NCBI GenBank assembly: GCA_030612725.1
Contig: JAUWNJ010000024.1
Coordinates: 1-47,623 of the forward strand
Origin: Planctomycetales bacterium
Lineage (GTDB): Bacteria; Planctomycetota; Phycisphaerae; SM23-33
Length of the DNA stretch: 47,623 nucleotides
Reading direction: 5' to 3'
Shown here: positions 1 through 47,623 of the stretch, in pieces
Layout: the number at the start of each line of letters is the position of its first letter
Position numbering within the stretch: the first letter of the stretch is position 1
Program-made: the position numbers and the translations under genes
The notes under the pieces: generated by a model
Seen by the model: the letters and a program-made list of their open reading frames with translations, nothing else
Told to the model about the DNA's origin: nothing
The model's database searches: none

Positions 1-1
1 G

Positions 2-181
2 GCAGGAGCGCCGCTTCGCAAGAAGGCCGGAAACGCCGAAAAACAAAACCCCCATTCGAAGGTCTTCGCTTCTGTATTGCACTATTGCATCTTCGAGGTC
101 AAGGGCGACACGTGCACAATGAAGGTAGTTACACCCGAAGGGAAAGTCATTGATACGCGGGCATGGAAGGCAAGGAAGTAG
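2..181 (+). CDS. C-terminal fragment of an unidentified protein, cut by the window edge
   Basis: Frame 2 is open from the window edge to a TAG at 179-181 and gives 59 residues ending in a soluble-looking tail. The stretch LHYCIFEVKGDTCTMKVV followed by TPEGKVIDTRAWKARK resembles the C-terminal beta-strands of calcineurin-like or purple-acid-type phosphoesterases, where an HY..FEV.GD segment closes the domain. That family assignment is a guess from pattern only. The catalytic part lies outside the window. The stop is followed at once by a hairpin repeat and then by the convergent pseudopilin operon. Confidence 0.5.
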   Translation, partial: AGAPLRKKAGNAEKQNPHSKVFASVLHYCIFEVKGDTCTMKVVTPEGKVIDTRAWKARK

Positions 182-307
182 CCGGCAGGCTGGGACGGAG
201 TCCCGACGCGCCGGGAAAGTCCCGTGTTTCATCCTGAAACAAGCGGAACTCCGCTGCGCTCCGTCCGACCCTACCGACAATCGACCCGCCTGTCGGCAGG
301 CAGGTAA
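182..307. repeat. Imperfect inverted repeat, GGCTGGGACGGAG family, between convergent genes
   Basis: The left part carries GGCAGGCTGGGACGGAGTCC and the right part CTCCGCTGCGCTCCGTCCGA, which are inverted relatives. The same core recurs near 9261-9341, 42234-42262 and 43616-43697. A second small palindromic element, GCCTGTCGGCAGGC, follows at about 288-301. The element lies between two convergent genes, so it could also help end transcription. Confidence 0.55.
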
Positions 308-835
308 TCAATAATCCATATTTCTTCGCGGGCAGGCTGATGCTGTAACGGAAAAGGTATTGTCTCCTGACTGGAGGTCCAGTGTTGCCGTTACGCTTTT
401 GGTGTATTCAACTGCCTCGCCATCTATGCCGGTTTCGCGGGTAACACTGAATCCCGTAACCTCCACATCCTCGTCCGAAGCGATGAGGGACTCGGATGTC
501 TGCACCCCGCTGACGGTTCGGCGGCAATAGAGCACGCCGTCGTCCAGTTCGTATTCTATTTCCGTTACGTTTCCCGTATCGGGTTGTGGCGGGATGATGG
601 TAACTCGCTGAGAGGCGGAATCGACGGCATCGGCAGTGCGTACCTCGAACATCATCCGGTTAAGCACGACTCGTGCAGTCTGTGTCAGTTCCGCGATTTC
701 CGTATTTTCGCCGTAGTTATGCAGACCGGCGTGCATAGCGACAGACACCGCCGAGAGCAGCATCGCCAGGATCGCCAATGCCAACAGCATCTCGACAATC
801 GTGAAGCCCTGTCTGGTTTTTAGTGATTTTTTCAT
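308..835 (-). CDS. Prepilin-like protein, PilW/GspJ type pseudopilin
   Basis: This 175-residue protein starts with a short basic leader and the type III signal GFTIVEMLLALAILAMLLSA. Here G is residue 10, F11 starts the mature protein and E15 is the conserved Glu +5. It would be cut by the prepilin peptidase and assembled in the inner membrane into a type IV pilus or type II secretion pseudopilus. Residues 40-75 (TQTARVVLNRMMFEVRTAD) match the post-helix region seen in GspJ/PilW minor pseudopilins. The rest is a beta-rich globular head. Its ATG overlaps the stop of the upstream gene by four bases (ATGA), so it is probably translationally coupled and last in the operon. Confidence 0.85.
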   Translation of the reverse strand: MKKSLKTRQGFTIVEMLLALAILAMLLSAVSVAMHAGLHNYGENTEIAELTQTARVVLNRMMFEVRTADAVDSASQRVTIIPPQPDTGNVTEIEYELDDGVLYCRRTVSGVQTSESLIASDEDVEVTGFSVTRETGIDGEAVEYTKSVTATLDLQSGDNTFSVTASACPRRNMDY

Positions 836-2409
836 GGTGTAAGTTCCTCGTACGAACCGGCAACAGCTTGGATTGTGTATTTTTTTCGGATGCCAAATGG
901 TAATTCGAAGTCAGGTTGGGGAACGATGCGGATATCACCGGGGAATCCCGTCGCGCCGCCGGTTTCGCCACCGTCGTCGTCGCAGCCGATATTTGTCCCG
1001 TAGTACCTTGCTGCGGAACCGCGATCCGTATCGGGGTAATACATACTTAGAATGGTTCCCTCGATGTTGGCCCTGCCTCGGATATCGACGATACCGCCGA
1101 CGATGATACCCGTTAATTTACTGTCCGGATTCCCCTCGATATCGTAACCCCTGCCGCCGATATCGACTCCAAAGTTGGGGGCCAATATCGTGCTTTCGGG
1201 CATATGCTCGTTTGTGAAGGTCGTATCGCCGGTGAAGGTCAGTGCGTTCTTGCTCCACCAGTAATCTCGCGGAACAGCCGTGATGACCGGACCGTTGAAC
1301 GTGCAATCATCAAAGATTACGTTATTGGAATTATCGTTCTCCAAATCGTCGCTGCTGGACTCATATCCTGGAATGGCGTGTTCGTCATAGTATCCGTGCG
1401 ACCAATCATCCAGCGTCTTGGTCTCGTTGGTGTCGATGTAAATTATCTGGTTGAACGTACAGTTGACGAACTTGGGGTTATATCCAACGGGGATATATAT
1501 ATTGTCGAACGTCTGGTTCTCGTATACCGGACGGTCTATCCGCCGACGGATATTGGAGGGGGCAGGGAACGGATCGTCATTGTCCCAGTGGGCTGGCGGG
1601 GCCAGCGTGGTGATGTCCGTAGTTCCCGTCTTGTAACTGGACGTGTCAAAATCGTCGGTGGTGTATCCCTCAAGATTCGGCGCGTCATAGACAAGCCCTT
1701 CGTGTTCGCCATCAATGAAACTGCCGGAATTGTACTCGTCGAAGTCGGACTGGCTCATAACGGTTGCGAGTTCTCCATTCACGGTGGTGTCTTCATCACT
1801 GGAGAAAGGTGGGATGTATTGGCCGGAGATATAGGTCCGGTCCCACGTGCTGCAAATGTCGCCGTCGATGACGGCTGCGTCGGTGATAATTACACGGGAT
1901 CGGCTCGCTACGGAGTAATGCAATATGCTGGTGTCTTCTGTAACGCTGAAATTGATTGCCAGTCTCCGGCTACAGAAACCGGAATTACCCGTTACGATCG
2001 CCTTGAGGGTCGAAGCATCGGTGCGGGTTACGGTAAAACTGAAACTCTCACCACCTGAGCCTATCGAGATATTCGGTACTGAAATTGACTCCTCGGACAA
2101 TGATATGTCCCCGTAGGAGATATTCGCCGTACCATCCAGTTGCCCCGCCAGGTGGCTATAGACTATTGGAAGCATATCGGGTTGGCCGGTCCAGCCTCCG
2201 GTCTCGAGGTCCTTCAGGAGATAGACAACAAACTCAAGCCCGCCTTCAGCCGCTAGCTGCGCTTTGGCGGAGTTGCGACAGTTGTTGCTCTTTTGTAGGC
2301 CCAGGTCTGTACTGGAGGCAAAAGCCACCGCCAGCGTGCTGAAAATCGCCAGCAACAGCAAGGCCAGGATATAAGCAAACCCACGATTGAATTTTTCTGA
2401 CTGTTTCAT
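832..2409 (-). CDS. PilX-like pilus assembly protein with long beta-rich passenger (copy 2)
   Basis: This 525-residue protein has the N-terminus RGFAYILALLLLAIFSTLAV, a PilX/GspK-like hydrophobic segment without the Glu +5 of classical pilins, followed by an A-rich helix (AKAQLAAEGGLEFVVYLL). The remaining residues from about 100 to 525 are rich in Asn, Asp, Thr and aromatic residues. They contain short beta-helix-like rungs such as FVNCTFNQIIYID and VIFDDCTFNGPVIT. PilX-type proteins sit at pilus tips or membrane initiation complexes. The first 47 residues are nearly identical to those of the neighbour at 2434-3813, while the passengers are unrelated in detail. The stop overlaps the next ATG. 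Confidence 0.8.
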   Translation of the reverse strand: MKQSEKFNRGFAYILALLLLAIFSTLAVAFASSTDLGLQKSNNCRNSAKAQLAAEGGLEFVVYLLKDLETGGWTGQPDMLPIVYSHLAGQLDGTANISYGDISLSEESISVPNISIGSGGESFSFTVTRTDASTLKAIVTGNSGFCSRRLAINFSVTEDTSILHYSVASRSRVIITDAAVIDGDICSTWDRTYISGQYIPPFSSDEDTTVNGELATVMSQSDFDEYNSGSFIDGEHEGLVYDAPNLEGYTTDDFDTSSYKTGTTDITTLAPPAHWDNDDPFPAPSNIRRRIDRPVYENQTFDNIYIPVGYNPKFVNCTFNQIIYIDTNETKTLDDWSHGYYDEHAIPGYESSSDDLENDNSNNVIFDDCTFNGPVITAVPRDYWWSKNALTFTGDTTFTNEHMPESTILAPNFGVDIGGRGYDIEGNPDSKLTGIIVGGIVDIRGRANIEGTILSMYYPDTDRGSAARYYGTNIGCDDDGGETGGATGFPGDIRIVPQPDFELPFGIRKKYTIQAVAGSYEELTP

Positions 2410-2433
2410 TACATGACCCCTTTCACGTTCACA

Positions 2434-3813
2434 TCAATTCTCCGCATAAGTTTCCGGCAGGGGCTTCAGCGGATTGGACACCCAGAAGCATGGTGGTAGT
2501 TGGCTACCCCCGGACCTGTCGATCGTCAACCCTGTTTGACCGCTGTACTCAAATGGCGCATCGCCGTAACTGATGATGGGACCTTGCACAATACCACCAG
2601 CCTGTCCGGAAAAAACGAATGAATCGGCCACCATTGCACCGTTGACCGTTCCGAACTGTCCGGAAAAATCCACGTCGAACCCCGGAGCCATCAGGAATAT
2701 GCCCGGAATCTCTCTCAGTTCCTGGAACTCAGGCCCGTCGGGCACGGGTAAGGAATCCACCTGCCCGGAAAAAGTGATGCTGTTCACGTCGTCGCTCTCT
2801 CTGGCATCCTCGGTTACGATGGTGCCTTTTATAGTCACCTTCCCTTCAAAATTGACACAGTTGGGTTGTTCGATAAAGATTACGCCTTCGAGCACACAGT
2901 CGGCTGCGAAGGTCGGATTCGTGTTCGCCGGAATACGGATATTGGTATAGGTCGCCGTCAACGGGTTGGCCAGAGCCATGACGTTCCCGACAACAAAGGG
3001 TTCGAACATGGCCACATTCGGCTCAGGAAAAGCCGGGGCATCCGTGCCCGGATAAACGTGGTCCCACACGGCATCGCCGGTTTCGCCTGCGATGGAGATT
3101 TGACCGTTATCCTCCACATGAATTGCGTCCTGATCGGCGGATGCAAATATCTCTCCGGCAATCTCGACCTGACCCGTCAAGATGAAAGTATCCTCTATCT
3201 CATCGACATAGCTCGAAAATATGCTCGCTTCGCTCGAACCGTCGCCAGCGGACAAGATGCTGGCTTGCCCGCTCAGGATGACTTTGCCCCTGGTAGCCAA
3301 ACCGTAATTGAATTCAACGGTATCGTCCCGTTCCGTCTCGAAAGCCATTCTTATGGTTCGCTGGACCGTTCCGGCATACCCTGTAACCTCAAGCCATACC
3401 TTGTTTTCCTTTCCGCTGTCGAGCGATACCCGCGCCGAAAAAGTTCCGGAATTGCTGTTTATCGTGATTCCCGGAATGATGATCGTGATTGCTCCCTCGG
3501 AGTGAGTTACGGCTGCACCGCTGAGGTCGAACGTGCCGTCCAACTGTACCGCGAGTTTCTCCGCAATGTCCGAGACTAAATCCCCACCAACCTTTCCGGC
3601 GGATGGTGTGATTTGAGAAAGAACGTAAGTGTGAAACGCCAACCCGCTCTCGGCGGCCAATTGCGCCCCGGCGGAGTTGCGACAGTTGTTGCTCTTTTGC
3701 AGACCCAGGTCTGTACTGGAGGCAAAAGCCACCGCCAGCGTGCTGAAAATCGCCAGAAGCAGCAGGGCCAGGATATAAGCAAACCCACGATTGAATTTTT
3801 CTGACTGTCTCAT
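2434..3813 (-). CDS. PilX-like pilus assembly protein with SGQ-repeat passenger (copy 1)
   Basis: This 459-residue protein shares the GFAYILALLLLAIFSTLAVA membrane segment with the downstream copy. From about residue 175 the passenger repeats a short motif seven times: LSGQASI, LTGQVEI, DNGQISI, FSGQVDS, FSGQFGT, FSGQAGG and YSGQTGL. These look like turns of a regular beta-solenoid and suggest an exposed adhesive or structural tip. I know no named family with this pattern. Two bases separate its ATG from the stop of the PilV-like gene upstream, which supports one operon. The start was chosen to match the paralogue. Confidence 0.8.
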   Translation of the reverse strand: MRQSEKFNRGFAYILALLLLAIFSTLAVAFASSTDLGLQKSNNCRNSAGAQLAAESGLAFHTYVLSQITPSAGKVGGDLVSDIAEKLAVQLDGTFDLSGAAVTHSEGAITIIIPGITINSNSGTFSARVSLDSGKENKVWLEVTGYAGTVQRTIRMAFETERDDTVEFNYGLATRGKVILSGQASILSAGDGSSEASIFSSYVDEIEDTFILTGQVEIAGEIFASADQDAIHVEDNGQISIAGETGDAVWDHVYPGTDAPAFPEPNVAMFEPFVVGNVMALANPLTATYTNIRIPANTNPTFAADCVLEGVIFIEQPNCVNFEGKVTIKGTIVTEDARESDDVNSITFSGQVDSLPVPDGPEFQELREIPGIFLMAPGFDVDFSGQFGTVNGAMVADSFVFSGQAGGIVQGPIISYGDAPFEYSGQTGLTIDRSGGSQLPPCFWVSNPLKPLPETYAEN

Positions 3814-3815
3814 CG

Positions 3816-4328
3816 CTATTCCCTCTTAGTAACAAGCCATCCGGTCGTCAAGATCGATTGGCCTTCGTATGAAACTGCAACTTCCACATATATCATCTCG
3901 CTCGCTCCGTCGCTAACGGTCTCAGAAAGGTTATCCGGGTTCCTCCACGACAGCGTAATCTGTTGCGACCAGCCTGACATGTCGGAAATCGCCTGCCCGT
4001 TTGCGTCTCTCGGCGGGCTGTAGGTTACGTTCATGAGGTCGTTCAAATCATCGACGAACGTCTGCGGGCTGGTCCCGTCCGGGCCTGGGGGATTATCGGG
4101 GGTATCGGGGTCCAGGAAAGGTAATTTCAGCGTCCACTCGCGGACTTCCTGGCCCAGATTAATCGCATGGGTAATCTCCCGTGCGGCGGCGTTAACCTGC
4201 GTTCCCGATTGCGATGCCATCAACAACGCCGTAACACCCAGACCCACAATGGCAGATGCAATCAGGGCTTCAATCAGCGTAAAACCACCCCTGCCGGAAT
4301 AACCCCGCTGTGCGTTTCGTACTGACAT
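3816..4328 (-). CDS. Prepilin-like protein, PilV/GspI type
   Basis: The product is 170 residues with a 15-residue leader and the prepilin signal GGFTLIEALIASAIVGLGVT, including Phe +1 and Glu +5. The short globular head (WSQQITLSWRNPDNLSE, then YVEVAVSYEGQSILTTGWLV) fits PilV or GspI minor pilins, which are processed by PilD. A TTG three bases further upstream is possible, but the ATG at 4328 has GGAGG nine bases before it and is preferred. It is the first small pilin of the operon after the GspF/PilC gene, from which a hairpin repeat separates it. Confidence 0.85.
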   Translation of the reverse strand: MSVRNAQRGYSGRGGFTLIEALIASAIVGLGVTALLMASQSGTQVNAAAREITHAINLGQEVREWTLKLPFLDPDTPDNPPGPDGTSPQTFVDDLNDLMNVTYSPPRDANGQAISDMSGWSQQITLSWRNPDNLSETVSDGASEMIYVEVAVSYEGQSILTTGWLVTKRE

Positions 4329-4355
4329 CAACCCTTACCTCCAACAGATGCAATT

Positions 4356-4522
4356 CTCAAATCCAAAATCCGAAAATCGAAACCCGAAACAAATTCAAAA
4401 TACGAATTTTCTAATGTTCAAAACACGGAACGTCTGAAATACCTGTTTTTTCACGTTTTTTGATTTTGGTCATTTGTATTTCGATATTGTTTCGTATTTC
4501 GTATTTCGATATTCGAATTTCA
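4356..4522. repeat. Interspersed hairpin repeat, AATCCGAAAC/GTTTCGTATTTCG family, copy 1
   Basis: The left arm runs AATCCAAAATCCGAAAATCG then CCGAAACAAATTCAAAATAC. The right arm (ATTTCGATATTGTTTCGTATTTCGTATTTCGATATTCGAATTT, at about 4478-4521) is its rough complement. Transcribed, it would fold into a long AU-rich hairpin. A second copy lies at 8213-8363. This copy sits in a 235-bp gap inside an otherwise tight operon, where it could lower expression of the downstream pseudopilins. Confidence 0.75.
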
Positions 4523-4563
4523 TGCTTCCCTGTTATTCCGAAAAACAAAGTTACGTTGTAATT

Positions 4564-5790
4564 CTACTTGACCAGTTGCGACATCTTGAATATCGGGAGA
4601 ATTATGCTCATAGCGATAAATCCGACGAGGACACCCATCAGGACGATCATCAGCGGCTCAATCATCGCCGTTACCGCCTTGATGACGTTCTTGAGTTGCT
4701 GGGCGTAAAACTCGGCTACATCCTGAAGCACCTCTGCCAGTTTTCCCGACTCCTCACCGGCGGAGATCATCTGTACGACATTGGTCGGAAGCAGTCCGTG
4801 CCTGACCAGAGGTGGCGCTATCTGCTTTCCGCCCTTGACCGACTTATAGACCGACATCCACATCTTTTTGTAAAACGTATTCCCTGAAACGTCGGCAGTT
4901 ATCTGAATTGTTTCGAGCATTGGAACGCCGGCATTGACCATTTCGCCCATCGTCTGCAAGCCCCTCGTGATGTACAACGCGCGGAATACGCGTTTGAGCA
5001 GAGGAAGGCGAAGTTTGGTCATATCCCACCACGTACACCCGAAGGGCGTTCGAATGAAATACCAGAACCCCACCACCATCGCGCATACTGCAGCGACGAC
5101 AACGTACCAGAAACCACGCAAAAACGCACTCATCGCCAGTAGAACCGTCGTCGGCATCGGAAGTAAGTCTTCCTTACCGGCAAAAAGCGTCGTGAACTTC
5201 GGCAGCACGAAAGTCAGCAGGAAGATCGTCGTACCAATCGCCATAACCGCGATGATTATCGGATAGACCATCGCCCCGATGATCATCGCACGCGTTTCAA
5301 TCTGCTGATGCAGGTAGGCGGTAATACGATCCAGCATGTGCCCGAAATTACCCGACATCTCGGATGCCCGGACCATGTTGACGTAAAGCGGGCTGAAGAT
5401 TTTCGGATATTTCGCCAATGCCTCCGAAAACGCCTTTCCCGACTCGAGATCGTCGCGGATAGCGAACAGTATCCTCTTGAACTTGGGGTTAGTTACCTGT
5501 TCGGCGATGCTTCCGGTCGCGCCGCGAACGTCGATACCCGCCTTTATCATCACCGCCAACTGATTGGTAAAGGTAAAAACGTCCTTGGGACCTGGGCCGA
5601 AATCTATAGTGAAATTGCGGATTTTCTCCAGCAGGCTCTTTTCGTCCGATTTTGCGGGTGAAATATCAAGCAGAGAACCGCCGCCCTTGCTGCGAATCAT
5701 CGCTGACGCTTCTGCCAGACTACCGGCGGCAATCTGACCGACCGATACGCCTCCGCCCTGCCCTCTAAGTTGGTACTTATACGTCGGCAT
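4564..5790 (-). CDS. gspF: Type II secretion / type IV pilus inner-membrane platform protein
   Basis: This 408-residue protein begins MPTYKYQLRGQGGGVSVGQI, the usual N-terminus of the GspF/PilC family. Two GspF domains follow. The first, at about residues 75-195, has FTNQLAVMIKAGIDVRGATG and SGNFGHMLDRITAYL. The second, at about 275-400, has LQTMGEMVNAGVPMLETIQI and ESGKLAEVLQDVAEFYAQQL. Hydrophobic segments lie near 185-205, 230-250 and 380-400. The protein forms the membrane platform on which the cytoplasmic ATPase acts. No GspE/PilB ATPase or prepilin peptidase is in the window. GGAGG lies 12 bases before the ATG. Confidence 0.93.
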   Translation of the reverse strand: MPTYKYQLRGQGGGVSVGQIAAGSLAEASAMIRSKGGGSLLDISPAKSDEKSLLEKIRNFTIDFGPGPKDVFTFTNQLAVMIKAGIDVRGATGSIAEQVTNPKFKRILFAIRDDLESGKAFSEALAKYPKIFSPLYVNMVRASEMSGNFGHMLDRITAYLHQQIETRAMIIGAMVYPIIIAVMAIGTTIFLLTFVLPKFTTLFAGKEDLLPMPTTVLLAMSAFLRGFWYVVVAAVCAMVVGFWYFIRTPFGCTWWDMTKLRLPLLKRVFRALYITRGLQTMGEMVNAGVPMLETIQITADVSGNTFYKKMWMSVYKSVKGGKQIAPPLVRHGLLPTNVVQMISAGEESGKLAEVLQDVAEFYAQQLKNVIKAVTAMIEPLMIVLMGVLVGFIAMSIILPIFKMSQLVK

Positions 5791-6081
5791 CGCCTTTTTT
5801 ACCTCCGCTACCTTGACAACCCTTCACACAAACCGACAAACTGACTATAAATCATTTCATAAGAATATCTCCGGCAAACGTGGTGTATTAAGATGCCTCT
5901 GTGGCGTGATAACTCCGCGATGATAACTTCATATGAAGACTACGATTCACATTACAGGTTTGGCAATTTAAAAAACAGGGATTAGGGACTAGTCCCTGTC
6001 TTTTACCAATTACCAATTGCAGCCGGGGCGTCAAGACGCTACAATTCGCCTCCTTACTACTGGATAATTTTGGAGAATCTC
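5791..6081. other. Divergent intergenic region between gspF and the oxidoreductase gene
   Basis: This gap separates two divergent genes and must hold both promoters, but I see no convincing -35/-10 pair. It is AT-rich near 5850-5970. It contains one repeat element (5975-5999) and GGAG at 6072-6075, which serves the ATG at 6082. No coding sequence was recognised. Confidence 0.5.
5975..5999. repeat. GGGACTAGTCCC palindromic repeat, GGGACTAGGGACT family
   Basis: ACAGGGATTAGGGACTAGTC followed by CCTGT contains the perfect palindrome AGGGACTAGTCCCT and is followed by TTTT, so it could act as a weak terminator. Related AGGGACTAGGGACT strings occur at the end of the next gene (7127-7155) and at the right window edge (47607-47623). 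Confidence 0.65.
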
Positions 6082-7143
6082 ATGGACAAGGTAAAAGTTG
6101 GTATTGTCGGTTCAAAATTCGCTGCGGGTTTCCACGCGGATTCCTACGTCCGCGACAACAGGGTCGAGATCGTCGCCGTCGCCGCCATTGACGGGCTGGA
6201 AGAGTTCTCGAAGAAATGGAACGTCCCGGACACCTACGAAGATTACAACGAGATGCTCGCCCGCGACGACATTGATTTGATAAGCGTCTGCGTACCAAAC
6301 TTCCTGCATCACGACGTTACCATCGCAGCCGCCAAAGCCGGCAAACACATCGTCTGCGAAAAGCCCCTGGCCACCACCGTCGCCGACGGCGAGGAAATGA
6401 TAAGAGTCTGCAAAGACGCCGGCGTCAAGTTGTTCTATGCCGAGGATTGGGTCTTCGCACCGGCTCTGAATCGGGCGCTGGAGATCGTCAACGAAGGAAG
6501 CATCGGAAAGGCGCTCTACCTCAAGGCCCGCGAGACGCACAACGGCTCACACTCGCCCTTCGCAAAGAAGAAGAGCACCTGCGGCGGCGGATGCCTGATA
6601 CACCTGGCAATCCATCCGATAGGATACGCACTCTACATGTTCGGCGGACCTGACAACCCCGCCGTCGAAGTTACCGCCCTGACCACCGGCGGACTCGACA
6701 AGAATTACATCCACAAGGATTTCGAGGGCGAAGACTGGTCCGTCGGAATCATTAAATTCGCCGACGGGCGAACCGCACTGATCGAAGGAAACTATATCAC
6801 CGTCGGAGGAATGGACGACGTGATTGACATCTACGGCTCCGAAGGAAGAATCACAGTCAACCTGACCTTCGGCTCATGCCTGGACGTCTATTCGCGCAAG
6901 GGCATCGGATACGCGATAGAAAAAACCGATTTCACCCATGGCTGGACCAAACCGGCAGTCGATGAGTTCTTCAACCTCGGATACGTCGAAGAACTGCAAT
7001 ACTTCGTCGATTGCGTCTTAAACGACAAGCAGCCGAAGTACGGCGTGGATGCCGCCACCGGCTTGGCGACAATGCAGGTCATCGAGGCAATGTATAAATC
7101 CGCAGAAGAAGGAAAAACGATAAAGATAGGGACTGGGGACTAG
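6082..7143 (+). CDS. Gfo/Idh/MocA family oxidoreductase
   Basis: This 353-residue protein has an N-terminal Rossmann fold starting KVGIVGSKFAAGFHADSY, the EKP motif in HIVCEKPLATT near residue 95, and the C-terminal alpha/beta domain with GGGCLIHLAIHPIGYALYMF near 175. It probably oxidises or reduces a sugar, sugar acid or inositol with NAD(P); the substrate cannot be read from the sequence. The ATG at 6082 was chosen because GGAG lies six bases upstream. An in-frame TTG at 6070 would place that GGAG inside the gene. The last codons and the TAG stop lie in a GGGACTAGGGACT repeat, so the natural C-terminus has probably been replaced or extended. Confidence 0.9.
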   Translation: MDKVKVGIVGSKFAAGFHADSYVRDNRVEIVAVAAIDGLEEFSKKWNVPDTYEDYNEMLARDDIDLISVCVPNFLHHDVTIAAAKAGKHIVCEKPLATTVADGEEMIRVCKDAGVKLFYAEDWVFAPALNRALEIVNEGSIGKALYLKARETHNGSHSPFAKKKSTCGGGCLIHLAIHPIGYALYMFGGPDNPAVEVTALTTGGLDKNYIHKDFEGEDWSVGIIKFADGRTALIEGNYITVGGMDDVIDIYGSEGRITVNLTFGSCLDVYSRKGIGYAIEKTDFTHGWTKPAVDEFFNLGYVEELQYFVDCVLNDKQPKYGVDAATGLATMQVIEAMYKSAEEGKTIKIGTGD

Positions 7144-7155
7144 GGACTTGGGATT
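7127..7155. repeat. GGGACTAGGGACT repeat overlapping the 3' end of the oxidoreductase gene
   Basis: ATAGGGACTGGGGACTAGGG followed by ACTTGGGATTAG is a short degenerate tandem of a seven-base unit (GGGACTA). It supplies the stop codon of the preceding gene. The same unit is seen at 5984-5997 and at the right edge of the window. Confidence 0.6.
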
Positions 7156-7199
7156 AGGCAAAAGAAGAAAAAACGGATAGTTGCTCGAAAGGAGCAGAT

Positions 7200-8174
7200 G
7201 TGTCAGAATTTAAAGTTGTCATAACTGATTTAGGTTACGCGAGTTACCAGCCTGAGAAGGACGAATTGGCCGCCGTTGACGCCGAACTGGTATTGGCGGA
7301 ATGTTCCACCGAAGACGAAGTCGCCGAGGCCTGCGCCGACGCCGACGGAGTCATCAATCGCGCTGCGCCCGTCGGGTCAGCCGCTATCGACCGAATGTCC
7401 CGCTGCCGGGTTATCTCCCGTTACGGCGTCGGTGTGGACACCATTGATATCCCGGCTGCGACGGCGAAGAAGATAATCGTCGCGAATGTCCGCGACTACT
7501 GCGACGAAGAAGTCTCCGACCACGCACTGGCGCTGATAATGGCATGCGCCCGCAAGACGAGCATCCGTGACCGCCAGGTCCGCGCCGGAGCCTGGGACGT
7601 CGGCGCGAAAAACCCGGTCTATCGCATCGCCGGTAAAGTCCTGGGCCTGGTCGGGTATGGTACTATCGCGCGAACGCTGCATCGAAAAGTCGCCGGTTTC
7701 AACCTGTCAGAAGTGCTCGTCTATGACCCTTACGTCGAGCCGGAAGAAACCGCGAAAAACGGCGCGCGAAGCGTCGAAATGGACGAACTTCTCGCCAATG
7801 CCGATTACATCTCCATCCACGCGCCGCTGACCGACTCGACGCGACATATAATCGGAGCCGAGCAATTCGGAGCAATGAAACCGACGACCATACTGGTCAA
7901 TACGTCTCGTGGCCCGCTGGTCGATACCGACGCGCTTTACGAGGCACTGACTACGGGGCAAATCAATTCGGCGGGTATCGACGTCCACGACCCCGAACCG
8001 CCGAAAAAGGATTGCAAACTCTTCGGACTCGACAACGTCGTCCTGACCGACCATGCCGGATGGTACAGCGAAGAATCGCAACTGGCGCTCCAGCAGTCGG
8101 CAGCAAGAAACGTCGCGCTCGTCCTCGCCGGTAAGAAACCGCTCTTCTGCGTCAACCCGGAAGTGTTAAAATAG
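7200..8174 (+). CDS. D-isomer specific 2-hydroxyacid dehydrogenase
   Basis: The product is 324 residues. The NAD-binding fold has VLGLVGYGTIARTL near residue 150. The catalytic Arg is in NTSRGPLVDTDAL (about 240), the Glu in GIDVHDPEPP (about 265), and the His in LTDHAGWYSEES (about 285). This is the phosphoglycerate-dehydrogenase/CtBP-like branch, which reduces 2-keto acids. The start is GTG at 7200, with GGAG five bases upstream. It lies 56 bases after the Gfo/Idh/MocA gene on the same strand, so the two may act in one sugar-acid pathway. The exact substrate is unknown. Confidence 0.9.
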   Translation: MSEFKVVITDLGYASYQPEKDELAAVDAELVLAECSTEDEVAEACADADGVINRAAPVGSAAIDRMSRCRVISRYGVGVDTIDIPAATAKKIIVANVRDYCDEEVSDHALALIMACARKTSIRDRQVRAGAWDVGAKNPVYRIAGKVLGLVGYGTIARTLHRKVAGFNLSEVLVYDPYVEPEETAKNGARSVEMDELLANADYISIHAPLTDSTRHIIGAEQFGAMKPTTILVNTSRGPLVDTDALYEALTTGQINSAGIDVHDPEPPKKDCKLFGLDNVVLTDHAGWYSEESQLALQQSAARNVALVLAGKKPLFCVNPEVLK

Positions 8175-8212
8175 CTATCAGCAGTCAGCAATCAGCTGTC
8201 AGTAGCCAGGAG

Positions 8213-8363
8213 TAAAATCCGAAATCCGAAACACGAAATCCGAAACAAATTCAAAATCCGAATTTTCTAATGTTTCAAACTACTCGACAACTTGAAAATG
8301 GTGTTTCGAGTTTTGGGCATTTTATATTTCGATATTGTTTCGTATTTCGATATTCGGATTTTG
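8213..8363. repeat. Interspersed hairpin repeat, AATCCGAAAC family, copy 2
   Basis: The left arm has AAAATCCGAAATCCGAAACA then AATTCAAAATCCGAATTTTC. The right arm has TTTCGATATTGTTTCGTATT then TCGATATTCGGATTTTG. It is closely related to the repeat at 4356-4522, and it sits between two convergent genes (ends at 8174 and 8378). A folded transcript from either side could work as a bidirectional terminator. Confidence 0.75.
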
Positions 8364-8377
8364 ACCACTACTGGCTG

Positions 8378-9232
8378 CTATCTTTTCTCATCCAATGGCC
8401 CGACGCCGGAATAGACGTCGAATCCGCCGTCGATGCAGAGGGTGATACCCTGGAGGAAGCTTCCCGCTTCCGACATCAGCAGGACGATAGGCCCGACGAG
8501 TTCGTCGGGATTACCGAAGCGGTCCAGCGGCGTCTTGGCGATAATCGACTTACCTCGCGGCGTGAGCGTCTTGTCGTCGGACTCGAACAGCAGGCTATGA
8601 TTCTGCGTCGTATCGAGGAAGCCCGGCGCGATTTCGTTGACGCGAATATCGGCATCGGGGAAATCGACCTTCACCTGCACCGCAAGCCACTGGGTATAAT
8701 TCGTTACGGCGGCTTTGGCGTTGGAGTATCCCGGCACGTTGGTCAGCGGGGCGCGCGCGCTCATCGACGAGGTGTTGATAATCACGCCTTTGCCGGCCTC
8801 GGCGAAATGTTTGCAGAAAATCTGGCTCGGAAGGACCGTGCCCTTGTAATTGAGAGCGAAGACCTTGTCCACTTCCTCGACATCCAGATCAGTAAAGGTT
8901 CCGTCGGGCGGTACGCAAGCGCCTTTACGGTTCCCGCCGGCTCCGTTGATCAGCGCGTCGCAGGCGCCGAATTCCTTGATAATGGCCTCCAACGCACCGG
9001 TCATGCTGCCGGCATCCAGCACACTGCACTCGATACCGATCGCTTCGCCGCCGTCAGCGGTTATTTCCTCTGCCAGCGAGTGAACCTTATCGCCCATGAT
9101 GTCAAGCAGGGCGACCTTTGCGCCGTTGGCGGCGAGGGCTTTGGAAATCGCGCCGTAAATAATCCCAGCCGCTCCGGTAACGGCCACTACCTTCCCGGAA
9201 ATGCTGAACATCTCTTTAATCTTTACTGACAT
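8378..9232 (-). CDS. SDR family oxidoreductase, fructuronate reductase (mannonate oxidoreductase)-like
   Basis: This 284-residue short-chain dehydrogenase has the cofactor motif VTGAAGIIYGAISKAL, NGAGG, the catalytic Ser in IINTSSMSA and YSNAK (Tyr-x3-Lys). The length and the blocks FALNYKGTVLPSQIFCKHFA and PGYSNAKAAVTNYTQWLA resemble the SDR-type D-mannonate oxidoreductases, which interconvert fructuronate and mannonate. Two genes upstream on the same strand are KDG-kinase-like and KDPG-aldolase-like, which fits hexuronate breakdown. No mannonate dehydratase (UxuA) is present here. GGAG lies eight bases before the ATG. The substrate is inferred from context. Confidence 0.78.
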   Translation of the reverse strand: MSVKIKEMFSISGKVVAVTGAAGIIYGAISKALAANGAKVALLDIMGDKVHSLAEEITADGGEAIGIECSVLDAGSMTGALEAIIKEFGACDALINGAGGNRKGACVPPDGTFTDLDVEEVDKVFALNYKGTVLPSQIFCKHFAEAGKGVIINTSSMSARAPLTNVPGYSNAKAAVTNYTQWLAVQVKVDFPDADIRVNEIAPGFLDTTQNHSLLFESDDKTLTPRGKSIIAKTPLDRFGNPDELVGPIVLLMSEAGSFLQGITLCIDGGFDVYSGVGPLDEKR

Positions 9233-9260
9233 CGGATAGTCTCCAAATGTAAGACAAAAT

Positions 9261-9341
9261 GTAGGCTGAGACGTAGCGAAGCGGAGTCCCGCCTTTCTTT
9301 CTCGAATTGCCGGGGCTGCGCTTCGCTCCGTCCCGGCCTAC
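9261..9341. repeat. GTAGGCTGGGACGGAGCGAAGC hairpin repeat
   Basis: The left arm is GTAGGCTGAGACGTAGCGAA plus GCGGAGTCCCG. The right arm, CGGGGCTGCGCTTCGCTCCG plus TCCCGGCCTAC, is its near complement. It belongs to the same family as 43616-43697 and the partial copy at 182-307. It lies between the VapB-like gene and the SDR gene and could separate their expression. Confidence 0.7.
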
Positions 9342-9394
9342 GGCTATCCAAATACAAGGTGATTTATAGCGAATGAACGTCGATCAGGCCAACC

Positions 9395-9589
9395 TTACAC
9401 AGTTCTTTTGCGCCTGGAAATCGGGCGAAGCGATCTTTCGCTTCCACCAAGTTCCGCAAGCCTGCGGCTACTCTCGTGCATAATGAGGGATTCGAGGCCT
9501 AGTCTCACCAAGGTGCTTTTTTCCTTTATCCCTGTCAGGCGAGATGCTTTTTCCAATATTGCATCATCGATATTCAGTGTGGTTCTCAT
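9395..9589 (-). CDS. Orphan VapB-type antitoxin
   Basis: This 64-residue protein begins MRTTLNIDDAILEKASRLTG, the ribbon-helix-helix start typical of VapB antitoxins, followed by KSTLVRLGLESLI and RRLAELGGSE. Such proteins bind their own promoter and neutralise a VapC PIN-domain RNase. No VapC gene follows: only 162 bases separate it from the SDR gene and they hold a repeat. An in-frame TTG nine bases upstream is possible, but the ATG gives the canonical N-terminus. It lies 20 bases after the aldolase gene, so it may be a relic carried in the operon or an antitoxin acting in trans. Confidence 0.8.
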   Translation of the reverse strand: MRTTLNIDDAILEKASRLTGIKEKSTLVRLGLESLIMHESSRRLAELGGSERSLRPISRRKRTV

Positions 9590-9609
9590 CTGCGTCAAGC
9601 GTTTCTTTT

Positions 9610-10356
9610 CTATGGTTTCTCAAATTTCGCTTCGAACGCTTTGAGCGATTCGGTAATCGTGTCGAGGTCGCCGGGCTTTTTTCGCTCCGCCACCAGCGCC
9701 ATCGGAGCCGACATTCCGAGAACAGGCGTGTATCCCCGGCTGGAGATTGCCTTGATATACTCCGGCCCGGTCTCTAAATTGACCGCTCCGGTCGGCATGA
9801 TAATTTTTCCGTTGTGCCTGTCGCGGACGTAAGGCGCAAGTAAATCCGATAGCCCCTTAGGCCCGTGCGAGCGGGCGGGGAAAACCTTAATCGCGTCCGG
9901 CTCAAGCCCGTCGGGGCGTTCGAGGAAATAGTTCAATTCGCTCGGCGTGAACACCGCCGGAGCCGAGAAAACATTGGCTTCGCGCGTGATGCGGACGAAG
10001 TCTTTGCCCTCACCGTATCCGCCCATAACGTTGGCCGGTGCTACGATCATATCGAAGCCCATCTCGATAGCGGACTCCAGTTCCTGCGGGTTTATCACGC
10101 TTCCGACGCCGAGGATGAACGGATTGTCAGCCGGGCTGTCTGCCTGAATTTTCACCAGTTCGACCATCGCCTCTTTCAGCAGGGCCTCTTCAATACGGAA
10201 AGTAACCTCGGCCACATAACCGGCTTCATATATCGCCTTCATGGTCGTTACCATGTGTTCGGGTTCGGTGATGTGGCTCTTGTTCATCACGACGACAATG
10301 CCGCTCTTTCTCAAGGCTGCATCTGTCTTGCTTCTGTCTCGTTGATATTCCGCCAT
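9610..10356 (-). CDS. KDPG / 4-hydroxy-2-oxoglutarate aldolase family protein
   Basis: The product is 248 residues, a little longer than a standard Eda (about 210). Family landmarks are the Glu in AEVTFRIEEALLKEA, GVGSVINPQELESAIEMGFD, the segment VAPANV, the candidate Schiff-base Lys in DAIKVFPARSHGPKGL, and IIMPTGAVNLETG. Eda-type enzymes split 2-keto-3-deoxy-6-phosphogluconate to pyruvate and glyceraldehyde 3-phosphate. The kinase gene upstream would make the substrate. AGGAG lies six bases before the ATG. Variant aldolases of this fold act on other keto-deoxy sugar phosphates, so the exact substrate is open. Confidence 0.85.
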   Translation of the reverse strand: MAEYQRDRSKTDAALRKSGIVVVMNKSHITEPEHMVTTMKAIYEAGYVAEVTFRIEEALLKEAMVELVKIQADSPADNPFILGVGSVINPQELESAIEMGFDMIVAPANVMGGYGEGKDFVRITREANVFSAPAVFTPSELNYFLERPDGLEPDAIKVFPARSHGPKGLSDLLAPYVRDRHNGKIIMPTGAVNLETGPEYIKAISSRGYTPVLGMSAPMALVAERKKPGDLDTITESLKAFEAKFEKP

Positions 10357-10380
10357 TGTATTCTCCTATTTAACGGCACT

Positions 10381-10530
10381 CTAAAATCTCAAATACCAAT
10401 CTCCAAAGAACAAACAAATTTCAAATAGCAAATCCCAATGTTCAAACGTGCAACTTGTCAGCTATTGCCGTTTTGTATTTGGTTCTTGTAACTTGTTTGG
10501 AATTTGCGATTTGATATTTGGGATTTCTCA
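10381..10530. repeat. Interspersed hairpin repeat, AAATCTCAAATACC/GATATTTGGGATTT type
   Basis: The left arm AAATCTCAAATACCAATCTC (from 10384) and TTTCAAATAGCAAATCCCAA pair roughly with the right arm TTTGCGATTTGATATTTGGG then ATTTCTC. It is AT-rich and similar in layout to the hairpins at 4356 and 8213 but different in sequence. It lies between the kinase and aldolase genes. Confidence 0.65.
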
Positions 10531-10569
10531 CCTAAATTCGCAAAGTGTACGACCATTTATCACATCCGT

Positions 10570-11706
10570 TTATCTCAAAGCGCTGACTCCGCCGCCGGAC
10601 ACTGCGCGTTTGACTTCCTTTTCCACGTCTGATTGTTTTACCATCGAAACGTCGCCGGGGGTTTCCTGTACGCAGATACCGTGAGCGGCGCCCCACTGGA
10701 CTGCCGTTGCGACGTCATTGCCCTTCAGCAGCGCAGCCGCTACGCCCGAAGCGAACGAATCGCCCCCACCGGTGCGGTCGGCAATCTCGACGCCCTCGCG
10801 GGTAACCGCCAGGTGCAGTTTGTCCTCGGCGGTGTCGAAAAGCACCGCGCCCCAATTGATTTTGTCGGCGCTCAATGCCGCTCGCAGCTGCGTTCCGATG
10901 AGTTTGAGATTCGGATACTTCCTGGCCACCCGACGAAGCATTTCGGAATAGGCCTCAAGCCAAATCTCGAACGGTTCGTCCTTTCCGACCTTTTTGCACT
11001 CTTCGCCGAGGGCGTCGCCAAAGTCGCTCTGGTTGCCGACGAGGAATTCACACATCGTAACGATCTGCTGGTTCTGCTTGCGGGCCTTTGCCTTGTCCGG
11101 CTCGACCTTGGAGCGATAGTTCAGGTCGAACGACCTGACAGCCCCTGCCGCCCCGGCTGCTTCCATCGCCTCGATTGCCACGCCGGCAGACGTCGGGGAA
11201 ATCAGCGTGAATATCCCGCCGGTGTGGAACCAGCGAACGCCCTGGGCGAACAATCCCGCCCAGTCGAAGTCTCCGGCGGCGATTTCGCGGATGGGCGTAT
11301 GGGCGCGGTAATACTCCGTAATCGAAGGCAGCACGCCCTTGCCACGCCAGGTGAAATTGACGCCGTTGTGGAGCGTACCCTTGGCGTCGGTCGAGAATTT
11401 ACCTTTGCCGTTAGTGCTGAACCAGATGATGTTCGTCGTATCGACGCCGGCCTCTCGCATCTGGTTTTCGATGTTGCGTCCGATACCGTCATCGACCAGC
11501 GCGGTAACGACAGCGGTCCGCAGGCCGAAGCAGTAGCTCAGCCCTTCCGCCATATTCGTTTCGCCGCCGCCATGCCAGATTCGTCCCGTCCTTGCGCGCG
11601 CGGTCGGCACGTCGCCGGGATCGACTCTCAACATCACCTCGCCAAGCGAGACCTCGTCGTAACGACATTCTTGAGCGGTTTTAATTTTCAGATCAGCCAC
11701 GTTCAT
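10570..11706 (-). CDS. PfkB family carbohydrate kinase, 2-keto-3-deoxygluconate kinase-like
   Basis: This 378-residue ribokinase-fold protein has GGGETNMAEGLSYCFGLRTA near residue 47 (substrate-binding GG motif and N-terminal fold) and the C-terminal catalytic motif DRTGGGDSFASGVAAALL near 315, where the Asp is the base and the GGGD forms the anion hole. Ribokinase-type kinases of similar size phosphorylate KDG in uronate catabolism, and the aldolase downstream supports this. It has a longer mid-section than most PfkB proteins (EECKKVGKDEPFEIWLEAYS). GGGAG lies just before the ATG. Confidence 0.85.
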   Translation of the reverse strand: MNVADLKIKTAQECRYDEVSLGEVMLRVDPGDVPTARARTGRIWHGGGETNMAEGLSYCFGLRTAVVTALVDDGIGRNIENQMREAGVDTTNIIWFSTNGKGKFSTDAKGTLHNGVNFTWRGKGVLPSITEYYRAHTPIREIAAGDFDWAGLFAQGVRWFHTGGIFTLISPTSAGVAIEAMEAAGAAGAVRSFDLNYRSKVEPDKAKARKQNQQIVTMCEFLVGNQSDFGDALGEECKKVGKDEPFEIWLEAYSEMLRRVARKYPNLKLIGTQLRAALSADKINWGAVLFDTAEDKLHLAVTREGVEIADRTGGGDSFASGVAAALLKGNDVATAVQWGAAHGICVQETPGDVSMVKQSDVEKEVKRAVSGGGVSALR

Positions 11707-11805
11707 TATCTCCCGATTTCATTACAACACTGCAAATTCCGGTGAACAACCGATTTCAAGGCAGGGAGTGTAACAGCGCCGAAATGAGATTTCAACTTTT
11801 AACAG

Positions 11806-11840
11806 ATAGGGCGTAGGGCATAGGGCGTAGGGCGTAGGGG
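11806..11840. repeat. Seven-base tandem repeat (RTAGGGC)5
   Basis: Five consecutive copies of ATAGGGC or GTAGGGC run head to tail, the last ending GGGG. The G-rich strand could in principle form a quadruplex, because GGG runs recur every four bases. Confidence 0.8.
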
Positions 11841-11871
11841 GAAACAGAAAAAACGGAACCTGAAACTGATG

Positions 11872-11964
11872 AACTAATCAACCAATCAACCAATCAACCA
11901 ATCAACCAATCAACCAATCAACCAATCAACCAGTCAACCAGTCAACCAATCAACCAGTCAACCA
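11872..11964. repeat. Eight-base tandem repeat (AACCAATC)11
   Basis: About eleven head-to-tail copies of AACCAATC occur, with AACTAATC first and AACCAGTC variants towards the right end. The tract starts about 157 bases before the YkgJ-like start codon. Copy number could change by slipped-strand replication. It is too short and too regular to be a CRISPR array. Confidence 0.92.
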
Positions 11965-12028
11965 GAATCCATGTTGGTCTTATCCGACCCGATTCGTTTA
12001 TAATGTTTGCGTGGAGATTTTTGCCGAC

Positions 12029-12454
12029 ATGAAGCCATGGTACGCCGGCGGGCTGGCGTTTGAGTGTACTGGTTGCGGCGGTTGCTGCGCCGGACCCGGC
12101 GAAGGGCACGTCTGGGTTACGCCGAAAGAGATCGTCGCAATCGCCGAACTCCTCGGCCTCACCGAAGACAAGGTCCGCCGGAAATATGTTCGCAAGGTCA
12201 GACAACGCTTCAGCCTCGTCGAACGAAAAAGTAACAGGGACTGCATCTTCCTCCAGCCTGACGGGAAAGGCGGAAGGAACTGTCGGATTTACGACGCCAG
12301 ACCCGTCCAATGCCGGACCTGGCCTTTCTGGCCCAGCAACATCGCCGACACCGATTCCTGGTGCCTGGCTGGACGTCGCTGCCCCGGTATCAATCGAGGA
12401 CGGCTTTATAACGCAGATGAAATCCAACACCAAAGCCGACAAATCGCCCCGTGA
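12029..12454 (+). CDS. YkgJ family Cys-cluster (Fe/Zn chelating) protein
   Basis: The product is 141 residues. FECTGCGGCCAGPGEGHVWV near the N-terminus gives the CxxCxxCC cluster. NCRIYDARPVQCRTWPFWPS and a further Cys pair (CLAGRRCPGI) complete the metal-binding set of the YkgJ/UPF0153 family. Members are soluble and of poorly defined function. The ATG at 12029 gives the usual family start (MKPWYAGGLAFEC), while a GTG at 12011 would add six residues. The end overlaps the next gene by 38 bases. Confidence 0.82.
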   Translation: MKPWYAGGLAFECTGCGGCCAGPGEGHVWVTPKEIVAIAELLGLTEDKVRRKYVRKVRQRFSLVERKSNRDCIFLQPDGKGGRNCRIYDARPVQCRTWPFWPSNIADTDSWCLAGRRCPGINRGRLYNADEIQHQSRQIAP

Positions 12455-12902
12455 GCCGGACCTGACCGACGCCGTCGCGCGTTGCGGCGCTGACGCATCC
12501 ATGATGGACAGGCTTGGGCGAATTTACGAGAGCGCCGACCGTGCAGTGGCGCGTACCGGAGCCGTCTGCCTGGGCGGAGGCCCCTGCTGCAGGTTCGACC
12601 TGTTCGCCCATCGTCTGTATCTGACGCCGGTGGAACTGGCGATGCTGGTGAGTCAACCGGCTCCCGATTCCGCTTACGCCGACCCGGGGCGATGCCCCTA
12701 CCAGAACGGACCACGCTGCATCGCTTATGCCCGTCGTCCACTGGGATGCAGAATTTTTTTCTGCCAGGGCGAAAAACGACTATTCGAGCGACTATATGAG
12801 CGGTATCACCGAGAAATCCGCTCCCTTCACGAAAGTTGCTGTATCCCATACTCTTATGGCGAACTGGTAGCCTGTTTTATGCAATTATTTCCAAATGAAT
12901 GA
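12417..12902 (+). CDS. Second YkgJ-like Cys-cluster protein
   Basis: This product of about 161 residues has CLGGGPCCRFDLFAHRLYLT, CPYQNGPRCIAYARRPLGCR and a late Cys pair in HESCCIPYS, a YkgJ-type arrangement distinct from the neighbour. The ATG at 12417 was chosen because codons upstream lie wholly within the first ykgJ-like gene. ATGs at 12501 and 12504 are alternatives, giving MMDRLGRIYESADRAV. The overlap with the first gene suggests coupled translation and perhaps a two-subunit or sequential metal protein. Confidence 0.72.
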   Translation: MKSNTKADKSPREPDLTDAVARCGADASMMDRLGRIYESADRAVARTGAVCLGGGPCCRFDLFAHRLYLTPVELAMLVSQPAPDSAYADPGRCPYQNGPRCIAYARRPLGCRIFFCQGEKRLFERLYERYHREIRSLHESCCIPYSYGELVACFMQLFPNE

Positions 12903-12943
12903 CTTATCAAAAATTGTACGGTGACAACAAAACCTTTTTAACC

Positions 12944-12973
12944 TTGACCACATGGCACATCATCCATTATTAT
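12944..12973 (+). promoter_or_regulatory. Candidate sigma-70 promoter for the HU gene
   Basis: TTGACC at 12944-12949 and TATTAT at 12968-12973 are 18 bases apart. Each differs from consensus by one base. The HU start lies about 110 bases downstream. Confidence 0.5.
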
Positions 12974-13080
12974 CTCTCGCTATCGCCTGTAATTGGAATA
13001 GTTGGCATACACGTCAAAATTGGAAAAGTCTGGAGTCGTACCGGTATCGAAGGTCGTTGACAGAGAAAGGAGTGTTTGTC

Positions 13081-13386
13081 TTGACTAAAAAGGAGATGAT
13101 CCGACTAATTGCTGCTGAACTGAATGTCAACCAGGTTCTGACTGGAAAGATAGTTCAGAGCACTCTCGATATGATTCTCGATACTCTCGTGGCAACGGGG
13201 AAAGTGGAACTGCGGAATTTCGGCGTTTTCAAAGTCAAAAAACGCGCCCCAAGGAAGGCACGCAACCCCAAAACCAACGAGGAAATTCTTGTACCGGCAA
13301 AAAGCGTAGTCTGCTTCCAGCCCGGAAAGAACGTCGCGTCCATGATCGCCTCAAAACAATCTGTTACAACAGACGATAAAAGTTGA
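13081..13386 (+). CDS. HU family DNA-binding protein
   Basis: The product is 101 residues, close to the family's usual 90-100. It starts MTKKEMIRLIAAELNVNQ and has GKVELRNFGVFKVKKRAPRK, the beta-arm block ARNPKTNEEILVPAKSV, then FQPGKNV. The Arg-Asn-Pro arm tip that bends DNA is intact. The start is TTG at 13081 with AAAGGAG eight bases upstream; longer open reading upstream is not conserved-looking. HU dimers compact DNA in the nucleoid. The short C-terminal tail after GKNV is Ser/Thr rich. Confidence 0.93.
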   Translation: MTKKEMIRLIAAELNVNQVLTGKIVQSTLDMILDTLVATGKVELRNFGVFKVKKRAPRKARNPKTNEEILVPAKSVVCFQPGKNVASMIASKQSVTTDDKS

Positions 13387-13406
13387 AAATGCCCTGTTGA
13401 TTTTTG

Positions 13407-13435
13407 TTGACAGACTTTTCCGGCACGACTATCAT
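13407..13435 (+). promoter_or_regulatory. Strong candidate sigma-70 promoter for the small lipoprotein
   Basis: A perfect TTGACA (13407-13412), a 17-base spacer and TATCAT (13430-13435, one mismatch to TATAAT) lie about 73 bases before the lipoprotein ATG. This is the best promoter match found in the window. Confidence 0.75.
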
Positions 13436-13508
13436 TATACAGCGGTGGTTTTTTTGTATCGTCGCCGGGATCGGTTTCACAAAGAACTTGAACGGAAAGG
13501 CGTTAACC

Positions 13509-13724
13509 ATGAAACGGTTTGTACTGTTTATCCTTGCTGTATTGTTCATCGGGAGTTTTCTCGGCGGTTGCAGCGGAACGGCACACACGTTCCAGGAGCG
13601 CAAAGATCGTTTCAGAACCATTGACGATCTCCGCGTCCGCGGGTTCGTCGATGACTGGGATCGAGTGGCGATGTACGACAGGCCTTCCTATCTGAGCGAG
13701 TGGCCTATCCGCGACACCGATTAA
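13509..13724 (+). CDS. Small lipoprotein of unknown function
   Basis: This 71-residue protein has the N-terminus MKRFVLFILAVLFIGSFLGG followed by Cys, a clear lipobox (LGGC, Cys21). The mature part of about 50 residues is charged: ERKDRFRTIDDLRVRGFVDD and WDRVAMYDRPSYLSEWP. It would be lipidated and anchored in a membrane. Small lipoproteins with this tail are common in Planctomycetota, but I cannot name a function. It has its own strong promoter and a terminator, so it is a separate, probably well-expressed unit. AAAGG lies eight bases before the ATG. Confidence 0.85.
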   Translation: MKRFVLFILAVLFIGSFLGGCSGTAHTFQERKDRFRTIDDLRVRGFVDDWDRVAMYDRPSYLSEWPIRDTD

Positions 13725-13761
13725 AATTACAACTTGCTTACTTGCGTTTGTTACGTTTGTT

Positions 13762-13814
13762 AAGCCCAGCCATATTTGACTCCGACCCATCGGAATGGCT
13801 GGGCTTCTTTTTTT
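13762..13814 (+). terminator. Rho-independent terminator
   Basis: AAGCCCAGCCAT (13762-13773) and ATGGCTGGGCTT (13795-13806) form a perfect 12-bp stem, followed by CTTTTTTT. It ends the small lipoprotein transcript. Confidence 0.93.
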
Positions 13815-13860
13815 CAACTTGCACGCCCCCACCCGCTGCTTTCTAATTAACAAAAAGAGA

Positions 13861-13942
13861 TTCACCGCAGAGGACGCAGAGAGCGCAGAGAAAGGAAACA
13901 AAAAAGTTCTTTTATTTATTCTCTGCGATCTCTGCGGTGAAT
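13861..13942. repeat. TTCACCGCAGAG hairpin repeat
   Basis: TTCACCGCAGAGGACGCAGA (from 13861) pairs with TCTGCGATCTCTGCGGTGAA (ending 13941). The loop is AT-rich. It is a fourth type of intergenic hairpin in this window and lies just before the parvulin gene. Confidence 0.8.
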
Positions 13943-13964
13943 TCCGTTTTTTGGAGTTGCGAAA

Positions 13965-14936
13965 ATGAGATACTTTTATGCAGCAAGCGTTTGTCTTTTG
14001 ATTTTGAGCGGATGCCCGCGGCAAGACCGTCCCGCTACACAAAGGCCTTCCGATTACGTCAAACCGACGACCCATGCCGAGGCGCCTCGCCCTCCGGCAA
14101 TCATGGCCACCGTCAACGGAAAACCAATTTACATGGAAGACCTGCACACTCCGCTCGTCGAGTCCTACGGGTTGAGAATAGCGGAAATGCTGATCGTCAA
14201 CGTACTGGTCGCGCAGGAGGCTGAACGCACGAAAATCAGCGTTACCGAGAAAGATGTATTCGCTGAAAATAACCGCACGCTGCAAGGTATCCTGGGCGAG
14301 CAGCAACTCACGCCCGATCAGCGTGAGCAAGTGCTTGGAAGACTGTTGAAACAACGTGGACTAACCCGCCGATTGTGGACGACGATAATGCGTCGCAACG
14401 CCATACTCCGCAAGATGGTCGTCGGAAAGGCCATTGTCAGCGAAGCGATGATCAAGGCGGAATTCGCCCGTCTCCACGGTGAAAAGGTCCAGGTCAGCCA
14501 CATCCAGTTACCGGGTCTGACCGAGGCGGAGAAAATCATTAAACTACTCAAGGAAGGCGGCGATTTCGCCGACCTCGCACAACGTTCCTCCACCAACACC
14601 GCCACAGCCAAGAGCGGTGGTACGCTGGCGCCGTTCTCGCGCGAAAATCCCGCCATCCCCAGAGCAATCCGCGATGCAGCCTTTGCATTAAAAACCGATC
14701 AAATCAGTGGAATTGTTCAGGTTGGAAGCGAATTCCACGTATTAAAACTCCATAAACGCTTCATGCCTCCGGTCGCTGATTACAAAAACGTCAGGGAAAA
14801 ACTACGCGACAACCTGCAAAAGCATCTCATTGAGCGTTTGCAGGTCAAAAAGCTGGCGGAACTGCGGCGTAAGGCCGGTGTTGAATATGTTAACCCAATC
14901 CTGAAGCGGGCGGCGAACCGTCCGGCAGAAATGTAA
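13965..14936 (+). CDS. Parvulin-type peptidyl-prolyl isomerase lipoprotein (SurA/PrsA-like)
   Basis: This 323-residue protein has a lipobox signal (LLILSGC, Cys17). A SurA-N-like helical chaperone region occupies about residues 45-180 (MATVNGKPIYMEDLHTPLVE and VAQEAERTKISVTEKDVFAE). A parvulin domain follows at about 180-275 (VQVSHIQLPGLTEAEKIIKL, GGDFADLAQRSSTNTATAKS, then GGTLAPFSR), with a C-terminal helix. It would help outer-membrane or secreted proteins fold. This suits a genome with many exported proteins, but no direct link to the array is shown. GGAG lies nine bases before the ATG. Confidence 0.88.
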   Translation: MRYFYAASVCLLILSGCPRQDRPATQRPSDYVKPTTHAEAPRPPAIMATVNGKPIYMEDLHTPLVESYGLRIAEMLIVNVLVAQEAERTKISVTEKDVFAENNRTLQGILGEQQLTPDQREQVLGRLLKQRGLTRRLWTTIMRRNAILRKMVVGKAIVSEAMIKAEFARLHGEKVQVSHIQLPGLTEAEKIIKLLKEGGDFADLAQRSSTNTATAKSGGTLAPFSRENPAIPRAIRDAAFALKTDQISGIVQVGSEFHVLKLHKRFMPPVADYKNVREKLRDNLQKHLIERLQVKKLAELRRKAGVEYVNPILKRAANRPAEM

Positions 14937-14967
14937 AAACCCCACCGACGGACAGGAGAAAAGAGTA

Positions 14968-16542
14968 ATGCCTAAAGGAAACCCGGATTTGAATCCGTCG
15001 GAACCGGCAGCCGAATGGGACATCACTCGTCGGGAGTTTCTCAAGCGGACGTCCGTAGCGGCAGCGGGAGCGGCGGTGCTCGTCGGAAGCATCTCGCCCT
15101 GGTCGCTTCTGGCTGCGGGCATCTCTGCCTCGCCGGGCGGGGGACTTTGCACGGGAACGGTTACGGACAGGCCCACGGGCAGGCCCATCGCCGGAGCGCT
15201 GGTCAGCGACGGCGTGCAGATCGTCCGCACCGCCGGCGACGGTAAGTACGCCCTGAAAGTCGCCAAGCACATCAGGCCGATTGTCTATGTTACCGTCCCG
15301 GACGGGTATCACCTGGACCCGAACGGCTTCTGGAAGCCGGTGAAGTTCAAAGCCGGCAAGGCTGCGGCGAATTTCTCGCTGACCCCGCGCAATCGCGCTA
15401 AAAAATTCGTCTTCGTTCAGATTGCCGACCCCCATCACGTCAAGGGCACTCATTCTCCCAATGACATCGCTTCGTTCATCAAGGCCGCTCACAGCCTCAA
15501 GCCCGCTCCCGAATTCGTCATCGCTACCGGCGACCTTCCGATGGGAGTGGATGGCGTCGAGAAATTGGGGTTCAACCGTCTGGAGAAGAACCTGGCGATG
15601 TATGACGGTTTCGTGGATGTCTTCAAGCCGCTGAAGCAGCCGCTGCTGAAGGTCATCGGAAACCACGACTGCGCCATCTGCCTGCCGAAGCACCTTCCTG
15701 AACACCACAAGGGCCTCTATCGCAGGTACTTCGGGCCGTTGAACTATTCCTTCGACTATGGCGACATCCACTTTGTAACCCTGGACGCCAACATCGACGC
15801 CGGTCCTATTGTCAAACCGGGACGGTGGCGAGACGGAACATACGACGTGTTCGACAAGAGGGCCCTTTCCTGGCTGGCCAGGGACCTGGCATTTCAACCC
15901 AAAGGCAAGCCCCTCGTGCTGTTCACCCATCAGCCGCCGTGGGGTCAGAAGAACTTCGACCGACTCGTCGAGATACTAAAGCGTCGCAATTTCAAGGCGG
16001 CGTTCGCCGGACACTGGCACCGCAACAACACGCTGTCCGAACGCACCCGCAGCGGTCTGGGGCCTTTCGTTGTTACCGGCGCCCTTTACGGCGGTTACGG
16101 CGGAAAACCGTGCAGCGACGGAGCGTGGCGTGGTTATCGCGTCATCGCCGTCGATGGTCAGGACGTCCGTTCCTGCTACGTGGCCATCAACAAGCCGTTC
16201 CAGGCGCCGATCCTGAATGTCAACGTTACCCGGCGCGTCGCGCATCCCATCGGCGGCAAGACCGAGGTGTTGATGGACATACTCGACATCGACCGCAAAC
16301 TGACCGGCGTCGGCTGTGCGATTGACGCCGGCCCGACCGTTGCGATGACCTCCAAGCCGCGGACGACATTGTGGGCCCGTTGGCGCGGGATCATCGACAC
16401 CGGCAAGGTAGCCGACGGTAAAGCCAAACTGGTCTTCACGCCCCGCACCGCCGCGGGCAAATGGCGCTACGAGTTTCCCGTAGTCGTCAGGAACGCCCGC
16501 GTAACGCTGCTTCAGCCTGCGCTTGCGGCAGCGGCAATATAG
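14968..16542 (+). CDS. Tat-exported calcineurin-like phosphoesterase with N- and C-terminal beta domains
   Basis: The product is 524 residues. The Tat signal is TRREFLKRTSVAAAGAAVLV near residues 20-40. A carboxypeptidase-regulatory-like beta domain (GTVTDRPTGRPIAGALVSDG) covers about 55-130. The metallophosphatase core follows with DPHH, ATGDLPMGVDG, VIGNHDC, FTHQPPWG and AGHWHRN, which together give the usual two-metal ligands. The C-terminal 150 residues are another beta domain, as in MetallophosN-Metallophos-MetallophosC proteins. It lies 31 bases after the parvulin gene and ends six bases from the convergent neuB-like gene. The substrate is unknown. Confidence 0.9.
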   Translation: MPKGNPDLNPSEPAAEWDITRREFLKRTSVAAAGAAVLVGSISPWSLLAAGISASPGGGLCTGTVTDRPTGRPIAGALVSDGVQIVRTAGDGKYALKVAKHIRPIVYVTVPDGYHLDPNGFWKPVKFKAGKAAANFSLTPRNRAKKFVFVQIADPHHVKGTHSPNDIASFIKAAHSLKPAPEFVIATGDLPMGVDGVEKLGFNRLEKNLAMYDGFVDVFKPLKQPLLKVIGNHDCAICLPKHLPEHHKGLYRRYFGPLNYSFDYGDIHFVTLDANIDAGPIVKPGRWRDGTYDVFDKRALSWLARDLAFQPKGKPLVLFTHQPPWGQKNFDRLVEILKRRNFKAAFAGHWHRNNTLSERTRSGLGPFVVTGALYGGYGGKPCSDGAWRGYRVIAVDGQDVRSCYVAINKPFQAPILNVNVTRRVAHPIGGKTEVLMDILDIDRKLTGVGCAIDAGPTVAMTSKPRTTLWARWRGIIDTGKVADGKAKLVFTPRTAAGKWRYEFPVVVRNARVTLLQPALAAAAI

Positions 16543-16548
16543 ACCGGC

Positions 16549-17367
16549 TTAATCGTTAAATCGATCTTTCAACAGAGGCAGAATCTTCTTTTCTTGTTCA
16601 GTCGGCGTCTTTTCACCGGAACCGCGCATCAACTCGATTCGCGCGATGTCGCCGACCAGGTCCGCCAATTCCTGCGGGGTCATGGCGCATAGGTGATCCG
16701 TGCCGGGCATCAGTTGGTTGAAGGTGAAATGCTTCTCGATCACGGCAGCGCCTAACGCCACAGCCGTCATGCAGGCAAGGTTGCCCTGGGTGTGATCCGA
16801 ATATCCGATTCGGTGGTCGGGGAACTCTTTTTGAAGCGTCGTTATACATCGCAGGTTCGCATCCATGTCGGCGCACGGATAAGAAGAGACACAATGAAAG
16901 ATCACCACCCTTTCGATATCGCTCAGACGCTTTATCAACGGGCGGATTTCGTCAATCGTCGCAGTGCCCGTGGAGATATAAACGGTCTTAATCAGGTCTG
17001 CTCTGCTGTTGAGGTAATCCAGCAACTTGCGGTTGCGCATCTTGCCGCTGGCCACCTTAATCTCGGTCAACTTGAGCCGCTCAATCAGGAAACGGGCGCG
17101 TTCGACAGTGAAAGGACTGCTGAGAAATCGCACGCCTTTTTCATCGGCCAGACGCTTCAGTTCAAAGTGGTCTTCGTCCGACAGTTCGACGGCGGTGAAC
17201 CATTCGCGCTCTGGATCGTCGGGGGCGGTATCGGCGCTGCGATACGATTGAAACTTCACAATATCTGCGCCGTTCTCGGCGGCGGTAACAAGCAAGCCCT
17301 TGGCCAGGTCCATGCTGCCGAAATGGTTTTCACCTATCTCCGCGATAATGGTTGTTTTGTGGGACAC
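16549..17367 (-). CDS. NeuB family synthase without the SAF domain
   Basis: This 272-residue protein has the NeuB TIM-barrel landmarks IIAEIGENHFGSMDLAKGLL, DIVKFQSYRS, VRFLSSPFTVERARFL, KVASGKMRN, ISTGTATIDEI, IFHCVSSYPCADMDANLRCI, GYSDHTQGNLACMTAVALGA and IEKHFTFN. These enzymes condense phosphoenolpyruvate with an N-acyl-hexosamine to make a nonulosonic acid. Normal members are about 340-350 residues and end in a SAF domain that contributes to the dimer active site. That domain is absent here, and the frame closes cleanly at 16549. It is the last gene of the FCD-regulator operon, 18 bases after the aldo/keto reductase. Confidence 0.87.
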   Translation of the reverse strand: MSHKTTIIAEIGENHFGSMDLAKGLLVTAAENGADIVKFQSYRSADTAPDDPEREWFTAVELSDEDHFELKRLADEKGVRFLSSPFTVERARFLIERLKLTEIKVASGKMRNRKLLDYLNSRADLIKTVYISTGTATIDEIRPLIKRLSDIERVVIFHCVSSYPCADMDANLRCITTLQKEFPDHRIGYSDHTQGNLACMTAVALGAAVIEKHFTFNQLMPGTDHLCAMTPQELADLVGDIARIELMRGSGEKTPTEQEKKILPLLKDRFND

Positions 17368-17385
17368 CTGATTTTCTCCTGATAT

Positions 17386-18300
17386 TTACTTTTCGATAAT
17401 TTGCACCAGCGTTTCCAGTTGCTCGATTCGCTTGACGCCCATGACGACCGAGACGACTCCCGGCTGGTCCAGCACGGAGAGGACGGCGTGCCGGAGCATC
17501 GTTCGACCTTTCGCCTTCGCCTCCGCCTCGATTTGCTCCAGTTGATCGAATATCTCGTCTGTCAGTTCCCATACCCATTCGTTCTTTTCCGCCTTCCGCG
17601 AATCGGTCGGCAGCGGCTGACCGCGACGATACTTGCCCGTCAGCAGCCCGCCCTGAAGCACCTGGTAAGGCGCTACCGCAATATTTTCCTTCCGGCACAT
17701 CGGAAGCAGGTCTTTGGCGACGTCCCGTTTCAGCAGGCTGTAAGGCGGTTGGTGAATCACCGGTCGCGGCAGGTTGTTTTCGTCGGCGACCTTGAGCATC
17801 TCCGCCAGCAAATCCGCCGGGTAATTGCTGAGTCCGTAGTGGCGAATCTTTCCACTCCTGATCGCCTCATCCAGTGCGCCGACTATCTCAACAAGGGGCG
17901 TATCCGGATCGGGCCTGTGCAGGTAGTAGATATCCACAAAGTCCGACCCGAGGCGGGTAAGGCTCTTGTCGAGTTGCCTGCGAATGGCCGACGGGCTTGT
18001 TCCGTCGTCATCCGGGTCGTCGCCGACTTTCATCCCGACCTTGGTGGTCAGGACCACCTGGTCGCGCCGGCCTTGAATGGCCTTGCCCAGGATTTCCTCC
18101 GCAACCCCGCCGGCCGAACCTGCATAGCGGGCATACCCCTCGTACATGTTGGCGGTGTCGATGAAGTTGATTCCGTGATCGATCGCCCAGTGCGTCAGTC
18201 GGATCGCGTCGGCCTGACCGACCGGCGCGCCGAAGGTCATCGTTCCAAGGCAGATGGGCGATACGCTCAAATCCGTTCCGGGTATTCGACGATTGTTCAT
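17386..18300 (-). CDS. Aldo/keto reductase
   Basis: This 304-residue (beta/alpha)8 oxidoreductase starts RIPGTDLSVSPICLGTMTFG. The catalytic tetrad is visible as Asp and Tyr in NFIDTANMYEGY, Lys in LTTKVGMKVG and His in IYYLHRPDPDTPL. GLSNYPADLLAEML and the C-terminal SVVMGVKRIEQL complete the fold and the NADP site. Its ATG overlaps the stop of the lyase gene by four bases, so the two are co-translated. It probably reduces or oxidises a sugar intermediate of the operon's pathway. Confidence 0.9.
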   Translation of the reverse strand: MNNRRIPGTDLSVSPICLGTMTFGAPVGQADAIRLTHWAIDHGINFIDTANMYEGYARYAGSAGGVAEEILGKAIQGRRDQVVLTTKVGMKVGDDPDDDGTSPSAIRRQLDKSLTRLGSDFVDIYYLHRPDPDTPLVEIVGALDEAIRSGKIRHYGLSNYPADLLAEMLKVADENNLPRPVIHQPPYSLLKRDVAKDLLPMCRKENIAVAPYQVLQGGLLTGKYRRGQPLPTDSRKAEKNEWVWELTDEIFDQLEQIEAEAKAKGRTMLRHAVLSVLDQPGVVSVVMGVKRIEQLETLVQIIEK

Positions 18301-19214
18301 TCTTCCGCTGTCCTTATCTTTTGTTCAATCGTTGCAATCGCAGCCTCCACTTCCGGCTCAATGTCTTTGATAATCTCGGCGTTCATCGCTACGTGCGGGC
18401 GCCGGAAGCAGTGTGGGGCAAGCCCCTTTATCCGCATCACGTATTCAAAATACGGCTTCATCCCGTACTTCCATCCGGGCTCCACGAAACAATTCAGCAG
18501 GTTTTGCAGTTCCATCGCCCGGTCAATCTTATTCTGCTGAACGGCGCGGTATATCTCGACGAACAGCCGACCGAAAACGTTGTACCACGTGCCGATTCCG
18601 CCGCAGGCCCCGTAAAGCAGCGCCGGACAAAGCAACTCATCCATACCGCTGAAGATGGTAATCTCCGGCCTGGTATGCAGCAGCCTCTGCATAAAGGAGA
18701 GGTTCCAATCCGTGAACTTCAGCCCGATCACTCCGTCTATCTCCAGCATCTCCAGGATTTCCTCGACCGTCGCGGGGCGAGCCGATAACGCCGGGATATG
18801 GTAAATCAGCAGCGGCAAGGCTGACTCGCCGGCAATGTCGGCATAGAAGCCCAGAACCTGCCGATGGTTGCAGTGGGCGGGCGGCATGCTGGAGACCGCA
18901 GCAGCGCCGGCCTCGGCTGCGTGAACGGCAAGTTCAACCGAATCCCGCGTGTTCTGAGCGCCTACGTGCACGATGACCTTGCCTTTTGACGAGGCCGACA
19001 TCTTCACCGCTATCTCGGCGGCTCGCTTGCGATCAGCGATGGGCATGCACAAGCCGTCCCCCGTGCCGCCGCAAACGTACAGGCCAGCTATATCCTCGCG
19101 ATAGAGCGATTTGACAAGTTCCGCGAACTCATCTTCAAGAAACACGCCCTTTTCGTCGCACGGGCTTGCCACCGCCGGTAAAATACCTGCAAAGTCCGAC
19201 TTCATTCGTTTCAT
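18297..19214 (-). CDS. DHDPS/N-acetylneuraminate lyase family aldolase, NanA-like
   Basis: The product is 305 residues from the ATG at 19214 (19205 is also possible). The open frame upstream of this has no family likeness and overlaps the DegT gene. Family motifs are GLYVCGGTGDGLCMP, VHVGAQNTRDSVELAVHA, the Tyr in LLIYHIPALSA and the Schiff-base Lys in IGLKFTDWN. The YHIPAL and GLKF blocks resemble the N-acetylneuraminate lyase branch rather than DapA. Such enzymes split or form keto-deoxy sugar acids using pyruvate. Its place beside a NeuB-like gene suggests a nonulosonate-type substrate; this is inference. Confidence 0.82.
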   Translation of the reverse strand: MKRMKSDFAGILPAVASPCDEKGVFLEDEFAELVKSLYREDIAGLYVCGGTGDGLCMPIADRKRAAEIAVKMSASSKGKVIVHVGAQNTRDSVELAVHAAEAGAAAVSSMPPAHCNHRQVLGFYADIAGESALPLLIYHIPALSARPATVEEILEMLEIDGVIGLKFTDWNLSFMQRLLHTRPEITIFSGMDELLCPALLYGACGGIGTWYNVFGRLFVEIYRAVQQNKIDRAMELQNLLNCFVEPGWKYGMKPYFEYVMRIKGLAPHCFRRPHVAMNAEIIKDIEPEVEAAIATIEQKIRTAEE

Positions 19215-19231
19215 ATCCACACCCGGTAAGT

Positions 19232-20473
19232 TTATTGCTTCAACCTGGTGATAGCCGAGATCAGGGACGAAACCATGTAGTCTATTGTCTCGTCCGGGAT
19301 TCCGCACCACCACGGGAAACTGAAGGTGTTGTCCCACCAGCCTTCCAGGACGGGGCAATCGTGCTGACCGGCTCCGAGTTTCTGGAAAAGCGGATAGCGG
19401 TACAAGGGATAATACTGAACGATCGTCCTCATCTTGTACTCGTTGACCAGGATGTCCAACAGGTCATTGCGATCCTTGCCGAAGGCAGCGCCGTCAAAGT
19501 GCATCACAAACTGGTGGAAAATGTGCTTGTGGCCTTTGGGTATCCCGGCGAACGATATTTCCGGCGCCTCGGCCAGCGCGACCTTGATCTTCTCCGCCTG
19601 GGCGATAAGCGTTTCGTTGGTCTTATCGAGTCTTCTCAGGGAGGCGCTGCCCAGCGCGCACTGCGCTTCACCGAGGCAGAATTTATTAGGCCAGACGCCT
19701 TCGATGTCGATATCGACGTCGCCCATGGCCGGAACCCAGTATCGAGCCCGGTCGCCTTCGTATCCCCGGCAGCCGTTGTGCCGCAGTCCCGGCACGAGCC
19801 GGGCGTCGTCGTCGGACCGCACCGTCAGCACTCCGCCTTCGCCGAGCGTGGTCATGTTCTTGGCCCCGTGAAAACTGAAGCACCCGAAGTCGCCGAACGT
19901 CCCGACCTTCCGCCCGTTGATCGAGGCCCCCGGCCCCTGGGCGCAATCCTCCACCACGCGAAGGTTATGCTTTTCGGCAATCTCCATTATCGCCGGCATG
20001 TTCACCGGCATGCCCAGCAGGTGAACGACCACGATCGCTTTGGTTCGGTCGGTGATCTTCCGCTCGACGTCCGCCGGGTCGATTACCCAGGTGTCCGGGT
20101 CGATGTCGGCCCAGACGATCTTCGCGCCGGTCATCCCGAACGGAATCGCCGAGGCGCAGAACGTGTAGGCGGGGATGATCACTTCGTCGTCAGGACCAAG
20201 ACGGCACAGAATCGACGCCAGGCGAAGCGCGCTACTGGCGCAACTGACGGCGAAGACGTGATTAGCGCCGGTGTAGGACTTGAAATCATCCTCGAATTTC
20301 TTGAGATATTGTCCCTGCGTCTGGCATTCCGAGTCGCGCATCACTTCAATGACGGCGTTGATTTCGTCTTCCGAATACGGCTGCATCCTCGCCGGGAACG
20401 GCACCTTGAAGCCGCTGACGGTTCCCCGACCTGATGCGTCGGCTGTTTTGACGGTCTTTGATTGTCCTGTCAT
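19232..20473 (-). CDS. DegT/DnrJ/EryC1/StrS family PLP aminotransferase
   Basis: This 413-residue fold-type I enzyme has VSCASSALRLASI (phosphate site), DEVIIPAYTFCASAIPFGMT, VVVHLLGMPVNM, VVEDCAQGPGA with the PLP-binding Asp, and the Schiff-base Lys in FSFHGAKNMTTLGEGG. Such proteins usually transaminate nucleotide-linked keto-sugars, as in the routes to pseudaminic or legionaminic acid. Its ATG overlaps the regulator's stop by four bases, and GGAGA lies just upstream inside the regulator gene. No sugar-nucleotide dehydratase is seen nearby, so the substrate is not clear. Confidence 0.88.
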   Translation of the reverse strand: MTGQSKTVKTADASGRGTVSGFKVPFPARMQPYSEDEINAVIEVMRDSECQTQGQYLKKFEDDFKSYTGANHVFAVSCASSALRLASILCRLGPDDEVIIPAYTFCASAIPFGMTGAKIVWADIDPDTWVIDPADVERKITDRTKAIVVVHLLGMPVNMPAIMEIAEKHNLRVVEDCAQGPGASINGRKVGTFGDFGCFSFHGAKNMTTLGEGGVLTVRSDDDARLVPGLRHNGCRGYEGDRARYWVPAMGDVDIDIEGVWPNKFCLGEAQCALGSASLRRLDKTNETLIAQAEKIKVALAEAPEISFAGIPKGHKHIFHQFVMHFDGAAFGKDRNDLLDILVNEYKMRTIVQYYPLYRYPLFQKLGAGQHDCPVLEGWWDNTFSFPWWCGIPDETIDYMVSSLISAITRLKQ

Positions 20474-21198
20474 GATGTCTCTCCTTGTTCCGATTTTGTA
20501 TGATCACTTACAAGGCCGGTCGAAAGCAGGCCTCGCAAGTGACCCGCCAACAGAGCGCGTGCCCGTTCGACGTTTCTTTCGCAGAATGCCTGTGCAATCG
20601 CGCGGTGTTCCCATGCGGACTGCTCGTCGCTTCCGTGTGCGTTCCATGCCTCGTTTTCTTCGGCGTTTCTCGCGAAGAAGGTTGTGATGACGCGGTGCAT
20701 CCGCATCAGCATGACATTGCCGGTGGCTTGAAGTATGCTTTGATGGAAGTCGAGTTCGACCCGGTCGGTTGACCTGGCGGGGGATTTTTCGGTGAGGGTT
20801 TTCGCAAACTCCTCGGCCAGTTCTGCAAGACGGGACAGTTGGCCGACGTCTGCCCGGCGAACGGCAAGTTCGACCGCGCCGACCTCCAGTGTGTAGCGCA
20901 ACTCGCCGAGTTGACGCAGGTCGATAATATCGAGTTCCCCGTCCTGCACTGCCCGCTCGAACAGCGCCACCGGGTCCGGCCTGGTTACTATCAGCCCGAC
21001 ACACTGACGAGACTCAAGCAGCCCCACCGCTCGCAGCCGGCTGATCGCTTCACGCAGCACGGACCGGGAGACCTTGAACTCCCCGGCCAACTCCGCCTCT
21101 GTGGCAAAAGTATCCCCCGGGCTAAGCCCACTCGATGTGATGCGATTCCGTAGCAGTTCCACCGTCTGCTCGGTCAAAGTTTGATTCGTCGTCTTCAT
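20470..21198 (-). CDS. FadR/GntR family regulator with FCD domain
   Basis: The product is 242 residues from the ATG at 21198. A longer frame exists to 21243, but its extra residues look untranslated. The winged helix-turn-helix spans about residues 10-70 (TEQTVELLRNRITSSGLSPG, FKVSRSVLREAISRLRAVGL). The FCD ligand domain follows at about 95-225, with the acidic/His metal-type pocket residues in VELDFHQSILQATGN and WEHRAIAQAFCERN. These regulators often sense sugar acids and control the adjacent operon. It heads the DegT-lyase-reductase-NeuB operon, so autoregulation is likely. Confidence 0.88.
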   Translation of the reverse strand: MKTTNQTLTEQTVELLRNRITSSGLSPGDTFATEAELAGEFKVSRSVLREAISRLRAVGLLESRQCVGLIVTRPDPVALFERAVQDGELDIIDLRQLGELRYTLEVGAVELAVRRADVGQLSRLAELAEEFAKTLTEKSPARSTDRVELDFHQSILQATGNVMLMRMHRVITTFFARNAEENEAWNAHGSDEQSAWEHRAIAQAFCERNVERARALLAGHLRGLLSTGLVSDHTKSEQGETS

Positions 21199-21560
21199 AT
21201 CAGGAATCCAAATAATACTATAATTTAGACACAGCGAAGCCAAAACTTCACGTCAGACCCCGAAACAACTTGCAACATGTAGAGATTATATGATAATTTG
21301 AAGGAGTGTCAACCCTGTTCCCAAAGAAAATTAAAAAAAATCAGCCCAACCTGTGGGTTTCCGGGTTGATATGCTTGTGTCTGCTTGGCGGATTCCCAAG
21401 AGTCCTGCCGGAAAAATTCGATTCCTCCCCGACAACCAAAGGGATAGAATTGTTGCGATTGAATAGTTGATCCGCTGTTCTTGTGGAAGCAGACGGGTTT
21501 TGCCTGAGCGTCCCGTGCAACAGTACGCCTGGGCGGGCGCAAAAATGAAGGAGACAGAAA
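21199..21560. promoter_or_regulatory. Divergent control region between the FCD operon and the secreted array
   Basis: The gap of about 360 bases separates two divergent multi-gene units and should hold both promoters. The regulator side is AT-rich, with ATTATATGATAAT (21285-21297), a 5-3-5 palindrome that could be an operator or a -10 region. No clear sigma-70 pair was found on the array side. No coding sequence was recognised. AAGGAGA at 21548-21554 is the first array ribosome binding site. Confidence 0.45.
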
Positions 21561-22964
21561 ATGTCGGTAACGAGAGCAACGAATGTGCTGTCAGCGGCTT
21601 TGGCCGTTGCGATTTTAGCATCCTCTGTGAGCGTATTTGCCGCCGACGAGAATCGCCCCGCCAAGGTCCGCAAACCGATCGCCGGTGCGACGGTCGGTCC
21701 CGAAAGGACAGGCTACAAACCGCTGCCGACCGGAAAAGTCCGCATCTGGGACACGATGACCACACGCTCCGGTTTCGACGCGGGCTGGAAAGGGAGAGAC
21801 AAGTGGGTCCAAGTTCCCTATGGGAAACTGGATTACAAGTTCCAGGGCGATCCCTTCCTCGAAGGGCACAACTTCTGGATTGCGATGCGTTCGAGTGGGC
21901 GCAGCGGGATATCTTTTTTTGCCAAGATGGACGCCACCGGCGCACCTTCTTCCCACGTCAAGGTGTACAGGTCTTACGACGCTCCGGTAACTCTGTCGGA
22001 CGGTAAGTACAGGGGAGGCGAGCGGCCCGGAAAACTTCGGTGTTACGGAGGTCTGTTGGCCCGGGTGAAGATATTGAAGAACCAAGCCGACGAACTCGTG
22101 GTCGAGAGTAACGCGCGTCCGCACGTTAGGCCCGGATTCAAGAAGGGATACTCGGTGAACGTCTCCACCACCTACCGAATTTCAGGCGGTAAGAGTTGGG
22201 TCGAGATCAAGCCTGTGCGTCAGGTTTCCGAACTGGGTCTGCACGGTGAGACCCGCCTGGCCGTCTGCCCGGAGGCCGGCAGGAACGGCGCAGATGCGGT
22301 GGCTGATTCATGGAAACATCCCGCCACCGCCGTTATCAATATGCCAACCACCAGCAAGATGATGTTCGATTACATGATGGACCGCGACGTCCTCCTGGTG
22401 ATGACCTGGCCGAACCCCGCCAAGGCCAAACCATACAACATTAATTGCACCGGCGGGGCCACCAAGGGCTGGAGCAGGATCGGAGAAGGATCAAGCCCAA
22501 AGATCATCTCTTCGCCTTTCGCCCGGTTCGGCGACGAAACCGAGCCGATTTACATCGGCGTCCTGGTTCACGGCTACTGGATGTATCAGAAGACCGACCG
22601 TCCCGTCAAAGCCGACCAGAAAATCGCCGGTAACTGGAAATGGCCTCTGACGCCCTGGCGAGGCCAAAATATCCGCGGCAGCCGATGGCGCCACGGCAAG
22701 GCCTGGATGCCAACCTATCCGGGCAAGTGGCGCCTCACCGGGTGCATCGACGGGAAGTATTACACACAGGAAGTGCTGGTTACCAAGGCCGATACGAAAA
22801 AAGACGCCTTCTCCTTCACCGCCCCGGTGGCCGGTAAACTGGAATACCTGATATTCTACCTCTACGACCGGACCGATCAGACGCCCAAAGACATCTCCAC
22901 CCCGATGGACATCTACCGCCAGACACAAGCGGAATTCAAAGGTAAGTCCGGCTCAAAAAAGTAA
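21561..22964 (+). CDS. Array paralogue 1 (type I), secreted protein of unknown function
   Basis: This 467-residue protein has a signal peptide of about 27 residues ending SVFA. I do not recognise the family. Shared landmarks, in order, are KVRIWDTMT, KWVQVPYGKLDYKFQGD, FLEGHNFW, TYRISGGKSWVEIKPVRQ, LHGETRL, VMTWP, YPGKWRLTGCIDGKYYT and YLYDRTDQTPKDISTPMDIY. The middle, with its YRI..GK.W.EI.P strands, looks like a large beta-sandwich of the kind found in carbohydrate-active enzymes. The last 90 residues look like a separate Ig-like domain. It is closest to paralogue 5: both carry LSDGKYR, RCYG, HVRPGF and IRGSRWRHGK. It is the first gene of the array. Confidence 0.85.
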   Translation: MSVTRATNVLSAALAVAILASSVSVFAADENRPAKVRKPIAGATVGPERTGYKPLPTGKVRIWDTMTTRSGFDAGWKGRDKWVQVPYGKLDYKFQGDPFLEGHNFWIAMRSSGRSGISFFAKMDATGAPSSHVKVYRSYDAPVTLSDGKYRGGERPGKLRCYGGLLARVKILKNQADELVVESNARPHVRPGFKKGYSVNVSTTYRISGGKSWVEIKPVRQVSELGLHGETRLAVCPEAGRNGADAVADSWKHPATAVINMPTTSKMMFDYMMDRDVLLVMTWPNPAKAKPYNINCTGGATKGWSRIGEGSSPKIISSPFARFGDETEPIYIGVLVHGYWMYQKTDRPVKADQKIAGNWKWPLTPWRGQNIRGSRWRHGKAWMPTYPGKWRLTGCIDGKYYTQEVLVTKADTKKDAFSFTAPVAGKLEYLIFYLYDRTDQTPKDISTPMDIYRQTQAEFKGKSGSKK

Positions 22965-23041
22965 AAGGGCGCGCAGGCGTGGCCTGCCAGAAGCTCCCGG
23001 CCTTGAAGGGGCTGGGCGGCAAGAAGAAAAGGAGACAAAGA

Positions 23042-24676
23042 ATGTCGGCAATACGAGCAGCAGGTGTGGTGTTGGCAGCATTGGTCGCCGTGGTTTCGGC
23101 ATCCCCGGCGGAAGCCGCAGCGCCGAAAGCGGTAAAGAAGATAACATTCTCAAACATCAAGGTTGCAGCCATAAAAAACACCTCGGTGGTCATTCGGTGG
23201 GACACCGATGTAGCAGCAACCGGGCAGATAGAGTATGGATTGAATACGCGTTACGGGAATCTGACCAAAGTTAAGAACTTGAACTATTGGCACCCCGTGA
23301 AGATCACCGATCTTACCGGAGGAAAGACCTACCATTACAGAATCCTCGCAACGGACATCGCAGGCAAGCAGACCGTATCCGTGGATTACACCTTCACCAC
23401 TCGTACTAAAGCGCAGTTACAGGCCGTTATAAGAGCAGCCAGGGCAGAGAAGGGGTTGCCGAAAACTTACTACGTAAAACCGGACGGAAACGACGGCAGT
23501 AACGGGTTAACAGTGGGAACCGCCTGGCGGCATCCATCCTATGCAGCCCAGCAGGTGGACGCGGGGGATACGATCCTTGTCCTGAAAGGGACGTGGAAAA
23601 AAGAGCAAATTCATTTCAAGAAGAGCGGATGCGACGTAGCGCCTATTACCATGAAAACACACAGCGGCGCCGTGAAACTCATCAACAGCAGCACGATTAC
23701 AATCGGGGCGGGACTGAAACATATCAACATAGACGGTAATTTTGTCCTGGACGGCGGCGGCGTACAGCCGGGGACCGGCGTACACCTGGGAACCGAGCCG
23801 AAACACATAACCATATCAGGTGTTACTGTAAGGAATATCAAGGGCGACGCCTTCGCCTACAGGAGGGGGCGTTATATCACTTTTGACGGAGTAACGGCTG
23901 AAAATGCGTCCGAACACGGCATCCTGAGTTTCGGGTATCCGTATAGCAGTGCGCTGATAGATTACGTCACGGTCAGGAACTGCACGATAAAGAATACTCA
24001 TCACAACGGTCTTGACCTTCACACCAACAATCACCACGTAACAGTGGAGAATAATTACTTTGAGGGAGTTACAAACTCCGCAGCCATATTCTGCCACAAC
24101 AAAAACGACAAGAAGATTGTAATCAGGGGCAACAAGATAGTGAAGTGCTCGCGGGGAATATGGCTGATTGGAACGGACGAATGCTTGATCGAAAAGAATA
24201 CTATGCTGAACAACAAGGAATACGGAATCCTTTTATATTGCACCGCCAGTAATCGCTTCGAAAAATCAGGCGTTCTGAATGTAACCATTAGAAATAACAC
24301 AATAGCCGGTTCGCAACGCGATGTGATGCTTTTGCCGCGGGCTAATAAGGCCAAAGCCGGAATTCGTCATATCCTGTTTGAAAGTAACTTCATCAAGGGA
24401 GGAGTTACGTTCTCTGGAGAAGAGATATCCGATATTACGGTGAGAAACCCGAGAGACATTTCGAGGAAGTATGTTCTATCATCTGATGTCTCCCGTTCGT
24501 TTCATGAGTTCACCGACGGCAGAACATTTTCGATCGACGGAAGCGGCAGGCACACCCGGCATCCGTTCCCTCGTGCAAGCCATACCGTTGTGGCCAGCGG
24601 GCCGACCCCGCCGCGAATCAAGAAAACCACGCCGCACCATCCGAATACACCGGTAAGGGAAACACCAACCGAGTAA
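23042..24676 (+). CDS. Secreted right-handed beta-helix protein with N-terminal FnIII-like domain
   Basis: The product is 544 residues. The signal peptide is MSAIRAAGVVLAALVAVVSA plus SPAEA. Residues 30-120 form a fibronectin III or phosphatase-N-like domain (GLNTRYGNLTKVKNLNYWHP, GGKTYHYRILATDIAGK). From about 145 the YYVKPDGNDGSNGLTVGTAW block opens a parallel beta-helix that runs to about 460, with typical rungs HITISGVTVRNI, VTVRNCTIKNT, VTVENNYFEG, IVIRGNKIVKC and VTIRNNTIAGS. This fold is shared by polysaccharide lyases, epimerases and glycosidases, but catalytic residues cannot be assigned. The C-terminus is Pro/Thr rich. The ATG at 23042 has AAGGAGA upstream and gives the signal peptide. 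Confidence 0.87.
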   Translation: MSAIRAAGVVLAALVAVVSASPAEAAAPKAVKKITFSNIKVAAIKNTSVVIRWDTDVAATGQIEYGLNTRYGNLTKVKNLNYWHPVKITDLTGGKTYHYRILATDIAGKQTVSVDYTFTTRTKAQLQAVIRAARAEKGLPKTYYVKPDGNDGSNGLTVGTAWRHPSYAAQQVDAGDTILVLKGTWKKEQIHFKKSGCDVAPITMKTHSGAVKLINSSTITIGAGLKHINIDGNFVLDGGGVQPGTGVHLGTEPKHITISGVTVRNIKGDAFAYRRGRYITFDGVTAENASEHGILSFGYPYSSALIDYVTVRNCTIKNTHHNGLDLHTNNHHVTVENNYFEGVTNSAAIFCHNKNDKKIVIRGNKIVKCSRGIWLIGTDECLIEKNTMLNNKEYGILLYCTASNRFEKSGVLNVTIRNNTIAGSQRDVMLLPRANKAKAGIRHILFESNFIKGGVTFSGEEISDITVRNPRDISRKYVLSSDVSRSFHEFTDGRTFSIDGSGRHTRHPFPRASHTVVASGPTPPRIKKTTPHHPNTPVRETPTE

Positions 24677-24694
24677 ATCAGAAAGGAAAGAACA

Positions 24695-26077
24695 ATGACG
24701 CAGAAAATCACTACAAGAGCAATCGTTGCCGTGTTGTTAGTCCTTGCCTTTGGTGCTGTCGGAGAAGTTGTTGCCGCCGAGAAAGCAGGGGAGACCAAGC
24801 AGGTCGGCCCCGAAGGGACAGGCTACAAGCTGCTGCCGAAGGGAAAAGTCCAGGTCCGCATCTGGGAGACGCCGCGGAAATACGACCAGCGGTCCACCGA
24901 TTACGGATTCACTCTCCTGGCCTGGAAAGACCGCGCCAAGTGGAAGCAGGTCAAGTACGGGACGACGCCCGACCGGATCGAACGCGACGTGGTTATCGAG
25001 GGCGCGAACTTCTGGCTGAATCTCACCTGGCGGCCATGGGGCGGAACGGGCGGGCCGATGCTGTATGTCAGGACGACCAAGGCCGGTCGGCCAGGTCGGC
25101 ATAACCTGCTGAATCGTGGATACATAAAAGGCGGCATGGCCCATGTCCTTGACGTCGGCATCCGCGGAACCGGCAACCTGGGCTATATCAAGGTGATCAA
25201 GAACACGCCCGAAGAGGTGCAGATAGAAAGCGCCACGAAAGGCGACGTTACGCGGACTATCTACAGGGTTCTGGCCGGCAAGCCATGGGTCGAGTGCATT
25301 CCGGTCAAAAAATACGAGTTTCAGCGGATGCACGGCGAGACGCGGATAGTCATCGGCGCCGACGGCGTAAAGGACGGCAGCGACTGGGTGTGCGACGCCG
25401 GACGAGACTACAAAAAGGACGTCCTGGCCTGGTTTCCGCGGGCAAGTAAGTTTAACCTCACACCCTGCCTGGATTGCGACGCCATCTGGACGATGATGTG
25501 GGAGCCTCGCAAAAAATGGCGAACCAAGGGCATGACCTTGTACAAAAACCCCGACGTGAGCCAATGTATGGGTTCGGTGTATCACGGCAGCCTGCGGGCG
25601 GGGTGGAGCGAGATCGGGGAAGGCAATCCGCCCTTTATAGTGGGCGATACGTACACCCTCAACGACGGCGGAAAGTTCGTCATGGGTGTTTTGCCCTTCT
25701 ATTACTGGCACTACCAGCGAATCAACCGGGACGTCCAGAAGGACAAGGAACTCGTCATCAACTGGAAGGTGGCCTTTACTCGTCTCAAGAGAGTTTCGCC
25801 GGAATCGCCGTTCAAGACCGGCGGCCCGTGGTGGCCGACGTACGCGGGCAAGTGGCGAATCATCAGCCGGATCGACGGAAAGTATTACACAAGCGAACTC
25901 ACCATCGACAAGGCGGGGATAGGTAAGAAGCAACTGACATTCAAGCCGCCGGCGGCTGGGAAACTGGACTACGTGCTTATCTACCTCTACAACCGAACGA
26001 AGGAGACCCCCAAAGATGTCTATACCCCGATGGACATTTACAGCGAGGCGATCCTGGGGAAGAAACCCGCCGGGTAA
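24695..26077 (+). CDS. Array paralogue 2 (type II), secreted protein of unknown function
   Basis: The product is 460 residues with a signal peptide of about 27 residues (VLLVLAFGAVGEVVAA). Distinctive blocks are KVQVRIWETPRKYDQR, VVIEGANFWLNLTWRPWGGT, RPGRHNLLNRGYIKGG, NLGYIKVIKNTPEEVQ, MHGETRI and WWPTYAGKWRIISRIDGKYY. It shares the NLGYIKV.KNTPEEV and GKWR..SRIDGKYYT blocks with paralogue 4 and not with its immediate neighbours. Its C-terminal motif is PMDIYSE, where Ser replaces the otherwise constant Arg, and YLYNRT replaces YLYDRT. It lies 18 bases after the beta-helix gene, with AAAGGAAAG as a weaker ribosome binding site. Confidence 0.84.
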   Translation: MTQKITTRAIVAVLLVLAFGAVGEVVAAEKAGETKQVGPEGTGYKLLPKGKVQVRIWETPRKYDQRSTDYGFTLLAWKDRAKWKQVKYGTTPDRIERDVVIEGANFWLNLTWRPWGGTGGPMLYVRTTKAGRPGRHNLLNRGYIKGGMAHVLDVGIRGTGNLGYIKVIKNTPEEVQIESATKGDVTRTIYRVLAGKPWVECIPVKKYEFQRMHGETRIVIGADGVKDGSDWVCDAGRDYKKDVLAWFPRASKFNLTPCLDCDAIWTMMWEPRKKWRTKGMTLYKNPDVSQCMGSVYHGSLRAGWSEIGEGNPPFIVGDTYTLNDGGKFVMGVLPFYYWHYQRINRDVQKDKELVINWKVAFTRLKRVSPESPFKTGGPWWPTYAGKWRIISRIDGKYYTSELTIDKAGIGKKQLTFKPPAAGKLDYVLIYLYNRTKETPKDVYTPMDIYSEAILGKKPAG

Positions 26078-26189
26078 CACGCGACGGAAATAAATCGTCC
26101 GGCACGGAACCCCGTTACACCGGCTGTGTTTAGTATGGGCGTAACCGCGGCTTTTGTTCGCCCTCCGAGACGACAAGGAAAAGAAAAAA

Positions 26190-27551
26190 ATGTTAATGAG
26201 ACGAACAACAATCGTACTGTCGGCGGCGGTCGTTATAGTTTCAGCCCTTTTGTCGCACACTTTCGCCACCGACAAGACCCCGGCGTCTAAACCCGCGACT
26301 GTCGCGCCCAAAACCGGTTACACCCCCCTGCCGAAAGGGACGGTGCGGATATGGGACCTGGGAAAGAAATGTACCAAAAAGATCAAGGGCTTTTTTCACA
26401 AAGAGGGCGGGTGGTATTACCGGGATAACTGGATTCCGGTGCCTCACGGGACCACCGACTACAAGTTCAAGGGCGACTGCGCCCTGGAAGGGACGAATTT
26501 CTGGATACATCTTCACGGCCACAAGTTCGACGCCATCTTTATCTATCCCAAGGTGGACGACAAGGGCACACCCGGCGGCGACAATGAACTCTACAGGTCC
26601 CACTCCCCCGCCGGGTCGGGACTGCGAAACTACGGGCCCGGATCGAACAAAGCGCGTATCGTCAAGAATGATCGTGGCGAGATCGCCGTAGAGAGTGAAT
26701 CGCACCCTAGCAGAGGCTCGAGGGTTACGACCGTCTATAGGATACTAGCCGGCAGGCCCTGGGTGAAAATCACCCCCGTGCGCATGGCCACCGAGCAGGG
26801 CATGCACGGCGAGACCCGCATGCTCGTCTTTCCGGAGGCGGGCCGGAAGGGTCAGGATTTCCTGGCTGACGCTGCCATCTACGCCCCACACCACCCCAAC
26901 TACCACAAGATATCCTTCCCCACAAAGAGCCGAATGATGCTCGACCTGATGATGGACGATGACCAAATGTACGTGGTAACCTGGCCCACGCCGAAGAAGG
27001 CCAGACCGTGGGCCGACGTGAGCACAACCAACTACCACCGGGGCTGGAACTGGATAGGGGAGGGTAAGAGTGCTGTATGGGGCAGCTCGTTCGCCTATTT
27101 CGGCGACGAAAAGGAACCGATTATCATTGGCTCGCTCCGGTTCGGCTACTGGCACTACCAGAAGATCGACGCGAAGGTCAAGGCAGGCGAGAAATTCACA
27201 GGTCAGTGGAAGTGCGTGCGGACGCGGCTGGGGTACAGACCTTACGCCAAAGAGATAGCCGCCGGATACCCCTTCATGAAAGGCGCTCCATGGAGGCCGC
27301 TCTACCCGGGAAAGTGGCGCATGATCGGCTGCATAGACAAAAAGCACTACACCCAGGAGGTGATAGTCAAGAAGGCCGATACCGGCAATTCGGGCTTCGT
27401 CTTCACCAGCCCCGTTTCAGGGACACTTGAGTACCTGGTGATGTACCTCTACGATCGGACGAAAGATACTCCAAAGAACGTTTACACCCCGATGGACATT
27501 TACCGCCAAGCCATCCAGGGGGAAAAACCCGCTGCTACGACGAACAAATAA
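26190..27551 (+). CDS. Array paralogue 3, secreted protein of unknown function
   Basis: The product is 453 residues. The ATG at 26190 was chosen over an in-frame TTG at 26154 because it begins the signal peptide directly (MLMRRTTIVLSAAVVIVSAL). Its first 50 residues are almost the same as those of paralogue 5, including ATDK.PASKPA and APKTGY, but the body differs. Landmarks are TVRIWDLGKKC, NWIPVPHGTTDYKFKGD, LEGTNFWIHLHGH, VTTVYRILAGRPWVKITPVR, QGMHGETRM, VVTWPTPKKARPW, YPGKWRMIGCIDKKHYTQ and YTPMDIYRQ. The N-terminus looks exchanged by recombination within the array. Confidence 0.84.
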   Translation: MLMRRTTIVLSAAVVIVSALLSHTFATDKTPASKPATVAPKTGYTPLPKGTVRIWDLGKKCTKKIKGFFHKEGGWYYRDNWIPVPHGTTDYKFKGDCALEGTNFWIHLHGHKFDAIFIYPKVDDKGTPGGDNELYRSHSPAGSGLRNYGPGSNKARIVKNDRGEIAVESESHPSRGSRVTTVYRILAGRPWVKITPVRMATEQGMHGETRMLVFPEAGRKGQDFLADAAIYAPHHPNYHKISFPTKSRMMLDLMMDDDQMYVVTWPTPKKARPWADVSTTNYHRGWNWIGEGKSAVWGSSFAYFGDEKEPIIIGSLRFGYWHYQKIDAKVKAGEKFTGQWKCVRTRLGYRPYAKEIAAGYPFMKGAPWRPLYPGKWRMIGCIDKKHYTQEVIVKKADTGNSGFVFTSPVSGTLEYLVMYLYDRTKDTPKNVYTPMDIYRQAIQGEKPAATTNK

Positions 27552-27565
27552 AGGAGAACACCGTA

Positions 27566-28912
27566 ATGTGGAAGACCAAAGTATGTGCGTTTTTGATGAT
27601 AGCGACGGTGTGGGCGGCGACTGCCGAAGCCGAAAAACCGCGGGCAGGCTACCGCCGTCCTAAACCCGGAACAGTCCGCCTGTGGGACTTGAGGAAGGCC
27701 TACGGCAGGAAACTCAGCATGGGATTCGTGGGTTGGAAGGATCGCGCGCAATGGCGACAGATACCCTACGGTAAGACGCCGGAGACCGTCGAGCACGATG
27801 TCGCCCTGGAAGGGGCCACTTTTTTCTTCAATATCACCTGGAGGTCGGACAGTTACATCAGCGGCCCGGTGTTGTATCGCAAACCGAAGCCTTCAGACCC
27901 CAAGTGTCCTCGCCACAACCTGCTTTACCGCGGGTGGTTCACGCCCGGAGGCCTATGGGCCGGCGGCGGAAACCTTGGATACATAAAGGTTCTGAAGAAC
28001 ACGCCGGAAGAAGTTGTGGTGCAGAGCGCGGGCAGGAAATCCAACAAGGACAAACGGGCATCCGCCCAGGTCGTTGCGAACTACGGCGTCAAGGCCGGCA
28101 AGCCCTGGCTGGAGATCACCCCCGTCAGCCAATGCAGCACGGTCGGGATGCACGGCGAGTCGAGGTTCGCGATCCTCCCCGAAGGTATGAAGGACGGAAC
28201 GGACTACGCTTACGACGCTCTCAAGGACCTGGATCAGGACAAGAAGAATCGCTACACGGTCATCCCGAACCACTCCGCGAAAATGCTCCTGGATTTCGTA
28301 ATGGACGACGACAATCTCTGGATACTCATGCCGACTCCCGCCGACCCGAAATCAGGCCCGGACCGCGGTATGCCCGTCCAATACCGCAAACGACGCTTCA
28401 TGCTGTCGAACCAGGTGAACGGGTACCACGCCGGATGGAGCAGCATCGGGGAAGGAAAGTGCGGGAGAGTCGTCTCGGCGCCATACGCCTTCTTCATGGG
28501 CAAAAAGATCGCCATTGGACACCTGCGCATCGGATACTGGCATTACCAGAAAATTGACGCGCAGGTCAACAAAGGCAAGGACTTCAAGATTAACTGGAAG
28601 TACGCCTATGAGCGGAAAGTGGCCGGAAGCCCGTTCAAGACGAACGGCCCGTGGTGGCCTATGTACGCGGGCAAGTGGCGAATGGTCAGCCGGATCGACG
28701 GGAAGTACTACACCACGCCGATAACAATCGCCAAGAACGGCGTCGGCAAAAAGACGCTGACGTTCAAACCGCTGGCAGACGGAAAACTGGAGTACGTGAT
28801 CATCTACCTCTATGACCGAACCAAAGACACCGCCAAAGGCGTCTATACCCCGATGGACATCTACCGCGAGGCCATCCAGGCCAAGAAACCGGCATCGCCT
28901 TCTGTCGATTGA
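27566..28912 (+). CDS. Array paralogue 4 (type II), secreted protein of unknown function
   Basis: The product is 448 residues with a short signal peptide (MWKTKVCAFLMIATVWAATA, then EAE). Landmarks are GTVRLWDLRKAYGRK, QIPYGKTPETVEHDV, LEGATFFFNITWRSD, CPRHNLLYRGWFTPGGLWAG, NLGYIKVLKNTPEEVV, LEITPVSQ, GMHGESRFAIL, WWPMYAGKWRMVSRIDGKYY and YTPMDIYRE. It pairs with paralogue 2. The usual MTWP block is changed to LMPTPADPKSGPDRG. It begins 14 bases after paralogue 3, with AAAGGAG upstream, so the two are surely co-transcribed. Confidence 0.84.
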   Translation: MWKTKVCAFLMIATVWAATAEAEKPRAGYRRPKPGTVRLWDLRKAYGRKLSMGFVGWKDRAQWRQIPYGKTPETVEHDVALEGATFFFNITWRSDSYISGPVLYRKPKPSDPKCPRHNLLYRGWFTPGGLWAGGGNLGYIKVLKNTPEEVVVQSAGRKSNKDKRASAQVVANYGVKAGKPWLEITPVSQCSTVGMHGESRFAILPEGMKDGTDYAYDALKDLDQDKKNRYTVIPNHSAKMLLDFVMDDDNLWILMPTPADPKSGPDRGMPVQYRKRRFMLSNQVNGYHAGWSSIGEGKCGRVVSAPYAFFMGKKIAIGHLRIGYWHYQKIDAQVNKGKDFKINWKYAYERKVAGSPFKTNGPWWPMYAGKWRMVSRIDGKYYTTPITIAKNGVGKKTLTFKPLADGKLEYVIIYLYDRTKDTAKGVYTPMDIYREAIQAKKPASPSVD

Positions 28913-28932
28913 TCAAAGCAAAGGAGACAAAA

Positions 28933-30318
28933 ATGTTGATGAAACGAACAGCAATTGTATTGACGGCAGCGATCGTTATCTTTGCCGCCCTTTCGTCGCG
29001 CAGTTCCGCTACCGACAAGGCCCCGGCGTCTAAACCCGCACCTGCTGTCGCGCCCAAAACCGGTTATCACGCCCTTCCGGCAGGGAAGGTCCGTATCTGG
29101 GACACCATGGGCAAGGACTCGCACAAGCATTATGGCTGTGAGGCATGGAAACGCCGGGACAAGTGGGTCCAGGTTCCCTATGGAAAACTCGACTACAAGT
29201 TCAAGGGAGACCCCATCCTCGAAGGGCACAACTTCTGGGTCTCGCTGCATTCAAGCCCCCGCGACGCGAACTTTATCTATGCCAAGATGGACGCCGACGC
29301 CACCCCTTCGCGCCACAATGAGGCATACAGGTCATATTTCGCGCCCGTAACGCTCTCGGACGGAAAATACAGGTGGGGAGAGAAGCCCGGAAGGCTCCGC
29401 TGCTACGGGGAAGGATCGGTCCGGGCAAAGATACTGAAATACCAGCCCGGAGAACTCGTGGTGGAAAGCACCTCGCATCCGCACGTCCGCCCGGGATTTC
29501 CTAAAGGATACTCGGTGAACGTTACAACCACCTATCGAATCCGAGGGGGCAAGAGTTGGGTTCAGATCAAGCCGGTCCGCCAGGCCTCCGAGCAGGGTAT
29601 GCACGGCGAGAGCCGATTTAACATTATCCCCGAAGCCGGCGACGGCGGGGCCGACTTCGTGGTCGATTCTCTGCGGCTTCCGGCGCACCACGTTGTGAAG
29701 TTTCCGACCACCGGAAAGATGCTTCTCGATTTCATTATGGACGCCGACATTATATGGGTGATGACCTGGCCTGACGGGAAACGGGCTGCACCTTACACCG
29801 GCAACGCACCGGGCGGATGGCACGCCGGGTGGAGCCGCGTCGGCGAAGGCGCCTGCGACAGGGTCTGGACCGCCCCGTTCGCAAAGTTCGGCGGCGAAAA
29901 GGATCCGATTTACATCGGTATCCTCGTCCACGGCTACTGGAAGTACCAGAAGATAGCGAAAACAGTCAAAGCCGGCCAGGACGTAACCGTTAAGTGGCGC
30001 CGGGCCTATACACGGAACATCCGCGGCAGCCGATGGCGCCACGGAAAACCGTGGTCGCCGACTTATCCGGGCAAGTGGCGGCTGACAGGCAGAATCGGCG
30101 GCAAATACTACACCACCACCGTTACCGTCGGTAAGGACGACGCTAAGAAGAGCGAATTCACCTACAAGTCCCCCGCCGGCGGCAAACTGGAATACCTGAT
30201 ATTTTACCTCTACGACAGGACCGACGAAACTCCCGCCGACGTCGTTACCCCGATGGACATCTACCGCCGGACACAAGCGGACTTCAAGAGCAAGTCTAAA
30301 GCCAAAGAAGTGAAATAA
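28933..30318 (+). CDS. Array paralogue 5 (type I), secreted protein of unknown function
   Basis: The product is 461 residues from the ATG at 28933, which follows AAGGAGA and opens the signal peptide MLMKRTAIVLTAAIVIFAAL. The body is closest to paralogue 1, with KWVQVPYGKLDYKFKGD, LEGHNFWVSLHSS, LSDGKYRWGEKPGRLRCYG, HVRPGFPKGYSVNVTTTYRI, GKSWVQIKPVRQASEQGMHG and RNIRGSRWRHGKPWSPTYPG. The first 50 residues instead match paralogue 3. The C-terminus has YLYDRTDETPADVVTPMDIY. The mosaic of a type I body and a paralogue-3 leader points to recombination among array members. Confidence 0.85.
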   Translation: MLMKRTAIVLTAAIVIFAALSSRSSATDKAPASKPAPAVAPKTGYHALPAGKVRIWDTMGKDSHKHYGCEAWKRRDKWVQVPYGKLDYKFKGDPILEGHNFWVSLHSSPRDANFIYAKMDADATPSRHNEAYRSYFAPVTLSDGKYRWGEKPGRLRCYGEGSVRAKILKYQPGELVVESTSHPHVRPGFPKGYSVNVTTTYRIRGGKSWVQIKPVRQASEQGMHGESRFNIIPEAGDGGADFVVDSLRLPAHHVVKFPTTGKMLLDFIMDADIIWVMTWPDGKRAAPYTGNAPGGWHAGWSRVGEGACDRVWTAPFAKFGGEKDPIYIGILVHGYWKYQKIAKTVKAGQDVTVKWRRAYTRNIRGSRWRHGKPWSPTYPGKWRLTGRIGGKYYTTTVTVGKDDAKKSEFTYKSPAGGKLEYLIFYLYDRTDETPADVVTPMDIYRRTQADFKSKSKAKEVK

Positions 30319-30348
30319 CACGCAGGGTACGAAGAAAGGAGACAGAGA

Positions 30349-33300
30349 GTGTCAAGGATACGGATAACGAGTGCGCTGTTGGCGGCGTTGGCCGGCGCGG
30401 CTGTGATGCTCCACACGAATGGTCCTGTCCATGCAGAACCGCCGGTAATAAAGGACTTCAGTTCCACAGGCGGCCAGCCGCGGAATAAGGATAACGCCGG
30501 GGACAAAATGTACCTGGTCAAACCCGGGGACAAAATAACCTTTCAGGTAAAAGCAGAGAATGCGGAAAAATACGAATGGCAATTGAACAAGAAGGTGCAG
30601 AAGGAGGCAAAGGGCAATTCACTCATCTGGACAGTGCCGAATGAGAAAGGGACATGGGAGATTCACGTCAAGGTTTCCAATAAAGACGGCCAGATACATC
30701 AGGAATGGGTGATTTCGACCTTGACGAAAGCCGAAGCGCCGGACCTCTTCGACTATTTCAGCGACCGAAAGGTGAACGGAAGGACTGGCGAGGATCCGTG
30801 GGGCAGGCCGCTTCCTGAATGGAACACCAAGGACAAAGGCGGAAAGATACGTTCCGACGCGAGTAAAGCCTTCCTGACCGGAAGAGGATTGTCTATTAAT
30901 TCTGATATCGCCCACGGCACGTGGAGGTGCCGGGTGAAGTGTGATCGATCGAGAAAATATACAGTCAGATACCCTAATCAGGCGGCGCCGGGTTTTCCAA
31001 GGATTCACGGTGATGACGGTAGAGGAAATAAGGTTTTTTGGAATAGCAGCCCCTCGGATTCAATTCACTGGTACTTCGGCATGCAGTGTGGATTCTTACC
31101 GGGGATAGGAGGCTCGGCCGGCAGCGCCTGGGGGTGGATTGATCTGTCCAAAGAGACTTTCGGCGCAGGCCCGATGCACTTCTGGATACCCGATGAGCAG
31201 TGGCACATGCTCACTGTTATGTATTCCAAAGACGGTTGGTTTCGTACATGGGTGGATGAAAGCATCGTTCCCGGCCTCATGGAGAATAGCCCCTGGCTCA
31301 AGAACGCTAAGACATTCGAGTTCAATTTGAGATGGGCCGAACTGGACTGCATCGAGGTATATAAGGACCGGTACGTCTATCCCGTCCGGGCGGGCGGTAA
31401 AAGGGCTGTCTATAGAAAATATGTCGATCACTGGAAGGCGGGAGGTGGAACCTATTGCTCTCAACCTGTATATGACGAGGGGATCGTAGTGGAGGGCAAC
31501 AATGTCAGGCTAAGCGAAATCGCCGAATTGGTGAACGATAAGTCAAAGTTCCGATACGACCCGCGTACGAAGACCGCCGACTGCTATACCAATCTGGTGA
31601 TATGGGGCGGCTCGGAGTTGATACTGGAAAATGAAACCTTAAGGATGCACTGCAAGCAGGACGGCCAGCACAGGATCAGAGTGAAAACATCGACTTTGGT
31701 CAGGCTTGTCAATTCGACTGTAACTTCGGCGGACCGTCATCATTACCTCTGGGCGTTCACCGGCCTGCCGCTTCTTGAAACTCATAAGGAGGAGGCCGTC
31801 GCCGCCAAATGCACCGAACAGAAGGGCCAGCGAGTCAGCCAGTTGTACTACTGCGACAGTCGTTTTGTCATGGAGAATTCCACAATAAACAATTGCGGAA
31901 ATTTCTCTCTCTGCGGGCCTCTCGAGGTAGTTATCAAAAACTCCAGGTTCACCAACCTGGTAAATGCGGAGTACGGCGACCACGGCGCTGTAAAAAAGGA
32001 TCGGGCATGGTATCACGGCGCTCACAGGATGGTGAGGGGCAAGAAGGCCGTGCTGATATACAACCGGCTGCCTGTAACGGACTTCAGGATAGAGAACGTC
32101 CTTTTTCAGGGCAAATCCGGAGCCGAACCTGCCAAAGTTATCATTATCGGCGGTGAGCCGCTTGTCAGCGACCAGAGGCTCGTTAATGCAAAGTTCTCCA
32201 ATGCGACTCTCACTGTAAAAAGAGGCATCAAAGAGGAATCGCATTTCCAGTATGAACGCCGGTACTTCGATGCGGTTGTCAGTTTGGTAAATTCCGACTG
32301 CAAAGATGTCTCTTTAGACCTGAAGACAAGTTATGACGCGGTGGATAAATGCGATGATACTTATATAGGCGCTCGTAAGTCGGAGGTCGTTTCCAGGTAT
32401 TTTCTGGATGTGAAGGTAGTTGACCGAAACGGGCGTCCTATTCCGAATGCAACCGTGGTGGTAACAAACGAAATTGACGACGTTAGATGCCCGTCGGAGA
32501 ACCTCCTGTGCATGTACCGCGAGCCTGAACACGGTGTGCAGTTCTTCGGCCACGCCAGGCAAATGCGAGGATCGTATGATCCTGCGGAACTCGGCGGCTA
32601 CCCCTGGTTTATGAGGCGGGTAAAGGCGGTCATCAAGCCGGCGTATTTCATTGAGGCATTGAAGCAGGGCAGGAGAGAGCGTCAACTGCGGATAGAGGGA
32701 ATAAAGGTCCAGGACGAGAAATATGACGACAAGAAGCGCCTGATAGGCTTTTGCAGGTATGCCGGCTATTCCCGGATGGGCAGGATCGGCTACTCCCAAA
32801 AGGGCATGAAACTCAGGAATCTGGTGTTCAAGTACGACATTGACGATATCTCATATTATGGCAGCGGGCTGCTGAAGAGTTATCGGATCAAAGGCTGGTA
32901 CACAGCCGATGGTAAGCGCACCCGCCCAGGGAAGGGTCTGGCGTGGTACATATACGAGTTTCAGTACAATCTTGACAAGATGGGCAATGTGTTGAGTTAC
33001 AAAGAGATTCGCAGGGACGGCGAACACAAACATCATCCCGTCATTTGCACGCGGGAGGTGGTTGTGGCTGCGGTTACAGGCAAAGACGGCCACACGCCGC
33101 TGCCTTCCGACGGGAAACATACGCTGGTTATTGCCGACTACAAACTCGACCGTAACAATGCCGCCAAATCGCTCACAAAGACCGACTTTACCCACACGAT
33201 AGAGGTCTATGCGGATGGTCTGAAGAAAAAGATTACCGGAGTCAACCCCGGCCCACAGTGGTACCGTCCCGACCCGAACAAGGCGAATTACACAATCACT

Positions 33301-33381
33301 GTTGTTATGGAAAAAGGGTCGAAGGCGGAATCGGAAGGCGATTTGCGAAAGAAAGGATTGGCCGGAAGGCCCAGGAAATAA
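30349..33381 (+). CDS. Large secreted multidomain beta-helix protein
   Basis: The product is 1010 residues. The start is GTG at 30349 with AAGGAG seven bases upstream, opening a signal peptide that ends NGPVHA near residue 27. Residues 30-125 look like a PKD/Ig-like domain (LVKPGDKITFQVKAENAEKY). Residues 130-350 look like a concanavalin-type jelly roll (HFWIPDEQWHMLTVMYSKDG). A beta-helix occupies about 380-660 (LVIWGGSELILENETLRMHC, FRIENVLFQGKSG). A carboxypeptidase-regulatory-like segment LDVKVVDRNGRPIPNATVVV lies near 690. The tail is basic. I cannot assign an activity. It sits between paralogues 5 and 6, as the smaller beta-helix gene sits between 1 and 2. Confidence 0.82.
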   Translation: MSRIRITSALLAALAGAAVMLHTNGPVHAEPPVIKDFSSTGGQPRNKDNAGDKMYLVKPGDKITFQVKAENAEKYEWQLNKKVQKEAKGNSLIWTVPNEKGTWEIHVKVSNKDGQIHQEWVISTLTKAEAPDLFDYFSDRKVNGRTGEDPWGRPLPEWNTKDKGGKIRSDASKAFLTGRGLSINSDIAHGTWRCRVKCDRSRKYTVRYPNQAAPGFPRIHGDDGRGNKVFWNSSPSDSIHWYFGMQCGFLPGIGGSAGSAWGWIDLSKETFGAGPMHFWIPDEQWHMLTVMYSKDGWFRTWVDESIVPGLMENSPWLKNAKTFEFNLRWAELDCIEVYKDRYVYPVRAGGKRAVYRKYVDHWKAGGGTYCSQPVYDEGIVVEGNNVRLSEIAELVNDKSKFRYDPRTKTADCYTNLVIWGGSELILENETLRMHCKQDGQHRIRVKTSTLVRLVNSTVTSADRHHYLWAFTGLPLLETHKEEAVAAKCTEQKGQRVSQLYYCDSRFVMENSTINNCGNFSLCGPLEVVIKNSRFTNLVNAEYGDHGAVKKDRAWYHGAHRMVRGKKAVLIYNRLPVTDFRIENVLFQGKSGAEPAKVIIIGGEPLVSDQRLVNAKFSNATLTVKRGIKEESHFQYERRYFDAVVSLVNSDCKDVSLDLKTSYDAVDKCDDTYIGARKSEVVSRYFLDVKVVDRNGRPIPNATVVVTNEIDDVRCPSENLLCMYREPEHGVQFFGHARQMRGSYDPAELGGYPWFMRRVKAVIKPAYFIEALKQGRRERQLRIEGIKVQDEKYDDKKRLIGFCRYAGYSRMGRIGYSQKGMKLRNLVFKYDIDDISYYGSGLLKSYRIKGWYTADGKRTRPGKGLAWYIYEFQYNLDKMGNVLSYKEIRRDGEHKHHPVICTREVVVAAVTGKDGHTPLPSDGKHTLVIADYKLDRNNAAKSLTKTDFTHTIEVYADGLKKKITGVNPGPQWYRPDPNKANYTITVVMEKGSKAESEGDLRKKGLAGRPRK

Positions 33382-33395
33382 AAGGAGACCGGGAA

Positions 33396-36215
33396 ATGTC
33401 AGTAACGAGAACGACAAGTGTGCTGTTGGCGGCGCTGGCCGCTGTGATTTTGGCGTCGCCGGACTTCGGCGAGCTCAGTCGAGCCGCGGGCGGATTCGCC
33501 GCCGATAAAGCCAAAGCGACCAACAAAAGCGCCGGCAGGATTAAGGTCGCCAACGCCAAGCCGGCTGCGAAGGTCAAAAGCGAAGGATACAAACCTCTGA
33601 AACCCGGAACGGTCAGAATCTGGGACACGAACAGAAAATACACTCACTTCTACGTGGGCTTCGTAGCCTGGAAGGACCGGGCCATGTGGACCCAGGTTCC
33701 CTACGGCAAGACAGGCCATAAGTTCAAAGGCGAAGCCGTGATGGAGAACGACAATATGTTCCTCTTCCTCCACTCCGGTAAGCAGTCCGGGCCGATACTC
33801 TATGCCAAACTGGGCAAGGGGAAGCATTCCATCCACAACGCTTTGTACCGTGTCTGGTGGGAGGACGGCGGAAAGGTTCATCACTATGACACTCCCCCGC
33901 GGGAGAACCGAATCGAGAAGAATAACGCGGGTGAAGCGGTGATAGTGAACCTCGCCGCCGGCCACAATTTCACCAAAAGCAACAAACTGTACGGCAAAAT
34001 GATCAATGCCGGACGGTATCGGATACTCGGCGGCAGGCACTGGCTTGAGGTAACGCCGGTCAAAGGCAAAAAGGCGGACGAGATGGGTTATCACGGCGAG
34101 GCGCGTGTGATGCTCGTGCCGGACTATAAGAACGGCAACGATTACGTATTCGACTCGACAGAGAACCGCTACGCGACCTATGGTCGGCACGGTTCGCCGG
34201 ATGAACCGGTTCTTCCATCGAGGCGGGCTGACACGGTCAGGGCGGCCACGGACAGGCCGGGGTGGGGCTCATACCCGATGACCCCCCCGGGCAGCAAGAT
34301 GCTTATCGACCTCCAGATGAGCGGCGGGCAGTTCATGTGGACAATGACCTATCCCTCGTGGAAGGTGGCCAAACCCTACATTAACTGGTGCGTGGGCGGC
34401 AGGCTGGACCGATGGCCTCCATGGCGGGGAAGGCGCGACAGGGGCGGCAACGTCTGGAGCGCGCCCTACGGCTGCTTCGGTAATCAGAAAATAGTGGTCG
34501 GCGTGCTCAACAGCCCCGGCAGTTGGCACCCTGAGGTCGTCGGGACCCCGCTGAAAGGCGGTTTCGTGGACGGTAAACCGGTCCAGGCCGGCGAAAAATA
34601 CACCTGCAAGTGGAAAGCCCGGTACGCCGGTAAGTGGCGAATGACCGCACGCTTCCGAGACGACAAAGCGCCGGGTAAGGGGCGGTATTACTCCCAGCAG
34701 GCAACGATGGACAAAGGCGGCAAATTTGTATTCACCTGCCCCGCCGCCGGCAAACTTGAGTACATCATTCTGTACCTTTACGACAGGACGGACAAGACCC
34801 CGCCTGAGGTCGGAACACCGATGGACGTCTATCGGGAAACGATCACGGGAAAGAAGGTCAAATCGACCGCACCGGCCGACAAGGTAAAGGGCGGTCGGGC
34901 GACCGGACTGAAGGCGGGAGTTGCGACGGTCAGGATCACGCCTCCTGTCGGCGTCATCACCAACGGCGGAAAGAAGACCACCGGCGTCGCCGGCGAACTG
35001 TTCGCCAAGGCGCTGGTTCTCAACGACGGGAAGACCACTGCGGCGCTGATAACCGCGGATGTGATACTGTTGGGTAAGAAAATTGTGGCAGAGACGCGCG
35101 AGCGGATCGAAAAGACAACCGGCATCCCCGGCTCGCACGTGATGTTCGCAGCCTCACACACGCACTGTTCCCCTGTAACCATGCGCCAGGCCTGGGGCAC
35201 GGGGGCGAAAATGGTGCCCGATCAGAGTTACCTCGACAAGTTGGTGACGAAGATGGCGGGCGCTGTGTCCGAGGCGAACTCGCGACTGGTCGAGGTGAGA
35301 GTCGGCGTGGGTGAAGGGCGAGCGCCATATAACATCAATCGCTGGATTCCCACGCCGAAGGGTCGCCTTGCCTTCAGATGGGGCCCCTACCCCGCCGGTC
35401 CGACCGACGAGACGCTGTCGGTTCTTCGGCTGGACCGGACGGACGGAACGCCGCTGGCTGCGGTGGTCAACTTCGCCGCACACCCCACCGTGATGAGTTG
35501 GGGCAGGCAATTCTGCGGCGACTTTCCCGGCTTCCTTCAGGAGACCCTGGAGAAGGTTTATGACGGGAAGATGACGGTAATGTTCATCAACGGGGCGGCT
35601 GGGGATTTAAAGATCAAGTGGCTGTGGAAGAGGAGGCGCGGCTCGCTCGGTTTTGCCTACGGCGGCGCCAAAGACGCCCGACGATGGGGAAGGATTATTG
35701 CCGGCGTGGCGCTGACGGTTCTGGAACAGGTCAAGACGAACAATCAGCCGCTACGGATCAGTATTTCCTCAAAGCAGGTCGAGTTTCCGATGGTTCCTTT
35801 GCCGTCGGCCGAGGATGTCCAGAAGCAATTGGCTGCGAAACGCAAGGCTGGCAGGAACACTACCTGGGAAGAGCGCATCCTTCCGTCGCTGCGGGATGGG
35901 ACGGCCCCGAAGACAATTGCCGGTGAGGTCCAGTTGCTGCGACTGGGCGATGATATCGCCCTGCTGGCGGTTCCCGGTGAGTTGTTTGTCGAGGTGGGCC
36001 TGCGAATGAAGAAGGAACTGGGCTGCAAGCACCTGTTCATCGTCGGCTTCGCCAATGGCTATGTCGGGTATTTGCCTTCCGCGAGGTTTGCCCAGCTGGA
36101 GGGCAACAGGAAGGTTTACGAGTGGTACAAGTTTTTCTGGTATCCCGCCGGATTTTCCGAGGGCGTTGAGCCGGCGCTGATGTCGGCTGCGAAGGAACTG
36201 ACCGGAGTGAAATAA
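33396..36215 (+). CDS. Array paralogue 6 fused to a neutral/alkaline ceramidase domain
   Basis: The product is 939 residues. Residues 1-480 are a full array-family protein: signal peptide, GTVRIWDTNRKYTHFYVGFV, WTQVPYGKTGHKFKGEAVME, YHGEARVML, MTYPSWKVAKPY, YAGKWRMTARF, YLYDRTDKTP and TPMDVYRE. After a linker (VKSTAPADKVKGG), residues of about 505-939 match neutral ceramidase: GLKAGVATVRITPPVGV, ITADVILLGKKIVAETRERI, the metal-ligand block FAASHTHCSP, NFAAHPTVMS and FINGAAGDLK. Ceramidases cleave the amide of ceramide; bacterial relatives can have other substrates. The ATG at 33396 follows AAAGGAG, 14 bases after the beta-helix gene. The frame is continuous across the junction. Confidence 0.9.
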   Translation: MSVTRTTSVLLAALAAVILASPDFGELSRAAGGFAADKAKATNKSAGRIKVANAKPAAKVKSEGYKPLKPGTVRIWDTNRKYTHFYVGFVAWKDRAMWTQVPYGKTGHKFKGEAVMENDNMFLFLHSGKQSGPILYAKLGKGKHSIHNALYRVWWEDGGKVHHYDTPPRENRIEKNNAGEAVIVNLAAGHNFTKSNKLYGKMINAGRYRILGGRHWLEVTPVKGKKADEMGYHGEARVMLVPDYKNGNDYVFDSTENRYATYGRHGSPDEPVLPSRRADTVRAATDRPGWGSYPMTPPGSKMLIDLQMSGGQFMWTMTYPSWKVAKPYINWCVGGRLDRWPPWRGRRDRGGNVWSAPYGCFGNQKIVVGVLNSPGSWHPEVVGTPLKGGFVDGKPVQAGEKYTCKWKARYAGKWRMTARFRDDKAPGKGRYYSQQATMDKGGKFVFTCPAAGKLEYIILYLYDRTDKTPPEVGTPMDVYRETITGKKVKSTAPADKVKGGRATGLKAGVATVRITPPVGVITNGGKKTTGVAGELFAKALVLNDGKTTAALITADVILLGKKIVAETRERIEKTTGIPGSHVMFAASHTHCSPVTMRQAWGTGAKMVPDQSYLDKLVTKMAGAVSEANSRLVEVRVGVGEGRAPYNINRWIPTPKGRLAFRWGPYPAGPTDETLSVLRLDRTDGTPLAAVVNFAAHPTVMSWGRQFCGDFPGFLQETLEKVYDGKMTVMFINGAAGDLKIKWLWKRRRGSLGFAYGGAKDARRWGRIIAGVALTVLEQVKTNNQPLRISISSKQVEFPMVPLPSAEDVQKQLAAKRKAGRNTTWEERILPSLRDGTAPKTIAGEVQLLRLGDDIALLAVPGELFVEVGLRMKKELGCKHLFIVGFANGYVGYLPSARFAQLEGNRKVYEWYKFFWYPAGFSEGVEPALMSAAKELTGVK

Positions 36216-36227
36216 CAAGGCGGGCAA

Positions 36228-38438
36228 ATGCGAATACAGGTTATTCAAGCCACGTTGTTTCTCGGAGTCGCCGCTTGCAGTTGCGGGGCGGCTGGGGCGG
36301 ACCAAAAGCAACTCGCCAAGCCCTGGGAGCATGAGGTTACCGAGGACCTTCACGTCAAAAAGTACCCCGGAAACAAGGTCATGTGGGACCTTCTGACCCG
36401 CCTTGCCTACGAAATGCACGACGACGCACTGTCGGGAGTAACGAATCGGGAACAGTGGAAGAAGGAACGCCCCGTAATCAGAGAACATTTTCTCTACATG
36501 CTCGCCCTGGAGCACGCGATAAAAGAGCCGGCAAAGGCCGTCGTCGCAGCCAAGGCCGAAGCGGGCGGCTATGTCGCCGAAGCCATTGTTCATTCAACCT
36601 ATGATGGCTGTTCGGGACAGGGACTGCTTATGTATCCCCGGAAGATTACCAATCCGCTTCGGCTTGTCATTTGGGGAGATAACTGGGGAATGGGGCCGGG
36701 CAGTGTGTCGGGGCCATTGAAAGAAGGAATGAAATGGGTCCGGAACGGATATGCAATCTTCTTTCTCGACACAGTGGGCCACTCGCACCACAAAAGCGTC
36801 GCACTGTACGGTAAGTGGTGGTGGCTTTCGCACGGGCAGAACGAACCCGGAGAGAATGTAATCAGGTACCTCAAAGCGATTGATTATCTTGCTTCAAGAA
36901 AAGAAATCGATTCCCGGCGCATCGGCGTTTTCGGAATTTCCGGCTGGGGAGCATGCACCTGGTATGTCGCGGCGCTGGATGAAAGAGTGGCGGCTGCGGT
37001 TCCAGCAATAGCATCAACTGCTCTTGCCAAAGCGTTGATTTCCTCTCCCGAACTGGGACTGACGGAAAAACCCGAATGGATACGCACCAGAAAAATCAAG
37101 GCCAACTGGAAGGGGCTGACCGCTTCAGCCGGCGGTTGTGATCAGGCGTATTTCTACAACTGCTACAGGCATGATGCGCCTGATATTGAGGCATTGTGCG
37201 CGCCACGCAATGTTCTGGAAATCGCCGGAGAGATAGACGACTTTGCACAAGGCGCACCGGATAACCACGCCAGGATGAAAAAGGTATGGGACTTTTATCC
37301 GAAACGCGGAAATCTGGCTTTGTACGAGCATACCGGTGGTCATAACCTGGGGCCGTTGGGCAAAGTCAAACGTGATGAGTGGTTCGCCCGTCATCTGAAA
37401 CCGACTGCAATGACGCAACTGAAAGATTCGCCTGATACTGTGAAGGCTCTCAGTAAATCGCTGGCGAAGTGGAAGAAAACTCCTGATTCATGGGGAAATC
37501 CGAGGAAAAGACCCGAAATTTGGTCTTTTGTCAAACTGGCCAAGCCGCCCGCGATTAAAAATACCGGACAATGGGAGAAGTATAAAAAGAAAGTTCTGGC
37601 AGACCTGAAAGAAAAGGTCTTCGGGGGATTCCCCGTCCGGAAGTGTGCTCTGAATGTAAAACGGGGCGAGGAAGTTAAAGAAAAAAATTACGTCCGACAG
37701 GATGTTACCTTTGCCGTTGAACGGGGAGTGAGGCTTTCAGCGAGGCTGTACCGCCCCGCGAAATTCAATCGTGCAATGCCGGCTTTAATCTATATCAACA
37801 ACTCGTACAAGGAGTCGGGTGGAACTCTACCACCGGAATTGAAACCTCTCACAAAGGATCACGTTATTCTGTCTCTCGATGTCAGGGGATTCGGTATTAC
37901 CCGGATCGGCGGCAAATACGTCCAATGGCCTCCCGATTATTACATATCCTGGCCCTGGTTTCTTCAGCGGTGCGCTTCACTTACGGGAAGAACCTTCGAT
38001 TCCATGCGCGTATGGGACGTAATGCGGGCGGTTGATTTTCTGGTGGAACACCCGGCCGTTGATAAAAAGAACATCTGTGTTTATGGAAAACCAGCCGGCG
38101 GCTTGGATGAAGTAAATGTCCCGAAGAAGGAAATTGTGGGGATAAGCGGGCCTGGGCAGAAGGAAACCGACCTGGGAATTGTAGGGTTATATGCAGCCGT
38201 TTTGGATTCACGGATTACCCGTGTTTTCCTCAACAACCCGTCCACGACCCATTTCAAGAACAATCGCACCATATACCTAAATGTTCTCAGGATACTGGAC
38301 ATACCCCAAGCGGCTGCATTGGTCGCGCCGCGCGAGGTGGTTTTCATCGGCGAGATGCCCGACGAGTTCGAGTGGTCAAAGGAAATTTGTAAAATATTGG
38401 GGGAAAACAGTATGCGGACAGGCGATTTTTCAGAATAA
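36228..38438 (+). CDS. Secreted tandem-domain alpha/beta hydrolase, acetylxylan-esterase-like
   Basis: The product is 736 residues with a short signal peptide (LFLGVAACSCGAAGA). Two alpha/beta hydrolase units are seen. The first, at about 100-395, has the nucleophile elbow FGISGWGACTWYVAALDERV (Ser near 237) and the His in LYEHTGGHNLGP. The second, at about 450-736, has VILSLDVRGFGITRIGGKYV and VYGKPAGGLDEVN at the elbow position, where no Ser is present, so this half is probably inactive or rewired. Such esterases remove acetyl or similar groups from glycans. It starts 12 bases after the ceramidase fusion. The C-terminal end may be frameshifted near GGGGGAAAA at 38398-38406. Confidence 0.82.
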   Translation: MRIQVIQATLFLGVAACSCGAAGADQKQLAKPWEHEVTEDLHVKKYPGNKVMWDLLTRLAYEMHDDALSGVTNREQWKKERPVIREHFLYMLALEHAIKEPAKAVVAAKAEAGGYVAEAIVHSTYDGCSGQGLLMYPRKITNPLRLVIWGDNWGMGPGSVSGPLKEGMKWVRNGYAIFFLDTVGHSHHKSVALYGKWWWLSHGQNEPGENVIRYLKAIDYLASRKEIDSRRIGVFGISGWGACTWYVAALDERVAAAVPAIASTALAKALISSPELGLTEKPEWIRTRKIKANWKGLTASAGGCDQAYFYNCYRHDAPDIEALCAPRNVLEIAGEIDDFAQGAPDNHARMKKVWDFYPKRGNLALYEHTGGHNLGPLGKVKRDEWFARHLKPTAMTQLKDSPDTVKALSKSLAKWKKTPDSWGNPRKRPEIWSFVKLAKPPAIKNTGQWEKYKKKVLADLKEKVFGGFPVRKCALNVKRGEEVKEKNYVRQDVTFAVERGVRLSARLYRPAKFNRAMPALIYINNSYKESGGTLPPELKPLTKDHVILSLDVRGFGITRIGGKYVQWPPDYYISWPWFLQRCASLTGRTFDSMRVWDVMRAVDFLVEHPAVDKKNICVYGKPAGGLDEVNVPKKEIVGISGPGQKETDLGIVGLYAAVLDSRITRVFLNNPSTTHFKNNRTIYLNVLRILDIPQAAALVAPREVVFIGEMPDEFEWSKEICKILGENSMRTGDFSE

Positions 38439-38542
38439 TGATCGGCGCCCCGGATGTCTATCGCTGGACAATCCCGGGCAGACCATCGGGAAAGGAAAAT
38501 AAGTCGCATGATGCGATACCTTTCTGTGTTTTCCGTGTTTAG
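38438..38542 (+). pseudogene. Possible remnant or frameshifted tail after the esterase gene
   Basis: A frame just downstream of the esterase reads IGAPDVYRWTIPGRPSGKEN. It weakly resembles the C-terminal end of array paralogues, such as TPMDVYRETITGKKVKS in paralogue 6. It could be a scrap of a deleted paralogue or the true esterase tail reached by a one-base shift at 38398-38406. The match is short and may be chance. Confidence 0.25.
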
Positions 38543-38574
38543 TAGCAGGATACCCGTGAACGTTCACAGGCCAT
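38525..38574 (+). promoter_or_regulatory. 50-bp upstream repeat, copy A, with GTGAACGTTCAC palindrome
   Basis: This segment is 49/50 identical to 40001-40050. It contains the perfect 12-bp palindrome GTGAACGTTCAC at 38556-38567. It ends about 30 bases before the start codon of paralogue 7. It may be an operator, an RNA leader element or a repeat copied with the gene. Confidence 0.7.
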
Positions 38575-38603
38575 TTGATGCCGCTATTACAGGAGACTAA
38601 AAA

Positions 38604-39977
38604 ATGTCGGTAACGAGAACAACAATTGTGGTGTTGACGGTTTGGGCCGCTGTGATTTTGGCGGGGTCGATGACCGGATTTGCCGCCGATGAGGCCAAGA
38701 CGACCAACACCGCCGCCAAGGTCAAGGCCGCCGCCGGTCGGCAACCGAAGCCGACCACTCGCCCAGCCAAGACGCCTGAACCGACTGCCGCTGATGCCGC
38801 GAAGGTCAAGCCCGGGGGAGGTCCCGGCATCCGGCTGTGGGATACAGGCCGGACAGTTACCAAGAAACACTACGGAATGGCGCGCCAGTGGGCGTACCGC
38901 AACGAATGGAAACTCGTGCCATACGGCAAGACCGACTACAAGTTCAAAGGCGACGCCATGCTGGAGGGTGAGAGTTTTTTCCTGTCATTTCACTCCACCA
39001 TGCGTGACGCGGTGATGCTCTGCGCCAAGATTCCGCCTAACAACCTCGTCAAGAACCACCGCGCGAAGACCGTCTGGCCTGGTCGGCATAACGAGTTCTA
39101 CCGCGCCTACAAGTCGAAAGGCGGAGGAAACGTCTATGGCGAGGGGAACGATATGACCAAGTTCAGGATCAAGAAGTACGACAAGAACGAAATCATCGTA
39201 CAGGCTTCTTCCAACCTGACGCGGGGAGTCGTCGTAACGACCGTCTATCGGACATTGGCAGGGCGTCATTGGCTGGAGATAACGCCGGTGAGGGCCACCA
39301 GTCAGGGGATGCACGGCGAGACGCGAATAGTGGTCGGTCCGGAAGGACAAGCCGACGGCGGCGATTATGTCGCCGACACTCTCAAGATGCCCCGGAATAA
39401 AACCTCGTACCTTTCTCCGAAAGCCAAAATGATGCTGAACCTTCAGATCAGGCTCTACGGCGGAGTCCCATCCACAGGGCACTATGTGTGGGTGATGACC
39501 TGGCCTGATACAAAGCAGGCCAAACCCTACTTTTACAATCACGTCGGTGGCGACCCGGCAGGTTGGAATCATATCGGCGAAGGCTACCCGCCGATATGGA
39601 CGGCGCCATTCGCTCACTACGGCAAGGGCAAAAACGCCAAAATCGTGGTGGGCTGCCTGAACAACCTGGAAAACTGGAATTACGAGCGAGTGAATAAGCA
39701 AATCGCCGCCGGCGACGACTACACCAGCAGCCGGAAGGCGCCGTATCCGGGAAAGTGGAGACTCACCGGCTGTGTGGACGGCAAATACTATACTCAGACA
39801 ATTGTCCAGACCGGTACCGACGGTAAATTCACTTTCCGCAGCCCCGTTTCGGGGACGCTGGAATACCTCCTGATGTACCTTTACGACCGGACCGACAAGA
39901 CCCCGGGTAACATCTCCACCCCGATGGACATCTACCGGCAGGGGATCCTGCCCAAGCCGTCGAAAAAGAGCAAATAA
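38604..39977 (+). CDS. Array paralogue 7, secreted protein of unknown function
   Basis: The product is 457 residues with a signal peptide (MSVTRTTIVVLTVWAAVILA, then GSMTGFA). A low-complexity Ala/Pro/Thr/Lys linker follows at about 30-72, and the family body starts at GPGIRLWDTGRTVTKKHYGM. Landmarks are KLVPYGKTDYKFKGD, LEGESFFLSFHSTMRDAVML, TTVYRTLAGRHWLEITPVRA, QGMHGETRI, VMTWPDTKQAKPYF, YPGKWRLTGCVDGKYYTQ and STPMDIYRQ. It lacks the W.HYQKI insert region that several siblings carry before GKWR and is shorter there. The leader is nearly the same as those of paralogues 6 and 8. AGGAGAC lies nine bases upstream. Confidence 0.84.
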   Translation: MSVTRTTIVVLTVWAAVILAGSMTGFAADEAKTTNTAAKVKAAAGRQPKPTTRPAKTPEPTAADAAKVKPGGGPGIRLWDTGRTVTKKHYGMARQWAYRNEWKLVPYGKTDYKFKGDAMLEGESFFLSFHSTMRDAVMLCAKIPPNNLVKNHRAKTVWPGRHNEFYRAYKSKGGGNVYGEGNDMTKFRIKKYDKNEIIVQASSNLTRGVVVTTVYRTLAGRHWLEITPVRATSQGMHGETRIVVGPEGQADGGDYVADTLKMPRNKTSYLSPKAKMMLNLQIRLYGGVPSTGHYVWVMTWPDTKQAKPYFYNHVGGDPAGWNHIGEGYPPIWTAPFAHYGKGKNAKIVVGCLNNLENWNYERVNKQIAAGDDYTSSRKAPYPGKWRLTGCVDGKYYTQTIVQTGTDGKFTFRSPVSGTLEYLLMYLYDRTDKTPGNISTPMDIYRQGILPKPSKKSK

Positions 39978-40000
39978 AGTCATCCGGAGCGATACATCAT

Positions 40001-40050
40001 TGTGTTTTCCGTGTTTAGTAGTAGGATACCCGTGAACGTTCACAGGCCAT
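40001..40050 (+). promoter_or_regulatory. 50-bp upstream repeat, copy B, with GTGAACGTTCAC palindrome
   Basis: This is the second copy of the element at 38525-38574, with one difference (T for C). The palindrome is at 40032-40043, and the ATG of paralogue 8 is 29 bases after the element. The position relative to the start codon is kept in both copies. Confidence 0.7.
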
Positions 40051-40079
40051 ACCAGGCCGGAATATAAGGAGACTAAAAA

Positions 40080-41531
40080 ATGTCAGTAACGAGAACAATG
40101 AGTGTGGTGTTGATGGCATTGGTCGCTGCATGTTTGGTGTTTTCGGCGGTCGGCTTTGCCGACGACGAGACCAGGACGACGAACCGTACCACCAACGCCG
40201 GCGCGGAAAAAGACCTGGCCCAACTTCCCGCAGCGGTCAGGAGCGGCGTCAAGACCAGGTTGACTCGCCCACCGTCGGCCGGTGCGACGGTAGGATATAA
40301 ACCTATGCCGAAGGGCGCCGACTACGTCCGCGTCTGGGACCTCGGCAAAAAGTACACCTACAAACACTACGGGCCCAAGAAGCAATGGGCCAATCGGGCC
40401 AACTGGGTACAGGTGCCCTACGGTAAAACCGCCGATTACAAGTTCCGCGGCGACTGCATGCTCGAAGGTCCTAACTTCTGGATGTCGCTGCACTCCAGCG
40501 GACACGACGCATGCTTCCTCTACAACAAGATAGACGCCAAAGGAACCCCCTCCCGCCACAACGAAATGTACCGTTCCTACGACCAGCCGGGCGGGTTGAG
40601 AACCTACTGCGGCAGTTACGAGTACAACAAGATCATAAAAAACGAGCGGGGCGACATAATCGTCGAAAGCAAAACCAAGACTCGCAGGAGAAAGGGAGTC
40701 GGCGTATTCCTGATCAACCGCTACCGCGTCCAGGCCGGCAAGCCCTGGCTGGAAATAGAACCGATGAACAAGATGGTCTCCGAACAGGGTATGCACGGCG
40801 AGTCGCGGATTCACATCTCGCCGGAATCGCTTCCCGACGGGCAGGACTTCCTTGCCGACTCGTGGAAAAACAACCCCCCCACGAGCATATATCACCCCCA
40901 CACCAGCCGGATGCTGCTGGACCTGATTATGGACGACGACTGCATCTGGGCGATGATGTGGAAGACGACCGGAAAGATGCCGACAAGGGACAAAAGCCCT
41001 TATTTCCAGCACAGGTCGCGCAGCGACAACTGCCGCGGCGGGTATCCCGCCGGTTGGCAACGGATCGGCGAAGGTAAAAGCCCGCTGATTCTCACCTCCC
41101 CGTTCGTCAAGTACCGCGGCGAGAAAATGGTCCTCGGTATCCTGCGGATCGGGCACTGGCACTACCAGAAAATCGGCGCAACCGTCCAGGCCGACAAAGA
41201 TTACAAGGGCCTGTTCAAGTACGCCTATCAGCGCAAGGTCAAGAGTTCGCCATTCTCGACGGGCAAACGATGGTGGCCTATGTATCCGGGCAAGTGGCGG
41301 ATGATCGGGTGCGTCAACGGAAAGTATTACACCCAGCCTGTTACTGTTACAAAAGCGGACGTGGGCAAATCGGAGTTCACCTTCCGCAGCCCGCTGGCGG
41401 GCAACCTCGAATACGTGGTCTTTTATCTGTACGACCGGACGGACGAGACGCCAAAGGACGTCTTTACAATAATGGACATCTACCGCCAAGCCGTTATCGG
41501 CGACAAGAACAAAACGAAGCGTGGTACTTAA
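40080..41531 (+). CDS. Array paralogue 8, secreted protein of unknown function
   Basis: The product is 483 residues with a signal peptide of about 27 residues (VLMALVAACLVFSAVGFA) and a 45-residue Thr/Ala-rich linker. Landmarks are YVRVWDLGKKYTYKHYGPKK, WVQVPYGKTADYKFRGD, LEGPNFWMSLHSSGHDACFL, PSRHNEMYRSYDQPGGLRTY, EQGMHGESRIHI, HWHYQKIGATVQADKDY, YPGKWRMIGCVNGKYYTQ and IMDIYRQ, where Ile replaces the usual Pro. AAGGAGAC lies eight bases before the ATG. Its TAA overlaps the ATG of the racemase gene by one base, which ties the racemase to the array transcript. Confidence 0.85.
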   Translation: MSVTRTMSVVLMALVAACLVFSAVGFADDETRTTNRTTNAGAEKDLAQLPAAVRSGVKTRLTRPPSAGATVGYKPMPKGADYVRVWDLGKKYTYKHYGPKKQWANRANWVQVPYGKTADYKFRGDCMLEGPNFWMSLHSSGHDACFLYNKIDAKGTPSRHNEMYRSYDQPGGLRTYCGSYEYNKIIKNERGDIIVESKTKTRRRKGVGVFLINRYRVQAGKPWLEIEPMNKMVSEQGMHGESRIHISPESLPDGQDFLADSWKNNPPTSIYHPHTSRMLLDLIMDDDCIWAMMWKTTGKMPTRDKSPYFQHRSRSDNCRGGYPAGWQRIGEGKSPLILTSPFVKYRGEKMVLGILRIGHWHYQKIGATVQADKDYKGLFKYAYQRKVKSSPFSTGKRWWPMYPGKWRMIGCVNGKYYTQPVTVTKADVGKSEFTFRSPLAGNLEYVVFYLYDRTDETPKDVFTIMDIYRQAVIGDKNKTKRGT

Positions 41532-42232
41532 TGAAATGTATCGGACTTATCGGCGGAATGAGTTGGAATTCGTCGGCGGAATACTATCGGCTCATCAACA
41601 CATTGGTTGCTGAGAGGTTGGGCGGGCTTCATTCCGCTCGCGTAATCCTCTACAGCGTGGAATTCGACGGGATCGGACGCGCCCAGCGCGAGGATCGCTG
41701 GGACGATATGGCCGTTACGCTCACCGACGCCGGAAAGGCGCTGAAGCGAGCAGGGGCCGACTTCCTGCTGATATGCACCAATACGATGCACAAAGTCGCC
41801 CCCGCTGTCGCCGAGGGCGCCGGGCTGCCGCTGTTGCACATCGCCGACGTTACAGGCCAGGCCATCCGGCAAGCCGGACTGAATACCGTGGGGCTGTTAG
41901 GCTCACGCTTCACTATGGACGAGGATTTCTGCCGTGCAAAACTCCAGGATCGCTTCGGTTTGGAGGTCCTCGTACCACAGGATGAAGACGCCGACTGCGT
42001 TCACAATATCATCTTCGACGAACTCTGCCAGGGCAGGTTCGAGCCGGCAGCACGGAAAAAATGTGTAGAGATTATCGCAGGGCTTATCGAGCAGGGCGCT
42101 GAAGGGATCATTCTAGGCTGCACGGAACTACCCCTGCTTATCAGGCCTGATGACATTAATGTAACGCTGTTCGACACAACCCGTCTGCACGCAGCCGCCG
42201 CCGTCGATATGGCAATGTCTGATGATGAATAG
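41531..42232 (+). CDS. Aspartate/glutamate racemase family protein
   Basis: This 233-residue protein opens MKCIGLIGGMSWNSSAEYYR. It has the two catalytic cysteines in LLICTNTMHKVAP (about residue 83) and IILGCTELPLLI (about 197), and VTGQAIRQAGLNTVGLLGSR between them. The family interconverts L- and D-aspartate or glutamate without a cofactor; some members act on other small acids. It is the last gene of the array strand, with a TAATG junction to paralogue 8. It is cytoplasmic, unlike the array products, so its link to the array may be positional only. Confidence 0.92.
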   Translation: MKCIGLIGGMSWNSSAEYYRLINTLVAERLGGLHSARVILYSVEFDGIGRAQREDRWDDMAVTLTDAGKALKRAGADFLLICTNTMHKVAPAVAEGAGLPLLHIADVTGQAIRQAGLNTVGLLGSRFTMDEDFCRAKLQDRFGLEVLVPQDEDADCVHNIIFDELCQGRFEPAARKKCVEIIAGLIEQGAEGIILGCTELPLLIRPDDINVTLFDTTRLHAAAAVDMAMSDDE

Positions 42233-42309
42233 ACAGGCTGGGACGAAGTCTCATCCTGCGGTACAACAGAGAGGGTGAATCGGGTCGGATTTTCGGTTAG
42301 CATTATGCT

Positions 42310-43728
42310 ATGGTCAGACCTCGATTCGGGACATTCAGCGGCGGTATCGACCTTGCGGACGAAAAAGGCGCGACTATAGATTCGCCCGTCGCGCCTGTAA
42401 GTCGGTTGAATCGGATTCGCGTACCGCTCGCGCCGGTCGATACAGACGCCGCCGAACCGACAGTTCGCATCGGGCAGCACGTTTCTCGCGGCGAACGCAT
42501 CGCCGAAGCCTCGTCCGCGTCGCAGGTGAACGTCTTCGCGCCGCTGGCTGGACGGGTATCCGGATTCTGCACGGTAATGCTTCCGGCACAACCGACAGGA
42601 TGGCGAGAAAGCCCCGCCGTCGAACTGACCGACCTCGACCCGCCGGGAAATATCGAACCGCTTACGGAAAATTTTGACTCGCTCGCTGCCGACGACCACT
42701 CACTCCGCCTGCGAATCGACGAAGGCTCACTGGTAACATTCAACCAATCGACCGTTGCTCTTTCGGAATGGATCGCCTCCGCCGAAAAGGCCGACGTCGA
42801 TACGCTTATCGCCAACGTGATGGAGAACACGCCCTTCGTTACCGCCGATCACCGCCTCCTGGCGGAGCGGGGTCTGGAAGTCGTTCGAGGCCTGGCGATA
42901 CTCGCTCGCGCTATCGGTGCAACCAGGACCATCCTTGCGGTCGATCACCGTCGAATCGACGACTACCGCAGCGCCGTCGCACCGGCAAGACTTTACGGTA
43001 TCAACCACATCGCCCTGGCGCATAAGTACCCCATCGGCGCAGAAGCAATCCTGATAAAGGTGCTGACCCGCCGACGTGTCAGGCCGGGCGCCGACGGGCT
43101 TCAGGTCGGTGTGGCCGTAACCGACGCCGCGACATGCCACGCGACGTACCGATGGGTGGCGTGCGGCGAGTTGCCCACCGCGCGTGTCGTTACGGTGGCT
43201 GGGCCTAAAGTTGATAAACCGGTCAATCTGCTTGTCCCATTCGGCGCAGGCGTCGAGGATATTTTAGAATCCGCCGAGGCTGGGGCCGAAAGCCGATTCG
43301 TTTATGGTTCGGCGATGACGGGAAGGCATCTCGTCAACGGAGTGGTTGTCTCGTCGGCGACCAATGCGTTGCTGGCGATGGAACCGACTCGGCCCCAATC
43401 GCCGACGCAGTGTATCCGCTGCGGATGGTGCGGCGACAACTGCCCCGCCAGGATTAACGTAGCCTCGCTGAACGACGATTTCGAACTGGGGCGAACCGAC
43501 GCCGCTCGACGCAAAAACGTCCAGGCCTGCATCGAATGTGGGATTTGCAGCTACGTATGCCCCGCCAGACTACCATTGATGCAAAGAGTCAAACTGCTGA
43601 AACAGACCATAGCCGGTAGGCTGGGACGAAGCGGAGCGGAGTCCCACCTGCAATCTCACAAAAAGGTGGGACTTCGCTCCGCTTCGTCCCAGCCTACCAC
43701 TGACAACCAACCGAATGAACCCGAATAA
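42310..43728 (+). CDS. rnfC: RnfC-like subunit of the Rnf ion-translocating ferredoxin:NAD oxidoreductase
   Basis: The product is 472 residues. The N-terminal barrel-sandwich region is IRVPLAPVD followed by VRIGQHVSRGERIAEASSAS and FAPLAGRVSGF. The central Complex I 51-kDa-like NADH/FMN domain spans about 150-330 (GLEVVRGLAILARAIGATRT). Two 4Fe-4S motifs follow, CIRCGWCGDNCPARI (about 376) and CIECGICSYVCPARLPL (about 403). Residues of about 436-463 are encoded by a 34-bp-arm inverted repeat (43616-43697), so the last 37 residues look like an acquired tail. RnfC is the membrane-associated electron-entry subunit. The overlap with rnfD depends on the rnfD start. Confidence 0.88.
   Translation: MVRPRFGTFSGGIDLADEKGATIDSPVAPVSRLNRIRVPLAPVDTDAAEPTVRIGQHVSRGERIAEASSASQVNVFAPLAGRVSGFCTVMLPAQPTGWRESPAVELTDLDPPGNIEPLTENFDSLAADDHSLRLRIDEGSLVTFNQSTVALSEWIASAEKADVDTLIANVMENTPFVTADHRLLAERGLEVVRGLAILARAIGATRTILAVDHRRIDDYRSAVAPARLYGINHIALAHKYPIGAEAILIKVLTRRRVRPGADGLQVGVAVTDAATCHATYRWVACGELPTARVVTVAGPKVDKPVNLLVPFGAGVEDILESAEAGAESRFVYGSAMTGRHLVNGVVVSSATNALLAMEPTRPQSPTQCIRCGWCGDNCPARINVASLNDDFELGRTDAARRKNVQACIECGICSYVCPARLPLMQRVKLLKQTIAGRLGRSGAESHLQSHKKVGLRSASSQPTTDNQPNEPE
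43616..43697. repeat. GTAGGCTGGGACGAAGCGGA hairpin repeat inside rnfC
   Basis: The left arm at 43616-43649 and right arm at 43664-43697 are 34 bases each and match at 33 positions, with a 14-base loop. It is the best-preserved copy of the GGCTGGGACGGAG family, also seen at 182-307, 9261-9341 and, as a fragment, 42234-42262. It is read through in frame by rnfC. Confidence 0.93.
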
Positions 43729-44881
43729 CCAAAATATCGCTATGGTAACAGGCGTTCCGTCGCTGCACGCCCCGTTTCTGCACGCTCCCGAAACAAGCAG
43801 AAGTATATTCGTAACAATCTTCGCAGCCGCTTGCATACCGCTGGGCGCTGGGGTCGTGTTTTTCGGATGGCGAGCGTTGTTCGTGGCGGTTTTGAGCGTC
43901 GGCGGATGCGTAGCCACCGAATCGGCGTATTATCGCGTTACGCGAACGCCGGCCCTGTTCGGAAGGATGCACGCCGCCGTTACGGGCATACTGCTCGCCT
44001 TGACGCTTCCGGTAAGTGTGCCGTGGTACGTTCCGCTGGCTGCGTCGGTCTTCGCTATTATCGTCGGAAAGGCGATTTTCGGCGGAGTCGGCCACTTCCT
44101 CTGGCAGCCTGCGCTTGTGGGTCGCCTGGCGGTAACGGTAATCTTCGCGCCGCCGCTGTTCAGCGTCAACCTGCTCAGCCTGCCGACCTGGTCGCTGCTC
44201 GCCGAGAACCGCATCATCATGGGCGACGCTCACAACGTCAAGCCGGAAAGCACATACCGTCATTGGTCCGGTACGCCCGCGCCGGCAGAAGCCGATGCGT
44301 TCGCGCTGCGGCGCCCCCGAAGCCGCCTCCGGGAACTTACCATGCCGACGGAGCATCCGCCCGAATCAATCATCTCGACGCTGAGGCACATGCCGCCGGT
44401 ATGGGACCTTATTAGAGGTTCGCACGGCGGGGGAATCGGAGAAACCTGCGTAATCGCCATTCTTATCGCCGGATTGTACCTGATATACCGAAATTACGTC
44501 CGGGCACTACTGCCGGTAATGTTCATACTCGCCGCTGCCGTTACCGTCGCAATCGCACCGGTCCGAACAGGCGCAGGCCTGGCGTGGCAATGGTTCCCCA
44601 TCGCCAGCGAGGGGTTTGACGTCGGATTCGTTTATACCGCCTACCATCTTGCCTGCGGCGAACTGCTGCTGGCGGGATGCCTCCTCGCCGGCGAAATGAC
44701 CTCGCGCCCCGTAACCGCCCCAGCCCAGGCAATCTTCGGGATCATGTGCGGAGCCGGAGCGATACTGCTGAGGCTGTATCTACCTATCCCCATCCCCGCT
44801 TATGCCGCAGTATTAATCTGCAACACCTTCACACCACTGCTGGACACCACCATACAACCATGGATGTTTAGAAGAAGATAG
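43715..44881 (+). CDS. rnfD: RnfD-like membrane subunit
   Basis: This 388-residue protein has eight or more hydrophobic segments, for example FVTIFAAACIPLGAGVVFFG, ALFVAVLSVGGCVATESAYY and AVTGILLALTLPVSVPWYVP, plus GHFLWQPALVGRL, GGGIGETCVIAILIAGLYLI and VFICN-like C-terminal helices, matching NqrB/RnfD. The covalent-FMN motif S-[GSA]-A-T of RnfD is not intact; the nearest string is SGTP near residue 184, followed by an unusual polar insert (LRRPRSRLRELTMPTEHPPE). ATG 43715 overlaps rnfC by 14 bases; ATG 43742 would not. No rnfG, E, A or B follows. Confidence 0.85.
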   Translation: MNPNNQNIAMVTGVPSLHAPFLHAPETSRSIFVTIFAAACIPLGAGVVFFGWRALFVAVLSVGGCVATESAYYRVTRTPALFGRMHAAVTGILLALTLPVSVPWYVPLAASVFAIIVGKAIFGGVGHFLWQPALVGRLAVTVIFAPPLFSVNLLSLPTWSLLAENRIIMGDAHNVKPESTYRHWSGTPAPAEADAFALRRPRSRLRELTMPTEHPPESIISTLRHMPPVWDLIRGSHGGGIGETCVIAILIAGLYLIYRNYVRALLPVMFILAAAVTVAIAPVRTGAGLAWQWFPIASEGFDVGFVYTAYHLACGELLLAGCLLAGEMTSRPVTAPAQAIFGIMCGAGAILLRLYLPIPIPAYAAVLICNTFTPLLDTTIQPWMFRRR

Positions 44882-44960
44882 GCGTAGGGTGCCGTGGTCG
44901 CTGCGTTTGCCTGCCCCCAGGGGGCGACCACGGCACCCGACCAATAGGCGAATCCTACGC
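44882..44960. repeat. Nested hairpin (GGGTGCCGTGGTCGC) between convergent rnfD and the AriB-like gene
   Basis: GGGTGCCGTGGTCGC (44887-44901) and GCGACCACGGCACCC (44924-44938) are perfect 15-bp arms. An outer pair GCGTAGG (44882-44888) and CCTACGC (44954-44960) overlaps and encloses them. It lies at the end of both convergent transcripts and could terminate either one. Confidence 0.85.
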
Positions 44961-44975
44961 GTTCGGGCCCACCGT

Positions 44976-45839
44976 CTACAAGGAGAAGATGGTAAAGGGA
45001 GTATTGGCCTTCTCCCATTTCTTTGCACGCTTGAAGAGTCTCGTGCTGCGGAAGTCGGACGAGTCGTATGAGAGGCGCAGAAGCCGCTCGATGTTCTCTC
45101 CATTGCCGATGTCCTTTGACTTGTTCCCAAGTGCCTTGCGTAGCCCGATTCCAACAATGACCGCTACGTCATGACCCGAGCAGATATGCCAGGGATCGTG
45201 TGCTTTGCTCTGAGCTTTCTGGAGTTTCCGAAGGATGTCCTTCCTATTGAGTCTTGGGTTCTCGGTCAGCATTAGGACGCGGCAAACGAGATCACCCGTT
45301 GAGAGCTGCAGTGTTGATTTTTCGACTACTCTATTGAAATCCAATCCCTTGAACTTGAGAGCGAGTCCGTCTTCTTCGGAGATTAGCCGCAGGAGACCTA
45401 AAGATATTACCGACGCCATAAGAGCGATCCGCAAACTCGTGGTTCCCGACAGGCCAAGAAACTTCTCGATCTTACTCACTGACCCGTACTCGGCCATGAT
45501 CGCATCAAAAGCCCGACTTCCGAACATCATGATCTCGATGTCGTGAAAATCCGTCACAAGAACATTCCGGGAAGGAGGCTTCGTGCCATGATGATGCCAG
45601 AAATCTGCGTCGACAATCGCAACAATCCCCTTGCCTTTCGGCTTGCTCAGCAAAGACATGGCTTCCAAGGCGTTTGGCCTCCCGTATGCCGGCTGCATCT
45701 GGCATAGGCGAGGGTTGACAAACTTCTCGTAAACCCGGCAATCGTCGTCGCCTTCAACGATAATGATCGTACCTTTGAAAGTGGAACGAATCATCAATAC
45801 TTCAGCAGCGACGTCGTCTCCCGTACAATGCTGTATCAT
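44976..45839 (-). CDS. DUF4435/TOPRIM protein, AriB-like effector of a PARIS-type defence pair
   Basis: The product is 287 residues. TOPRIM landmarks are the Glu in IIIVEGDDDCRVYEKFV (Glu29) and the Asp-x-Asp in GIVAIVDADFWHHHG (about 75), followed by LVTDFHDIEIMMFG. This is the DUF4435 pattern. In PARIS, the AriB TOPRIM nuclease is held by the AAA ATPase AriA and released when a phage anti-restriction protein is sensed; it then cuts host tRNA. Identity with AriB is inferred from domain and partner. The ATG overlaps the ATPase stop by four bases (ATGA). The gene looks less GC-rich than its neighbours, which would fit transfer. Confidence 0.82.
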   Translation of the reverse strand: MIQHCTGDDVAAEVLMIRSTFKGTIIIVEGDDDCRVYEKFVNPRLCQMQPAYGRPNALEAMSLLSKPKGKGIVAIVDADFWHHHGTKPPSRNVLVTDFHDIEIMMFGSRAFDAIMAEYGSVSKIEKFLGLSGTTSLRIALMASVISLGLLRLISEEDGLALKFKGLDFNRVVEKSTLQLSTGDLVCRVLMLTENPRLNRKDILRKLQKAQSKAHDPWHICSGHDVAVIVGIGLRKALGNKSKDIGNGENIERLLRLSYDSSDFRSTRLFKRAKKWEKANTPFTIFSL

Positions 45840-47212
45840 TGGTCCGGGCCCTCCAAGGGAACCATAAGGTCGGTTCGCTTGTGGACGATCGATGGTGAGT
45901 GCGTTGCGATGAGGAAATCGAGATCCGCGAGTTCGGATATACGAACCAGATCGTCGAGAAACTTATGTTGCCATGTAACGTGCAGGGACAGCTCAGGCTC
46001 ATCTATCAGGATTAGCGATCGTGGCGATACTTTGAAGATCAACTGGTATGCAAGTACGAGCTCGTGCTGCTCGCCAGAGGAGAGAGCCTTTGACGGGAGA
46101 GAGTCACCGTTGGCGTTTGTGAAAAGAAAGCCTCTCGACTTGTCAATTGAGAAACTCTTGTACAGGAACCGTGTGTTAATGATGTTTTTGAACAACTCAA
46201 CCTTCTGCAGCAGCTCGTCAAAGACGCGGAATTTCTCGTCCACGTCATCGAGGTAGTGCCATAACACCCTTATGTCGGTGTCCTGCAGTCGGCTTTTGTG
46301 TAGGGTGACGGGCTTCTCCGGATCGATGAGCCCAGCTTCCATGAGGCGATTCCTGTACTCACTCTGAGTTTTGTACCTGGTTCTGATTCGCTCGTCACTG
46401 GCCGTTTGAGGCAACTTGGCCTGAAGCACGCGGTGAGGAAATGTCCTGTCGAGAGAAGCGGACAAAACACCCGACTCCCGCAGTGTTTCTTGGATACTGC
46501 TCGCCATATTCTCTGAGTACTGTTCAACTGCAGCCGTTCGGCGATCACGATCGCGCGAACGGTCGGTTTTTCTCTCGCGGATTTCGGCAGACAATCGTTG
46601 CGTCTCAATCAGATGCACATGTAGCGAGCCAAGTATATCTCTAAGCCACTTCTTCGGCTCAGGCATGAGTTCGGAGATGTCGAAGGGAAGCCTCTCACCG
46701 TACTGGATGACGACCTCCTCGAAAGACAGAGGCTCTTGAGTGCGGGTATCGATCCACATGGCTGGTCCAACCCTTTCCAGCCAAGGAACAGACTCTTCGA
46801 TGGCATAGAAAATAGAATGTCTCCGAACAGCCGTTTTGCTCCGGTGAACGCGGGGCTTTAATTCGTACGGATCAGAGATGATCGCCATCCGAGTCAGGTT
46901 TGTTCGCGTTCGCCCCTTGTAGAGCGAGAACACTAGTGCATCTCGGCTTCGCGATTGTCTGGGTTTTCCCCGCGTTGTCTGTTTGACGTGGAGTCGCTTT
47001 CCGTCATCGAAGCTGATGATGATACTGCCGAAGGGCGTCGTACGGAGGAGAGAGAACCGCATTGAGAAGAGGGCGTCCATCAACCGCAGGATAGTCGTCT
47101 TCCCCAGACCGTTGGGTCCGTGAATGATCGTGATCCTATCGCTGATGTTGAATGGGATCACATGATCGAACATTCCGAAGAGCTTCTTGATCTCGATCTT
47201 TGACACTCGCAT
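45836..47212 (-). CDS. AAA ATPase, AriA-like sensor of a PARIS-type defence pair
   Basis: The product is 458 residues from the ATG at 47212, which follows GAGG by eight bases and starts MRVSKIEIKKLFGMFDHVIP. An upstream ATG at 47260 is less likely. The ABC-type ATPase parts are Walker A GPNGLGKTT (32-40), the signature ALSSGEQHELVLAY (about 385), Walker B LILIDEPELSLH (about 410) and the switch His in LIATHSPSIVHKR. The middle is an extended coil region (RERKTDRSRDRDRRTAAVEQ). This AAA_15-like layout followed by DUF4435 is that of AriA. OLD-family or other defence ATPases are alternatives. Confidence 0.85.
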   Translation of the reverse strand: MRVSKIEIKKLFGMFDHVIPFNISDRITIIHGPNGLGKTTILRLMDALFSMRFSLLRTTPFGSIIISFDDGKRLHVKQTTRGKPRQSRSRDALVFSLYKGRTRTNLTRMAIISDPYELKPRVHRSKTAVRRHSIFYAIEESVPWLERVGPAMWIDTRTQEPLSFEEVVIQYGERLPFDISELMPEPKKWLRDILGSLHVHLIETQRLSAEIRERKTDRSRDRDRRTAAVEQYSENMASSIQETLRESGVLSASLDRTFPHRVLQAKLPQTASDERIRTRYKTQSEYRNRLMEAGLIDPEKPVTLHKSRLQDTDIRVLWHYLDDVDEKFRVFDELLQKVELFKNIINTRFLYKSFSIDKSRGFLFTNANGDSLPSKALSSGEQHELVLAYQLIFKVSPRSLILIDEPELSLHVTWQHKFLDDLVRISELADLDFLIATHSPSIVHKRTDLMVPLEGPDQ

Positions 47213-47404
47213 AGTCTTGGCCTCGCTACCTAATAGTTCCTTGCTGCGACAGAAGTACATCTCGCATACATGATTCTCAACAGAATCGGTCCCGAGTCAA
47301 TGACATTGTGGAAACAACTGGGAAACAACCCCACGGTTTCCTATTTCGGGCGTCTTAAAACAACTGGTACAGTTTTCGGGGGGCAGGCCACTTTGACCGC
47401 ACTG

Positions 47405-47434
47405 CGTTCACATCTGCGCGCGCAAACGCGAACG
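47405..47434. repeat. Imperfect palindrome CGTTCACATCTGCGC / GCGCAAACGCGAACG
   Basis: The right arm (GCGCAAACGCGAACG) is the same as half of the perfect palindrome at 47515-47542. The left arm differs from a perfect match at three positions, all transitions. It looks like a decayed copy of the same element. Confidence 0.8.
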
Positions 47435-47508
47435 TAAAAATCGGGGAGATGAAAAATTCCAAAAAAACTTTTCCTAAGGCCACCAAGGACTTATGGCGTC
47501 GCTATCCG

Positions 47509-47548
47509 TTTTGTGTTCGCGTTTGCGCGCGCAAACGCGAACGCAAAA
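47509..47548. repeat. 40-nt near-perfect palindrome
   Basis: Positions 47515-47528 (GTTCGCGTTTGCGC) and 47529-47542 (GCGCAAACGCGAAC) are perfect complements with no loop. The flanks TTTTGT and GCAAAA extend this to 40 bases with a single T-G mismatch on each side of the core. CCAAGGAC and GTCCTTGG enclose it further out. Confidence 0.95.
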
Positions 47549-47623
47549 GTTAATACAGAGCGTCCTTGGTACGCTTATGTGTTCTTTGATAAGTGAATAT
47601 GAGAAGACAGGGACTAGGGACTT

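Follow-up and report, generated by a model that had tools for sequence, protein, structure and literature searches.

An array of eight predicted exported paralogues with a galactose-mutarotase-like fold model in an uncultured sediment bacterium

Background

The described proteins that come closest in structure to the family reported here are found among polysaccharide lyases, glycoside hydrolases and galactose mutarotase. The best VIA-align match to our model is the central supersandwich domain of the PL26 exo-rhamnogalacturonan lyase (5xqg), with Z 14.6 over 224 residues at 4.0 Å. PL26 members are secreted carbohydrate enzymes, as the present family is proposed to be, and have the same sort of fold; however, the identity is only about 6% and no shared flanking domains were found. 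Although PL26 is the best fold match, membership in it was rejected on sequence: hhalign comparison with 6 and 14 PcRGLX-bearing proteins gave a probability of 0.1-0.2% (from small alignments without secondary structure, hence of weak power), and no PDB sequence matched. Supersandwich domains of GH38, GH36, GH129 and GH81 share the fold as well (Z about 11-14, or Foldseek E-values down to 5e-6), but in those enzymes they come alongside a distinct catalytic domain, whereas the family described here is mostly stand-alone. The same fold is present in the GH174 endo-1,3-fucanase 9k1g (Z 11.8 over 232 residues) and in PL4 rhamnogalacturonan lyase (Z 11.4 over 190 residues), from which the family differs by rmsd 3.2-4.2 Å, with no sequence similarity found. 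Galactose mutarotase (GalM) has the fold too, with Z 11.6; in contrast to it, the family is predicted to be exported, occurs as tandem paralogues and does not match the Aldose_epim Pfam profile. No catalytic residues of the solved relatives could be transferred onto the family, and a narrow search found no literature on lyases with a galactose-mutarotase-like fold.

Results

Gene content of the array

The window, that is, the whole stretch of 47,623 nucleotides analysed, comes from an uncultured sediment bacterium. Eight intact paralogues lie side by side on its plus strand, interleaved with other genes (Table 1). They align along their whole length with 48 invariant columns, and their pairwise identity of 36-63% is far beyond chance. 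The motifs HGE[TSA]R, [PA]GKWR, YLY[DN]RT and MD[IV]Y occur once each and in fixed order in all eight. The gaps between genes measure 12-30 bp, with exceptions of 112, 165 and 102 bp, and co-transcription is plausible from this spacing. A GGAG/AGGA-like ribosome site stands ahead of most of the paralogues. Judged by a hydrophobic, signal-peptide-type leader at each of the eight N-termini, the proteins look exported.

Table 1. Genes of the array and of the adjoining divergent group
Feature	Position	Strand	Evidence
DegT aminotransferase, DHDPS-family aldolase, aldo-keto reductase and NeuB-like genes behind the regulator	16549..20473	-	PF01041, PF00701, PF00248, PF03102
Divergent GntR/FCD regulator	20470..21243	-	PF07729, PF00392
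Paralogue 1 of mutarotase-like family, 467 aa, exported (predicted)	21561..22964	+	ORF, alignment, motifs
Exported beta-helix protein, Fn3-like N-terminal domain, weak Chondroitinase B (PL6) similarity	22979..24676	+	PF13229 E 2.9e-32
Paralogue 2	24695..26077	+	ORF, alignment, motifs
Paralogue 3, copy used for model	26190..27551	+	ORF, alignment, model, motifs
Paralogue 4	27566..28912	+	ORF, alignment, motifs; L029 orthologue dN/dS 0.17
Paralogue 5	28933..30318	+	ORF, alignment, motifs; L029 orthologue dN/dS 0.12
Companion protein, 1010 aa, central beta-helix (~346-684)	30349..33381	+	model; co-occurrence
Paralogue 6 fused to neutral-ceramidase-like amidohydrolase domain	33396..36215	+	PF04734 E 2.4e-11
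Exported double alpha/beta-hydrolase (acetylxylan-esterase / glucuronyl-esterase / prolyl-oligopeptidase-like)	36228..38438	+	PF05448 E 5.9e-12, PF22244 E 1.1e-6, PF00326 E 2e-7
Paralogue 7	38604..39977	+	ORF, alignment, motifs; L032 orthologue dN/dS 0.20
Paralogue 8, most widely conserved lineage	40080..41531	+	ORF, alignment, motifs, tree

An earlier, sequence-only reading of this DNA had described eight exported, same-strand paralogues with four ordered motifs and short gaps, belonging to a family it did not recognise, and this description holds. It had also placed a ceramidase domain and two beta-helix proteins in the array. The former exceeds the Pfam cut-off in paralogue 6; of the latter, the protein at 22979-24676 is recognised by Pfam, while that at 30349-33381 is supported by a model of which only the core is confident. 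The count of eight is right for the array but overlooked at least six further copies elsewhere in the genome. Three gene starts are to be moved: ATG 26190 is likelier for paralogue 3 than the TTG 26154 that opens the reading frame, ATG 28933 likelier for paralogue 5 than TTG 28909, and ATG 33396, preceded by AAGGAGA, likelier for paralogue 6 than GTG 33258.

No model in Pfam or NCBIfam matches any of the eight paralogues at a meaningful level, so that the earlier proposal does not founder on a known family common to all of them. The 31 relatives give nothing above the curated cut-offs of the same libraries, their marginal matches lying far below. The aldose-epimerase profile is unmatched by paralogues and relatives alike. 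When the A2 family profile was compared with all PDB sequences, the sole match had an E-value of 0.43 and was not GH174. None of the array genes has a known GH or PL catalytic domain scoring over the cut-off. Of the parts of a polysaccharide utilisation cluster, in which secreted proteins acting on glycans go together with a regulator and sugar-acid catabolism, the window encodes the esterase, beta-helix protein, GntR/FCD regulator, DHDPS-family aldolase, KDPG aldolase and kinase. The protein at 22979-24676 matches PF14592 with an E-value of 3.2e-5, slightly below the cut-off of that model. Rfam and tRNA scans of the window returned no match.

Predicted fold

An AlphaFold2 model of paralogue 3, for which 31 relatives were aligned, reaches pLDDT 86.3 and pTM 0.89. 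Against this model, 311 PDB chains reach a VIA-align Z of at least 8, in alignments that span about residues 22-425. Besides the matches given above, GH38 scores 14.3 and GH36 12.5. Models with no clear relative typically score 7-8, and since the scores obtained are well above this range, the predicted fold is galactose-mutarotase-like, as the sequence-only reading had named beforehand as support for its proposal. According to the model, the family is built on this supersandwich fold over most of the protein. The top Foldseek match is GH129 (8rzk, E 5e-6), and further matches include GH36, GH38, the YidC periplasmic domain, OpgG and heparinase III, all of which have the supersandwich fold. A viral structure library gave weak matches only. 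The fold and the type of gene cluster are already known, and the family itself is, on sequence comparison, absent from the libraries searched (Pfam, NCBIfam and PDB sequences). Within the scope of these three, it may represent an unnamed or very recent CAZy family.

Conserved residues and domain fusions

Residue numbers follow paralogue 3, the copy that was modelled. Weighted columns of 43 sequences show almost no variation at W29, W55, E74, Y157, H180, R184, D201, W295, R351, Y393, T401, M409, D410 and Y412. All eight paralogues keep these residues, including E74, Y157, H180, R184, D201 and W295. D201 is invariant; H180 and R184 are lost in one relative (L042). H180, R184 and D201 may serve in catalysis or binding, and the conserved C-terminal group (YLYDRT...PMDIY) is probably structural.

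Relatives in other loci are often joined to additional domains. A CBM4/9 fusion occurs in at least seven of them (L032, L035, L050, L053, L040, L025, L022 and others), LamG_3 together with CarboxypepD_reg in three (L041, L043, L021), and CBM9 with a sorting tail in one (L038). In L030, a protein of 1361 aa, the family domain sits behind a heparinase II/III lyase. Relatives in WOR-3 and FCPU426 have T9SS-type C-terminal tails. Copy 8 is stand-alone in the window, and close relatives of it have either one further CBM4/9 domain (L032) or a part made up of CBM4/9 and heparinase II/III (L030); by this comparison its lineage may have undergone a recent gain or loss of domains.

Copies, selection and distribution

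The genome contains 14 copies of the family: the eight of the array, another three on contig C12 and single copies on C32, C45 and C51. Orthologues of copies 3, 4, 5, 7 and 8 are found in a sister species (L029, L032) at 92-96% amino-acid identity, and in the tree each of these five copies pairs with its own orthologue. These five paralogous lineages therefore predate the species split. The dN/dS ratio against the orthologues is 0.25 for copy 3 and 0.13 for copy 8, with the remaining three in between or slightly lower (Table 1). The sequence-only reading had held that silent or decaying genes would speak against it; the genes are intact, and the overall range of 0.12-0.25 indicates purifying selection, so they are neither silent relics nor decaying. 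The same ratios rule out chance or decay as an explanation of the array.

Among 60 related genomes the family is present in seven (G000-G003, G025 and G029, plus G056 weakly). In a wider sample at least 4 of 392 genomes of the phylum carry it, a lower bound given that four candidates were scored per genome. A pattern-led scan of 84,980 species yielded 21 loci, from Planctomycetota, WOR-3, FCPU426, Latescibacterota, Spirochaetota and two archaeal metagenome-assembled genomes (MAGs); the two archaeal occurrences may be binning errors. The copy 8 lineage is the one present in most genomes. Spirochaetota members adjoin a planctomycete sequence in the tree, a position which suggests transfer of the family between phyla. 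Several relatives bear CSMAG isolate names, which denote a cold-seep MAG catalogue (PMC10491686).

The companion protein

No Pfam model reaches its cut-off with the 1010-aa companion. Over its full length the companion is modelled poorly (pLDDT 55), but the beta-helix at its centre is confident, and on this model the protein is a probable beta-helix. The helix is closest to that of the alginate C5-epimerase AlgG (Z 18.3, 3.2 Å over 219 residues, the model being weak elsewhere) and also resembles that of PL6 lyase (Z 14.1); the companion differs from both by extra N- and C-terminal regions and by matching no Pfam family. DPHD is the catalytic motif of the AlgG mannuronan C5-epimerase (PMC4444821). 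An AlgG-type epimerase was rejected for the companion: the fold agrees, but the DPHD motif is absent.

Homologues of the companion adjoin family members in L029, L033 (two copies), L037 (WOR-3) and L041. Among the 60 relatives they occur only in G000, G001, G002, G025 and G029, all of which bear the family. If genomes were independent, such co-occurrence would have a probability of 1.1e-6 by genome and 5e-5 by genus, values that are not corrected for relatedness. By genus, likewise with relatedness uncorrected, the companion is in 3 of 50, the same three as the family. The companion is itself strongly expanded in two related genera, with 22 matches in G025 and 18 in G029, and is in tandem in L033. 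Proteins related to the other beta-helix protein (22979-24676) are also found in the WOR-3 locus L037.

Ceramidase-like, heparinase and other glycan-related neighbours

The second half of paralogue 6 matches PF04734 with 43.4 bits, against a cut-off of 32.1. A ceramidase-like domain is likewise fused to a family member in Latescibacterota (L049), ceramidase-like genes are adjacent to family copies in L031, L048 and L050, and a His-Thr-His segment is conserved across the set. The similarity to neutral ceramidase in the PDB has an E-value of about 7e-4, and at ~420 aa the domain falls short of the roughly 650 aa of that enzyme. It may act on a non-lipid N-acyl group. A DegT aminotransferase gene directly precedes the ceramidase-like gene in L048, L086 and L087 (two loci of this genome and one of Latescibacterota); the window has both too, hinting at a recurring module.

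Heparinase II/III lies beside the copies on contig C12. It is present in all six strongly family-bearing relatives, but this link is weak because it is also present in 28 of the 54 others. In the contig C12 locus (L050), genes for a CBM-heparinase II/III protein and for two MttB-type methyltransferases surround the family copies, as do two ceramidase-like genes. A GH123 gene lies about 4 kb from the copy on contig C45, L035 has GH123-like similarity at its N-terminus, and the beta-helix neighbour in L037 matches 'Disaggregatase related'.

Discussion

The findings speak for a role of the array in processing a glycan outside the cell. The sequence-only reading had proposed a system directed at a glycan or glycolipid; the CBM and heparinase II/III fusions fit the glycan, while the glycolipid is weak: the ceramidase-like domain is a genuine and recurring partner but is distant from true ceramidases. 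In our fullest explanation, the secreted supersandwich proteins themselves cut the glycan as part of a degradation system, and we judge the chances of this whole account to be about even. Each copy would hold a stretch of glycan on its concave supersandwich face and, in the manner of a lyase or a hydrolase, cleave it with a set of conserved residues including His180, Arg184, Asp201, Tyr157, Glu74 and Trp295. The eight copies would differ in the linkages or decorations that they deal with. Cutting or processing of this polymer would also fall to the beta-helix proteins, removal of acyl or ester groups to the esterase, and removal of an N-acyl group to the ceramidase-like domain. Products would then be imported and metabolised, perhaps by the divergent GntR, DegT, DHDPS, aldo-keto reductase and NeuB genes.

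A substantial if lesser share of belief goes to a non-catalytic role, in which the secreted supersandwich would be an accessory or glycan-binding module that holds or presents the polymer, and the cutting would be left to the beta-helix, heparinase and esterase partners. Many of the best fold matches (GH38, GH36, GH129 and GH81) are accessory domains of glycosidases, the family domain itself is found attached to enzymes (a heparinase II/III lyase in L030, a ceramidase-like one both in L049 and in the window), and the H180/R184 pair is not universal, as L042 illustrates. However, the majority of copies are secreted on their own and are as large as a complete enzyme, several relatives have a CBM4/9 or LamG module anyway, next to which another would be redundant, and the near-invariant His, Arg, Asp, Glu and Tyr resemble an active site more. 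The high copy number of tandem secreted beta proteins (the companion's 22 matches in G025 and 18 in G029 among them), together with the T9SS-type tails of the WOR-3 and FCPU426 relatives, could alternatively befit an extracellular structural or adhesion system that degrades nothing; esterase, ceramidase-like and heparinase II/III partners, and GntR and catabolic genes next door, make this improbable.

We give slightly less credence still to a family that modifies sugars without cutting, for example as an extracellular mutarotase or epimerase. GalM has the fold in common and the companion's helix resembles AlgG, but Pfam reveals no aldose epimerase similarity, the companion lacks the AlgG motif and an eight-copy extracellular mutarotase would be unusual. 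A glycolipid or sphingolipid target, as the ceramidase domain might imply, is the most improbable of these readings: the fusion of PF04734 with paralogue 6, its place beside copies in three other loci and the conserved His-Thr-His segment speak for it, but the similarity to true neutral ceramidase is remote, the domain is shorter, and the heparinase II/III and GH123 partners indicate a polysaccharide.

Under the preferred reading of glycan cleavage, the nature of the substrate is the least certain step. It may be non-sulfated, with uronic acid and amino sugar. A uronic-acid, low-sulfate substrate is suggested, indirectly in each case, by the heparinase II/III partners, by genes for a KDPG aldolase and a PfkB kinase, and by the sulfatases of the genome, of which there are two only; this number makes a sulfated polysaccharide an unlikely target. 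Methanochondroitin was considered as a possible substrate, given the 'Disaggregatase related' neighbour in L037 and the GH123 or GH123-like genes near two copies. The KDPG/KHG aldolase and PfkB kinase genes (9610-11706, minus strand) lie close together about 10 kb from the array; they would suit uronate catabolism and might be unrelated to the array.

Much carbon in cold-seep and other anoxic sediments is locked in polysaccharides, the degradation of which is poorly known. Several features commend the family as a candidate for a new carbohydrate-active one: its fold is firmly assigned, one genome has at least 14 copies, fusions join it to CBM, LamG and lyase domains, and a partner family accompanies it in phyla as far apart as Planctomycetota and WOR-3. 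The array, with its eight diverged copies and sister-species orthologues for five of them, offers a natural set for mapping changes in specificity. It is possible, though we hold it doubtful, that a new class of polysaccharide-cleaving enzymes on the galactose-mutarotase-like fold, a second, undescribed family of secreted beta-helix proteins and a ceramidase-like N-deacylase make up a recurring system for a glycan outside the reach of known enzymes, passed between phyla and possibly archaea. In anoxic sediment, a heteropolysaccharide from the surface of archaeal or bacterial cells could be one such glycan.

Regarding regulation, catabolism and secretion, the divergent GntR/FCD gene is a candidate regulator of the array, and the genes behind it are a possible intracellular catabolic arm. 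The intergenic region (21244-21560) contains no perfect inverted repeats of at least 7 and no TNGT...ACNA as a GntR operator. An exact TTGACA-N16-TATAAT promoter-like site is located on the minus strand (21312-21285), just upstream of the GntR/FCD gene. Near the start of the window, pseudopilin-like N_methyl proteins and a T2SS F protein are encoded on the minus strand at 308-5790, with two large reading frames (832-2409 and 2434-3813) lacking a Pfam match between them. These secretion genes are a possible route for the array proteins.
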